Shown piece by piece: positions 1 to 64,000 of a stretch of 64,000 nt of DNA. The position numbers and the translations under genes are program-made. Each line of letters opens with the position of its first letter. Positions within the stretch are counted from its first letter, which is position 1. The stretch is taken from the NCBI GenBank assembly GCA_032622095.1, contig CP136061.1:167963107-168027106 (forward strand), read 5' to 3'. This stretch comes from Siphonodentalium dalli (Eukaryota; Mollusca; Scaphopoda; Gadilida; Siphonodentaliidae). A model generated the notes under the pieces. That model did no database searches. It was not told the DNA's origin and saw only the letters and a list, made by a program, of their open reading frames with translations.

Positions 1-343
1 GGGGTAAAAAATATTTGATTCGAGTCGAGGAACCCATCAAACAAAGCTCAGAGTTATTAGATATTGATTTTTGAAATTTGTTATTTTCTCGAGATGAGTA
101 CTAATAATTGCCTTCAACTTCGTAATATGCTCGAGATGTATACACCAAAACACTATTCAACCAGACAAGGATGGATAACTCTAAAATCAAGAGGTAATAA
201 TAACGCAATTTTGACTGTGATCTGGGCCAGAAAGTATTCCCGATAATGAAAAATAATAGATTTCTAAAATCGATATCTAAAAAATCTGAGCTTTGATGGG
301 TGGCTTCCTCGACTCAAATCAAATATTTTTGACCCCCGAAGTC
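1..343. repeat. Foldback/MITE-like inverted repeat, left end cut by window
   Basis: Bases 1-90 are matched in inverted orientation by about 258-340. Both arms share the core TTTGATT(C/T)GAGTCGAGGAA (read on the plus strand in the left arm) and the adjoining CATCAAA and AAGCTCAG blocks. The arms are about 85 bp and imperfect, enclosing about 165 bp without a convincing ORF. The outer flank at 332-395 has relatives near 54,195-54,330, partly inverted, so this is a dispersed family. No transposase or target duplication can be read because the left edge lies at the window start. Confidence 0.6.
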
Positions 344-711
344 ATTGAAATAGTAATTGAGAGGAGTTTTATCGGATTGAGTACCTTTAAGTTACAAGTG
401 AAAACTAAAAAATTCAATTTCAAAAGATATTAAAATAACTACTGGTACATTGATCTAATCATATGTGCTCAATACCATTTTTTTTTTTTTTTAATTTGGT
501 TCAAATATTGATTTTGTATTAAGGATAATATGAAATTTGATGGAAACAGAAAATTGACAAATTGAAAAATGGGGGACCTATTTTCTGTTCACCATAAAAA
601 CTACATGTATTGGGCGATTGGAACTATAAACAGAGTTGAGACAAAACCTTAAAAACAACAATCCATGAGTCTGATGAATAAATTCAATATTAAATAAATT
701 GTCTTTTTCAG
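344..711. other. Intergenic, no gene seen
   Basis: AT-rich sequence with a T-run at about 479-492. No convincing ORF. The last bases before 712 form a pyrimidine tract ending in AG, a plausible splice acceptor for the candidate exon that follows. Confidence 0.5.
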
Positions 712-868
712 AGAAGTTCTGAGTTATAGGAAAAGGCCACAAATGCAGGAGATGGCATCTAAGATGCTCACATCTGTGAATGGATCACCATGGAAATTTA
801 AGGGGACCATATCATTTCCATTGACCCAAAATACCCTGCAAATGCAAGTTGGTTTAGGCTGGTCTAAA
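712..868 (+). CDS. Candidate 5' exon of the integrase gene (N-terminal helix-turn-helix half)
   Basis: A pyrimidine-rich tract and AG at 710-711 precede an open frame reading VLSYRKRPQMQEM and, further on, KGTISFPLTQNTL and QVGLGWSKI. In this integrase family a stretch beginning G(R/T)..(F/I).I....L and ending G..W..IA leads into a conserved LGVSR.T.Y segment; the next exon (1229) begins with VLGCSRSHVYNTL, so the two halves look like one DNA-binding helix-turn-helix. One oddity: the GT dinucleotides after WSKI (near 868-872) do not give a phase compatible with the phase-0 start of the next exon, and about two residues are missing. A non-canonical junction, a small intervening exon or a frameshift could explain this. 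The assignment is by pattern only. Confidence 0.4.
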
Positions 869-1228
869 ATTTTGTGTGGAATGTAATTCCACTTGTGTGG
901 AATGTGATTCCTCACCTGAAAATGTCAGACAACAAAATTACAACATATTTCTAGTGGGCAGATTACATAAGTATTTCATGCTCAATTTCAACAATATTGT
1001 TGTCAGTGATTATACTCTGAACATCCCTCACAAATTAAGAATAATGTTTAAACCTATACTTTCAAATTTAATGGAGAAAATACATGCAGGAGTAAATGAT
1101 TTATTAGTTTTTTGTAGCAACTCTGTTATTTAATATTGTCAAGGACATAGATCATAATTTTAAATAGTTCCGGTCTTTATGGTCCCCATTGTATTTATTC
1201 ATAAAACCTTTTTCTCTTCTGTATAAAG

Positions 1229-4071
1229 GTTTTGGGCTGTAGCCGAAGTCATGTTTACAACACCCTTTATGCCAAAGGAGAAAAGCAGAGAGACAAATAT
1301 TCAAATATTTCAAACACAGATTTGGACCAGATTGTTACAACTTTACATGAGAAGCATCCAAATGCTGGAGTAAAGGTAAGACTAACGATATTAAACTGAT
1401 GTGAAACAATCCGATAGGGTGATCAAATAGAAATGGAGAATAATCATGCTCAAAGTACCGGTCGTTATTTTTACAAATATTATATCCAAATTGACAACAC
1501 AATCCATCATTCTTATACATTAATTAATTGCAGTGACTGTCGATGGCAAAATCGTTTTTGTTAGTTGAGTGAGCATAGTTCAGACGATGTTTTCTGTGGA
1601 GTGGTATTGATTTGCTTCAAGTCACTACATTGTACATCCAGAGAGCTTTTGTTGTTTTTTTTTACTAGTATTACAAATTAAATTTTTGCAGTTTTTTAAT
1701 GAAAGAGCGAAGTGTTTTTAAGTGTATTATTGCAGTGATTATACATACAAAATACTTAGATATTATTATGATAATGCATGGGTCTCTGCTTGGCTTTTCA
1801 AATTTGTGGACATTGTCGCCTTATTGTGCCACTAGCATCAGCCTTAATTTCAACCCCTTCTATACTCAGTTGACGCTCCCACTCAGTATTAAAAGTCAGT
1901 GGAATGGTCTATTGTTCATTTTTAAGTATGTTCAGGTTATAAATAGAAGAACAGAAGGATTCATATTCATTGCTGGAAAATGTTCAGATAATAAGTTTAA
2001 CAAAACAGCCAATTGTCGTTAACTACTCATCAATGAGATTTTAGTATAAAATGATTAAGGGAGAAATATGAAATAATTCCTCTTCAATTACAGATGATGA
2101 TGGCATATTTAATGACAAGTGGTTTCAATGTTCAAAGAGAAAGAGTAAGGCAATCACTCAGGAGAATAGATCCTGCATCGGTAGCATCTCGCTGGTCCAG
2201 AACAGTTGTCAGACGACGCTACTTTGTACCCCATCCAAATAGCTTGTGGCACATGGATGGTCACATGAAGCTTGTTCGGTAAGTAAACTGCAATGTCCCA
2301 TACTATCTGCATACTAGTTAATACTCATACTAATTAAAATCCTTATTATCTGGTTCATTCCACTACCGTATATGATATATGGTTTTACCCAGAACTATAA
2401 CTTCCACAGAATTTTTCATGTTTAAAGTTTTTATCAATATTCTTCCCCCTACCATATTTTACCAGTGTTCAAATTTGGAGTTACCATACCACTCCTTATT
2501 GTGCAAATTGGCATTAAATATCTGTCATTTGATTACAGATACCATCAATCAATTTATAATGGCATCATAAAACTTCCATCTTGATAAGTATCGACTATTA
2601 GACTTCATATAGGACATTATCACTGAGCCATTTGACCCATGCATTAATGCTCTAAGTAATGGACTCCTTAACCACAGCAGAATTATGGGTAACTTTTCAG
2701 GATTTAGTCGGAAATATGGTTTGTTGCCATTCATCGGAAAGCTTAAGGAGTCCATTACTTAGGGCAAGTAGAACAAGAGCTGTAATTCTGGTAAAAATTA
2801 ATGGATAAAAACCATAGTATCTGGGTATCCTTTCCACCAACATGTGCTATCACCGTGACAAAGGACAACAAAATCCGATAATCAACACCCAGCTTTTCAA
2901 GCTGATATATTCTTTCAGACACAAATTTCCAAGTCAAACAAGGGTCATAACTGGCAAAAATTAATGCACGAAACCCATAGTATGTGGATATCCTTTCCCC
3001 AACATGTGCTATGCCAAAGAACAATGAAATCCAATAATAAAGACATCCACAGAATGTTTGTTATGGACGCATTGTCCAGCAAAGGGCCATAATGCTGGAA
3101 AAAAATTGCACTATGTGGAGATCCTTTTCAAAATGCTGGTCTACTGGCATACCAAAGGACATCCAAATTGGACTATCAATACTTGAGCTGTGTTGAGAAA
3201 TGTTTGTTATGGACAGACGGCTCGATGGACAGACGTCTCCAATTTATTCCCCCGAATCCTCCTTCAGCGGGTTGGGGGCATAATAAGTATGTGGATATAC
3301 CCCATTATTATTACCATCCCATCATTTTATTTCAGATGGGGCTTGGCAACGCATGGTTGTGTGGATGGGAAAACTAGGATGATTACATATATGAAATGTT
3401 CAACTGATAACTCATCGTCAACTGTTTTGGAATCATTTCTTCAAGCTGTGCTTGCATATGGAGTGCCATCGAGAGTGAGGTCTGATTATGGAGGCGAGAA
3501 TGTCCAGGTTGCTGTTTTAATGAATATATTGAATGACGAAAGTATGAATAATAGTCATCTGACGGGAGAGAGCGTTCATAATCAGAGGATTGAAAGAATG
3601 TGGAGAGATGTGTACAAGGAAGTTGTTGAGAAGTATTATTTATTGTTTTATTCTTTTGAAGATGAGAATGTTCTGGATCATGGTGATGATGTACATAAAT
3701 TTTGTTTACATTATGCTTATATTGATTGTATAAATGCAGATTTACAAGCTTTCATGCAGGCGTGGAATTCTCATAAGTTATCTTCAGAACAAAATATGTC
3801 TCCAGAACAGCTTTGGATTCAAGGCACAATTGGTAGAATTGATAATAACTCAATTGCTGAGGACATTAGAAGGAGAGTTCAAGATTTCACCAGTACTAAT
3901 CAAGATAGTACACTTCAAGATGGAGCTGAACCAGATGCTGTCCATGTTTCTGGAGTCACCATCCCAGTTTCTGAAGCTCAGAGCAATGAAATTTTCCAAA
4001 GGACCTCAAACATTATAGATCCAAAAGATAAATATTTGGTGTGCAAGTCAATATTAGAAAGTCCCCAATGA
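1229..4071 (+). CDS. Integrase-core (rve) domain protein, at least three exons
   Basis: Exons are 1229-1375, 2094-2278 and 3336-4071. Junctions are canonical (AAG/GTAAG, CAG/ATG, CG/GTAAGT, CAG/A) and phases agree (0, 0, 2), giving 355 codons plus stop TGA at 4069. Exon 1 holds the helix-turn-helix end VLGCSRSHVYNTL. Exon 2 gives NAGVKMMMAYLMTSG and then HPNSLWHMDGH, with the first catalytic Asp at codon 2256. Exon 3 carries VRSDYGGENV (second Asp, 3484) and VHNQRIERMWRD (Glu, 3592); the spacing is exactly DX35E. A family-typical C-terminal block, FMQAWNSHKLS and MSPEQLW, follows. The family is the rve-fold 'integrase core domain' proteins common in fish and invertebrates, of retroelement/Ginger-like transposon ancestry. 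Whether this copy is a mobile element or a domesticated gene cannot be told here; I saw no terminal repeats. The lack of internal stops suggests recent constraint or youth. Confidence 0.85.
2765..3286 (+). repeat. Tandem-repeat cassette with microsatellite and terminal hairpin, in the integrase intron
   Basis: Three diverged core units of about 140-170 bp (related phrases near 2773, 2942 and 3083, each with a ...AT(A)A.....GG(C/T)(A)AAAA-type block) are followed by GGACAGACGGCTCGATGGAC at about 3212 and then a cap. In the cap TTATTCCCCC (3244) pairs with GGGGGCATAA (3274). The plan matches the other cassettes in the window. It ends about 50 bp before the exon at 3336. Spurious ORFs run through it. 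Confidence 0.6.
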
Positions 4072-4362
4072 AGTTGATTGTTTAGTTGGAAATTTACATA
4101 GCTGTGGCTTGAATAAGTAACTTCTAGATTCACATTTTTAGTGACATCTTGTTGACTTAATTATTTCAGTGACTTAAACTCAGAAGTTAGCACCCAACAA
4201 CAGTTCCACTGGTAGAATGTAGCAATCAACTAATTTTGTTGAAATTTCCAACCACATCGACTGTGCCATTTCAGAGAACACAACTATGCACAAATGAAAA
4301 TATTTACTACTTTATTCAGGACAAATTGTGTTTTTTTTCTGCCTACATGTATTTGAATATGA

Positions 4363-4368
4363 AATAAA
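4363..4368 (+). terminator. Polyadenylation signal AATAAA for the integrase gene
   Basis: AATAAA lies 292 bases after the stop codon in an AT-rich 3' flank. It is the first well-formed hexamer that I noted downstream. Confidence 0.45.
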
Positions 4369-4447
4369 TCAAAATAACTTATTAAACTTGGGCAAGATTA
4401 TATTATATCGAATCACTTAAAAGTGTTAATGCCAACCAAAAATTAAG

Positions 4448-4497
4448 TCACATGAATTCTTTCTACAGTTTATCACATGAATTCTTTCTACAGTTTA
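4448..4497. repeat. Perfect 25-bp direct duplication
   Basis: The 25-base unit starting TCACATGAATTCTTTC occurs twice in immediate succession (4448-4472 and 4473-4497) without mismatches. Confidence 0.9.
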
Positions 4498-4499
4498 TG

Positions 4500-5108
4500 T
4501 CCATATCAAGCTAACCAATTCTTTTCATATATAAATATCAATAATTATTAAATTTATTTTCGGATCACACAGCAAGGAGTTGTTCAACATAGATACTTAA
4601 AATATTAAATAAAATGACAGTATTATAGTACTATTACCATCATTTAATGTCCCATGCGTTTCTATGTATCTTTTAGAGGATGATAGAAATTCCAAGTTTC
4701 CAATCTTTAAAGCAAACTTGAAATTTATATCATATAGATAGAAATAAACTATATCATCCATTTCATAAATCGTCATCATTCATTAGTATCTGGTAACTAT
4801 AACTTGTTAGAAACATCTTGTTTAACAAATATTCAAATTGAATGTGTTTATAAAGAGATATTCTCAATTAAAAGTCACATACCGGTATAGATTATTACTG
4901 GCAAACAATATATAATTAAATCTTATAATGTTGTTTCCCAAAATTCTTTATGATGGTCATTCATTGTCAGACTAACAACTATCCACTTGAAATGATGGAC
5001 GACCATCATAAAATACTCTAATATTTACATTTGCTGTCCCACAGCCTTAGCGCTGGAACAGGGAAGAAATAATTTTGGTTTGTGATTTAAGCTGCTGCAG
5101 GCTGTTGA
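4500..5108. other. Intergenic, AT-rich, nothing recognised
   Basis: No ORF with coding character and no strong repeat seen. A 60-codon minus-strand ORF at 4597-4779 has no features of a gene. Confidence 0.4.
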
Positions 5109-5519
5109 TCATGCCATGAATTTCTACTCTGGATACTACCAAGGAGATCATATTCCATATTTCTTTGTTAATATACTTGTTCCTTAATTAATAATAATCT
5201 AATTTACAGTAGGAAGTGGTTCCAGCTTGAGATTTCATGATTTTTGTGAGCTGTTATTGAAGTAAACTTTGAATTGATTACCTAGGAGAATTTCCGTTAC
5301 AGTGAGTGACGCAAAGCAAAATCGCCTCCCCAAAGTCACTTAAATCATACAATTTCAAGCTGGGACCTTCACCTACTGTGAAATAGGTATAGCAACAGGT
5401 ATTATATATTAATAATTTTATTCATTCAATAAATTCATTGTTTTCAAAGTTCCCATGTTTTAAAATTGTGGAATATGATCTCTATAGGCATAGCCAGTTA
5501 GAGATTAATGACATGATCT
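5109..5519. mobile_element. MITE with about 50-bp terminal inverted repeats, copy 1
   Basis: The left end GATCATGCCATGAATTTCTA and the segment up to TGGTACTACC..GGAGATCATATTCCA are mirrored at 5469-5519, which in reverse complement begins GATCATGTCATTAATCTCTA and ends AGATCATATTCCA. A second copy in opposite orientation lies at 39795-40316 and shares internal blocks (GCGATTTTGCTTTGC-like, a CC(T/C)AGGTAAT(C/T)AATTC block, and AGCTGGGACC). No ORF, so non-autonomous. The superfamily is not assigned because no clean target duplication is visible. Confidence 0.75.
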
Positions 5520-6634
5520 ACTGCTGGCTGGTGCCACCAAAGCTCACCATGAAATACAAAGTCTAGGAATAGATCTCTAATTTATAAATATATTATTTTT
5601 GCTAGAGAAAGTAACTATGAGTATAGTCAAGCAGTTTAATCAAATATATTGTCTAACAATGTATCAATTTCTCAAAATTAGAACTCTATCAAAACAGTTG
5701 CAGTCACTGGTGTATATTAATAGCATTTATGGTTTAAAAATCTAAACCATATGGTAAATTTATTTATTATATGCTAAACAGTAATTTATCTAAAAACAAG
5801 TTGTGGTTAAATAAATTTTAATACCCCCCAGACCGATTCACTTGTGTGTAGCAATGTACAATGTACATGCATATTTTAACATTCTTGTGAATCAGTAGAA
5901 TAACTTATTATTATAGTTATATTTAAAAATTGAATTTGAAATTCGACCCAATTATGGGGGAAATAACTCGAATACAGAAGTCTATTTATGCCCTGAGAAG
6001 ATGGCTAAATAAATATTCTGTGATTACATAATATTGAGCCCAAGGAGGGATTTGCTAGTTCACAAGACATGAGACAATTTCTCGTTCAATGGCTGTTTAA
6101 TTATCTTCATTAATCAGCCGAAATAATAAAATTGTGAAGGTGGGGACCAAAAAAGGGCCCCATACAATTAAGTCAAACAAGAGTAACAAATGTAATAAAA
6201 CATCATAACACATGAGAATAACAAAACTTAACAAAATAACCATACTGGGCGGGAGGGAGGGTCAAGAAACAATTACCGATGCCGAGATGTGTATGAATTA
6301 CTAATATAATATTTTAAACTACATAACTTTTGAATAACCTTCCCACGTCCAGAGAGAGATCTTACTGGTTTGCTAAATGGCGACTGATAAGGAAGGCCGC
6401 TCACGTGACCAAAAGTATAAATTACATTACGTACAGTCTCCACCAAAACTGACTGCAGGCAATCATGAAACCGATCGCCAGATCGTCTCAAACATAAAAA
6501 TGGTTATATATAACCTGCTATTATCTATTCAGCGGATGGTGAAGTGAACAGACAGTGATCAGCTGTTGACTTTTGATACATCTATTGAAGGCGATTGGGA
6601 GAAAATTTATCGTCTAAATGGTGAATTTCTTTGG
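5520..6634. other. Intergenic, no gene seen
   Basis: AT-rich sequence with no ORF of coding character. The short minus-strand ORF at 6273-6491 is serine/arginine-rich without a recognisable domain. Confidence 0.4.
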
Positions 6635-6805
6635 TAATGCATATAATAAAGAGAATATCTAGTGTTTTATTAATGCATAATGACAATTATGTCATTCGTA
6701 AATGAGACAAATGTTTATTTTACCAAACTAAACATTTGTCTCGCTCACTCATGACATAAATGCTGTATGCACTCAAAAAACTAGATATTCTTTTATATAT
6801 CATTA
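6635..6805. repeat. Small palindromic MITE-like foldback
   Basis: The left arm (6635-6717), containing AGAATATCTAGT and ATGAGACAAATGTTTA, is mirrored by 6728-6805, whose reverse complement reads AGAATATCTAGT and GCGAGACAAATGTTTA. The arms of about 75-80 bp leave only about 10 bp between them, so transcripts would fold into one long hairpin. Confidence 0.7.
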
Positions 6806-9800
6806 TTTCCATTCTGAATATTAAATGATAAGTCTCGTAGTAATCTTAAAGGGGTACTGTACACCAATTTCAATAAATCCCCAGTAATAACAATGATCTA
6901 ATATCAATAATACATAGAAAATCAAATTAATTTGACAGAAATTGGATTGGGCAACACGTGGAACACATGATCATGTAAAAAATAATATTGACGCGGAGCG
7001 TGAACTGAAGCCACTCAATGACTAGGGACTATATGCAGTAACTTAAATGAGTATGTAATTTTGCCATCGGCAAGGTATATAATATTACTTCATACGGTAC
7101 TGAACAGACTTTCAAATTATAAGTAAGTAAACAGAAAACAGACTCCATTGGCAGCATTTATTCCGCGGCTATAAGCCTATGGCTCGGGAACACTTTTTGT
7201 TCACTAAAACTGTATTTCTATATCACCACCCACATATATGCATGCACATATGAAATGCAACAAAATCAACATATATTACTTTATTACTATATGTACTACT
7301 GTAACTGAAACAGGGCCTTTATTCAGTGAAGGTGTGGCCTGCAGGCCATCTGTGCCCTTTGCACACATGCATTATGATCTTGAACAGGCTCCCTTTGGGA
7401 GATTTTACTCAGCAGCATATATAGGCCTATAAGACCATAGGCCCCTGCACTGCGGCCCATTTGCACACCTCCCGCCCATTTTGGTATTGTATCAACATTT
7501 TATACATAAAAATTTGCCATTACTCAGATATATACTCCTTCGAATCCACACTCAATGCACAACTTTCAAAGACAACATCCATTACTTATATTCACACTGA
7601 AGTGGCAAATGGAAAGACCATTTAGCACCCATTTTCAATGATGGCATAGAAAGTTTGAGTCTCCACTCTAAACCCCATGCACTTCCATGACAAAATCAAC
7701 ATGCATTTCAACTTTTATTCACACTCAACCTGAACTGACAAATTAAATTATATCACCCATTTCCAACAATGGGTTGAGCGCATGGAAATTTTGTCAAAAT
7801 ACAATAGCAATGCAAGTGTGGGTTTGTGTACATCACATGATGTCATTTGGACAAACGTTGTAACAAAATTAATAGTGTCTACTTGAAGCAAATACGGCAT
7901 TTGGGGGGACCAAGTTTGAACTCAGGTTCTCTTTGACCAATCGGCATGAAAGTTGTTAAGTCGTCTTCTATGATTAACTGTAGGCCTTGTTCCAAATTTG
8001 CTGAAAAGTTATAAACGCGCCAAAAGCGTGACAGAATTACAAACATGTAGATAGACACAAACAGATGACGGGTTATATATATATATATATATTAATTAAA
8101 TGCAATGACTATCAAAATTATTTGTGTTAGATTATTGCTGATAGTTGCCGCCCGAATCAATATGTAAATATTTAAAATTGGGCGTAGTTCAGATGATGTT
8201 TTCTATGAAGTGGTATGGTCGATTTCTTTGAAGTTTTCGGTGATGTTATTAGAATGCTACATTCCCCAGGTTGGCATAGCACCTGGGTAGGTACCCCATC
8301 AAGTCCATCAATGATCCATCATCTGGGTGGTATAGAATTGGCCCATCAATCATCATACACTTGGTCTCTCAGATTAAATAAACAATAAATTATAATTCAT
8401 TCTGCTGGTTGGCAGCAGGGACTACTGTAATTGTGTGTATCAGTGATATTTGTTTATCAACACATTTGAAATATTACCATTGTATCTGTGATACATTCAA
8501 GTGACGTACCAAAATTTTAAGTTTTAAGACTTTTGAAATTTTACGGATTAACATTATGTTTCGCAAAGTTAAAGGCATGGGTGTCTTCACAGTGGTATTG
8601 CTGTTAAAATAGTTACATCCATTAAACAGAAAGAATATTAAAATATAGACAGATTTTGTTCTTTATACCAATCATAAATTTTGTGTAAATAATATGATGT
8701 TGTCAAGTTTGTATGCAGTGTTATGTAAAAGAAAGCCAAATTCTGTTAAAGTACAGTATGTAAAGATCGTACAAAAGCAAAACACTCAACACCACAAAGT
8801 GGACTTTGGTTCAAACTGTATAGCATTAGCACTTTCTTATGATCCTTGCCACTCAAGATATCGTTTTTTGAATGGGTCGATCACTGTCAATCACTCTCTC
8901 AAAAAAATACCCTTTTGCTTACTCTTGATGTGCTGTATATAGACAAATTCTCAGCTCACACAAAGGGTGTTTTGTTGATAATGTCCCATTTATACCATCA
9001 TTATATTGTTTTACTATATTCTTGAGGACATTTTCATAATTTGGAAACTTGTTTATAAAATTATAACCTACAACCAAGGCTGTCCATGCCTTCCAACAAG
9101 TGCACCGCCCAGACTATCCCCCTGCCAAATTGACTTTCCTGTGAAGTTCATTCATTTGATTATGTGTCTTAATTTGAAAGATGTCTTAATCTGGCCTGTG
9201 ATGACTGAATAAAACTGGCATGATTACCAACAATTATTGAAGTTGGTTTATATTTGTTAGAGTTATCAAGGTGGACAAACAGCAAAAAATTACAAACTAA
9301 GGGTGATAACTCAGACAAAATGAAAATGCATACTCTGTCATTTGGCACTCTTTTGAAAGCAAAAAGAAACGATTGTCAGATAGCAAAGAAGGATAACTCT
9401 AAAATGGAAAATGTGAAAAATTCTAGTTCCTACGATATGAATATGCCAAGCTTTCCTGAATAGATAAATAGTCATTGTTCAATAGCCTATTAACAAGTTA
9501 TTAATCGTCAATGTGTGATTCTATTGCATTTCAACAGGGCTTTGCTGCATTTGTACTCTGTCCTTCACCCAGTGCAAAATCGTGCTTGTAGTACTAGTTT
9601 GTAAATACTTGTGATGAGGCGATTCATCCCTGGCTACATATTCTCATATTGACCAATGACTGACCGATCAGTATGCATATATTTTATTCTTTAATTTACT
9701 TTGTATATCTTAATCATATGTGTACTTAGTATACTAGTAAGATATATTTGTAGCTTGAAACTATTGATGTATTACAAACATTCACAGTCTACATAATTAT

Positions 9801-11010
9801 AGTCCCTACCAGGACACTCACATAATGCTAATGGTGCAAGTGATGAAATAAATTGGTCAAAGAGATTACTATCTCTTTATTCTTGTGTCATTTTTCATTT
9901 AAAGAGGCTTCACTGTACAAAATTTATGGCTCCAGATACTGGTATATATGAGTTATTGTATAATACTTCTTCATAATATTGAATAATCAATCAGTTTCTA
10001 ACTCAAATTACCCAATTACCCCTGTATTGTTCCCTGAAGAACAAGATGGGACATTTTTATAGTCTAAGACTCGGGACACAGCATGGGGTACTAGTAAATA
10101 TCAACGAATGCCATTGCCTGAATATAGGTGTCCTTTCACATCATGACCATAGATGTTGAAAGTGACATTAAATTGTTCTAGTTTTTTGTGGAAGGAACGA
10201 AGTCTTAAAGATGATCTATCTCTTTGTAAACATGTGTTATATTATATAATATAGTTACCGGGGTATAAAATATTAGATATGAATCAAAGACCCCTGTCCG
10301 GAAATTGATTAATATTCATTATATTTCAAATATTTTCGGGTCTAAAAACGTGTGACAGTTTAGCGAACGAACAATAGTGGTTATTGTTAACAGAGACCAG
10401 AATTTTTATTGTGTAATTTCGTCACAAATAAAAGTTAATTAGATTCTTTATCGCTTATAACAATGTAATAACACAATACAAACAAGCAACCTGGGATATT
10501 TGACACTTTGTGCATAGCTACAGGAACACCCTAATGATCTCTATCGCTATACGATATTGTCTGTTCTAAAAATAGATTAATAAAGTGTCCCACTTTGATA
10601 ATCATGTCATTGTCAAGCCTTGAAATAGCGTGTCTGTCTGTAGTTGATACAGGTGCAGAATTATGAGTACCACTAGGTCTTGGCTGAAAAAAAAAAGATA
10701 AATGTTTTAAGAATACATGTTATTTTAGGTTACTTTGGTTTGGGAGCGGGGTATAGGTGCTGGGTAAGAGTTCAAATAGTAAGTAGCCCAGTATTCATTT
10801 AGCTATGTCACTGTATCAATTCTAGATGACACGAAAAGACTGATTTGAACTAATGTGAAAATACAAGTATGTTACTAGGACAATTCTTGTTTTGTTTTTG
10901 TTTTTTTTTTAGGCTGAATTTATTAGTGAATTGATTTGATTGAGACAATAGTTGATAAGTGCTTAATAAAGTTGCAGAAGTACAAGAAATGATGTTTCCT
11001 TCTTGCATCC
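6806..11010. other. Intergenic DNA with scattered repeat fragments
   Basis: No convincing gene. An (AT)n microsatellite lies at 8074-8092. The segment 8095-8270 is a diverged relative of 1525-1640 (shared AGTTCAGA(C/T)GATGTTTTCT block), so both are copies of one dispersed repeat. A segment at 9380-9420 (AAGGATAACTCTAAAATGG) recurs at 63,150. ORFs of 60-82 codons here lack domain signatures. Confidence 0.45.
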
Positions 11011-11592
11011 CTCATGCCCCCCTTCTCCGGCGTCCCTGACTGGCCTAAAATTATTCACCTTGTAAGCTAGTGCATTCTTTAATACATGCGAGGCTCCCTA
11101 TGGGAAACTTGCATCTATAAGAAAATTCACGGGCATAGGATCTTTAATGCTGCAATAGTGCAGCTCCCATCATGAAAGGGTTAATCAGGGGTACGATGAC
11201 AGAAATACCACGTGCACAATATCGGTGTTGAATGAAAACTTGATATGGTATGAAGATGCCAGGCTTTATTTGCGCTTAAGCGCAAATAATCTAATGGAGA
11301 CTGAGAGCTTTGGTAACCATTAGATTATTTGCGCTTAAGCGCAAATAACTTATTTGCGCTTAAGCGCAAATAATCTGGAAACCTAACAGATTGACAGAGA
11401 TCTATGTATTATATGATGTTACAACACAATTGGGTTAATTATAGAACAGTTTAAAGTGATTCCCCTTATTCCAGTTACCATACATGCAAGTCTGGAAAAG
11501 ACCAATTCAACTGGTCTTAATATTAATGAGACCGATCGATCTAATTAATTTAAAATCCAATCATTGGTTAACTTGATACTAACCTCTTCCTC
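11011..11592. repeat. Local segmental duplication, copy A
   Basis: From CTCATGCCCCCCTTCTCCGG to CTAACCTCTTCCTC this segment is nearly identical to 12649-13311. The main difference is the number of 20-bp palindromes: three here, six in copy B. It includes a TTAA-type MITE right end (AAAGGGTTAA near 11,185). Confidence 0.85.
11268..11371. repeat. Palindrome array, cluster 1 (3 copies)
   Basis: Perfect 20-bp palindrome ATTTGCGCTTAAGCGCAAAT at 11268, 11327 and 11352. The first spacer contains AATCTAATGG...CCATTAGATT, itself a 10-bp inverted repeat. Confidence 0.95.
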
Positions 11593-12220
11593 AAAGAAAT
11601 GAGGAGGTTGATATTGATATTCTGTATGCATAAATATGAGTAGGCAACATACTATCCTAATGAGACTATGTTAATGAACTCAGGAATAAATTTGTTACTC
11701 CTCCAATTTGTGATAAATATCTAACTACACTCGGAAACTGCTTCATAGCCTATCATAAATTGATCTCCAGTGGATGGTAAAAAATGGTATGGGTCGGTAC
11801 AGTATACATGTGGATGATGGATTGGTTGGCATTATAGTCAGGAATAGTTTTGGAATTATGGTACAACTGGTATCTAACTGATTCATGAACAAACATCTAA
11901 GCTTGATAATGTTCAAAGATATTAATTGTTATATTCCATGTTTTGGAACAGAAATAGCCACGTACTATTAGAGCTCTATAACTATGAGTTGTATACTGAT
12001 TAAGATGGAAGTTAGAGAAACTTTGGGGGTAGGTGTCTAAAAATATGGTGGAAACAAATATTTTTTGCTGGCTTGGGGTGAAGGGTTCCCAAAATTGCCA
12101 GATGCAAACAAAACATAGCATACCTGCCTGCAATTTATTTTTTCTACCACCTCCCCCACATTATAAATACTTTGCAACATACACTAGTCCATGCTAGTAG
12201 TCAAATAATTCTGAAATGTA

Positions 12221-12821
12221 TTAACCTTTCCATGACTGGAGTTTCTTGAAATTTTGTAAATACCCTGTGCCAATGTATTCTCTAATATATGCAAGTCTTC
12301 CATAGGGAGCCTCGAATGGATTGAGTTAACTGGATTCAAATCGCAATTCACAATGCAATTTCCAATTTTGGCTTACCAATTATTTACAATGAAAAAACAT
12401 GTATTGGTATCGTAGGGAATACTATACAAAATCTACCAAGTGCTGCAAAATGTTATACAAATTTTAAAAATTAAATCGACCCCTGGAGCCTCACATATAT
12501 ACCTGTAAGATAATACATTGGCCTCAGGGAGGCCGGAAGCACGAAAGGGCAAGGGGGGCAAACGAGCCAGTAGGGCACCATTTGGGTCCCAATTAGACAC
12601 CCCGGGCCAGGGCAAGGGGGGGGGGGGGGGGGGGGGAGAAGTGCCCCCTCATGCCCCCCTTCTCCGGCGTCCCTGACTGGCCTAAAATTATTCACCTTGT
12701 AAGCTAGTGCATTCTTTAATACATGCGAGGCTCCCTATGGGAAACTTGCATCTATAAGAAAATTCACGGGCATAGGATCTTTAATGCTGCAATAGTGCAG
12801 CTCCCATCATGAAAGGGTTAA
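12221..12821. mobile_element. piggyBac-type (TTAA) MITE, probable
   Basis: TTAA at 12221 is followed by CCTTTCCATGACTGGAG, and AAAGGGTTAA closes at 12821; its reverse complement is TTAACCCTTTCATGATGGGA. TTAA target duplications with CCYT-type ends are characteristic of piggyBac-like elements. The interior has no transposase, only a 21-G run at 12616-12636 and a common GC-rich motif (CCCCCTTCTCCGGCG). Confidence 0.5.
12616..12636. repeat. Poly-G run (21 G)
   Basis: Longest homopolymer noted. Comparable runs: C18 at 15373-15390, G12 at 17507-17518, C17 at 25804-25820 and C14 at 34727-34740. Exact lengths are prone to sequencing error. Confidence 0.8.
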
Positions 12822-13311
12822 TCAGGGGTTGAAGACAGAACTACCATGTGCAGTTGTGCACCATATCGGTTTTGAATGAAAACTTTATATGGTATGAAGA
12901 TGCCAGGCTTTATTTGCGCTTAAGCGCAAATAATTTATTTGCGCTTAAGCGCAAATAATCTAATGGAGACTGAGAGCTTTGGTAACCATTAGATTATTTG
13001 CGCTTAAGCGCAAATAACTTATTTGCGCTTAAGCGCAAATAACCTATTTGCGCTTAAGCGCAAATAACCTATTTGCGCTTAAGCGCAAATAATCTGGAAA
13101 CCTAACAGATTGACAGAGATCTATGTATTATATGATGTTACAACACAATTGGGTTAATTATAGAACAGTTTAAAGTGATTCCCCTTATTCCAGTTAACGT
13201 ACATGCAAGTCTGGAAAAGACCAATTCAATTGGTTTTAATATTAATAAGACCGATCGATCTAATTAATTTAAAATCCAATCATTGGTTAAATTGATACTA
13301 ACCTCTTCCTC
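12649..13311. repeat. Local segmental duplication, copy B
   Basis: The partner of 11011-11592. Its extra length comes mainly from three additional palindromes, two of them at a regular 25-bp period (13021, 13046, 13071). The duplication therefore predates, or was accompanied by, expansion of the palindrome array. Confidence 0.85.
12912..13090. repeat. Palindrome array, cluster 2 (6 copies)
   Basis: The same 20-bp palindrome at 12912, 12937, 12996, 13021, 13046 and 13071, all perfect. Spacers of 5 bp give a 25-bp period inside the sub-runs; the longer spacer repeats the hairpin loop seen in cluster 1. Confidence 0.95.
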
Positions 13312-13325
13312 CGGCAATTGATTCT

Positions 13326-13547
13326 GTGAATGAATTATCTTCTGTTCTTGATTCAACTCTTGATTCATTGGAGAAAAATGTCTTAAATACCAAACAAAGC
13401 CTTCAACTTATCCTATGGAGACTGCACCTCAATGAACAGAATGATGAAGCCATTGAAGGTTTAATCCTCTCCAAATACACTGATCCAATTCAGACTTTAA
13501 TGAGTATCTTTCATTTGCTGACTGAACAGTCCTGTCATCCATCATAA
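13326..13547 (+). CDS. Small ORF, unknown product
   Basis: 73 codons, beginning MNELSSVLDSTL and ending LLTEQSCHPS. Composition is protein-like (leucine-rich, amphipathic) and unlike the low-complexity ORFs nearby, but no domain is recognised. A second open stretch follows in another frame at about 13,635-13,766 (GLDLPKNLMGVMA). It sits inside the inverted-repeat element at 13153-14320, so it may be a remnant of a transposon or captured exon. No promoter or poly(A) signal seen. Confidence 0.25.
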   Translation: MNELSSVLDSTLDSLEKNVLNTKQSLQLILWRLHLNEQNDEAIEGLILSKYTDPIQTLMSIFHLLTEQSCHPS

Positions 13548-13939
13548 TTTTTTTTTTTTCGCAAAATCCTGCTCAATGTTGTCATAGTTAGATCAACATC
13601 CATAATTATTTAGAAATGATATTTGCATTGTAATACTTATAGATGATGTACATGTACACCCAGCTGCCCCAAGATCAAATGAAAAAAGGAGGGAAAATGG
13701 ATTCCTAATGAAAAATGATAACTTAATTGGTTTAGACCTTCCTAAAAATCTTATGGGGGTGATGGCCTGAATGTGAAAACTGTCTTTCGTAGCCTTCGGA
13801 GTAGGACATGGTTGCACAATGAACTGTTCCCATTCATTTTTATTTGGCAAAGCATCACTGGAAGTCCTCCCCTTATGATCACATGGTAGCAAGGCTTGAG
13901 CCATTGATATGAAGGGGGTTTTTCTAAAAAGGAAGATCT

Positions 13940-14180
13940 ATTTGCGCTTAAGCGCAAATGAATTGCGCTTAAGCGCAAATGATTTGCGCTTAAGCGCAAA
14001 TAGTTTCCCTAAAGGATTCTTGATATTTATTTGCGCTTAAGCGCAAATGAATTGCGCTTAAGCGCAAATGATTTGCGCTTAAGCGCAAATAATTTCTATT
14101 ATTTGCGCTTAAGCGCAAATATCTGGATTTATTTGCGCTTAAGCGCAAATAACAAGAATTATTTGCGCTTAAGTGCAAAT
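13940..14180. repeat. Palindrome array, cluster 3 (9 copies)
   Basis: Copies at about 13940, 13961, 13982, 14029, 14050, 14071, 14101, 14131 and 14161. Two lack one T in the left arm (AATTGCGC) and the last has one C-to-T change. A triplet of about 62 bp (copies 1-3) is repeated with a 27-bp spacer (copies 4-6). Spurious minus-strand ORFs with repeated LRLSAN units run through it. Confidence 0.95.
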
Positions 14181-14329
14181 CAGGAATAAATGTGAAAATG
14201 GCCTCCCATACTAATCGATCTAATATAGACTGGTCTTACACCACCTATATGCATCTGAGATAAGGCATGGACGTATATATACATCGCTGGATAAGGGGAG
14301 TCACACTAAACTGTTCCATGATATCGTTC

Positions 14330-15058
14330 AACTTGGTAACTACTTAAAAACATTTGGATTTCTTTTGAGAGAATGAGATTATAAATAAACGTTTAAAAAT
14401 CTTCAAACAAACACCATTTAAATATTCAAGAATTGGAGTGAGCACCGCTCGGCTACTGACAGTGACTGACTCGGCATGTCAGTGTCAGCCATGTTTTATT
14501 GGATTTCGATCAATTGGTGTTCACCCAGACCTGATATTTAAATGTGAATTTGGGCTCCCTTTCCCATACAATTTAGTAAGACACAAACTTACGCAACCTT
14601 CCAAGTCTGCATGGGGTTGACATCAGCCGATATACTGCAACGTATTCATCGATCAGTTCATGCCAATAATGGAAACTTGTTTGTGACTCGTCTTCCATTC
14701 CAGATCATTCCAAGTTCAACCTGCTGGCTGCTGTCAACTGTCTAGGATTACTTGAGTACCGGTACGATTAAACGGACATTGACCGTGGAATGTCGCATTT
14801 CCATATCACATAAGCGTTGCTAGTATAATTTCTGCAATATATGCTGTCTTTGTGGTGCGAATTTCTCACAACAAACGTCGTTAACTTGGGAAGTAACATG
14901 ATGCGGAAGTTACAATTTATGGGTTTTTCCCAACCCGGAGGTAAACAAATCAGACAGTGCTTAAAGTCACGCAGTCGGAGGACATCGTGTGGCGAGGGGA
15001 CTGAACTCTGTTTTGCAACTTGAGATCGACGTACCACCGGTCATCTGAGTACTATCCC
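14330..15058. other. Intergenic, no gene seen
   Basis: Moderately GC-richer than its surroundings. Overlapping short ORFs on both strands (14438-15037) show no domain. Confidence 0.35.
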
Positions 15059-15766
15059 TTTAAATTCGCGCAGTACTATTTTTCGCGAATAGAAAACTGA
15101 GCGAAATATAATACGACTCCTGAGTTTATACCAAATCACCGGGAAACAATAAGGCTATACGTTGATGAGTTACGTAATACATGTATGTACACATTACGGA
15201 AGGTTGGACCAAATATTAGGCTACTATGACTAGAATTGACATGCGGGCAACCAACAGCAAAACCATTACTGGTATGTATGACATAATTATATAGCAACAA
15301 AGCATGGCAACATCATTGATGTTGATACTTGTAAGAAATACACATTGCAGACTGAAGATGCACGAAAGGACGCCCCCCCCCCCCCCCCCCTGGCCAAGTT
15401 TAGATTTTTCCTGATGTAAGTTTTTCATATACGCGGTTGTTGTTTTACATCTTTCGGTTTCATTTCAATTATGTTTATAACTATTTCAGTATCAGATTAA
15501 TTATTTGGAGGGTATAAACACCAGTCTTCACAAGACATTGATGATGCAGCTATGTTAAATCATACACGATGTAAAGCCACCAATTAATGATGCTGTTTAA
15601 TATGCACACGTATACCTTCATTAACGATTAAGATCTGAAACTGTCATCAAATCCAAGCATTTTACGAAAAGAAATTTGTCAGTTTTGAATTTGGGCATCA
15701 AGATGCGCGAATTCAAAGTGCGCGAATTCAAAACTGAGCGAAAAAATAGTACTGTGCGAATTTAAA
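15059..15766. mobile_element. MITE-like element with AT/CG-mixed inverted ends
   Basis: TTTAAATTCGCGCAGTACTA at 15059 is mirrored by the end at 15741-15766, reverse complement TTTAAATTCGCACAGTACTA. Internal GAAAACTGAGCG is also shared near both ends. The interior has a C18 run and no ORF of note. Confidence 0.6.
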
Positions 15767-15782
15767 TACGAGTAAGGTAGGT

Positions 15783-16015
15783 CTATAAATACACGAACTG
15801 TTGACATACCAGCTTCATATGCTCTGAAAAACACTTGCCAAAGTCAGACATTTTCCAGTCGTTTTCAACCTTTCGCCATAAATCAGATAAACGCTCTTTG
15901 TTGCTGCCATAGCAGGAATAGACTACCACGGAACGCTCTTTTTTGTCCCATGTCATGCAAATGGTTCTATTATGTTTGGGACCCAAACACCGTATTCACA
16001 GTTGTATTTTTCATT
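15783..16015 (-). pseudogene. Coding-like repeat fragment, Cys/Trp-rich, copy 1
   Basis: The minus strand encodes TICMTWDKKERSVVVYSCYG, then NKERLSDLWRKVENDW and DFGKCFSEHMK. Upstream in another frame lies WSNEKYNCEYGVWVP, so one frameshift separates the two parts. A diverged copy at about 40985-41180 (minus strand) preserves the protein pattern better than the DNA: ICTTWNRKVHSVLIYS, stop, YGRNKERMSDFWRKFEN. That pattern suggests descent from a real coding exon, possibly a transposon protein. I do not recognise the family. Related DNA also occurs inside the TTAA MITEs (near 51,570 and 59,290). Confidence 0.4.
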
Positions 16016-16507
16016 ACTCCAATGCGTCTTTTTTGGCTTAGGCCTACATAAAGCTCGTATAGAAAGGTATATAGTTCAGATATTTATCGACCTATTTCGA
16101 TACTGAGAAAGATTCAAAAGCGAATTATATTATGTGTATTTTGGAGCGCGAACCGCCATGTGGCTTTAATGTCTCAGTGCAAATTAAAACGCTTCAGTAT
16201 TGCAACGTACATCTATATATTAACCCTCCAGCCAAAAATGGTGTTATTTAGGCTGCTGAACAATTGGACAGTCTCAGTTTTCTAAATAATTGGGGGAAAC
16301 GCATCAGGAAAAAATTGCAAGCACCGGAAAAATGGGGGTTTCTGGGCTCCAGACAACCCCCACACACCCGGTCTCGTGTACGGAATATTTCGTCAGACCC
16401 CCTCCCTGTCTGATCCAAGACTTTTTAGGAAAATATTTTTAACAGTAATTTGAATTAGCACAGCTTATATGTGCGCGATTCAAAACTAACCGAACAATCA
16501 CCCAAGC

Positions 16508-16970
16508 GGTCCTGCTAATGTGCTATATGATGCGACTGAAGCCTGCTGAATTGCTATGATGTTGTTAGGGCAAGCTGATGCTAGTGTACTGTTATATATT
16601 TTTAATTTGTCTTTTTCGCGGTGTTCCGATAATCTGAACATATCCAGGAAAAGCAATTATTATGCGTATCAAACATTCAAAATCATATTTATTGCGAAAT
16701 ATTTTTAATACTGGTTGTATTAGAATGATGTTCAAAATTGACCATAATCAAAATGGTTATTCACGTCAAAAATATATATTTTCTTGAATGTTTCCGCATA
16801 CACTCAGATACACTCACTGTTTTTTCTCAAATTGCTCGGATTAGCCGAACACCGCGAAAATGACAACTTCAGAAAAAATAAAGGTACATTTTCGTAACGG
16901 CATCAGTTTGCCATACCCGCATCATGACAATTCAGCAAGACCACCAGCATGATAACATATTAGCAGGACC
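16508..16970. mobile_element. MITE with about 140-bp inverted ends
   Basis: The left end GGTCCTGCTAATGTG..AT.ATG is mirrored on the right (reverse complement GGTCCTGCTAATATG). Further in, CTGCTGAATTG and TTTTTCGCGGTGTTC on the left correspond to CTTGCTGAATTG and TTTTCGCGGTGTTCGG in the reverse complement of the right arm. The arms are about 140 bp each with a short AT-rich centre and no coding capacity. Confidence 0.75.
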
Positions 16971-17529
16971 ACGTGACCAGTGGTGAGTATTGCCATGATT
17001 GCACGAGCAAGGTTTGTTGATTGCGATGTGTGGCGTCATGTCAAATCATCCCTGTAAACAGAATGGATGATTCCAATCAGCAATCAAGGCAATCAATGTG
17101 TGTCTTTCATGTCTGCGACCTTTTGTGGGGTGTCGCTTTCCAGCACGTGATCACAATGATAACTGCTCACACGCAGCCACTCACGCCTGCTGCAGGTGCA
17201 TTCGTCAATAGCCAATTTATAATTGATTCAGTAGCCCTAAGTTTGCAAAGTGACGGGAGGTATATATCGATACTTTCTATATTCTTGTGTCTCATATTAT
17301 ATATATTTGTTTAGTGAATTTCGATATATGTGATGCGTTTGGTCTTATTCATACAACTTATAACGATGATTAAATGGAGAGAAAAGTGGTCAGAAAATTA
17401 GGCATATCCATTTTTTCCCTGTTACATCGCTACAAGAAATCGTATTTGAAAAAAAATGTCACAGCCCAAGATTGAATTTATGTTCTGCAAGCAGAGGGTC
17501 TCTAATGGGGGGGGGGGGTATTGATTTTC
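16971..17529. other. Spacer before the satellite, no gene seen
   Basis: A 97-codon ORF at 17021-17314 has no recognisable domain. A G12 run (17507-17518) sits at the satellite edge. Confidence 0.4.
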
Positions 17530-20500
17530 AATGTCTGTTCAATGTTATAACTTGAACCGTAGTGCTCTGATCTCAATGAAATTTGGTATGGGTGTTCACT
17601 ACTATAAGGACATTCAATGGCATCTGTCCAATGTATGCACCGGACGACAGTATATCTTGTTTTTGCACTGATTTAAATTTCATTAGTTTTGTTCTTTCAT
17701 TTTGTATTCCACATTAGGCAGGACAGATCTCATTATTTTTGTCATTCTGTTTTGTCTTCCAGATTGGAGAGGGTACAATATTTCAGATACTCGGAAGCAT
17801 ACAGAAGATGGCCACATCCAAGATAACGCAGCGAATCAAATGTCTGGTTATTGTTATAGCCCCTTTTTAAAAAAGGTATATTGTTTTGCATCTGTCTGTC
17901 CGGACATTCGTACGTACATCCGCCCAATGTCTGTTCATGCCATAGTGCTCGGTTCTGAATGAAATTTGGTATGGATGTTCCCTACTATGAGTATACTCAG
18001 TAGAATATTCCATCGTTTTGTTCAGATTATTCATTCTAGAGTTATTCATCTTTGTTTATCTGGAAATGTTGGCTTTTTGGTCTGTCTGATGTCTTTTCGG
18101 GACATAACTTGAACAATAATGCTCGGTTCTCAATGATATTTGGTATGGATGTTCACCACTATAAGGACATTCAATGGCATCTGTTCAATATATGCACCGG
18201 ACGACAGTATATCTTGTTTTTGCACTGATTTAAATTTCATTATTTTTGTTCTTTCATTTGGTATTCCACATTATAGACAGGACAGATCTCATTATTTTTG
18301 TCATTCTGTTTTGTTTTCCAGATTGGAGAGGGTAGAAGATTTCAGATACTCTGAAGCATATAGAAGATGGCCACATCCAAGATAACGCAGCGAATCAAAT
18401 GTCTGGTTATTATTATAGCCCCTTATTAAAAAAGGGTATATTGTTTTGCACGTGTCTGTCCGGACATGCGTTCGTACATCCGCACAATGTCTTTTCAATG
18501 TTATAACTTGAACCGTAGTGCTCTGATCTCAATGAAATTTGGTATGGGTGTTCACCACTATAAGGACATTCAATGGCATCTGTCCAATGTATGCACCGGA
18601 CGACAGTATATCTTGTTTTTGCACTGATTTAAATTTCATTATTTTTGTTCTTTCATTTTGTATTTCACATTAGGCAGGACAGATCTCATTATTTTTGTCA
18701 TTCTGTTTTGTCTTCCAGATTGGAGAGGGTACAATATTTCAGATACTCGGAAGCATACAGAAGATGGCCACATCCAAGATAACGCAGCGAATCAAATGTC
18801 TGTGGTTATTGTTATAGCCCCTTTTTTAAAAAGGTATATTGTTTTGCATCTGTCTGTCCGGACGTTCGTACGTACATCCGCCCAATGTCTGTTCATGCCA
18901 TAGTGCTCGGTTCTGAATGAAATTTGGTATGGATGTTCCCTACTATGAGTATACTCAGTAGAATATTCCATCGTTTTGTTCAGATTATTCATTCTAGAGT
19001 TATTCATCTTTGTTTATCTGGAAATGTTGGCTTTTTAGTCTGTCTGATGTCTTTTCAGGACATAACTTGAACAATAATGATCGGTTCTCAATGACATTTG
19101 GTATGGATGTTCACCACTATAAGGACATTCAATGGCATCTGTTCAATGTATGCACCGGACGACAGTATATCTTGTTTTTGCACTGATTTAAATTTCATTA
19201 TTTTTGTTCTTTCATTTGGTATTCCACATTATAGACAGGACAGATCTCATTATTTTTGTCATTTTGTTTTGTCTTCCAGATTGGAGAGGGTAGAAGATTT
19301 CAGATACTCGGAAGCATACAGAAGATGGCCACATCCAAGATAACGCAGCGAATCAAATGTCTGGTTATTATTATAGCCCCTTATTAAAAAAGGGTATATT
19401 GTTTTGCACGTGTCTGTCCGGACATGCGTTCGTACATCCGCACAATGTCTTTTCAATGTTATAACTTGAACCGTAGTGCTCTGATCTCAATGAAATTTGG
19501 TATGGGTGTTCACCACTATAAGGACATTCAATGGCATCTGTCCAATGTATGCACCGGACGACAGTATATCTTGTTTTTGCACTGATTTAAATTTCATTAG
19601 TTTTGTTCTTTCATTTTGTATTCCACATTAGGCAGGACAGATCTCATTATTTTTGTCATTCTGTTTTGTCTTCCAGATTGGAGAGGGTACAATATTTCAG
19701 ATACTCGGAAGCATACAGAAGATGGCCACATCCAAGATAACGCAGCGAATCAAATGTCTGGTTATTGTTATAGCCCCTTTTTAAAAAAGGTATATTGTTT
19801 TGCATCTGTCTGTCCGGACGTTCGTACGTACATCCGCCCAATGTCTGTTCATGCCATAGTGCTCGGTTCTGAATGAAATTTGGTATGGATGTTCCCTACT
19901 ATGAGTATACTCAGTAGAATATTCCATCGTTTTGTTCAGATTATTCATTCTAGAGTTATTCATCTTTGTTTATCTGGAAATGTTGGCTTTTTGGTCTGTC
20001 TGATGTCTTTTCGGGACATAACTTGAACAATAATGCTCGGTTCTCAATGATATTTGGTATGGATGTTCACCACTATAAGGACATTCAATGGCATCTGTTC
20101 AATGTATGCACCGGACGACAGTATATCTTGTTTTTGCACTGATTTAAATTTCATTATTTTTGTTCTTTCATTTGGTATTCCACATTATAGACAGGACATA
20201 TCTCATTATTTTTGTCATTTTGTTTTGTCTTCCAGATTGGAGAGGGTAGAAGATTTCAGATACTCTGAAGAAGCATATAGAAGATGGCCACATCCAAGAT
20301 AACGCAGCGAATCAAATGTCTGGTTATTATTATAGCCCCTTATTAAAAAAGGGTATATTGTTTTGCACGTGTCTGTCCGGACATGCGTTCGTACATCCGC
20401 ACAATGTCTGTTCAATGTTATAACTTGAACCGTAGTGCTCTGATCTCAATGAAATTTGGTATGGGTGTTCACCACTATAAGGACATTCAATGGCATCTGT

Positions 20501-23500
20501 CCAATGTATGCACCGGACGACAGTATATCTTGTTTTTGCACTGATTTAAATTTCATTAGTTTTGTTCTTTCATTTTGTATTCCACATTAGGCAGGACAGA
20601 TCTCATTATTTTTGTCATTCTGTTTTGTCTTCCAGATTGGAGAGGGTACAATATTTCAGATACTCGGAAGCATACAGAAGATGGCCACATCCAAGATAAC
20701 GCAGCGAATCAAATGTCTGGTTATTGTTATAGCCCCTTTTTTAAAAAGGTATATTGTTTTGCATCTGTCTGTCCGGACGTTCGTACGTACATCCGCCCAA
20801 TGTCTGTTCATGCCATAGTGCTCGGTTCTGAATGAAATTTGGTATGGATGTTCCCTACTATGAGTATACTCAGTAGAATATTCCATCGTTTTGTTCAGAT
20901 TATTCATTCTAGAGTTATTCATCTTTGTTTATCTGGAAATGTTGGCTTTTTAGTCTGTCTGATGTCTTTTCAGGACATAACTTGAACAATAATGATCGGT
21001 TCTCAATGATATTTGGTATGGATGTTCACCACTATAAGGACATTCAATGGCATCTGTTCAATGTATGCACCGGACGACAGTATATCTTGTTTTTGCACTG
21101 ATTTAAATTTCATTATTTTTGTTCTTTCATTTGGTATTCCACATTATAGACAGGACAGATCTCATTATTTTTGTCATTTTGTTTTGTCTTCCAGATTGGA
21201 GAGGGTAGAAGATTTCAGATACTCGGAAGCATACAGAAGATGGCCACATCCAAGATAACGCAGCGAATCAAATGTCTGGTTATTATTATAGCCCCTTATT
21301 AAAAAAGGGTATATTGTTTTGCACGTGTCTGTCCGGACATGCGTTCGTACATCCGCACAATGTCTTTTCAATGTTATAACTTGAACCGTAGTGCTCTGAT
21401 CTCAATGAAATTTGGTATGGGTGTTCACCACTATAAGAACATTCAATGGCATCTGTCCAATGTATGCACCGGACGACAGTATATCTTGTTTTTGCACTGA
21501 TTTAAATTTCATTAGTTTTGTTCTTTCATTTTGTATTCCACATTAGGCAGGACAGATCTCATTATTTTTGTCATTCTGTTTTGTCTTCCAGATTGGAGAG
21601 GGTACAATATTTCAGATACTCGGAAGCATACAGAAGATGGCCACATCCAAGATAACGCAGCGAATCAAATGTCTGGTTATTGTTATAGCCCCTTTTTAAA
21701 AAAGGTATATTGTTTTGCATCTGTCTGTCCGGACGTTCGTACGTACATCCGCCCAATGTCTGTTCATGCCATAGTGCTCGGTTCTGAATGAAATTTGGTA
21801 TGGATGTTCCCTACTATGAGTATACTCAGTAGAATATTCCATCGTTTTGTTCAGATTATTCATTCTAGAGTTATTCATCTTTGTTTATCTGGAAATGTTG
21901 GCTTTTTGGTCTGTCTGATGTCTTTTCGGGACATAACTTGAACAATAATGCTCGGTTCTCAATGATATTTGGTATGGATGTTCACCACTATAAGGACATT
22001 CAATGGCATCTGTTCAATGTATGCACCGGACGACAGTATATCTTGTTTTTGCACTGATTTAAATTTCATTATTTTTGTTCTTTCATTTGGTATTCCACAT
22101 TATAGACAGGACATATCTCATTATTTTTGTCATTTTGTTTTGTCTTCCAGATTGGAGAGGGTAGAAGATTTCAGATACTCTGAAGAAGCATATAGAAGAT
22201 GGCCACATCCAAGATAACGCAGCGAATCAAATGTCTGGTTATTATTATAGCCCCTTATTAAAAAAGGGTATATTGTTTTGCACGTGTCTGTCCGGACATG
22301 CGTTCGTACATCCGCACAATGTCTGTTCAATGTTATAACTTGAACCGTAGTGCTCTGATCTCAATGAAATTTGGTATGGGTGTTCACCACTATAAGGACA
22401 TTCAATGGCATCTGTCCAATGTATGCACCGGACGACAGTATATCTTGTTTTTGCACTGATTTAAATTTCATTAGTTTTGTTCTTTCATTTTGTATTCCAC
22501 ATTAGGCAGGACAGATCTCATTATTTTTGTCATTCTGTTTTGTCTTCCAGATTGGAGAGGGTACAATATTTCAGATACTCGGAAGCATACAGAAGATGGC
22601 CACATCCAAGATAACGCAGCGAATCAAATGTCTGGTTATTGTTATAGCCCCTTTTTAAAAAAGGTATATTGTTTTGCATCTGTCTGTCCGGACGTTCGTA
22701 CGTACATCCGCCCAATGTCTGTTCATGCCATAGTGCTCGGTTCTGAATGAAATTTGGTATGGATGTTCCCTACTATGAGTATACTCAGTAGAATATTCCA
22801 TCGTTTTGTTCAGATTATTCATTCTAGAGTTATTCATCCTTGTTTATCTGGAAATGTTGGCTTTTTGGTCTGTCTGATGTCTTTTCGGGACATAACTTGA
22901 ACAATAATGCTCGGTTCTCAATGATATTTGGTATGGATGTTCACCACTATAAGGACATTCAATGGCATCTGTTCAATGTATGCACCGGACGACAGTATAT
23001 CTTGTTTTTGCACTGATTTAAATTTCATTATTTTTGTTCTTTCATTTGGTATTCCACATTATAGACAGGACAGATCTCATTATTTTTGTCATTTTGTTTT
23101 GTCTTCCAGATTGGAGAGGGTAGAAGATTTCAGATACTCGGAAGCATACAGAAGATGGCCACATCCAAGATAACGCAGCGAATCAAATGTCTGGTTATTA
23201 TTATAGCCCCTTATTAAAAAAGGGTATATTGTTTTGCACGTGTCTGTCCGGACATGCGTTCGTACATCCGCACAATGTCTGTTCAATGTTATAACTTGAA
23301 CCGTAGTGCTCTGATCTCAATGAAATTTGGTATGGGTCTTCACCACTATAAGGACATTCAATGGCATCTGTCCAATGTATGCACCGGACGACAGTATATC
23401 TTGTTTTTGCACTGATTTAAATTTTATTATTTTTGTTCTTTCATTTGGTATTCCACATTATAGACAGGACATATCTCATTATTTTTGTCATTCTGATTTG

Positions 23501-24428
23501 TCTTCCAGATTGGAGAGGGTAGAAGATTTCAGATACTCGGAAGCATATAGAAGATGGCCACATCCAAGATAACGCAGCGAATCAAATGTCTGGTTATTAT
23601 TATAGCCCCTTATTAAAAAAGGGTATATTGTTTTGCACGTGTCTGTCCGGACATGCGTTCGTACATCCGCACAATGTCTTTTCAATGTTATAACTTGAAC
23701 CGTAGTGCTCTGATCTCAATGAAATTTGGTATGGGTGTTCACCACTATAAGGACATTCAATGGCATCTGTCCAATGTATGCACCGGACGACAGTATATCT
23801 TGTTTTTGCACTGATTTAAATTTCATTAGTTTTGTTCTTTCATTTTGTATTCCACATTAGGCAGGACAGATCTCATTATTTTTGTCATTCTGTTTTGTCT
23901 TCCAGATTGGAGAGGGTACAATATTTCAGATACTCGGAAGCATACAGAAGATGGCCACATCCAAGATAACGCAGCGAATCAAATGTCTGGTTATTGTTAT
24001 AGCCCCTTTTTAAAAAATGTATATTGTTTTGCATCTGTCTGTCCGGACGTTCGTACGTACATCCGCCCAATGTCTGTTCATGCCATAGTGCTCGGTTCTG
24101 AATGAAATTTGGTATGGATGTTCCCTACTATGAGTATACTCAGTAGAATATTCCATCGTTTTGTTCAGATTATTCATTCTAGAGTTATTCATCTTTGTTT
24201 ATCTGGAAATGTTGGCTTTTTGGTCTGTCTGATGTCTTTTCGGGACATAACTTGAACAATAATGCTCGGTTCTCAATGATATTTGGTATGGATGTTCACC
24301 GCTATAAGGACATTCAATGGCATCTGTTCAATATATGCACCGGACGACAGTATATCTTGTTTTTGCACTGATTTAAATTTCATTATTTTTGTTCTTTCAT
24401 TTGGTATTCCACATTATAGACAGGACAG
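17530..24428. repeat. 6.9-kb satellite, about 957-bp units with higher-order structure
   Basis: About 7.2 units. Landmarks recur at 17702, 18658, 19616, 20575, 21531 and 22490 (spacing 956-959), then 23845. Each unit consists of two related half-units, one near 400 bp and one near 557 bp that carries an extra segment. Between 22928 and 23327 a single extra 399-bp half-unit is inserted. Variants alternate: the GATCGG form pairs with CTCGGAAGCATACAG and the GCTCGG form with CTCTGAAGAAGCATATAG, giving a two-unit repeat of about 1,915 bp. Identity between like units is very high, so amplification is recent. ORFs of 60-88 codons recur only because the DNA repeats; variants introduce stops. Confidence 0.95.
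18415..18490 (-). repeat. Cassette-type hairpin and microsatellite remnant inside a satellite unit
   Basis: TATAGCCCCTTATTAAAAAA followed by GGGTATA can pair its ends, and is next to GTCTGTCCGGACATGCGTTC. Read on the minus strand this is microsatellite-like CGGACAGAC then a terminal hairpin, the same order as the other cassettes. It recurs in every half-unit of the satellite. Confidence 0.45.
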
Positions 24429-24588
24429 CCCGTACAGAAACTTCACGTATGATTTGGGTAGAAACACGTTAGAGCACCTTAGAATTATGTTAGTTTTATG
24501 TCCTAATTGGCTGGGCTAACTTAGATCGTGTATGAAAGCAGATCGCTCATTTCAATGCAGCAACTTTGAACCGGCTGTCGACGTAAAC
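24429..24588. other. Junction between satellite and 101-bp repeat
   Basis: The satellite stops abruptly mid-unit after CAGGACAG. The following sequence contains a degenerate first unit of the next array (CACGTTAGAG at about 24,457). Confidence 0.6.
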
Positions 24589-24890
24589 CACGTTAGAATT
24601 ATGTTAGAAATCTGTCCTTTATTCTTTTCACCAACTCCTACTTATAAGATTTAGCGGAATTCTCTAAGTCCGGCTTTCTAACGTCAGTGCACGTTAGAAT
24701 TATGTTAGAAATCTGTCCTTTATACTTTTGATCAAGTCCTGTTTTATCAAATTTAGCGGAATTTTCTAAGTCAGACTTCTAACATCAGTGCACGTTAGAA
24801 TTATGTTAGAAATCTGTCCTTATACTATTTACAGATCTACTTCTCCTTTTTTTTAATTAGCGGAATTTTCTAAGTCCAACTAAGAAAATT
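24589..24890. repeat. Short tandem array, three units of 101 bp
   Basis: CACGTTAGAATTATGTTAGA starts at 24589, 24690 and 24791 (spacing 101 and 101). Each unit also carries TAGCGGAATT(C/T)TCTAAGTC. The last unit is truncated. Confidence 0.9.
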
Positions 24891-24923
24891 TACTTATAAA
24901 TGAGTAAAAAAAAATTACTCCAG

Positions 24924-25231
24924 TTTTACTCACGAATAAATTATTTTATTGAAGAATATAAATCACAAATAATTTAAAGTACAGATTGCTAAGTATCATA
25001 ATTATATATAGAACCTGCAGTTGTGAACCCATTCTGTTATTCAATAGTTTTATTTTAGTATCAAATTAAAATTTCTTCTTGAATCATGAATTTTGAAATC
25101 TTGAATCCTTATATTATATTATATCCGCAAAAACTGGTTCTATGGTGAACTAAAAAAAATATATACTCTATTTTTACTCACGAATAAATATTTTATTGAA
25201 GAATATAAATCACAAATAATTTAAAGTACAG
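24924..25231. repeat. Direct repeats of 60 bp, 248 bp apart
   Basis: TTTTACTCACGAATAAATTA through AATTTAAAGTACAG occurs at 24924-24984 and again at 25172-25231 with one or two differences. The arrangement could be short terminal direct repeats of a small element or a simple duplication. Confidence 0.8.
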
Positions 25232-26289
25232 TTGTTAATCTTTCTCTTTGCAGGACTCTAACGGTGTATTCGGAAAACACGAAGATACATGAAGATAATT
25301 GTGTACTCTCTCAAACACCATGGTACAAAAATGTTCTTAAATTATATCTATCTCAAATGACAGTGCAAACATAAATGCGAATTTCGTCTAACGAACAACC
25401 ACTCACTTCATAAATTCATATTATAAATTACATGAATATTGCTATCTTAGTGCGGTGTCGGAAGAGCGTATTTTCGAACGAGATTGTTTTCCTCACAGTA
25501 TAGAATTATCCCTCTTTGGTGTCAATCTTCTCTAACAGACGTCGACGTTAAATTGCCACCAGTCCAGTCTCTACCGGCGCGGGAATAAATCAGTACCATT
25601 CATTTAAATACTCATAAGTTAACAAGAGAATATATATATCTCTCTCTTTTTAAAACTGTTTCTTGAACTGATCTGCACTGAATGAAATAAACTACTAGCT
25701 GGTGCCGGGGCGAAACAAACAAGCGCGGCGAATTGAAACCCAAATCGTCCTTGCAGTTGCATGGTGCCGTCGAATTGTCGGACAGCATATTAACTCGACA
25801 AGACCCCCCCCCCCCCCCCCGCTGTACGAATAATCCAAATATCCCACCCACCCCATCCACGGTCTCGAAGTTTAAAATACCGGGCATTTTATATTATGCA
25901 GCGACACGATTGTGGAACTTAACAAAAGTAGTACCACATTTTTTCCTCAGATGCGAAATGAGCAGTTTTCTAACAGTATAGAATTATCTCTCTTTGTCGA
26001 CATTATAAATCTGCCAGTTCACCTAAGAAATGTTCAATATATTTTCACGGGTTACTGGAACTGCTCCGCGAATTCCGAAGTCTAGATTACCTCTTCCGAG
26101 TTTTGCCTGAGTTCACTTCCTATCTGCGCACGGTCACTGGGGATTTTCACAACGTTAATAACGCAAGTTTTCCACAACGACGAAATATATACATGTGTTA
26201 ATTCGAAATAAAACTCCAAATTAGACTCAGTTTTGTTTGGAATTAATCTCTAAAAATTGTTGAAAACTGTTGACAGGGAATAATTCACC
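25232..26289. other. Intergenic, no gene seen
   Basis: GTATAGAATTAT(C/T)(C/T)CTCTTTG occurs near 25,498 and 25,977, so part of this stretch is duplicated. C17 at 25804-25820. The short ORFs crossing it are low-complexity. Confidence 0.4.
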
Positions 26290-26978
26290 ATGCTCAGAAG
26301 TGCGGTGGAGCAACATAGCGTTCAATCTGCAGTTGAGTTTGACAGTACAGCTTCTCAAAGGAACAACACTGTGTCGGTAGATGATTTGGTGACCATGTCA
26401 CACCTTCCTAAAGACAAATTCACCAGTGAGCTACTACGTAGCACAAATTCAAACGCATCGTGGTTGAAAACAATCAGGCCCAAGATATTCGCAGAAGCTC
26501 AACATCTGAGCACTGAATTAACCACATGTGACTTAAAACAGCACCACCAACGCTCAGGTGGCGGCCCTCTGGCCTCTGGAAAACAATCAACGACATAAAA
26601 GACATTCTGACCCCAATGCCCCCTGACGAACTGATATATATCGCTCAACCACCCCGCACACCAACAAATCACTGCCCATGTGGATCAACTTGCATGCAAG
26701 ACAAAGTTAATATAGAAATCCACAGCACGAGCACACTGATGAAAGCGGATATTACATCCGCAGTCGAACAGTCAGATGACTTACTTGCTAAATATAAGTC
26801 ACTTGATTCTGATATTGTGCAAATCAGGCATGAAATTTTCAACTCTTTTCCTAAAAATGTCGCGAACTGCGTAACAATCGTAATGTGGGCTTATTCTGTT
26901 AAGAAACCATGCGTTGTGTTGGGACAACCAATGTTCACTTATTCCAACAAAGTCGAATTTTTTATTCGACAGCATTGA
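26290..26978 (+). pseudogene. Broken ORF of unknown family, possibly element-derived
   Basis: ATG at 26290 opens MLRSAVEQHSVQSAVEFDS in one frame to 26598. A second frame is continuous from about 26,565 (RPSGLWKTINDIKDILTPMP) and runs through SDDLLAKYKSLDSDIVQIRH to a stop at 26976. The two parts overlap around 26,560-26,598, as expected from one frameshift in a protein of about 225 residues. Composition is protein-like and has no low-complexity bias. It precedes LINE remnants by 2 kb and could be a gag-like ORF1 or unrelated. No zinc knuckle is visible. Confidence 0.4.
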
Positions 26979-27079
26979 AGTAGCCCCCGGTGCTTTTCAC
27001 ACCCGAAACGTTCCAGGTAGCGATATGTATCATTGTGTTGTGAGCTATGGGGCACTTCTCAATATGTAGTGCCATATGA

Positions 27080-27400
27080 ATGTGAACAATTAATAAGCAT
27101 GATAAGTTCTTGAGAAGAAATTGTTTTTAAAATTACTATGGCGGGAAACAGTTATGGTCCTGGCTTTGCACCTATTTGATCTGATAAACTTATTTGAACA
27201 AATCTGATTGTGAGTCACCTAGGGAACATGCACACCAAAATATATAAACACATCTGGTCTTTAATATGGAGAAGAAAACAATTGTTGAAAGACAGATGGA
27301 TAGACATCCCAGCAGATAGATGGATAGAAGGACTGCCTGACAGAAGAAGACAAATTCAATCCAATATACCCCCCAATTTTCTTCACCTGGATAAGTGTTG
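27080..27400 (+). repeat. Dispersed repeat fragment with microsatellite-like end
   Basis: Contains TTAAAATTACTATGGCGGGA, GTTATGGTCCTGG and GAGTCACCTAGGGAACATG. The same phrases recur at 42,660-43,200 and 44,700-45,000. It ends in GACAGATGGATAGAC-type repeats and CCAATATACCCCCC, reminiscent of the cassette caps but without a complete hairpin. Confidence 0.55.
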
Positions 27401-27421
27401 GTTAAGATAATAATATGAAAC

Positions 27422-28372
27422 AGCCAAGCCTGAATTTAGTGTCTGACATTTGCAGAATGAGGTCCCCAAAATGTGAATTGAATAAAAGGTCAGCAGACTA
27501 CAGTGTCCCCCGACAACATGGCAAGAAATTTTACAAAAAAATGTTGAAATTTTCTAAGTCGAAAAGGGTTAATAACTCCATAAAAAATATTAGCTATATA
27601 GATGTTGCAAATCACCAACATGTTAGGAACAATATCCCAAAGTTTCAAATCTCTACATTTCAAACTGTAGGAGGAGTTGATTACACTATGAAGGTACCCA
27701 ATCTCATCCAAAAGGCAAAAATGTTCCAAATTTTCTAAGTCGAAAACCCCCCAAAAATATGGAAAAAATGATATTTTTTATTAGCTATATAGATGTTGCA
27801 AATCACCAACATGTTAGGAACAATATCCCGGAGTTTCAAATCTCTACATTTAAAACTGTAGGAGTTGATTACACCATGAAGGTACCCAATCTCATCCAAA
27901 AGGCAAAAATGTTCCAAATTTTCTAAGTCGAAAACCCCCCAAACATATGGAAAAAATGATATTTTTGATTAGCTATATAGATGTTGCAAATCACCAACAT
28001 GTTAGGAACAATATCCCAGAGTTTCAAATATCTACGTTTAAAACTGTAGGAGGAGTTGATTACACCACGAAGGTACCCGATCTCGGACGCACGGACGGAC
28101 GGACACACGGACGGACGGACGAGGGTCATTTTTATAGTCCTCCGACGGAAACGTTGGGGGACAATGACACTATTCCGCAACGCAGTCTAGCATCACTGAA
28201 TTAACACTCAGTCTGATTAGGCGTCAACTGCCATGGGAAACCTAGAAACAGATTGAAGTTCTACCGTTGAAGTTGGTGGTTCTAGCCTGCTGTACAGGGT
28301 AGCAACACTAAATTCACCCCCTGGGGACCACATTCTGCAAATGTCAGACACACTAAATTCAGGCTTGAGAAA
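27422..28372. repeat. Inverted-repeat flanks around a cassette
   Basis: AGCCTGAATTTAGTGTCTGA with TTTGCAGAATGAGGTCCCC at 27422-27470 is mirrored at 28318-28372. The same flank family appears at 43,390-44,200. The interior is the cassette at 27546-28162, suggesting insertion of the cassette into an older element. Confidence 0.5.
27546..28162 (+). repeat. Tandem-repeat cassette, three units of about 189 bp, GGAC microsatellite, hairpin cap
   Basis: AGCTATATAGATGTTGCAAA recurs at about 27592, 27783 and 27970 (spacing 191 and 187). The core ends in GGACGCACGGACGGACGG-type microsatellite at 28085-28121. The cap is a hairpin: GTCCTCCGACG (28137), loop GAAA, CGTTGGGGGAC (28152-28162), 11 pairs with two G-U wobbles. 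CCCCCGACAAC near 27510 resembles the cap's other arm, giving the element an inverted-end look. Confidence 0.8.
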
Positions 28373-28689
28373 ATAATTTTGTTTTAATTTGATAATAACA
28401 ACAAGCACCATTGCTAGTGCAGTGTTTACACAAACCTGTCCAATAACATTCTAATCTCTAATCTGTCATTCTGATCTCAATTAATGACCTGACTGTGTCT
28501 CTCTGAAACTGAGTCCTCTTGTAGATATAATATTGGCAGATATAATAACTGCTTCTGGAGAGAGGTAGATACCCTTTTGGTGACCGTATTATAAGCCATC
28601 GAATAATTATCTCCTCCAAACCAAAGTAACTAACTGCCTCTCTTGTAACATTTACAGAAACTAGCGCTCGTGTCTAACACATTACACTC

Positions 28690-28870
28690 ACGCGACAACA
28701 CCTATCGAGCGGGACCCGGCACTAAGCTCGGGGTGGGGTGCAAGGAAACTTCAGACCCATAAGTGGTCATCTAAGCTCTCATCGAGTTAAGGCCGGACAT
28801 ATACCCTCATATGTTCGGCCGCTTGCTGCTCTGCGACTTTCTTCGGGAGGCACAGGAACGGCCCATCAAG
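28690..28870 (+). ncRNA. GC-rich structured segment, candidate RNA, unidentified
   Basis: In AT-rich surroundings this block is GC-rich and contains a 12-bp stem GGCCGGACATAT / ATATGTTCGGCC with loop ACCCTC (28790-28820), closed with one G-U wobble, which favours an RNA structure. A second short stem, CCCGGC...GCTCGGG, lies near 28,715. It does not match 5S, tRNA, U-snRNA, 7SK or SRP RNA patterns that I know. It may instead be the 5' region of the LINE that follows, or a SINE head. Confidence 0.25.
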
Positions 28871-29061
28871 AAAACATTGTAATTATCAACTTGTGCATTC
28901 ATCATTTTATCAAAATAAAATAACCCAAAAAATCATATAAAATGTAAAAAAAAATTGTTCACTGTACAATACTTATATATATATATATAGATGTATATCA
29001 TGTCCTGTTCATTATCGTTCAAAATTACTTCAGCAAATAAAAATCTGAAATAACACTGTAT

Positions 29062-29641
29062 ATGATTGTTAATAATATGATTTCACCTACGTCCGTGCAC
29101 GACATGGGGAAGAAGGGTGGGATAGAAAAATATACAAATTTGCAGTATCAAAACATGTGCAGAAAGAATGGATTTATATTTGTTGACAACTGTTTAACAT
29201 TCCTTTCACACGGCAGGATTAGAGTAGATTTGTTCAGAGACAATTGGCACCCAAATAGAGATGGTTATAAAGTTCTGGCATTGGATATCAAATACCCCCA
29301 GGAGGAAATGAATGAAATCGCAGTGGACATATGTGATGATCATGATGATACAGTGATGGATCGGCGTGCAAACTTTTCAGGGGAACACCGGCAGATGTAT
29401 CGGGAAATGCGTCCCAAGACATCATCTGTGGCGACCAGATCAACTGAACGAGACACGCGGTACTGGCAATGAGATGGGACTTGCCTTCGGACATTGGAAT
29501 ATCAATTCCTATCGACACGAGAATGTTCGTCAGAATGAAGAACAGTGTTTTCAAAGTGTTAGAACAGATGAGCTATCTTTTTGGTCACAGCAACTAGCAC
29601 AAATTCTGAAATACATTAATAACCAACATAAACCTCAGTAG
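29062..29641 (+). pseudogene. LINE ORF1 remnant with SGNH/esterase-like C-terminus
   Basis: The first frame (29062-29472) reads MIVNNMISPTSVHDM, then YQNMCRKNGFIFVDN and RVDLFRDNWHPNRDGYKVLA. The D..HPN.DGY block matches the last (Asp-His) motif of SGNH hydrolase domains that occur in ORF1 proteins of CR1/L2-type retrotransposons. The reading continues after a frameshift at about 29,470 as GLAFGHWNINSYRHEN and LAQILKYINNQHKPQ, stopping at 29641. The N-terminal half, with the catalytic Ser block, is missing. ORF2 remnants begin about 400 bp downstream on the same strand, consistent with one element. Confidence 0.6.
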
Positions 29642-30038
29642 GTAACTTTTTTAAATACATATATATCATATATCTAGATTGTTTTATTTATTTACAATAT
29701 TACCGTACTAACAAATAAATTGCGTAGCAGTATAGTCGCATAAATCTATTATGCGTGTTAACACGATTTATAATATAAGTTTATGATTCGTTTACGATAA
29801 TAATTGCGCGGCTATATATTGGCCCAATTATATACGCAAAATGGTATAATTGTTTTGTTGAAACAGCGTCTGGATACTTAAAATTAACGAGGTAGACTAG
29901 TGTTGAAACGATGGTCTAAAGAGTTTAAAGATATATACAATGTGACTGGAATATATGCCTATTTCAATTTTGACGTTCATATATAGACTATTCCCGACAG
30001 TCCTTTTCGAATATCGTTACCTATATATATATATACAT

Positions 30039-31204
30039 ATGAGCTCTCTTTCGCAAAACCATAGCCGTGACCGGCGGAAAATTGCATATACTGCCTGGAA
30101 TGCGCAAGGCTTTGTGAATAAAATTACCGATGAAGATTGCCTAAAGCATTTAGAAAAATATGATTTTATAACGATATCAGAAACCTGGCACCACTCTGTG
30201 GATGATATAGAAATGCCAGGGTACTGCTGCTTCGATCTTAGTAGAGGCTCAAATAGTACAATCAGGGGAGGAATTGCCTTTTATTGTAAGAATAAGTATA
30301 AGTCTTCTAGAGTATTGTAATTAAATCAATACGCAATATGGGTTGAATTTTGTGGCAGTATCTTCAATATGCAATCGAATGTAGTATTTATATCCATGTA
30401 TATTCCTCCTGCGAACTCGACTTTCTGGGCTCATAGTAGCAATTACGATTCCGTGTACGACAGCATTGAAACACTTTTAAAAGATTGTAAGTCGGACGAC
30501 TTTGTTATCTTGGGAGGGGATTTTAACTCGAGAACAGCGAAACGGTCCGATTATGTTAGAGACGATTGCGATAGGTATGGCCCCCTTCCCAATACGTATA
30601 CAGTTGATGAAATCGCTGCACGAGAAAGTTTAGATGATACAGTAAACCATTTTGGGCGACAACTCCTCTAATTATGTAAAGCTGCGTCACTGCATATACT
30701 CAATGGAAGAACACCCGGCGATTCTTTTGGGAACTTTACGAGTTGTCAACATAATGGGTGCAGTGTAGTCGATTATATTATAGTGGGCATCGCATATTAA
30801 TATTAACAAGCTCGAATCTATTCCATGTGAAATTACACATGTTAAATTGTGTAAATCAGTGTTGGGTTTAAATAGAATGGCGTCTAATCACGCGACAAGA
30901 GCAGAATTGGGCAGATTTCCGATAGCACATGCATGATGCGATAATGAATGCTGTAAGATATATGCTTAAACCGTCTGAAAGAAAACCGAATATGTTACTT
31001 CGGAATTCTGCCCAAATATGCGAGGAATATATAATTCTTGATTCAATGACAATTATGACGGGCATTAATCATTCCGAGAAGCCCATATATAACCTGTATG
31101 AATTGTTCCACAAGGCCGTTATGTGCATGTATTTGGCGTTTGAGATAAGTCTGCACAGCTGCTATAATCTACTAAATATACGACCATCCCCTGTGCCATT
31201 TTAG
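30039..31204 (+). pseudogene. LINE ORF2 remnant: AP-type endonuclease, reverse transcriptase deleted, C-terminal tail
   Basis: From ATG 30039 one frame gives IAYTAWNAQGFVNK, FITISETWH, GGIAFYCKNKY, a stop at 30318, then FISMYIPPANS and VILGGDFNSRT, a second stop at 30669, then NGRTPGDSFGNF and VVDYIIVG. These are the ordered motifs of the exonuclease-endonuclease-phosphatase domain of non-LTR retrotransposons (Asn, Glu, the GDFN block and the closing D-Y-I segment). Within 100 bp the text jumps to ITHVKLCKSVLGLN and RAELGRFPIAHA, typical of the extreme ORF2 C-terminus. No reverse transcriptase (FADD block) lies between, so an internal deletion of roughly 2 kb is inferred. The copy is clearly dead. 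Confidence 0.75.
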
Positions 31205-31502
31205 TGAGAATGTACACGAAAACGGCTAACAAAAACATGTTTTTCTCGCGAATGTGCAACCACCGAAACCAGAACATTTTACAATATGTTAGAAGAAAAC
31301 AATCTTGCTATGAAAATGTAAAGTTCATGTAGTACCCCATGGTCTATATAACGTTAACTCCCAGCTGTAAATCCCACACAATTTCTCACGCAGCCCTCCC
31401 GGACCCTCCCCCAATTGAATGTATAGTATATTATGCCAGAGCACTGAGGTGAAAGGGGTGCAAATGGAATTATGCAAAAACATGTATTTTGTTTGATCGT
31501 GA

Positions 31503-31727
31503 TTAACCCTTTGAGTGCCAGTTCCGATTTTTGTATCAATCCATATACCCTGTGCCAATGCATTATCTTATATATGCGAGTCGACCATAGGCCTCGCATA
31601 TATAAGAGAATGCATTGGCCTAACAATTTTTTTTTTTAATTTTAATAATTCATTCTTATATTCTTTAACATACTTATTTTGTAGGTTTATGGCCGATGAG
31701 ATCGGCCCCTGGCACTCAAATGGTTAA
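31503..31727. mobile_element. piggyBac-type MITE with nested hairpin and TTAA sites
   Basis: TTAACCCTTTGAGTGCCAG opens the element and CTGGCACTCAAATGGTTAA closes it: inverted ends next to TTAA. Inside, 31555-31580 and 31593-31618 form a second hairpin of 26 bp with one mismatch (CCAATGCATT...). GGCCGAT-GAG-ATCGGCC lies near the right end. Outside, a direct repeat of about 30 bp (CAAATG.AATTATGCAAA) flanks the element at 31461-31490 and 31735-31762. Related ends occur at 12221-12821. Confidence 0.75.
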
Positions 31728-33010
31728 AGCGGCGCAAATGAATTATGCAAATACATGTATTTGGTCCGATTCTGATAGGAAGGTGGTGCAGACCTGTGCA
31801 GTTGGAATGTCCCCAAGGTGGACCCTCCAACCAAACAGATGGGTCGATATTAGACTCCATATTCTTGTCCTTGGACGGTTTTTGGCCCAGTCCGCCTCTT
31901 TTCAGAAGTAACCCCAGTCACCAAACTGTACCCAGGCGCGAGTTTGGTATTTTGAGGCCTATCGTATTCTATACCCCATGCTGGTTTTATCAGGATTAGT
32001 TTGGTACATCTGATGGCTCACCATTATTCGACCCAGTGGAAGAACTTCATATACACATTTATTTTATACACATTTGCAATGCGCAAAATCTTTCATTTCA
32101 TATATTACAACCTATTTGAAGACTTCATTGGCCATGTAAGAATTAAAAGAGACCACTACGATTTGTCGATCTCTCAAATGTAATGTACAATTTCCGCCTC
32201 TCACTATAATCGCACTATAAATACAAGTGTCCTTCGTCTGCGAAGAAAATGCGTACACGATCCGCGCTACAGTCATGTCATTTTATTCCTCATTATTGGA
32301 TAATGAACTTGTCGCTTGACACCTCTTGCCCCCCAACAACCCGGTTCTACCTGGCAGTCAAAATTGGGCTCGTCTATTAATAATTTACGCAGTAACTTTT
32401 TTAACCACGTCGTTTTAAGAAAACTGTTTATAGAAGAGTCGACACAGTCGGTATAGTGAAAAAGGTAAGTAAGATTTATTTGTTGAGTATATATATATAT
32501 CGTTTTTCGTTTCCAGCTAACATGCAACATATATCATGATAATAATAATATATAGCATTTGTATAGCGCTTCATCCCTGGTGTAGCTCGAAGAAAAAACT
32601 CAGAAAAAGGTCCAGTATTATCTACATGTTCGAGAACAGAATCCCATATACGACTTAATATGATGTGCTTTCGTTTCCATCCAACAAGGATAGCCTCCCT
32701 CCTAATATATTCCGTAACATGTTCCCATAGGTTACACGGATTTTTATGAAATTTTCCACATATGTTTACTGGTACTATGGACGCAATATGTGAGATTCAT
32801 ATTTCTGTGAGTGGCGTTTAGTGGCCACAGTAAATGTGTTTTTCCGTTGACATGTGTATTCGTGTAAGATGCTGTGAGCCATATTGGGATGTCATGCATC
32901 GCATGTTAACCAAATTTAGGGATGGACCTCCTGCACGCTGGCTGTAGCCCATTTAATTTCCTCAAATCAACGATCCATCTTGGGATTATTTAAGTCCGAT
33001 TATCTGCGAT
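31728..33010. other. Intergenic, no gene seen
   Basis: Contains (TA)n at about 32,489-32,500 and an AATAATAATA run at 32,540. No ORF with a recognised domain. Confidence 0.4.
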
Positions 33011-33408
33011 ATGGACATCACATCAAAAGGCAGTAAAAGTGAAAGAAACAACGTAATGACTGTGACACAAGTTTGATTTTTCCAATAATAACATTCAACT
33101 CTGACATATGGTTCCTAGATCTAATGGATATAATACACAACTCATTAACGGTACGCGCCACCAATAAGGCCTGATCTAGTTTTAATATCATGAACCTAAT
33201 AGACACCATCGACTATGAGAAACCACATATCCAAGAATCGGATGGAATAGCCCAATTTAAACAAATGACCACATGCTCACAACCGAACGTACTAAAAGCA
33301 ATTGCCCATTATTTTGTCTACCATAGACTTGCCAAAAAGGGAAAATGGCAACCTAGTGACCAACTGCTAGACAGAATACGCGACCAGACGAATGCAAATT
33401 CACAATAG
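33011..33408 (+). pseudogene. Decayed ORF, unknown protein
   Basis: ATG 33011 opens MDITSKGSKSERNNVM. A one-base shift leads to a frame reading DCDTSLIFPIITFNSDIWFL and SLTVRATNKA, then a TGA, then in the same frame DTIDYEKPHIQESDG, NVLKAIAHYFVYHRLAKKG and DQLLDRIRDQTNANSQ, ending at 33408. AATAAA follows at about 33,414. About 130 residues of protein-like sequence broken by one frameshift and one stop. Family not recognised; a transposon ORF or a retrocopy are both possible. Confidence 0.4.
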
Positions 33409-33419
33409 TATGAATAAAA

Positions 33420-34333
33420 CCAAACTCGATGCAAATCATATAACTACAATATTGTGTGTGTCAAGACCAGAAATGATCATATGAATACATGTTCTTTCAC
33501 CACATTGTTATATATTATGTTTCTTTATTATGTATTTATACACTTGACCATATTTGGTGTGAAGGTGTAATAAATTAATTGATTTATTGAATTGATTGAT
33601 CTAATACTAACAAGTTATGGAAATTTTCAAGAAAATCTGTCAAACACATCGGGAACTTTTATACCAAATATATTACGGGGACTGTGTTTGTAATATGGGA
33701 GTATTTCTTGATTCATCTAGAATTAAATAATGTCTATATATATATATATGATGACACTATATTGCTCATCGTTTTCGGCATTCTATGCACTTATTTTATA
33801 ATAGCCCTATTTAATGGTACTAAAACAAATAATTGAATTGAAATTGAAGTAGTTTATTTCACAGAATAACAGAATGGAAATAGTCTCACATATACGGGTC
33901 TAAAATATATGTATCTAGGCTCTATATAATTAAGGCGATCTTTCTCGTATCGTGGACGATAAACAATCGCAAGCATAATATTTGCTCTAAAACAATGGAC
34001 AAACATTTCAAATATCTCATAATTGGCACGTGGGTCTTAACTGGGAAATCACAGAGAAAACACAAAGTACTTTATTAATGGGGTTTGTTGATTTGTTAAT
34101 ATGTCGGCATATTGTGTGATACAGCAAAATGATTATTGATGACTTGTACTATACATTATAATGTGTCGACCGCCAAACGTGCTATATCATATTGTTGTAA
34201 GAAAGTCTGGACACTACTCAAAACAAATTGTATATATTTGCTTAGTTCTGACACGTGAAATGTCCATTTTAAGTTCCAAACAAAATCATGAGAGAGGAAT
34301 CATAGTAAATTATTTCATTTCTAAATTTTACAG
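33420..34333. other. Intergenic, no gene seen
   Basis: AT-rich, with a TA microsatellite at about 33,736-33,750. The ORF 34161-34394 is only a frame shadow over a possible exon at 34334. Confidence 0.4.
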
Positions 34334-34428
34334 GCATGGTGAATATCACTTTTTCTTTCAATATGGAAGGGAACCGAACCACGGGAGTGGTTGAGGTTGG
34401 GTCCATTGGACCCGTGGATCTGCTCATG
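34334..34428 (+). CDS. Candidate internal exon, unknown gene
   Basis: TTTTACAG at 34326-34333 is a good acceptor, and the block ends ATG/GTATGT, a good donor at 34429. Between them, after two bases, 31 codons are open: MVNITFSFNMEGNRTT then GVVEVGSIGPVDLLM. There are two N-glycosylation-type sites (NIT, NRT), suggesting an extracellular protein if real. No partner exon was found in the flanking kilobases. Chance occurrence is quite possible. Confidence 0.3.
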
Positions 34429-34845
34429 GTATGTCTATTTCTGCATGATACAGTGGAAATACAGATCGTGTGTTTAATTTCTTAAATTCTGTGCGAACAA
34501 TTGAAAACATCGGGAAAATAACTTACCACGGAAAGTAATTTTGAGGGCATATATGAAGTATATCAATATTTTGTTGTATTTCTCAACATATATATTGTGC
34601 CTCCTCCCAAATTAAGCAGACAAAATAAGCTTGATTGTTCGACACTCGCGGTTCTGGGTTCGCGAATTATCCTGGGACAATCGGAACCATGTGCGTCTAA
34701 AAATGTTATGATTAAAGTGATGTGAACCCCCCCCCCCCCCACCCCCATTCCGAATGGAATAACAAATAGTTATGCCAAAATAGGTTATTTTCATAAATTT
34801 GATTCCAAACAATCAGAAAACAGGGTCAATGTTATAACCGAAATA

Positions 34846-35676
34846 TACTCATAGTCCAGTGCATGGTTTTACCCAGAACTAATTGCAACATAATTGTTTT
34901 TTGCTGGAATTGGTGCATATACCCTCCGTAAACAACACACTAAAAATCGGCAAAAATCGGAAAAAGGTAAATTAGTGAATTTTGTGGAAAAAAAATTGGG
35001 AAAGTTTGGTCAAATCATCAATATATGGATTTACATGAATGTATATAAAAAATTCAAATTTACAAGTACTACAAATATCATGCCTATTTTGTCGACCACA
35101 TTTTCCTGAATCCAGAACTAGAAACAATTCCCAGATCCCTTAAGTATTTTTCGAGTTGTGTGCTTTCAAACACGCGAGTTTACCTGATTTTGGAGCCTTA
35201 ATTTCGCAGAATGAGCCAAATGCCGTATTATATGGTTAATTATTAAAAAAAAACTAGTGCCAAATTAATGACTTTTTCACTGTTTTAGTAATTTCCTCAC
35301 TAGAGTAAACACAAAATATGATTAATATTTGCATAAGGAGAATAAAATATTCTCAAACAAAATGTGTGTTCCATTGTATGCGGGACTTAGCCAAATTTGC
35401 CTTGACACATGAGGATGACACAATACACATCCTACTTGTAGGATTTGTGCATTTGATTGTTTTTATAAACATCCATGAAAATCCATAAATTGATGATTTG
35501 ACCAAATTTCCCCAAATTTATTTCACGAAATTCACCAATTTCCCTTTTTCCGATTTTTGCCGATTTTTAGTATGTTGTTTATGGAGGGTTTATGTACTTA
35601 CTCCAGAAAAAAATAATTATGTTGCAATTAGTTCCGGGTTTGGCATTTTTTCTCATAAATTCACTGGACTCATATC
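34846..35676. mobile_element. Large inverted-repeat element with arms of about 220 bp
   Basis: The left arm (34846-35060) includes AACTAATTGCAACATAATT, TAAAAATCGGCAAAAATCGG and GGTCAAATCATCAAT. The right arm (35450-35676) contains the same blocks inverted, in mirrored order, at about 80 percent identity. The centre of about 390 bp is AT-rich without a gene. A fragment of the left end (TTTTACCCAGAACTA) recurs at 2,385. Superfamily unknown. Confidence 0.8.
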
Positions 35677-35683
35677 AATGACT

Positions 35684-36272
35684 GTTATTAAGCATTGCAT
35701 CACGTAATGTTTTATGGCGTAATCTTTGCAGCAGGAAAATATCAGTGTGCAATTTTACCTGATATTTTCTTGCAGATATTCTCTTGCAGCTTCATGACGT
35801 GTACGCGCCCTAAGCGTTATTTCCGGATGATTCTTAATAAAGTCAAAAACCAGATGATTCTGATCATATTACAAAAAGTTTAATCTTTACAACATTTTCA
35901 CGGAACAATTTGTGAAGGCCCTTTAAATTGGAGATTTTGCATGCATGCTTCCAGCTCTTCCGGGATTAAGTCAACATACATAAACATAATTTCTCTTAGA
36001 CAGTGGATCCTTTGCGTGTATATAAATTCACCATTATATTCAAACGGTGTCCTCTCGTTGGAGAGATATAAATTTAGTAGCACAGCTTCACGGATAAGAT
36101 ATATCAGAACCAGATGTATCCTGGGTTTGTTTTCAGCGAATTATCCTAAAGCCAATGTTGTTACAATTATATGTGTGATGGGGATACGGTGTTATCTGAC
36201 AAGGTGATTAAGGACTGACCTGGGACGCGTAAATAGGGCCACGGCTTTCTGTCAAATATAAACATCTTTTTG
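35684..36272. other. Spacer 3' of the transposase, no gene seen
   Basis: Overlapping short ORFs at 35898-36207 show no domain. No clear AATAAA was noted on the minus strand immediately after the stop of the 36273-37508 ORF. Confidence 0.4.
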
Positions 36273-37508
36273 TCACTCCATTTCAATGTTGTTAGGAGAG
36301 CAGCATGCATATACAGTCAGCTGTGAGTCGCTGGCTGCAGACCCTTCAAGATACACACATACTTGTTTTATTTCTCTAACGTCTATCATAGCCACCTTCT
36401 TAGAAGTGGAAGAATGCATTGGCCGGCAAAAAGCCAACATGTGTTTCATTTGAAAGTCTTGTGTGTTGTCATTAAATGGGAACAACTGTTCTGATCTTTC
36501 TTCCAACATTGAAACTACGGCCAGCACATTTCTCTCCGAGTGAACTTGGTCGTTATATAGGATGAATTGTTCGATTTGGCCAATGTTGTCATCAGAGAAT
36601 ATCACAGTAAAATTATTTCTGACACTGACGCGCGAATAGTCTCTGGAATGCACGATTTTTCCTTTCAGACACAACCGCTTGAACAGACCGATGCGGCCAA
36701 TGGGTACCGCATCAATGTAATCCGACAATGCATTGAATATGTCCGTCGATACACGATTGATGTCAAGTGTTACAATCAGTCCCAATGCACAACATCCGAC
36801 GAAAAGCTCTGTTTTATTTTTGGAATCATTGCTGTTGATGTTTCTGATAAATTCATTGAATTTTGTGTTGGAGTTAACATCAACAAATTCTTTCCTCAGT
36901 GCCGATAACCCGTGTATTATCGAAAACGAATCAATTATTTGAGAATAAACGCACTGGGAGCCCCTTATCAACTTTAGCAAAAAACCATTCGCATCTTCGA
37001 ATGGAAAACACGAATAAGACCACAGTGGGCCCAGTCGGCGGACATTGTCTGTTAGATGTAGCAAGAAATGAATATTTAATGTCTGAAAGCGTTCCTGGTA
37101 CAATTCGGAGAAAATTGCCACAAAATTTTCTAAAAGGTCCTCAGCATAATCTAATTCCAGAGGGCTAATTGACGTCTTCAGAATAATGTATATCGCTTCG
37201 CTCAACATCAAGAAGTGTTCATATCTCGGCTGGCTTATTATGCCCTTAAGTATGACTGGTCCATAATATAAGAGAAAAGATTTGTATTCCGACGCTTTCC
37301 AATATTTGATGTCTGACAGGCCACGTGGGGCTCGCTTAATAAATAATGGAGGCTTCATATGACGCATCAGAGAACTCACTTCTTCCGATTTTGTGTGCGA
37401 TGAGTACTGTTGTTTGGAAAATTCCTTTGAAAACCACAATGATATAAGTCTTTTGGTAATGCCCAAAAGAACGCAATGCATATAGTCAATGCAGTCCCCT
37501 ATGGAATA
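36273..37508 (-). CDS. DUF4218/Tnp2-like transposase, C-terminal part
   Basis: The ORF of 402 codons from ATG 37481 starts MHCVLLGITKRLISLWF; in frame upstream are SIGDCIDY, so the family motif DYMHCVLLG is complete and the coding sequence really extends to about 37508, where CTAACAG (a possible acceptor, or an in-frame TAA) ends it. It continues PRGLSDIKYWKASEY, SFLLYYGPVILKG, FQTLNIHFLLHLTDNVR and GPLWSYSCFPFEDANG, the hallmark blocks of the DUF4218-like C-terminal region of EnSpm/CACTA-type and related invertebrate transposases, then a C-terminal tail to codon 402. The N-terminal catalytic region is absent. The GC-rich repeat at 37530-37900 lies directly upstream, so truncation by insertion or a lost exon is likely. 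No internal stops, hence relatively young. Confidence 0.75.
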   Translation of the reverse strand, partial: YSIGDCIDYMHCVLLGITKRLISLWFSKEFSKQQYSSHTKSEEVSSLMRHMKPPLFIKRAPRGLSDIKYWKASEYKSFLLYYGPVILKGIISQPRYEHFLMLSEAIYIILKTSISPLELDYAEDLLENFVAIFSELYQERFQTLNIHFLLHLTDNVRRLGPLWSYSCFPFEDANGFLLKLIRGSQCVYSQIIDSFSIIHGLSALRKEFVDVNSNTKFNEFIRNINSNDSKNKTELFVGCCALGLIVTLDINRVSTDIFNALSDYIDAVPIGRIGLFKRLCLKGKIVHSRDYSRVSVRNNFTVIFSDDNIGQIEQFILYNDQVHSERNVLAVVSMLEERSEQLFPFNDNTQDFQMKHMLAFCRPMHSSTSKKVAMIDVREIKQVCVYLEGSAASDSQLTVYACCSPNNIEME

Positions 37509-37529
37509 CTGTTAGGGCCAACTCGCAAC

Positions 37530-37900
37530 GGGGCGGGGAATATGAAATCCGCCAGTCGCGGAAACCGCCGAAAGCGACAAAACATCTGGCTGCGCACACA
37601 GATCACCACGCGAGGGAACCGCGGGAACCGCCGAAAGCGACAAAACACCTGTTGCACACACATATCACCGCGCGAGGGAACCGCCGAAACCGCCGAAAGC
37701 GACAAAATCAAACGAAATCTCGTTTCATTATTTCGTTTTCGGCGGTTCTGTCTTTTGATTTTCTCGCCTCGATGAAAGCGCCGAAAGCGAAATAATCAAA
37801 CGAGATTTCGTGGCGAGAAAACCGCGGTGGCGAAATAATCAAACGAGATTTCGTTTCATTTTGGCGGTTTCGGCGGTTTCGTCGCGACACCCGGAACATG
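37530..37900. repeat. GC-rich CCGCCGAAA-type repeat block with inverted ends
   Basis: AACCGCCGAAAGCGACAAAA occurs three times near the left, in units of about 60-75 bp. ATCAAACGA(A/G)AT(C/T)TCGTTTCATT recurs to the right. GCGGTTTCGGCGGTTTCGTC near 37,865 is the inverse of ACCGCCGAAACCGCCGAAAG near 37,682. Strikingly GC- and CpG-rich against the background. ORFs across it are low-complexity. Confidence 0.7.
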
Positions 37901-38237
37901 CCGGTAAACCGACCAGTTTAGCGAATGAAGATGCAACGCAGTAGCACCTGAAAGAAAAACATAGCATATGAAATCATGGCTTATAAACGGTGTCTCGTAT
38001 TAAAACGAATGGGAATATCATACTAGTAAATAAATCAAATCGATATAAAACATGCAGTTTCTAGAAATATGCGTACGTCTACGAATAAGCTGGCACTTTC
38101 CCCTCAATGAGATAAGTAGACTTTAGTGTAATTTTAACTTTCTAAATACAGGAACCCCAAAGGGACGTATATAAAGTTACCCCTTGCGATAAGTGGGTAG
38201 ACTGTGTGTCTATAAACGGGGGGCGAGGGTGCTTGCC

Positions 38238-38594
38238 CATATGGGACGCCATCCCTGCAAATATTCGTTTTCGGAGATATCTCCTCGTAATTCGGAGATA
38301 TCTCCTCCTTTTCGTGGAGATATCACCTTGGAATTGCAATTCCTAGCAGATATCTGCTTGGACTATGGTCCATTATGGAGATATCTCCTTGGATCCAAGG
38401 AGATATCTGCTTGGATTATGGAGATATCTCCTTGGATCCAAGGAGATATCTCCTCGCAACTACGAGATCTCCATATTCCAAGCAGATATCTCCTTGAAAC
38501 CGAGGAGATATCTCCATATGTGCGAGCAGATATCTGCTTGGACCCAAGGAGATATCTCCGAAAACGAATATTTGCAGGGATGGCGCCCCATATG
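38238..38594. mobile_element. Palindrome-array element: GGAGATATCTCC units inside 47-bp inverted repeats
   Basis: Outer arms CATATGGGACGCCATCCCTG.. and the mirrored end differ at one of 47 positions. Between them are about 13 copies of a 12-bp palindrome: GGAGATATCTCC, variants GCAGATATCTGC and mixed forms, separated by 8-25 bp. Some pair into larger palindromes, such as two units around TTGGATCCAA (34 bp, perfect). ORFs on both strands are by-products of the symmetry. No known superfamily recognised. Confidence 0.85.
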
Positions 38595-38599
38595 CCCAT

Positions 38600-39794
38600 G
38601 TATGAATTCAAGGGCCCGCTATTCAATTTTGGCAACGATGTTCAGGAAGGGTGAGAAAATATGGTCGAATACGCTGATGATCATTCACATGAATCAGTAA
38701 TAATTAATGAGTGGGTGTCATCCCTTAATTACCCCTGGATCTTGAATACAAGATAGAATAGAACTGCGAATACTATACGTACCATGCAGTTAAGAAACTA
38801 TATACATGTAGTATAGAATACTATTCGATAGTTATCTCATACTAATATCACAATTTTCACAAGTACCACTTAACAGAGGGGTATTACTATACCGGTATAT
38901 GAATTCCGCGTACATCTTGAAATTGGCCTGAAAATAGGGGAGTGATTCCCTCATTAACGGTCGTTGCAAATTATTGGGGACATACGTTAATTGCGATACC
39001 TGTAAATAACGATTTCGTGGTTTCCATTATTTGGTATTGGAAACCGAAATATTTGTTAGCAGGCCTTTCGATCCTCATAATCTCATTGTTTTATTTCATA
39101 TATAATGGGCTTATATTTGTGAGTATATATTGACTGGAATTTTGCATTACTTGTGCTTTTACTTGCGTTTCGAACGTTGGTTACAATATATCGCAATTTC
39201 AATATCGTATATACTGAACACGAGCTCTTTGTTGTTGCCGCACAGGGTGTGTGCGTGGAAATCTGAGCGACAGCATCATCTACCACAATCGAATCAAGCA
39301 ATAATAAATAATTATGGTTGAGTTTATATATATTCTTGGAGCCTCTCAGGTTTCCTTATTCATATACAGGGCCCATATTTAGAGGACACTATATTAGAGT
39401 TCCTTGTTGAATATTAAAGCATATAGTTTCTCATCTCTAAAATACTTGTGAATGAATATACCACATATGTGGCGTGATCATAATTGACGAATAATCTATT
39501 ATAGGATCTGAAATCCAAATATCAGTGAATAGTATATAGACCCAGGGGCAATATACATAAGCTTCTGATCGACACAAAAGCACACCAAGATGGCCATCTC
39601 AATACCTAAAGTACTATACGTCAGGAGAGTACGTCTTATATTGATAGTACTTAATAGGGGACCTGTGGTTCAATCTACTTCGACAGAATAGGTTATATAT
39701 TTACTATTCCATGGAAATGGAATGTAAATCATTTGTGTAGCCGACACATAATGTAAGATTATTGCCAGTAATCATGAAAATCTGAGAATTCGGT
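38600..39794. other. Intergenic, no gene seen
   Basis: AT-rich sequence. Small ORFs at 38942-39133 and 39083-39321 overlap on opposite strands and carry no domain. Confidence 0.4.
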
Positions 39795-40316
39795 AGATCA
39801 TGCCATGAATCTCTACTTTAGCTACGCCCATATAGAGATCATACTCCACTAGTACATAACCTGGGAACGTTTTGATGTTGTGACAGGGAAGTTTATAACA
39901 TTGCAAAGGCAGTGCAGGTAATATATTTCTTAGTTATTACCTGTTCCTTAATAATGTAATTCGAAATTGCATGATTTAAGTATCTTAATTATTTGTGAGC
40001 GATTTGGTTTTGCTTTGCTTACAATTTTGGGAATTTATCCCAGGTAATTAATTCACTTGTTTATAAAGTTTATTGCGATATCGGCTCACAAAAAAAGCAT
40101 GTAATCTTGAGCTGGGACCACCCCCTAATTTGAAGTAGATTAAGGAACAAGTATTAACAAAGACATATATTCTATACCTTGTTTGTTCAATGTTATATTA
40201 TAAAGTTCCCTGTCAGAACATCAAAAGGTTCACAAGTTTTTTGTGAACCTTTTGATGTCTGACAGGGAACTGGTGTAATATGTAGTTGGAGTAGAGATTC
40301 ATGGCATGAATGATCT
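39795..40316. mobile_element. MITE copy 2, with an extra nested hairpin
   Basis: AGATCATGCCATGAATCTCT opens and AGAGATTCATGGCATGAATG closes the element. It shares the internal blocks of 5109-5519 in opposite orientation. The left half carries GAACGTTTTGATGTTGTGAC, and the right half carries its inverse. At 40204-40271 a 31-bp stem (AGTTCCCTGTCAGA..CATCAAAAGGTTCACAA) folds back on itself with a loop of about five bases and one bulged A, an added local inversion not present in copy 1. Confidence 0.8.
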
Positions 40317-42796
40317 AAGAGTTTGGATACTTTTTATATAACATTACTGTAAATTACTTCCGTTACCCAAAATGGATTTGGCTGTAGGGTCACTAGGGTG
40401 CATGTACATGTGTCATGTATTTAACTGGATGATTAATCCCATGTATTAGTTTAAGCCTACCCATTCATCTGAACGAATGTTCAGCTAATAAGTCCTACTC
40501 ATTCTGACTTCTTGTCGAATTTCCCTATATGAATGAATGGGATTCCATAGCATTTCTCTGCTCGCCATCTGCGTATTGGATATACAGTGCTTAACCAGGT
40601 CTAGGTGAAGACCAGTCAAGAACCAAAAACTTTATAGGGTCGACACCTACTCAGATAAATTCAATACAACATCAATGGCCAACCTCTGTTAAACTTAACC
40701 CGTTGTCTTTGACCAGTAGTTCCCTTATGATATACATTATGTTCAAATGTTACCAAGTGATTACTGTGAACAAAAGAATATGAATCATCCTGCACTTTTA
40801 TTATCTGTTTGTTTCTGTCATCTGCTTACTTATTTCTTCAACATCCCTCCGGATGACGCCCTCCAATAGACCATTCCAATCTACATTGTAGTACTGAGCA
40901 GGATACTTCATTCAGTAAAGAAAGAGTAATTTAAACAGACATGGCTCATTCAGATTTGGAGGGAATGAAAACAAAATATTGACATATAGGCTTCATATTA
41001 TGGTCTGAATGGCACTTGCCATAGTCACAGCCATTTTCAAATTTTCTCCAAAAGTCAGACATACGTTCTTTATTTCTACCATATCAGGAATAGATTAACA
41101 CCGAATGCACTTTTCTGTTCCATGTTGTGCAAATGGCTTCTTTTTTTTTGGGTTCCAAACACCGTGTTCACAATTGCATTGTTCATCAGTTCAATGCGTC
41201 TCTTAGGGTTACAGCATGCTCATAGAAAGGTGGTTCAGATATTTATCAACCTGTTTCAATACCAAGAAAAAGTCAAAACCAAATAATATTATCTGTATTT
41301 TGGAGCGCAAAACGCCATGTGGCTTTGAGAATATGGAGAGAAAAAATTGGTCAATTACAGACATCTCCTTATTATTTAAATTTTATTTGTTTTCATGCCG
41401 ATAAAGTTTTAATTTTTGGGAAAACAGATTCATACAAGTACAAATGAGCAAAAAATAAACAATTAACACTTTGTTCAACTAATTCCATTCACTGGAAGGG
41501 GTGGGGTCTAACGACATGCTCCTATATTTGAGCTGCTATACATAATGGTAGTATACAAGAGACTCTTGTAAGCTATCATCACTTATAGCCGATATATATA
41601 CATGTAAGAACAGTGCTTAAAGGCTGTGTGGAGTGGGGTGGGTTTAGCAAGTCCCTGCGCCCCAAGTAATAATATCATAGTTCCAGTCATACAAATTTGA
41701 ATTTTATATTATTGAATCAATCTCAACTACTTGAATTTAAATTTTAGTGTGTGTGCTCAGAGCCTTTGCATATATTACATTAATGGAACTTCAATACTAT
41801 ATGTTGGAAAATGTGTAACTGAAATGAAGGTGAATAAATGATATCTGAATACACCCATATTCACCAGTATAATAACAGACTCAGTAAGAAAAACGTCTGC
41901 CATTTACAAAGTTAAATTTTAGCTGCTATATTTTATAATATTATTTGTATTTTGCTTTCATCCTCAAATTCTTTCATTTGTTGCAGTGTTCCTGCTGAAC
42001 ACCTGGCTAATGACATTTTAAACTGGTGACATTAAATAAGACATCTATTAACACAGCCTCTAATAAATAGGAACTTGTGGCAAAAGTAAATAATTTTTTC
42101 CCTAACATTTTCAAGAAACTGGGACAGAAATGTTAATATTTTTAGAGAAATATTTATTGAAAATCTATTTTAACAAGACAGTCAATGACTGTGGGGTCGC
42201 CCACCAGACTGCAAAGACTGATAAGACTGGGACTCTGGAGACCAAAACAGTCAGCACTTTTCATAATCACTTTAAAAGAAGTAGATTTAAACAGGATATG
42301 TGGCTAGAGAGACTTCAAGTATGTAGCTTGGTGAAAATCCACCTTGAAATTGCCAACTGTACACTACTGATCACCCCCCTCCTCCAGCTCAACAAGTCCC
42401 CTCCCGACCGGGCTCCAGACTCCCAAGTCTTAGGTTGGAATTTCACAACCGACACCTCAAACTTTCTCAATTGTTGGAAATTTCCAATCTCACAAGCGCC
42501 TTTTTCTAAAACCATTTAAACATGTTTGAAGCCCAATTATCCATGGACCCAAAACACAATACATGTATGTCAGACCAATCAGTCAGGTGGTTCCAAGGTA
42601 GATGTTTTAATGAATTTGGTATTTCGATGATTTTATTGGACACAAAAGTGTTAACTCCCCATAGCCTGCCATTTCTTGACAGGTTGACCTCATTTTAACA
42701 AATCTGAATCTCAGTCACTAAAGGATCCTCCTGATTCCTCCATACTATATGTATTAAAGCTAAATAGTCCAACCTCTCTTGAGAAGACATTTTAAG
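40317..42796. other. Intergenic, mostly unrecognised
   Basis: Apart from the coding-like fragment at 40985-41180, no gene is supported. The 129-codon ORF at 42130-42519 reads MLIFLEKYLLKIYFNK, later LERLQVCSLVKIHLE, with no domain or splice context; I consider it chance. From about 42,640 the dispersed repeat also seen at 27080 and 44700 begins. Confidence 0.4.
40985..41180 (-). pseudogene. Coding-like repeat fragment, copy 2
   Basis: Diverged relative of 15783-16015. The minus strand gives EQCNCEHGVWNPK, then ICTTWNRKVHSVLIYS, a stop, YGRNKERMSDFWRKFEN and YGKCHSDHNMKPICQ. DNA flanking it (to about 41,330; GTATTTTGGAGCGC) is also shared with 16,140, so the repeat unit is about 390 bp. Confidence 0.4.
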
Positions 42797-42875
42797 AATT
42801 ACTATAGAGACATATAGTTATGTCCCTGGTCCCACAGTGGGACCAGGGACATAACTATATGTCTCTATAGTAATT
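42797..42875. repeat. Perfect 79-nt palindrome (39-bp arms, 1-nt spacer)
   Basis: AATTACTATAGAGACATATA... at 42797-42835 is followed by a single A and then its exact reverse complement to 42875. There is not one mismatch. The arm sequence belongs to the dispersed repeat (TAGTTATGTCCCTGG...) also seen at 27,150 and 44,870 in single orientation. Confidence 0.95.
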
Positions 42876-43214
42876 CTCCCACCCTATTTAACCTGGTGAC
42901 ACCATCTGAATAAATTTGAATCCCAGACACCAAAGAACCCTTCATACATATCATAAATATCAGTAAAATAGACCTGATGGTCCTTGTGAAGGAAGCATAT
43001 TAAGAGGGAAACCGTCCCTCGCTTGGCCCCTATTTGACCAGGTGACCCCATTAAAAAAAATCTGCATTGCAGTCAAGGAAGAACATTCCATTCTATATAA
43101 GCCAACTAGTTCTTGCAAACATATTTTAAGAATTACTATGTAGTGAAATAGTTAAGTCTCTTGCTCTGGCCTTATTTGACTTTGTGATCCCATTTTCACA
43201 AAGGATAAGAATTA

Positions 43215-43990
43215 ACTTCCCCAGTTGAAGTTGGTGATATTCACCCATTGGGCACCTCATTTATGAATTTTATCTTCTGCAAATTAGGGGATATAGAAAC
43301 TTCCTAGAAGGGAAATTTAACTAACAACAATGTAAATTTGATACTATAGATACTTCCCAGAAGATGAGGCCTAAGCAGAATGTCTCCAGAGGGTGAATTT
43401 GGTGATGCTAGCCTGCTGTGCGGGATAGCATCACAAAAAGCGTGTCTGTTTCTACATTGTGCATGCCTGGCCTCAAGCAACACAATGTATTATACAATCA
43501 AGCCTTGAAATAGTGTGATAGTGTGTCTGTCATTTGCAGAATGAGGTCCCCAGAGAGTGAATTTAGTGACGCTAAATTCACCCTCTGGGGACCTCATTCT
43601 GATAAGGCCCTCAACTGCTATGGAAGATCTAGAATAAAATTGAATTTCCCCAGTTGAAGTTGGTGATGTTCACCCATTGGGCCCCTCAATTATGAATTTT
43701 ATCTTCTGCAAATTAGGGGATATAGAAACTTCCTAGAAGGGAAATTTAACTAACAATGTAAATTTGATACTATAGATACTTCCCAGAAGATGAGGCCTAA
43801 TCAGAATGAGGTCTCCAGATGGTGAATTTGGTGATGCTAGCCCGCTGTGTGGGATAGCATCACTAAAAGCATGTCTGTTCCTACATTGTGCATGTCTGGC
43901 CTCAAGCAACACAATGTATTATACAATCAAGCCTTGAAATAGTATGTCTGTTATTTGCAGAATGAGGTCCCCAGAGGGTGAATTTAGTGA
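43215..43990. repeat. Tandem duplication with a 432-bp period
   Basis: CCCCAGTTGAAGTTGGTGAT starts near 43,216 and again near 43,648. The copies share the block from TATGAATTTTATCTTCTGCA through TCAAGCCTTGAAATAGT. Fragments of the same family continue to 44,200 and occur at 28,245-28,350. Confidence 0.8.
43537..43601. repeat. Near-perfect 30-bp inverted repeat
   Basis: CAGAATGAGGTCCCCAGAGA.. (43537-43566) and its reverse complement (43572-43601) match at 29 of 30 positions with a 5-bp spacer TGACG. Confidence 0.9.
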
Positions 43991-44559
43991 CGCTATCCTG
44001 CACAGCTTCACAGAAGATGAGGCCTAAGCAGAATGAGATCTTGAGACTCTAGATACTTCCCAGAAGATGAGGCCTAAGCAGAATAAGGTTCTCAGAGGGT
44101 GTATTTGGTTATGCTAGCCTGCTGTGTGGAGCAACCCCCTGAATTCACCCTCTGGGAACCTCATTCTACAAATGCCAGACACTCTTAATTCAAACTTGGA
44201 GAAAATGAAATTAATCTGATTTTAATGACCACTGAGTGATAATGTAAACAACAAGGGTGCTTCATTGATAACACCATTAATCTCAGTTAAATTACAAATG
44301 ACATGAATTACACTCTCTGGGGATGGAAAGCACTATGGCACAGCAGATGTTATCTACCCATCTGCCAGTTGTATAAATATGTGTCCATCAGAGCACATGG
44401 GTGGCTTGCTGTAGTAGAGAATACAAGGATTTAAAGTCATTTACTGAACATTTCTGTACATCTGTCTGTTCCTGATTTCTCCCAAACCCCTGATTTCAAC
44501 CAAATATAGTGGAGTGACTAGAGGTACCTCCCCTCCCCTCCCAAAGATGTAATGTCATA

Positions 44560-44700
44560 GGTTCTTCAAAATTTTAATGAGTTTTTTTTTTAAAATAAAA
44601 TATTTTATTTAATAAAAACAAAATTATTTATTAAAAATAAAATATATATATATATATTTTATTTTTTTTGGTTAAATTGAGCAATAAGTTAAATTGAAAA
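44560..44700. repeat. AT-rich low-complexity tract
   Basis: T-runs, AAATAAAATATTTTATTT-type symmetrical stretches and an (AT)n core around 44,643-44,656. Confidence 0.7.
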
Positions 44701-45077
44701 AAAAATTCAAAAATTCAGATTTATGTCCATAGCCCCACCCACATTTGACCCAGTGACCTCATTGAACAAATCTGAACCAGTCACCCAAGGTACCCTCATA
44801 CCAAATATGAACCCATTCGGCCCGACAACTTCAGAAAAGAAGTCGTTTTAAGAATTACTATGTGGAAAAATAGTTATGGTCCTGACATCAAAACTATTTG
44901 ACTTGGTGACCTCATTTGAACAAATCTGAATGAGAGTCACCTAGGGAACATCCACACCAAATATGAACCAATTCGGTATGATAGTTTCAGAGGAGAAGAT
45001 GTTTTTAAAAAAGTTGACAGACAGACGGACAGACGTAATGACTATAGCTCCACCGGAGACTTTGTCTCAGGTGAGCT
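44700..45077 (+). repeat. Tandem-repeat cassette, two units, ACAG/GGAC microsatellite, hairpin cap
   Basis: Two core units of about 145-150 bp (GTGACCTCATT(T)GAACAAATCTGAA near 44,751 and 44,908) precede GACAGACAGACGGACAGACG (45016-45035). The cap is AGCTC-CACCGGAGAC (45046) pairing with GTCTCAGGTGAGCT (ending 45077), followed by AAAA. Confidence 0.7.
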
Positions 45078-45976
45078 AAAAACTCCATGTTTCTCCTGTG
45101 CTTTTGGCAATAATAATGCAAACTTGACTTCAAAACTATTTTCAAGCCATATGTTTTGTTGTTGCTATTGTTGGGAATAGAGCATCTTTAGTGTTGAGAA
45201 TTATGTAAATCCCATTCTTGTAATTAGATCCTATGAGAATTCATTCAAAATAATATGTGCAACAAAATAGACCTGTCTTCAATATAAAATTTTGTGGAAC
45301 ATAAATTTAAAACATAAAGGTGGTTCCAATTCTTTGTTCTACAATTTCCTAGGGGTATCTAATTTTTAACTATTTAATTATGTTCATGAAGTATCAATCT
45401 TATTCTTCCTGTAGACCACCAAATTGCAATATGAAAAAAAGTCAAAAAATTAAGATGAATTGAAATTATTTTATTTTTCAACAAAACATTTATCAATACA
45501 AAACTCTACATATGTATATTAAACATTAGACTACAAACATAAGAATATATAGAAATTATCTGTAGAATATATATAAATAGATATAAAATATTAATTATTG
45601 AACTAGACTCTAGTCCTATTTCTACAATAAATATATAATCAAAATTTCAAATCATTTGAAATGTTAAACTTCCAGACTATCAGAGAACATTTGAAATATA
45701 CAGGCCACTTTAATATGAGGTAAGCTAACTCATTAATCTAGGCGATGAATGTAATAATAATGGCTTTAATAACTATTGAATTGTGTTGTTTTTGTCACAA
45801 TTCGGAAAACAGGAAAAACAAGTGCAGTGCCAAGCATGGAATATGCTCAGTTTAGAATGTGGGTATAGCTAAGCTATAATACTCCAGGCACATCAGACAT
45901 GAAAGTGGAAAAGTAAGGAAATAAATCGGGGAAAGCTGATTTTAAAAATATTATTTAGACCATAACATCGCGGACG
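45078..45976. other. Intergenic AT-rich DNA, no gene seen
   Basis: Very AT-rich around 45,440-45,620. No ORF above 60 codons and no strong repeat. Confidence 0.45.
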
Positions 45977-47063
45977 AGTCACGAAAAGTCCCCTAAAATC
46001 CAAGTTGAGCTTTTTGAGTTACATTATTTTTTCCATATAATAAAAAAAAAAATTATTTTTCACAATCATGAAACATAATTATACAAAAGGCACTCAATAT
46101 TGTTCGATACACAGTTCTTGAACAAAAGACACCCATTCAAAGGGAAACTTCAAATAAATTTTGCAGATATGGATATGAAATAAAACACGGAGCCAAAACA
46201 ATGACGATTTTGAGGGCATACTGTTGTATTCGATGTCAGATTTTGAGGGCTTCTCAAAACATAGACGCGAGCTATCTATTTTAAAAACTGCACAGACACC
46301 ACTCCATCGCTATAATAGGAATTAGCAAGTATGCGTATCATAAGTGGTCAAAACTTCTAAAAACATAACTCTACCCCCCAAAACTGGTTATCAATGATCT
46401 GGTCGTATTTTGCTGTTCTATTTTGTCTAATCTAGTCATATGAATTACGCAGTTATTCCAGTTTATGTGAAATGTGAGTACGAGAACGAATATAGTGACA
46501 CGATCAGAATAATACAATCGCGGTCATAAATGGCCACAAACAACAAGCCAAGCCAAGATGAAAGCAACATACTGGATAACTACCTAGTAGGTAAAATACG
46601 TATGAGTAATATACAAGTAATATACGTTCAGGTTCTGTTTAGTCGGGTCAAGTTAAATAATTCAGAAAAAATTGCCTTATTCTTCAGTTTCTAACCATTG
46701 TATGAGACCTTGCTTTTCGCTGTATATCTCGCAAGATATTTTAGAGAGAATTCGTACATCCCCGATTAAATGTTTCTCTTATACTCTGAAATAATTCTCC
46801 CTCACATATTTCGAGCTGTTGTCACTCTTATGCGATTAGCTATTAAATTTTGGTGGCCATTTTGAGACGTACATTCTACTTATATGGTTCACGACTAAGC
46901 ATTGTTTGTATATACCTCAATGTATTATGAATTTGGAATTAATTGATCTACACATGACTGCATTCGCATATGGCCTGATGGAAATGCTTCAGAATTTGAA
47001 CCACTCCGAAAAATCAAGATATCTCAGAAAGCTCAACTCTGATTTTAGGGGACTTTTGTGACG
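45977..47063. mobile_element. Inverted-repeat element of about 1.1 kb
   Basis: AGTCACGAAAAGTCCCCTAA through AGTTGAGCTTTTTGAG on the left is mirrored at the right, where the reverse complement reads CGTCACAAAAGTCCCCTAAA and GAGTTGAGCTTTCTGAG. The arms are about 45 bp. The interior has no ORF above 60 codons, so it is non-autonomous if mobile. Confidence 0.6.
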
Positions 47064-47280
47064 TTCATAAACATGAAACCCATTGCAAAGGGATTGACTA
47101 TTTCCTTCATATTGGTCTATCACTATATACGAGTGGCCGATCACGATCGGCAGATGTTTAACCCATTTCTTGTCGGTAGTATTTTATTGCCATGATGGGA
47201 ATCATAATCAAGAGTTTTGATGTTAAATTATATGTTATGATCTAAATTAGTATAGACAAATGTGCATAATAATCCAAACT

Positions 47281-49753
47281 AGAGGTGTGACTGTCCCAAT
47301 GGGACTACGGATACCCCCCTGTTTTTAAAATACTAAGATGTTTCACATGTCAGTAAACATTTAGTTAAAATAATAAAATAACAGTTCCCATTGCAGGTGT
47401 ACAACCATAACCCTAATCTTAAACCTATTGACCGAAAAATGTAAGAATAAAAGCTTGAACAAAATTATGTATGTTGCGAAAAACTTTCTAAGTCGAAAAA
47501 TGGGAATAACTCCACACAAAAAATGTCGGACAGACGTCATAATCAGAGGTGCACAGGTTCCCATGGTACTAAACATCAGTGCCAACATTAAAAAACATTG
47601 ACCGAAAAATGTAGGAATAAAAGCTCGGACAAAATTATGCATGTTGCAAAAAAAAATTCTAAGTCGAAAAAGGGGGATAACTCCACCAAAAAATGTCGGA
47701 CAGACATCATAATCGCAGGTGCACAAGTTCCCATGGTACTAAATATCTATGCCACGTTTTAAAAAAATTGACCGAAAAATGTAGGAATAAAAGCTCAGAC
47801 AAAAGTATACATGTTGCGAAAAATTTCTAAGTCGAAAAAGGGGGGATAACTCCACCAAAAATAGTCCGACAGACGTCGTAATCGCAGGTGCACAGGTTCC
47901 CATGGTGGTTGATGTCTGTGCCAAGTTTCACGGAAATTGATCAAAAAACGACTGAGAAAAACTCCGGACAAATTTGTGTCCACGGACGGACGGACGGACA
48001 ATCTGACTCCAGTATACCCCCCCTAACTTCGTTGCGGGGGGTATAACTAGAGGTGTGACTGTCCCAATGGGACTACGGATACCCCCCTGTTTTTAAAATA
48101 CTAAGATGTTTCACATGTCAGTAAACATTTAGTTAAAATAATAAAATAACAGTTCCCATTGTAGGTGTACAACCATAACCCTAATCTTAAACCTATTGAC
48201 CGAAAAATGTAGGAATAAAAGCTTGGACAAAATTATGTATGTTGCGAAAAAAATTCTAAGTTGTAAAAGGGGAATAACTCCACCAAAAAATGTCGGACAG
48301 ACGTCATAATCGCAGGTGCACAGGTTCCCATGGTACTAAATATCAGTGCCAAGATTAAAAAACATTGACCGAAAAATGTAGGAATAAAAGCTTGGACAAA
48401 ATTATGTATGTTGCGAAAAAAATTCTAAGTCGAAAAAGGGGAATAACTCCACACAAAAAATGTCGGACAGACGTCATAATCAGAGGTGCACAGGTTCCCA
48501 TGGTACTAAACATCAGTGCCAACATTAAAAAACATTGACCGAAAAATGTAGGAATAAAAGCTCGGACAAAATTATGCATGTTGCAAAAAAAAATTCTAAG
48601 TCGAAAAAGGGGGATAACTCCACCAAAAAATGTCGGACAGACATCATAATCGCAGGTGCACAAGTTCCCATGGTACTAAATATCTGTGCCACGTTTTAAA
48701 AAAATTGACCGAAAAATGTAGGAATAAAAGCTCAGACAAAAGTATACATGTTGCGAAAAATTTCTAAGTCGAAAAAGGGGGGATAACTCCACCAAAAATA
48801 GTCCGACAGACGTCGTAATCGCAGGTGCACAGGTTCCCATGGTGGTTGATGTCTGTGCCAAGTTTCACGGAAATTGATCAAAAAACGACTGAGAAAAACT
48901 CCGGACATATTTGTGTCCACGGACGGACGGACGGACAATCTGACTCCAGTATACCCCCCCTAACTTCGTTGCGGGGGCTATAACTAGAGGTGTGACTGTC
49001 CTAATGGGACTACGGATACCCCCCTGTTTTTAAAATACTAAGATGTTTCACATGTCAGTAAACATTTAGTTAAAATAATAAAATAACAGTTCCCATTGTA
49101 GGTGTACAACCATAACCCTAATCTTAAACCTATTGACCGAAAAATGTAGGAATAAAAGCTTGGACAAAATTATGTATGTTGCGAAAAAAATTCTAAGTTG
49201 TAAAAGGGGAATAACTCCACCAAAAAATGTCGGACAGACGTCATAATCGCAGGTGCACAGGTTCCCATGGTACTAAATATCAGTGCCAAGATTAAAAAAC
49301 ATTGACCGAAAAATGTAGGAATAAAAGCTCGGACAAAATTATGAATGTTGCAAAAAAAGTTTCTAAATAAAAAAAGGGGGATAACTCCACCAAAAAATGT
49401 CGGACAGACGTCATAATCGCAAGTGCACAAGTTCCCATGGTACTAAATATCTGTGCCACGTTTTAAAAAAATGTAGGAATAAAAGCTCGGACAAAAGTAT
49501 ACATGTTGTGAAAATTTTCTAAGTCGAAAAAGGGGGGATAACTCCACTAAAAAAAAGTCCAACAGACGTCATAATCGCAGGTGCACAGGTTCCCATGGTG
49601 GTTGATGTCTGTGCCAAGTTTCACGGAAATTGATCAAAAAACAACTGAGAAAAACTCCGGACAAATTTGTGTCCACGGACGGACGGACGACGCCGACGGA
49701 CGGACAAGCTGACTCAAGTATACCCCCCCCTAACTTCGTTGCGGGGGGGTATA
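47281..49753 (+). repeat. Three complete cassettes in tandem (768, 937 and 768 bp)
   Basis: Each copy begins AGAGGTGTGACTGTCC (47281, 48049, 48986). Inside are core units of 169-170 bp starting at GACCGAAAAATGTA: 47430, 47600, 47770; 48198, 48367, 48537, 48707; 49135, 49304 and a truncated one, each series ending with a variant unit (GATCAAAAAACG). Then comes a (GGAC)n tract and a hairpin cap, TATACCCCCCC...GCGGGGGGTATA (48013-48045, 48951-48982, 49719-49753). Copy 2 has one extra core unit. So repeats exist at three levels: microsatellite, 170-bp core, whole cassette. Minus-strand ORFs up to 121 codons reflect the repeat, not genes. Confidence 0.95.
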
Positions 49754-49954
49754 ATTATTGGAATTTATGGGTCAAAAGAGAAGGGTTAATATAACATCTA
49801 AACTATAGAGCCTGTCACCACTATCATCGTGTAAGCAGTTCTATTTATGTTTTTGCAAATTGCCATGTGAGATATACAAATAATAGTTATTTAATAATGG
49901 CATTGTTAAAAGGGGTTAAAACATCTATCTTGGCCCTGTTTGACCACTTTTGTA

Positions 49955-50950
<996 letters not shown>

Positions 50951-51336
50951 GTACTTCAAAAGGTGGGCACATTTCGGGTGCCCAGTGGACTCCCCTGGGC
51001 CACGGAAAGGAGGGAAAGTGCCCCCTTCATGCCCCCTTCTCCGGCACCCCTGATGGTAGATATATAAACTGGAATTGTTCCAAGGGCTTTGGTGGCTGAT
51101 TATTAGAATAATTTGATCAAATGAAGGATTTGCATATTCAAAACAGGACATGACATCTAATACTAAATAAACCACTTCTGAATTAATGATATGTGTTACT
51201 GGGAAGAGTTCATAATTTTGAAAACTAATCAATCAATCAATAAGATGATGAATATTTGAGTTATTGAATCGGAAACATACAAGTGTCTATGTGATGGATG
51301 GAAAGTGTTAATAATAAGGTGTTTTATAGTGTTTAA
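50951..51336. other. GC-rich repeat motif and spacer
   Basis: AAGTGCCCCCTTCATGCCCC and TTCTCCGGC at about 51,020 repeat the motif at 11,011 and 12,640. No gene. Confidence 0.5.
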
Positions 51337-51841
51337 AGGCACAGGCGGCGTTCATTGCAGAAATATTTATATTTGTTCAAATCAACAGAAGGAACACCAA
51401 AATATATACAGTTCCGCTCATATGCCAAACATAATAAGCGCATAAACAGTGTATTGTCGTCAAAATGTACGATGGTGTATGTAAAGAAGAGCCTGCTCGT
51501 GTTACAGAAATTGTGCTTCTGTTTACACAACACAGCGCAATTATATTGGTTAATCACACAAAAATGATATAAACGCTCTTTATTATTTCTATACCAGGAA
51601 AACATTAACAAATAACACTCTTTATGTTTACCATATCTGGATCTAAACAAAAGCCAGGTAACGTAACGTTTTTTGCTTTTGTTTACATAACAAAGGGGGA
51701 AAATTTACAATAACACACTGTTTATGCCATATTTCTGATTGGCATACAAGGTCTGTCTATATCTTACTATTCTGTTCATGGCGGTTTTTGACGGAGGTGA
51801 ATATTTTAACAGCATACCCACTGCCAACACCGCCCGTATCT
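51337..51841. mobile_element. TTAA MITE, copy 1
   Basis: Flanked by TTAA (51333-51336 and 51842-51845). Ends AGGCACAGGCGGCGTT and, inverted, AGATACGGGCGGTGTT agree at 12 or 13 of 16 positions. About 85-90 percent identical to 59042-59564 throughout. No intact ORF of transposase type, so it would need a piggyBac- or Kolobok-like enzyme in trans. Confidence 0.8.
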
Positions 51842-52249
51842 TTAATGATGAACCTGTTTAAAAGTAGAATGGTTAATTTAACATGTTCTGCCCTGTTGAA
51901 TCAATAGTCATGTTTGAGACATGTAGATTATTCACATTTGTTAGTAGACAATATTTTTAATTAGTGCTAGCATATAGTCTATGTAATGGTTGGCCTTGAT
52001 AAACCTAGGTGAGATATGACAATGATCAGATTGAAAATAACTGAGTACTTACACCAGATAACAAAGGTCTATGAAATTTTTGGGAAGGGTTAATTATTCA
52101 ACCAATCATTACCAACAAGAACATTGCTAGGGCATGGCAAAATATGCCCTTTAGCCATTTTGAATTGTACTACCAAAAATAAAATAACATTTTGAGCTTA
52201 CATTTGAAGAATATCTGATATACTCCTAATTTCAATGCCAAATTGCGGT

Positions 52250-53124
52250 CAAATTCAAAGTCGAAAAAGGGCCTTAACTCATGTAAAAATAATTGGACGG
52301 AACCCATATTTGAACTTGGCCTGTATCGTTAGCTGGGACATACACATATCAACTTTGGTTCAGATCAAATAATCCAAACTGGAGTTATCGGTAGGAAACC
52401 AAAAATGTTAACAGATGGTCAAATTCTAAGTCGAAAAGGACTGCAACTCATGTAAAAATAATTGGACGGAACCCATAATCGAACTTGGCCTGTATCTTTA
52501 GCTGGGAAATACACATACCAACTTTGGTTCAGCTCAAAAAATCCAAACTGGAGATGTCGGTCGGAAACCAAAAATGTTAACAGATGGTCAAATTCTAAGT
52601 AAAAAAAGGGCTGTAACTCATTTAAAAATAATTGGACGGAATCCATATTCGACCTTGGCCTGTATCTTCAGCTGGGAAATACAGATAGCAACTTTGGTTC
52701 AGATAAAATAATCCAAAATGAAGTTATCGATCGAAAAACCAAAAATGATGACTGATGGACGGATGGCCATAACTATTAATACAATTTTTTTTCAAAAGGT
52801 CGTATAAAAACTAGACAGGTGAGGGGAGTGTCATCATAAACCTGCACATAAAATATGAACATGATCAGATAAAAAAAACTTGAGTTATAGCATCCGATAA
52901 AACATGTCTATTGGTGGATGGAAAGTTTTAATTATTCCCAAACCCGATCAACACCAAAAACTATACAGGTGAGCAGTGATTGCGAATAAAATATTAAATC
53001 AATTCGATAAAAAATACTTGAGTTATCAGTCAGATAGAAAGTGTCTACAGAGTGACAGACGAATGACGGATGGTTGATCCTGATGTCAGCATTATGTGTA
53101 CCATACATGTTATGGGTACACATA
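52250..53124 (+). repeat. Cassette: 170-bp core units, two GGAC-like tracts, hairpin cap
   Basis: AATTGGACGGA recurs at 52291, 52460 and 52630 (spacing 169-170). A short GATGGACGGATGG tract lies at about 52,753, then a second pair of units (CTTGAGTTAT near 52,879 and 53,020) ends in GACAGACGAATGACGGATGG. The cap TATGTGTACC (53093) pairs with GGGTACACATA (to 53124). It may be two cassettes fused. Confidence 0.75.
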
Positions 53125-53182
53125 AAAATCTTTTCAGATTTCAAATCTTGCTATTTTCCATGCCCAACAAGAGCTAGTTCAA

Positions 53183-53786
53183 GTTTCCGTAAACGTAAAC
53201 CAGTTATTGAAATCAGTTGGGATAATGCTGTTTCATGTTGAAGTCCCATGCAGATATCTTTCTATATCGGGGTTTAGCGTTGTTAACCAGCTCATATAAA
53301 ACCCCCAAACAACTGTAATAAAATATAACAATTATGACAGAAAACCGTTTTTTTTCCCATAAAAATTATTATATTTGTTCTGAACTCCACAAGAGTTGCC
53401 AACTGAAAGTAGTAATGTATTAATGCAAAAATATTTTTTTTATCACACTGTTTACATAAATACAAACTCATTTGACCTCACAAATTGACATTGTGAATTA
53501 AATGTAAATACACAGAGGTTAGTGGTAATTATATTACATATAATATTCTATGTGCAATTTAAAAGGAAAGTTAGATTATCATATATCATTATGACCACAA
53601 TGTCACCCGTTTCGATGTATATAGCATCAAGTAATGATTTGTAGGCCAATGTCAATTAAAACTGACAAAAATTACCGCCACTGGATCTGGGTGTAAAATA
53701 TTATATAGAAAGATATATACACAGGTTTTCGACGTAAAACAGCATTATCCCAACTGATTTAATTAGCTGGTTTTTCTACGGAAATC
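53183..53786. mobile_element. Inverted-repeat element with about 90-bp arms
   Basis: Left arm GTTTCCGTAAACGTAAACCA, then AATCAGTTGGGATAATGCTG and ATATCTTTCTATAT. The right arm (53697-53786) mirrors these, reverse complement including AATCAGTTGGGATAATGCTG exactly. The centre is AT-rich without a gene. Confidence 0.8.
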
Positions 53787-55427
53787 GCCCCCATACCTAC
53801 ACAACAAATTAATTATTCCTTTTGTGATACGACTGAATGTTTGGGGCGAAATTTCAACTGAATAGTCTGAAATACTGCAGGGAATGTCATAGATAGTCTC
53901 AGGTGAGAAAACATTTTGTGGTGTATTTCGCATTTGGCGCACTCAATTTGTTTGCATGGAGTACTCAGGTAACTTGCATTGCATAAATATTTGGCCAAAA
54001 TTAATGTGTTTTCAGCAGTGTCCGTGTCTTTCATCTCAATTGAAAAGGAATTCACAATTTCTGTGTTGAACATTGGAACAACATGACTATGATCACCCAT
54101 TATAAACCGTTTCCATTAAAATTATTTACCTAAATGATATAGTTACTATACTTTCATCTTATTCGCCCACTTGGGTTGGGAGCTGAATAAACTCACAGGC
54201 TTTAAAGGTACTCAATCTGATCAGACGGTCCCCATAATCATTAAGTGCCAACAAAAACAATATTTCTTCCTCCGACTGGAATGAAATATTTGTTTACCCC
54301 CGAAGCCAAAGAAATAGTAATTTGGGAGTGTTAATTTGGATTATCATCTCAAATGTTTTTAATTTGATTCCGAAATACCAAAGACAAATGGCGACTGAGA
54401 TGAATGCGGAGGGTGGACAATTAGATTTGTTTTATTATTGAATACACTTAGTTTTATTATTTTTTATTTTATTTATTTGTTTTATTATTGAGTACATAAA
54501 AATAGTTTGTTTCTCAGGGATTGCCACTTCACCAAAATGTTTTCGCCTCGAACATATTTATGACCTTCCATAAATAAATAAATATATAAATACCACCCAT
54601 CCCCCCGATTCATTGGAAGCAAGACTGAACCTAAAAAGTTCTCACAAACAATGTGCAAATCTATCCAGTTAGACGGCCAATACATTCGTGGTATTCGCTG
54701 GGCTGAAGGCAGATAATTTGGGCAAAGTTTCTGTCGCAAAATGGATGGCGGTGTTTTTTAGTTGTGATATGTAAATATTTTATGATATGGACACAATATC
54801 GGTCGATGACCATAACACAGTCCAACAAAATAGAAAATTAATTCATGTCAGAGGAACCAAATCCTGAAAAACGTGAGGGCATAAAAAACTGGCCGATTTC
54901 AAATTCTCTGGACTCAATCATTCTCTATCTCATGTTTTGAAAATCTTCAAACGTGGTGCCAAGTGTTTGGACTACAACTGCTGCCCAAGAGAAACACCAA
55001 TGTCCTATTTGTATGAAAATAAATCATAATTTGACAAATGATTGTTTTTTATTTATACTAATCCATGTAAATTCTATCTATGAGAGGTCACCGTCAAGTG
55101 ACCAATTTTGAATGGGGATTTCCTTGCAAATATCCTGATCAAATGAGGCAGCTAAGGCAGGTATCGGTATATCATTGTAAGTCATGAACTTGACTGGTGG
55201 TTTGTTTAGGTAAATGATTAAATCTTGCTATAAATTTGTTTTTTAGAATTGTTCTCTGGAGTTGAAACAATTTATCTACTTCTGAAAAATCTCAACAAAT
55301 AGGTAAATCTACAAACATGCCAACAAAGCATCACATATGTATTAAATAGTACACTATTGATTGTTTTCAATATTATATCAGTGACACCCAGAACCACTGG
55401 CACTTGCCAATTTAACTTTGTTGATAC
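53787..55427. other. Intergenic, no gene seen
   Basis: Contains a fragment related to the repeat at 1-395 (54,195-54,330), and a T/A low-complexity stretch at 54,430-54,490. The minus-strand ORF 53813-54100 has no recognised domain. Confidence 0.4.
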
Positions 55428-56315
55428 GCATGGAATAGCGCTGGGTGGTTTTTAAACATAAAAATCCCGCGGTATTAAATCTTAAAACCATACCACAGTA
55501 TACGGTATTACCGATTATTTCAACTAATCTCTTAAAACCCCCGCTGAGTAGTGATCGTTTGGTACACAAGTCAACTGTTTTTTGGAGGAAATCGAATAGC
55601 TTACAATAAATGAGGAAACACACACATCCAAATCTCCGTTTAAAAAAATTATGGATTAACAAACAGTGGCAATGTATCATTTGTTTGCATGCATTCATGA
55701 CAAGGTATGCCGATCTCAAATACAGGTAATAATTGTGAGTTATGGAAGCATCATTCAGTGGATACATCCAAGAGCTTTGAAATAAAGCCAGCTAACTCGC
55801 ACGGGTGTGAATATGTATGTTTTTTATTAAATGCCAAGAAATAAAGTGTATTACTTTCAAGGTATTTAACTTGTAGACTGTTATTCACTTCCGGTTGAAT
55901 TATTATAAATGATACATATAAATCCACGTTTATGAACATGATCAATCATTCCCACTCGATAACATGCACCCAGGGAAATAATTAGCAATGATGCAATCAT
56001 AACTTGCAATATAATATTGGGCTGGATTTTGTCCCCGGTAGCAATGGAATGCATTTTTTGGCAAATGTCATCAAGAAAGAAGTGAAGAATGAACAGTTTC
56101 TTTCAACTGAAAGATAACTATGGTGAAGAGAAACCAAGTAGTTTCTTTGTATTCCAATAAAGGTAAACCACAATGTACCCGGTAACAGGCTGGTATGACC
56201 TGTAACCACGATAATACCGTCTTCCAAGGTTTACCTATTATGGAAAAAAATTACGGTAACGGTATTAAAAATCATACCGATTATAATCGGTATACCGCCC
56301 AGCACTAGCATGGAA
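55428..56315. mobile_element. Non-autonomous hAT-type element with 8-bp target duplication
   Basis: The element spans 55436-56307. It begins TAGCGCTGGGTGGT and ends ACCGCCCAGCACTA (reverse complement TAGTGCTGGGCGGT), 12 of 14 matching. GCATGGAA is present immediately outside both ends (55428-55435 and 56308-56315), the 8-bp target duplication expected of hAT transposition. Subterminal ACGGTATTA-like and CGGTAT motifs are also mirrored. No transposase: the 129-codon minus ORF inside has no hAT dimerisation or zinc-finger signature. Confidence 0.9.
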
Positions 56316-56932
56316 ATCCACATTCAATATTCACTCGACACCCTCCTTTAAAGTTAAATACTATGTAGTACATGTAGGGCAGGGTAAACAAAGGTTTCTA
56401 AACCTGAACTGAGGACTAAAACCTTGATTAATCAGGGTACCATGCAGGTGGGTAATAGAACCAGATACTAGGAACTGCACATATACAAGACTTGTGCTCC
56501 GATCCCCTGTGCACCCACAACATTATCCATATATTCTGTGTTATGTTAAATATTCCATGTATATGTGGGTCACAATAAATATGTTCAAACAAGACTTGAA
56601 TAAATATTTTATATATAAATACCTGCCTCCTCCCAAAATATATTTTCAAATAAATAATACATGTATATACAAATAACTGCCTCCCTCGTCATTTTGAATA
56701 AACCATTCCATGAGAAACGACCTATTAATTTTATATGGCCTTATTAAGTAACTTCCTTTGGTCGTAGCATATATCAAATACCATGCATAACATCATCTGC
56801 ACCATATACGTTTGCATTCATAGCTTCGTTCAAACGATGAATCATTAGAAAATGGGTTACCGGTGTACTCCATTGGAGCATCGTATGCACAGAGTTAGAA
56901 AATGAAAGTGTCAATGACACTGTAGCTCAACT
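56308..56932. other. Intergenic, no gene seen
   Basis: No ORF with a recognised domain. CTGCCTCC(T/C) phrases occur at 56,623 and 56,676 within locally repeated AATA(C)ATGTATATAC-like text. Confidence 0.4.
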
Positions 56933-58382
56933 TGGAAAGGGAATAATTTAATGTATTACACTCAATGGAGCGATTAGGAATGCAGAAAGTTGAAATGTCT
57001 AAGTAATACTAGATTATCAACATGAAGAGATATATAATTATATAACAGTAAAATCCAAGATGGTTGCTGGCGGCTATGTTTTCCAATAAAATTCAAAAAC
57101 ATTTGATAGCTTCCATCTAGTAAGATCAATATCAAGATTAATATGAAGTCTGGAGATGATCGGATGAGGGAAGTGGACTGTATAGGGTGTGCCAAAGGAT
57201 TTAGAGTAAAATCCAAGATGGCTGACAGTGGACACGTTTTAAGGCCAAATGACCCTAAAATGACTCGTTTCCTATCCATGTCCCAATGTCAACAGCCATG
57301 ACAAATTTCATAATGATCTGACCAAAGGTACGACCTGTAGCCTGTGTGAAATGATTTAGTCATGCAAAGAGTAAAATCCAAGATGGCTGCCAGTGGCCAT
57401 GTTTTCTGGCCGAACGACCCCAAAATTACTCGTTCCCATCTACATGTCAATATTAACATCCATGACAAATTTCATGATGATCAGATGAAAATTACCACCT
57501 GTAGCCCGAGCTAATGGATTGAATTTTGAAATCCAAGATGGCTGCTGGCGGCCATGTTTTTCGGCCAAATGACCCCAAAATGACTCGTTCCCATCTACAT
57601 GTCATTGTTAACATCCATGACAAATTTGATGATGATCCGACCAAAGCTACGACCTGTAGCCCGTGCCAAAGGATTTAGTCATGCAAAGAGTAAAATCCAA
57701 GATGGTTGCCGGTGGCCATGTTTTTTGGCCGAATGACCCCAAAATGACTCGTTCCCATTTACATTCCAATTTCAACAGCCATGACAAAGTTCATGATGAT
57801 AAGACTAAAGATACGACCTGTAGCCCGTGCTAAAGGATTTAGTCATACAAAGAGTAAAATCCAAGATGGCTGCTGGCGGCCATGTTTTTTAGCCAAATGA
57901 CTCGTTCCTATCTACATGTCATTGTTAACATCCATGACAAATTTTGTGATAATCCGACCAAAGGCACGACCTGTAGCCCGTGCCAAATGATTTAGTCATG
58001 CAAAGAGTAAAATCCAAGATGGCTGCTGGTGGCCATGTTTTTTGGCCGAGTGACCCCAAAATTACTTGTTCCCATCTACATGTCAATATTAACATCCATG
58101 ACAAATTTCATGATGATCAGATGAACAGTACAACCTGTAGCCCGTGCTAATGGATTGAATTTTGAAATCCAAGATGGACGCTGGCAGCCATGTTTTTTTT
58201 CCGAATGACCCAAAATGAATCATTCCGGTCTAAATGTTGATGTCAACAGCTATGACAAATTTCATAATGATCGGACCAAAGGTACGACCTGTAGCCTGTA
58301 TTGTTGACGAATCACGCACACATGGACGACGGACGACAAAGCCATGGCAATAGCTCAAACTTTACAAAGTAAAGTTGAGCTA
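56933..58382 (+). repeat. Cassette with eight core units of 153-166 bp
   Basis: AAATCCAAGATGG starts at 57051, 57208, 57374, 57529, 57693, 57857, 58010 and 58165. The 5' end carries TAGCTCAACTT (56933-56943) and the 3' end AAGTTGAGCTA (58372-58382), so the ends are inverted copies. After the core come ATGGACGACGGACGAC and a cap: TAGCTCAAACTTT (58351) pairing with AAAGTTGAGCTA. The hairpin and a CTAA terminus recall Helitron-type 3' ends (inference). Alternate units differ in a GAATTTTGAAATCC versus AAGAGTAAAATCC lead, implying a mixed expansion history. Confidence 0.9.
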
Positions 58383-59041
58383 AAAATGGGAAAAGTCGTG
58401 TGCGTCAATCTCAATACAATCTGAGAAAGCAGAATTGCACCACAAAACTGTATCGAGATATCCATGGTAACTCGAGGTACTGACCATGCAATCGGGACAA
58501 GGCTTTTCTGCATCTTTAGGCAGGGTCGTATTACAATTTTCAATGAATTGATGCCCCCTTATTTCTGCGCTCATCCCTGCAGAAACTGTGGAGTGCCACC
58601 TAATGTAACCTTCGGTACCTCACTCAGGTTCTCTCACCTCAAGGTTCAGATTTATTAGCTCTATTTATTTTGGAATGAAGAACTAGTTTTTTGAATAGGT
58701 ATTTATGATAATAAATCCATATTCCATATACTGACGTTCATTTGGGAATTTGGTCAAAACTAATATTTTGGCGTCTTTAAGTCGCCATCTTGGTGACCAT
58801 CTTTGAGCTTTTATCAAATGTTAAGCTGAAATTTATATAAGTCGATCAAGAAAATATAAGAAATATTGTGGCAAATCTTGTTTCAACTCCATAGAGGGTA
58901 AAGGTCATTATGTTGCGACAAGTTCGGCCATTTTGACCACATTTTGTTTTATCAAGATTTAGGGACGAGAAAATTAATTCTAAATTTGGGGCACTCTTTG
59001 TCAATTGTATGTAAACATTGTTTGCAATACAATATGTTTAA
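58383..59041. other. Intergenic, no gene seen
   Basis: Overlapping short ORFs on both strands at 58355-58658 without domains. Otherwise unremarkable AT-rich DNA. Confidence 0.4.
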
Positions 59042-59564
59042 AGGCACGGGCGGCGTTCGTTGCAGAAATATTCATATTTGTTCAAATCGCCATCAACAGA
59101 AGGAATATTAAAATATATATAGTTTTGTCCATATGCCAAATATAATCAGCACGTAAATAGTATATTGTCATCAAGGCGTACGATGGTGTACGTAAACAAG
59201 AGCCTGCTCGTGTTACAGAAGTTTTGCTTCTGTTTACATAACATAGCACAATTCTATTGGTTTATAATCACGCACAAATGATATAAACGCTCTTTATTAT
59301 TTCCATATCAGGAAAACATTAACAAATAAGGCTCTTTATGTTTACCATATCCGGATCTAAACAAAAGCCAGATTCCGTAATGTTTTTTGCTTTTGTTTAC
59401 ATAACAAAGGAAAATCATTTGATAATAAAATACTGTTTATGCCATATTTGTGATTGGTATAAGCACAAGGTATGTCTATATTTTACTATTATTTCTGTTT
59501 ATGGCAGTTTTTGACGGAGGTGATTATTTTAACAGCATACCCACCGCCAACGCCGCCCATATCT
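59042..59564. mobile_element. TTAA MITE, copy 2
   Basis: TTAA at 59038-59041 and 59565-59568. Ends AGGCACGGGCGGCGTT and inverted AGATATGGGCGGCGTT agree at 13 of 16 positions. Same family and orientation as 51337-51841. Part of the interior (AAACGCTCTTTATTATTTCC) resembles the coding-like repeat at 15783-16015. Confidence 0.85.
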
Positions 59565-59779
59565 TTAAACTAAAGATACATATATGCCTTACTTTTATTG
59601 TTTTATTTTTCTGTTTGATATTCGGACTCTGAGCACTGCTATTGCCTAATGGGCCCCTATTGCCCAAACAAGTTAAGAGGGGTGCATATGAACTTGAAGG
59701 AAAATTGTCATTTGTTTTCTCATAAATTTTTCCCAAAGACATGCATACAATGACATTACAATTTTTTTGGTTTTGAAGA

Positions 59780-59920
59780 TTAATGATTGATTCGATGTGT
59801 AGAAATTATTATGCCAATAAGCAATAGCCATCCTTTCTCATGAGCTTTGCTTGACAACTGTTCTTTTTTCTCTTTATCTGTAATATCAGCTATGCTGGTA
59901 CCAACGTTGGTTCTGGTCCG
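59780..59920 (-). CDS. Candidate terminal exon, unknown gene
   Basis: On the minus strand a tract ending CATTCTATATTGCAG precedes an open frame RTRTNVGTSIADITDKEKKE, QLSSKAHEKGWLLLIG, ending IISTHRINH and TAA at 59780. The composition (charged, then hydrophobic) looks protein-like and the acceptor is good. No upstream exon or AATAAA was found, so this is tentative. Confidence 0.25.
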   Translation of the reverse strand, partial: RTRTNVGTSIADITDKEKKEQLSSKAHEKGWLLLIGIIISTHRINH

Positions 59921-60262
59921 CTGCAATATAGAATGATTAAGAGTTATTAAGAGAACTTCATAAACAGCACAGAGAACAATATTCTCCATTCAAAATCGAC
60001 GAAGTGTTAAAAGTAAGGACTTTCATTTCTGAAGGCTAGAGAAAACATCGTTGTAATAGAGTCACCGATGTCATAGTAAAGCTGAATGTTAATACATCAA
60101 ACTACTGGCAAATAAGTGTTTTCCAACATTAAACACAAACAACTCGAGATTAAAGAAAGGCTCAAAATATTCTAAAATTTCTACTTATTTCCCACGTACA
60201 CTTGTATGTGGGATCAACATGTCATAGAGAAATGGACAAAGGAGGTGATAATATACATTTAC
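59921..60262. other. Intergenic, no gene seen
   Basis: No ORF or strong repeat noted. Confidence 0.4.
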
Positions 60263-60391
60263 TGCATGGTTTTGAGGTTGACATGAGGATTTATCAACCC
60301 GAGGAAGTTAATATTCACCGAGGCCACAGGCCGAGGTGAATATTAACTTCCAAGGGTTGATAAATCCTCATGTCAACCTCAAAACCATGCA
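60263..60391. repeat. Long palindrome with 57-bp arms
   Basis: TGCATGGTTTTGAGGTTGAC...GTTAATATTCACC (60263-60319) and its mirror (60335-60391) match at 55 of 57 positions. The 15-bp centre GAGGCCACAGGCCGA is itself partly palindromic. The similarity continues weakly outward (AATATAC / TATTATAT). Confidence 0.9.
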
Positions 60392-61769
60392 ATAAGTGTT
60401 TTATTATATGATCCACCAATGGTATCAAGCCCATTAGGCCTGAACTACCTTACTGACCCATCTATATAAATCCATAAAATGCACAACAATGTTTTTCAAC
60501 AAGTCAAAATAATAAACAATACATGTATGATGATAAATATTACCAAACATCACTACATTGTCATGAACATACTTCATATTAATAACTCATGAGTCACGTG
60601 ATCTTGTTATTAACTCATCTAGCCTATTTATAGAACAACCAGGTATATATCGTGATTTATCAACTTCTTTTGCCCATTATTTAGTATGGGACTTTTAGAA
60701 GAAAGTTTATGATCATATAATAACATTCTATGAAGACTTTTCTTATCTTTATTACTACAACCAGTATAACTGAATTGTGAATTTTGAAAGTTAAAATGGT
60801 CTGTTTATTCTAGTGATGAACAGATAAACTGGAACGGCAATCGGAATCTGTAGATATTTGGGTTATCTGTTTATAATTGGCATCGGCAAAAAACCCTGCC
60901 ATTCCAATGAGGTTCTGATTGTTTTCGCCTTTACAGCGAAGGGAGTAAACAGTGAATGAATGTTCAAATGCAGTTTTTTAATGTGTTGTACAGTAAATAT
61001 TGGTAACTATAATGGTCACTCAATTATATTTAAAACAGTCGGTGGTGGCTAATATGGTGAACAAACATCCGAAACGTAACAACACATTGGGTGAATTTGA
61101 GATAAGTTAAAGTGTGTACCGAAAATATTCACACAAAATGGGCAATATGGGAATATATTCGCAGCCATGTGCTCGAACACCCGGAGGGGATTATAGATAC
61201 CAAAAATGAAAACCTTTCTAACATTGTAGACTTTTTATAGAGCATGCTAGATGCATGATCATAAAGTTCAAGATGAGTTTTAGAATCATTGACAAATCAG
61301 AAGAACTGAACCCGTAATCATGTCATTGTAAATGCTAAAACAGCATTATTGCAACAGAATGTAAAAGTAGAATGCGGTGCATATGCAGATATGCTTCATT
61401 AATTCTCCATTCTATTTTGGCTGCCTCACAGGCAATCTTAAATCTACCAGCAGATAAAAGTCTTCATTGCTTGATCATAAATGTTCAACGTATTATCAAC
61501 TAAACACATTATTAATTTATTTTTCGGTAACTGTGACTACACTGTGCAGTGAGATCAGGAGATAATGAGTTTTATTGCATGTACTGCTACTACTGTGTGT
61601 CTAATTAGTTACGGTGAATTTTGTTTATAACAAGTGTCAACATTGCATCACGTTTTGTACTATATATGGTATAATCAGCATTGGCCAATTGCTAAATTTT
61701 AACAAGATGGCCAATGGTGGTTTCCCTATATCAATTCATCACTAGTTTATTACGACAACCATCGCTGAG
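60392..61769. other. Intergenic, no gene seen
   Basis: AT-rich, no ORF above 60 codons, no recognised repeat beyond short AT runs. Confidence 0.4.
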
Positions 61770-63145
61770 CTTTCTATTCTACGCAGATGGACAAAAAAGG
61801 ACGAAGGATTTATGGGTTTCAGATCCCAATACTACAAACAGCAGGAGGAATTGATTACACCAATATGTAGGGTTGAAATGATTAATCGACTAGCTGTAGT
61901 CGACGCTGAAATAGTGTATGTTACATAGTTACATGTATAACGTTTTCAAGATCGATTCCGGCATAAACGGTGTTAACTGCGCGTAAGTTACGGTAAGTAT
62001 AACGTTTGGTGGCACCCGGAATTGACAGTGTTACTGGTATAGACACACATAGTGACCCGACTATTAATTGAAAGAATGAAATTGACAACACAATGTCTCA
62101 CTCGTCGTTTGAGGTCAAAGACATCACTGTGACATGATGGCAATGATTGACGTGGCTTTATCGTTTGTTGGAGACCGCTTTGATCTAGACACTGTGTATA
62201 TTTCAATTGATCTCGCACCGTCGGGTTATAATGCGACGCTGTGTGAAGGTCGTTGCTACCGAATATAAATGATACTGACAGCGCTTGATCGGGACTCTAA
62301 TTATATAATTACATTCAGTGTGTTGGATAAAATTAATATCAAGATGTTTACTGTATTATTTCCCAAATAAATTGGTGTCTATGCAGGGAAATGCGCTGCG
62401 CAATAGACCGTCATTGACTCAGTCATCAGTGTACGCCATGTACGATGAATTTTCCGTACCATGTTATGTTTGAAAGTTTTAATATCGGGTACCGACTAGT
62501 CGATACAACGCGACTTTTGGGCCTCGACTAGTCGACTTTGAAATTCACTGGTCGTTTCAACACTACCAATATGATACAAAGTGCATATTCACAAAATATT
62601 TGCACATCTTGAATAAGTCGAGAAAGGGTCAATAACTCTAAAATAAAAAACATAAAACATTTCTAGGTCGAAAATGGCAATAACTCTGCCAAATTAACTG
62701 GAAAATGATGGAATATAAGCTTGGACAAAAGATGCGTCCCATGATGTACGATTCTATGTTGAAAAATGGCAATAACTCCACCAAAATGACTCCGACTTGC
62801 AGATGTGCAGGTTCCCATGCTGGCCGACGTCTGTGCCAAGTTGTAACCAAATTTACTGGATAATGACGGAATACAGACTCTGACAATAAAGGTGTCTCAG
62901 GTTGTACAAACACAGGTCAAAAAAGAGCATTAACTCCATCAGAATGAGTCTGACTGAACTCAAAATCGCAGGTGTGCAGGTTCCCATGCTGGTTGATATA
63001 TGTGTCAAGTTTAACAACAAATGACCATAAAATGACAGAATACAGACTCGGACAATGTTCCAGATGGATGGAGTCAATGGATGGAAGCCCACACACATGG
63101 ATGAAGGTCGTTACATTTGTTCACCGACGGAATGTCGGGTGACAA
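61770..63145 (+). repeat. Tandem-repeat cassette interrupted by a hAT element
   Basis: Left part: ACAAACAGCAGGAGGAATTG then ATTACACC, related to the core at 27,665 (GTAGGAGGAGTTGATTACAC). The right part resumes after 62573 with GTCGA(G)AAA(A)(A)GGG.AATAACTC phrases, three diverged units (GCAGGT(G)TGCAGGTTCCCATG at about 62,796 and 62,969), GATGGATGGAGTCAATGGATGG, and a cap TTGTTCACCGAC (63117) pairing with GTCGGGTGACAA (to 63145). Confidence 0.65.
61860..62573. mobile_element. Second non-autonomous hAT-type element with 8-bp target duplication
   Basis: The element spans 61868-62565. It starts TAGGGTTGAAATGA and ends ...TCGTTTCAACACTA (reverse complement TAGTGTTGAAACGA), 12 of 14 matching; GACTAGTCGA-type subterminal repeats lie at both ends. 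CCAATATG flanks both sides (61860-61867 and 62566-62573). No transposase ORF. Removing it restores a continuous cassette core, so the order of events is clear: cassette first, hAT later. Confidence 0.9.
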
Positions 63146-63429
63146 TAAAGAAGGATAACTCTAGAATGGAAAACGTGAACAATGTTATTGGCCCGTATTT
63201 TAAAAGGCCTCCTGATAGCTAACAATCATAAAATTTTTGACAACCCATGTCTAAGACATCAGGATGGATTTAATCCAATATATTCTCACCTGCCTATTAA
63301 TCATGACGTCACATTTATTCATTTCTGGTTTAATTGGCAGGTAATCACGATTATTTATTTTGAGGCAAAAGAGAGCGTCGACCAAGCTAATCATGATAAA
63401 AACGTCTGTTTACATTCCGTACTCTAAAA
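63146..63429. other. Spacer between cassettes
   Basis: AAGGATAACTCTAGAATGGA at 63,151 resembles 9,392. The ORF 63182-63427 shows no domain. Confidence 0.4.
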
Positions 63430-64000
63430 AACCTGGTTTTCAAACTCGTCCGAGATATTGTTGCAAGAGACTCATATATCAAATATGGTTTGAATCAGTT
63501 AATATTTAATTGAGTTATCGCGCTAACGGTGAAACAAGAGGTGGCATCAGAGATGCTGTGTCTCGTTTTCGGTGGCTACCGCCGGTGGCTACCGCCAATT
63601 GGTGTGCATCAGTATCGGTGGACTAATTAATAGGTAAAATCGAAAAATGACTAATTAAGGGCCATAACTCTATCAAATTTTATCGGGCCAGGCTGGTTTT
63701 CGAACTCGTCCGAAATATTCTTGGCAAGTACGTCTAGCTATTCCAAATGTTAAACAAATCGGAGGACGTTTGTTGAAGTTATCGCGCTAACGAGCTAAAA
63801 ATTCGTACAAAATGACTACTTAAGGATCATAACTCTATAAAATTTTATCGGACCAGGCCGGTTTTCGAACTCGTCCGAGATATTCTTGGGAGACAACTAT
63901 ATACCAAATTTCAATCAAATTGGATAACGTTTGTTGAAGTTATCGCGCTAACGAGCTGAAAATTCGTGAAAAATGACTAATTAAGGGCCATAACTCTGTC
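63430..64000 (+). repeat. Tandem array of about 165-bp units, cut by window end
   Basis: CTCGTCCGA(G/A)ATATT(C/G)TTG recurs near 63,447, 63,706 and 63,870. AACTCTAT(C/A)AAATTTTATCGG recurs at about 63,667 and 63,832. GTTGAAGTTATCGCGCTAAC recurs near 63,772 and 63,931. The array continues past the window, so its microsatellite and cap are not visible. Confidence 0.85.

Follow-up and report, generated by a model that had tools for sequence, protein, structure and literature searches.

Probable Identity and Polarity of the Cassettes

The repeat cassettes distributed over the window, that is, the whole 64,000-nucleotide stretch of Siphonodentalium dalli DNA analyzed in this study, very probably belong to several families of non-autonomous Helentrons (HINEs), represented here by inserted elements, tandem copies, and wrecks, most of them on the minus strand. 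Elements of this kind are already known, and the members described here are new. At all seven loci given in the preliminary description (nine copies, with 47281-49753 counted three times), the order core array, GGAC/ACAG-like stretch, and hairpin was seen by eye. That description took the hairpin for a 3' signal read by the mobilizing machinery. Read on the minus strand, however, the anatomy agrees module by module with the HINE scheme described for Crassostrea gigas in PMC7492417 (Cg_HINE: 5' subTIR and IR, GTCY microsatellite, repeats of 138-181 bp, 3' subTIR and palindrome), and the elements had therefore been described backwards. By this anatomical correspondence, the hairpin is the 5' subTIR with its complementary IR, and the opposite end of the element holds the 3' palindrome. 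From the left end, the minus-strand modules are a subTIR with its inverted copy, a GTCY-like stretch (degenerate in some cases), and about 2-7 satellite-like monomers. Among the surviving far ends, a complementary 3' subTIR is present in F2, F4, and F6 (three of seven families) and an outer palindrome in F4 and F6 (two of seven), the remaining far ends being absent or interrupted. The resemblance to pearl and Helentron-associated elements suggested earlier is thus upheld, as the surviving far-end subTIRs and palindromes, the F4 junctions, and an F2 empty site without duplication all fit HINEs.

Catalogue of the Cassettes

All cassettes lie on the minus strand except F9. The core of F1 (2765-3205) consists of about three decayed monomers carrying boxes A and B and is adjoined by a 24-bp inverted-repeat element (2648-2766); its far end was not found, and its left flank (3209-3283) holds a weak GTCY microsatellite (3209-3239) and a subTIR/IR hairpin (3244-3283). 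F2 (27480-28166), nested in a foldback element that forms its host, comprises a 3' subTIR (27504-27514), a core (27537-28084), a GTCC microsatellite (28084-28121), and a 5' subTIR/IR hairpin (28134-28165). Other inverted-repeat and foldback elements also occur in the window. F3 (44700-45078) has two core monomers with box B only, a microsatellite (45016-45035), and a hairpin (45045-45078), and no right flank was found for it. The three F4 units stand head-to-tail: unit 1 (47279-48046) runs from the 3' terminus CTAG (47279-47282) through a palindrome (47293-47305), a 3' subTIR (47311-47319), and three monomers to a GTCC microsatellite (47982-48000) and a hairpin (48013-48045); unit 2 (48047-48983) has four monomers; and unit 3 (48984-49754) has three, with a hairpin at 49719-49753 and one mismatch in its 3' palindrome.

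Two loci proved to be cassettes of a more complex build than had been described. F5 (52247-53125) is not one array but two different arrays in series, F5a (52247-52758) with boxes A and B and F5b (about 52790-53060) with box B only, followed by a perfect 11-bp hairpin (53092-53125); no right flank was found. F7 (61770-63145) is not continuous, its F2-like monomer being split by a 698-bp insertion of inverted-repeat type (61868-62565) with a perfect 8-bp duplication (TSD CCAATATG); F4-like monomers (62650-63056), a degenerate GGAT stretch (by eye), and a bulged hairpin (63117-63145) make up the remainder. F6 (56907-58382) carries a 3' palindrome (56907-56921), a 3' subTIR (56923-56933), an array reaching 58299, a degenerate GTC-rich stretch (by eye), and a hairpin (58351-58382).

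The seven loci of the preliminary inventory stand, and three further ones had been missed. F9 (17529-24428), in the opposite orientation (plus strand), is a 7-kb higher-order array with a 957-bp unit, in which HINE-like left ends (TTATAGCCCC...GGTATA plus GTCTGTCCGG, by eye) accompany box B copies spaced 174 bp apart. F10 (27100-27383) is a decayed cassette with an F3-like core (27112-27239, 80% to 44834-44961) and, by eye, a GATG/GACA-like stretch and a single hairpin arm, TATACCCCCC. F8 (63420-64000) begins with right-flank-like text containing the palindrome GCATCNNNGATGC (by eye), followed by a core array with boxes A and B at 63.6 kb that runs off the end of the window, its left flank lying beyond. 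The subTIR sequences of the cassettes include TATACCCCCC and TAGCTCAACTT.

Microsatellites, Hairpins, and Far Ends

The claimed layout held by eye at nine of nine cassettes, whereas a formal microsatellite scan, run without a shuffle control, detected GGAC/ACAG/GGAT-type stretches in five of seven families only, namely F1, F2, F3, every unit of F4, and F5 (in the interval separating the two arrays); it was also positive in F9. No stretch was called in F6, F7, or the outer end of F5, where the stretches, visible by eye, are too degenerate for the scan. For the hairpin test, the end of each microsatellite was placed manually, and the next 80 bp outward were scored against 500 dinucleotide-shuffled versions. 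Equally good hairpins appeared in 57 shuffles for F1, 48 for F2, 16 for F3, 2, 28, and 0 for the F4 units, 1 for F5, and 6 for F6, compared with 348 for F7 and 218 and 441 for the two F9 array ends; the hairpin scored in F7 is not the intended one, which carries a bulge. With one end for each of eight families (F4 unit 1 and the better F9 end), Fisher's method gave p ~2e-5. The end hairpins are therefore above chance as a set and individually in F3-F6, borderline in F1 and F2, and not above chance in F7 or F9. Folding of the left ends as DNA gave z values of -3.8 (F3), -3.9 (F4 unit 1), -3.7 (F4 unit 3), -3.2 (F5), and -4.4 (F6). As had been stated, the end hairpins differ in sequence between most families, and so do the subTIRs.

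Inverted text common to both ends, reported earlier for several cassettes, was confirmed in F2, F4, and F6, where a 3' subTIR match as good arose in 8 (F2), 5, 20, and 12 (F4), and 19 (F6) of 500 shuffles, but against 500 shuffles no 3' subTIR complementary to the 5' one was found in F1, F3, F5, or F7, and the signal over the seven families is modest (p = 0.03). Outside the 3' subTIR, a palindrome is present in F4 units 1 and 2 and in F6 (39, 21, and 7 of 500 shuffles as good for F4a, F4b, and F6) and, with its mismatch, in F4 unit 3; it is absent in F1, F2, F3, F5, and F7, where the best candidate in F2 was outscored by 496 of 500 shuffles. The palindromes are not significant over the seven families (p = 0.10), and their folding is not clearly superior to that of shuffled sequence (z 0.13 in F4 and -1.07 in F6).

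Insertion Sites and the F4 Triplet

An empty paralogous copy of the host element of F2, near 43978-43999, reads GGTGAATT-TAG-TGACGCTATCC (by eye), and the flanks of F2 read GTGAATT and TGACACTATTCC (by eye). Their comparison places one boundary of the element at the outer end of the hairpin, with no target duplication, which agrees with the junctions anticipated for Helitron-like insertion at this single empty site. Only in F4 are both ends fixed, by junctions that recur. On the minus strand the two internal junctions of this family both read CTAG/TTATA, and its outer flanks fit A|T or T|T, show no visible duplication, and are consistent with TT targeting. The TTATA start of F4 is not the 5' TC of canonical Helitrons. 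Its 3' end consists of a 13-nt palindrome, 10 nt, and CTAG, compared with CTRR preceded at about 11 bp by a palindrome of 16-20 nt in canonical Helitrons; the F8 right flank reads CTTG. F4, with TTATA...CTAG between A|T flanks, resembles the proto-Helentron described in PMC4067079 (5' TT, 3' CTAG), the terminal Ts being ambiguous.

By extension from the Helentron family, a Rep/helicase encoded elsewhere would copy one strand from the 5' end and stop near the 3' palindrome, and bypass of this stop could generate head-to-tail copies. It is plausible that one such mechanism is common to the families. The Rep/helicase gene sought as a partner did not turn up in the window, none being encoded among 50 of its 61 ORFs of at least 90 aa. 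An origin of the F4 triplet by unequal crossing-over or segmental duplication alone, rather than by rolling-circle read-through, is a serious competitor, to which slightly less than an even chance is given. A 937-bp block spanning a junction is duplicated almost unchanged (m3/n4 and n1/p1 100%, m2/n3 99%), so that at least one later step was ordinary tandem duplication; yet crossing-over leaves the first exact end-to-end junction unexplained, as it needs two abutting elements. According to the introduction of PMC7492417, inner tandem copies are often 3'-truncated, in contrast to the three head-to-tail units with complete ends found here.

Core Repeats and Their Proposed Descent

The cores had been called sequence-unrelated, a view that was not sustained for most of them. 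Boxes A and B occur together in seven of ten core families, in one orientation and 70-89 bp apart, while F3, F5b, and F6 have box B and no box A; in continuous arrays the unit length from box B to box B is 138-191 bp. Among nine families, 15 of 36 pairs were similar at no more than 1/100 shuffles on the same strand, compared with one of 36 on the opposite strand, and same-strand similarity joins all nine in one network. Leave-one-out profiles, each built with the family unseen and on anchors chosen by eye, recovered nine of ten families with box B (E 8e-7 to 0.051; F2 missed) and seven of seven with box A (E 2e-8 to 0.065), on the expected strand throughout. These tests are not fully independent, since F4 is related to F7 and F1 to F5a. 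Matches to box B were also obtained outside the cassettes at 7910-7960 (minus; E 1.5e-4 to 1e-3, outranking the family's own match in six of the nine recovered families), 32731-32772 (minus), and 9220-9279 (plus), and a box A match at 9297-9322 outranked that of F9 (0.043 vs 0.065). The matches at 7.9 and 32.7 kb were rejected as cassettes, no left end being visible by eye, and the former is without explanation.

The fixed order, spacing, and orientation of the two boxes in seven of ten families suggest that most cores derive from a single ancestral repeat, about 165 bp long, around which the end modules would have changed. F2 and F7 resemble each other in the left end, and F4 and F7 have common core monomers with different ends. 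In seven families (F3, F5b, and F9 excluded), the boxes were not significantly less variable than the monomer remainder (slightly lower in F6 and F8, equal in F5a, and higher in F1, F2, F4, and F7), and they are therefore read as traces of descent, not as proven binding sites. Homology of the cores would account for their common unit length without the nucleosome-scale selection proposed in the preliminary description, an idea already present in PMC8268682. Extended to the animal as a whole, the proposal is that most HINE cores, even those of "unrelated" families, go back to a single repeat with two boxes and a length of about 165 bp, which keeps its orientation to the left end while end modules are swapped; this is put forward tentatively, as a possibility short of the likelier outcome.

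The alternative that independent, unrelated arrays converged on one architecture through one trans-acting mechanism, the view taken in the preliminary description and, for some of the oyster families, in the literature, appears unlikely. It would accommodate the differences in end hairpins and subTIRs between most families, the absence of box A in F3, F5b, and F6, the 21 core pairs out of 36 that fail the similarity level of 1/100 shuffles, and the rank of the box B match at 7910, outside any cassette. It does not, however, predict a similarity network over nine families that is almost confined to the same strand, nor two boxes keeping order, spacing, and orientation in seven families, the reversed F9 included. 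Under common descent, the exchange of ends around one core would invert the published scheme of unrelated repeats being picked up by related ends. In lepidopteran elements, CCAAATTTCAT...ATCGG-like text stands beside GTCY microsatellites, and if this likeness is true, the core would be very old.

Comparison with Known Elements

Several features are shared, by description and with no sequence compared, with the Cg_HINE elements of PMC7492417: subTIR and IR, GTCY-type microsatellite, central repeats mostly up to five, two serial arrays in some elements, and fixed array orientation. The oyster elements also have a 3' subTIR with a palindrome, seen here in some surviving far ends, and a T-rich insertion site free of target duplication, with which F2 and F4 are consistent. 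The two sets differ in that several oyster families are given there as unrelated in all modules, whereas two boxes are common to most cores here. The pearl family of bivalves (CvA, CvE, CvG; DTC84, MgE), grouped with HINEs in PMC7492417, is alike by description in its central repeats of about 160 bp and, in CvA, a microsatellite-like segment. DINE-1, HINE, and Helentron elements of Drosophila, mites, and Culex, as described in PMC4067079, likewise have subTIRs, an IR near the 5' subTIR, a microsatellite, and sometimes central repeats; their 3' stem-loop, T-rich target, and lack of target duplication have candidate counterparts in some of the present families. The BIV160, Cg170, and HindIII satellites of bivalves have monomers of about 160-170 bp, each with two conserved motifs (PMC5139131), a likeness to boxes A and B by description; two BIV160 PCR primers from that source matched the window no better than shuffles.

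An origin from DNA transposons of MITE-like or foldback type, mobilized by a DDE transposase and with the hairpin as terminal inverted repeat, is highly improbable and was rejected: although bivalve pearl-like elements are classed as MITEs in PMC5139131 and the window contains other elements of inverted-repeat and foldback type, the surviving other end is a single subTIR with a separate palindrome rather than the same hairpin, and neither the F2 empty site nor the F4 outer flanks show a duplication, in contrast to the 8 bp duplicated by the inverted-repeat insertion in F7.

Scans for relatives gave a sole box A match in a viral contig (L001), attributed to chance, since the surrounding 2.5 kb resembles ordinary coding DNA with no core array and the locus holds two short tandem repeats only. 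Further scans of viral contigs and prokaryote genomes found no relatives, and the box sequences, searched as text strings in the literature, returned unrelated matches only.

Implications for Helentron Biology

The corrected polarity decides which end is the candidate start of replication and which the stop. Inside one 64-kb window, the F4 triplet and the F9 array of 7 kb illustrate two ways in which a mobile element might turn into a satellite. The core comparison suggests that repeat families unrelated by eye can be recognized as one family by profile when read in the correct orientation. Common descent of the cores would also bear on the choice between two modes, repeated uptake of satellites by Helentrons and diversification of one old repeat that they carry.

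Architecture and Polarity of the Cassettes

The seven loci of the preliminary description were examined base by base and searched for tandem repeats, self-similarity, microsatellites and hairpins. They hold the families F1 (starting at 2765), F2 (27546), F3 (44700), F4 (47281), F5 (52250, comprising the arrays F5a and F5b), F6 (56933) and F7 (61770); absent from that list were F8, at 63.4-64.0 kb and truncated where the window ends, and F9, an array at 17.5-24.4 kb. The described order of core tandem array, microsatellite-like stretch and hairpin was seen by eye at all seven loci, three times at 47281-49753. A formal microsatellite scan, run without shuffle control, detected the GGAC/ACAG-type stretch in F1, F2, F3 and F4 and, within F5, in the interval separating its arrays; F6, F7 and the outer end of F5 gave none. 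The original observation was largely correct.

The hairpin had been taken for a 3' signal, a polarity that has to be reversed. According to PMC7492417, the left flank of the Pacific oyster Cg_HINE (a non-autonomous Helentron) contains the 5' subTIR together with a complementary IR, as well as a microsatellite that is often GTCY, GTCC or GTCK; 138-181 bp tandem repeats come next, and then a right flank in which a palindrome follows the 3' subTIR. The cassettes show the same scheme on the minus strand, where GGAC reversed is GTCC and the hairpin is the subTIR plus IR, and their far ends would therefore be expected to hold a 3' subTIR with a palindrome outside it. The former was found in three of the seven cassette families (F2, F4 and F6) and was absent from the far end of four; the latter was found in two (F4 units 1 and 2, and F6) and was absent from five. 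With all seven families combined, significance was modest for the 3' subTIR (p = 0.03) and not reached for the palindrome (p = 0.10). Folding of the 3' ends was not clearly better than that of shuffles for F4 and F6 (z 0.13 and -1.07) and somewhat better for F2 (z -2.08), but in a different fold. Families without a far end continue into other sequence (F1, F3 and F7). A 119-bp element with 24-bp inverted repeats (2648-2766, arms 96% alike) adjoins F1, and the far side of F3 is an AT-rich tract. F7 is interrupted by a 698-bp insertion (61868-62565) with a perfect 8-bp duplication, CCAATATG, on both sides and imperfect terminal inverted repeats, TAGGGTTGAAATG / TAGTGTTGAAACG, which we take to be hAT-like.

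Across the window, nine families or cassettes (F1-F8 once each, plus F10, a further one) face one way and F9 alone the other; both orientations are reported for oyster elements in PMC7492417.

Hairpins and Element Boundaries

Hairpins were tested at eleven ends, within 80 bp past a hand-set microsatellite end and against 500 shuffles each; the top-scoring hairpin begins 8-21 bp from that end. Shuffles matched the real hairpin 57 times for F1, 48 for F2, 16 for F3, 2, 28 and 0 for the three F4 units, 1 for F5, 6 for F6, 348 for F7, where the top-scoring hairpin differs from the bulged one at 63117-63145, and 218 and 441 for the two F9 ends. Taken as a combined set, the hairpins thus score beyond chance (p about 2e-5, one end per family, with F4 unit 1 and the better F9 end), which does not extend to F7 or to F9, whose hairpins, taken alone, are not above chance. 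DNA folding agreed for F3, F4 units 1 and 3, F5 and F6 (z -3.2 to -4.4; F4 unit 2 left out) and was weaker for F1, F2, F7 and F9 (z -1.0 to -1.9).

The expectation that copies end at the hairpin, with clean junctions and without target duplication, was consistent with F2 and F4, the two families checkable here. The host of F2 is a foldback element with further copies at 43.2-44.2 kb. This foldback/palindromic transposon family lies at 27424-28374, 43202-44206, with F2 nested in one copy and the other copies tandemly duplicated (91% over 376 bp). By eye, the uninterrupted copy reads GGTGAATT-TAG-TGACGCTATCC and the F2 flanks GTGAATT and TGACACTATTCC, a comparison indicating no target duplication, with three bases left over; one F2 boundary is the outer edge of the hairpin. 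BLAST linked the two flanks to the 43.2-44.2 kb copies in pieces only.

F4 consists of three units (768, 937 and 771 bp) directly head-to-tail, with CTAG, then TTATA, at each junction on the minus strand, and with CCAATAA before and TTTGGATT after the triplet. Its 3' end (47279-47305) has a palindrome, 10 nt, CTAG, then T, a Helitron-like terminus on a family whose left end is HINE-type. Between the monomers of units 1, 2 and 3 (m, n and p), the pairs m3/n4 and n1/p1 are 100% identical and m2/n3 99%, while the last two monomers of unit 3 are 4-5% different from their counterparts. These identities point to a recent duplication of a 937-bp block across a junction, so that ordinary tandem duplication accounts for at least one copy. 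To form the initial exact junction, either adjacent insertion or rolling-circle read-through would still be required. PMC4067079 describes termination-signal bypass in Helitrons, and we infer such a bypass at F4.

Pfam scans covered 50 of the 61 window ORFs of 90 aa or more and found no Rep or helicase among them. An integrase core, rva_4, exceeded its cut-off (E 6e-71) in a transposon coding remnant at 3190-4068 (plus strand); sub-threshold matches were to DUF4218, endonuclease/exonuclease families and a GDSL lipase family, with further remnants at 36276-37511 (minus strand, weak DUF4218) and 29946-30668 (plus strand, weak endonuclease/exonuclease of non-LTR type). The palindrome TTATTTGCGCTTAAGCGCAAATAA is tandemly repeated in three blocks at 11325-14180, two of them within an 85% duplication (11009-11592 and 12646-13311), and the palindrome GGAGATATCTCC forms a tandem array at 38270-38559 with spacers of about 10 bp.

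Two Boxes Shared by Most Core Arrays

The cassettes had been called sequence-unrelated, which is wrong for most families. In a Smith-Waterman comparison of nine arrays (F1, F2, F3, F4, F5a, F6, F7, F8 and F9) with 100 shuffles and without hand-picked anchors, 15 of 36 same-strand pairs were similar at no more than 1/100 shuffles, compared with 1 of 36 opposite-strand pairs. Together the 15 link every one of the nine core families. The similarity is accounted for by two motifs common to most families, box A (about AAGTCGAAAAAGGGNNATAACTC) and box B (about ATACCAAATTTCANNNAAATCNGA, often then GAGTTAT). Profiles built leaving out the family under test re-detected box B on the expected strand in nine of ten families (best E: F1 0.051, F3 0.024, F4 3e-5, F5a 0.024, F5b 0.014, F6 0.004, F7 0.003, F8 4e-4, F9 8e-7), missing it in F2, and box A in seven of seven (F1 0.001, F2 9e-6, F4 2e-8, F5a 9e-7, F7 6e-6, F8 2e-4, F9 0.065); the profile search found no box A in F3, F5b or F6. 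Five profiles run on 20 shuffled windows each gave 4 of 100 best matches with E < 0.05 (minimum 0.0035), which indicates that the E-values are roughly calibrated. With all-family profiles, box A precedes the next box B by 70-89 bp in F1, F2, F4, F5a, F7, F8 and F9; some box A matches lack a box B at that distance: F7 has two of these (62603 and 62655), F8 a weak one on the wrong strand, and single cases lie at the end of the window and, outside the families, at 9296.

Against this kinship, box B profiles also match 7910-7960 (minus strand, E 1.5e-4 to 1e-3), which outranks the family's own box B in six of the nine re-detected (F1, F3, F5a, F5b, F6 and F7) and has neither a left end nor a microsatellite recognisable alongside. 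They also score 32731-32772 (minus strand), with no left end, and 9220-9279, with box A adjoining at 9296. The box A match at 9297-9322 outranked F9's own (0.043 vs 0.065), and 52145-52174 (minus strand) scored 0.078 in one run. The box anchors were chosen by eye, and the left-out tests included relatives (F4/F7 and F1/F5a). At 9220-9322, 42676-43202 and 51238-51315 there are lone relics of box A/B or of F3-like/F5b-like monomers, none with an end that can be recognised.

F9 (17529-24428) is a higher-order tandem array of a 957-bp unit in about 7 copies, 96-98% alike. Each unit has two HINE-type left ends on the plus strand, seen by eye within 17300-18700 and 23600-25300. It also carries three minus-strand copies of box B, one pair of them spaced by 174 bp, so that box orientation relative to the left end is kept though the array faces the opposite way. 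No right flank was recognised in it. F9 may represent a mobile element that became a satellite.

Probable Common Descent, Module Exchange and Unit Length

F7 resembles F2 in its left end (by eye) and in its first monomer (equalled by 0 of 200 shuffles), but its main monomers resemble those of F4 (Z 54), a family whose own ends are unlike those of F7; ends and cores are thus not strictly co-transmitted. Across seven families, variability was not significantly lower in the boxes than in the rest of the monomer, and we take the boxes as a trace of descent. Unit length, from box B to the next in continuous array, is 138-191 bp; selection at nucleosome scale, suggested earlier and already published (PMC8268682), is not needed, since shared descent of the cores would account for the similar lengths.

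The proposed mechanism common to several families is plausible and not new, having already been put forward for the HINE family. The available portions of PMC7492417, PMC5139131, PMC11136912 and PMC8268682 hold no statement that two boxes are common to most core families of one genome; within these portions, PMC7492417 reports two shared segments for one oyster group only (CL1, CL2, CL10 and CL13 with CL4), and the BIV160/Cg170 satellites are described in PMC5139131 as having two conserved motifs. Because these segments and motifs are already on record, the shared two-box cores would extend published reports, with a reach that is modest.
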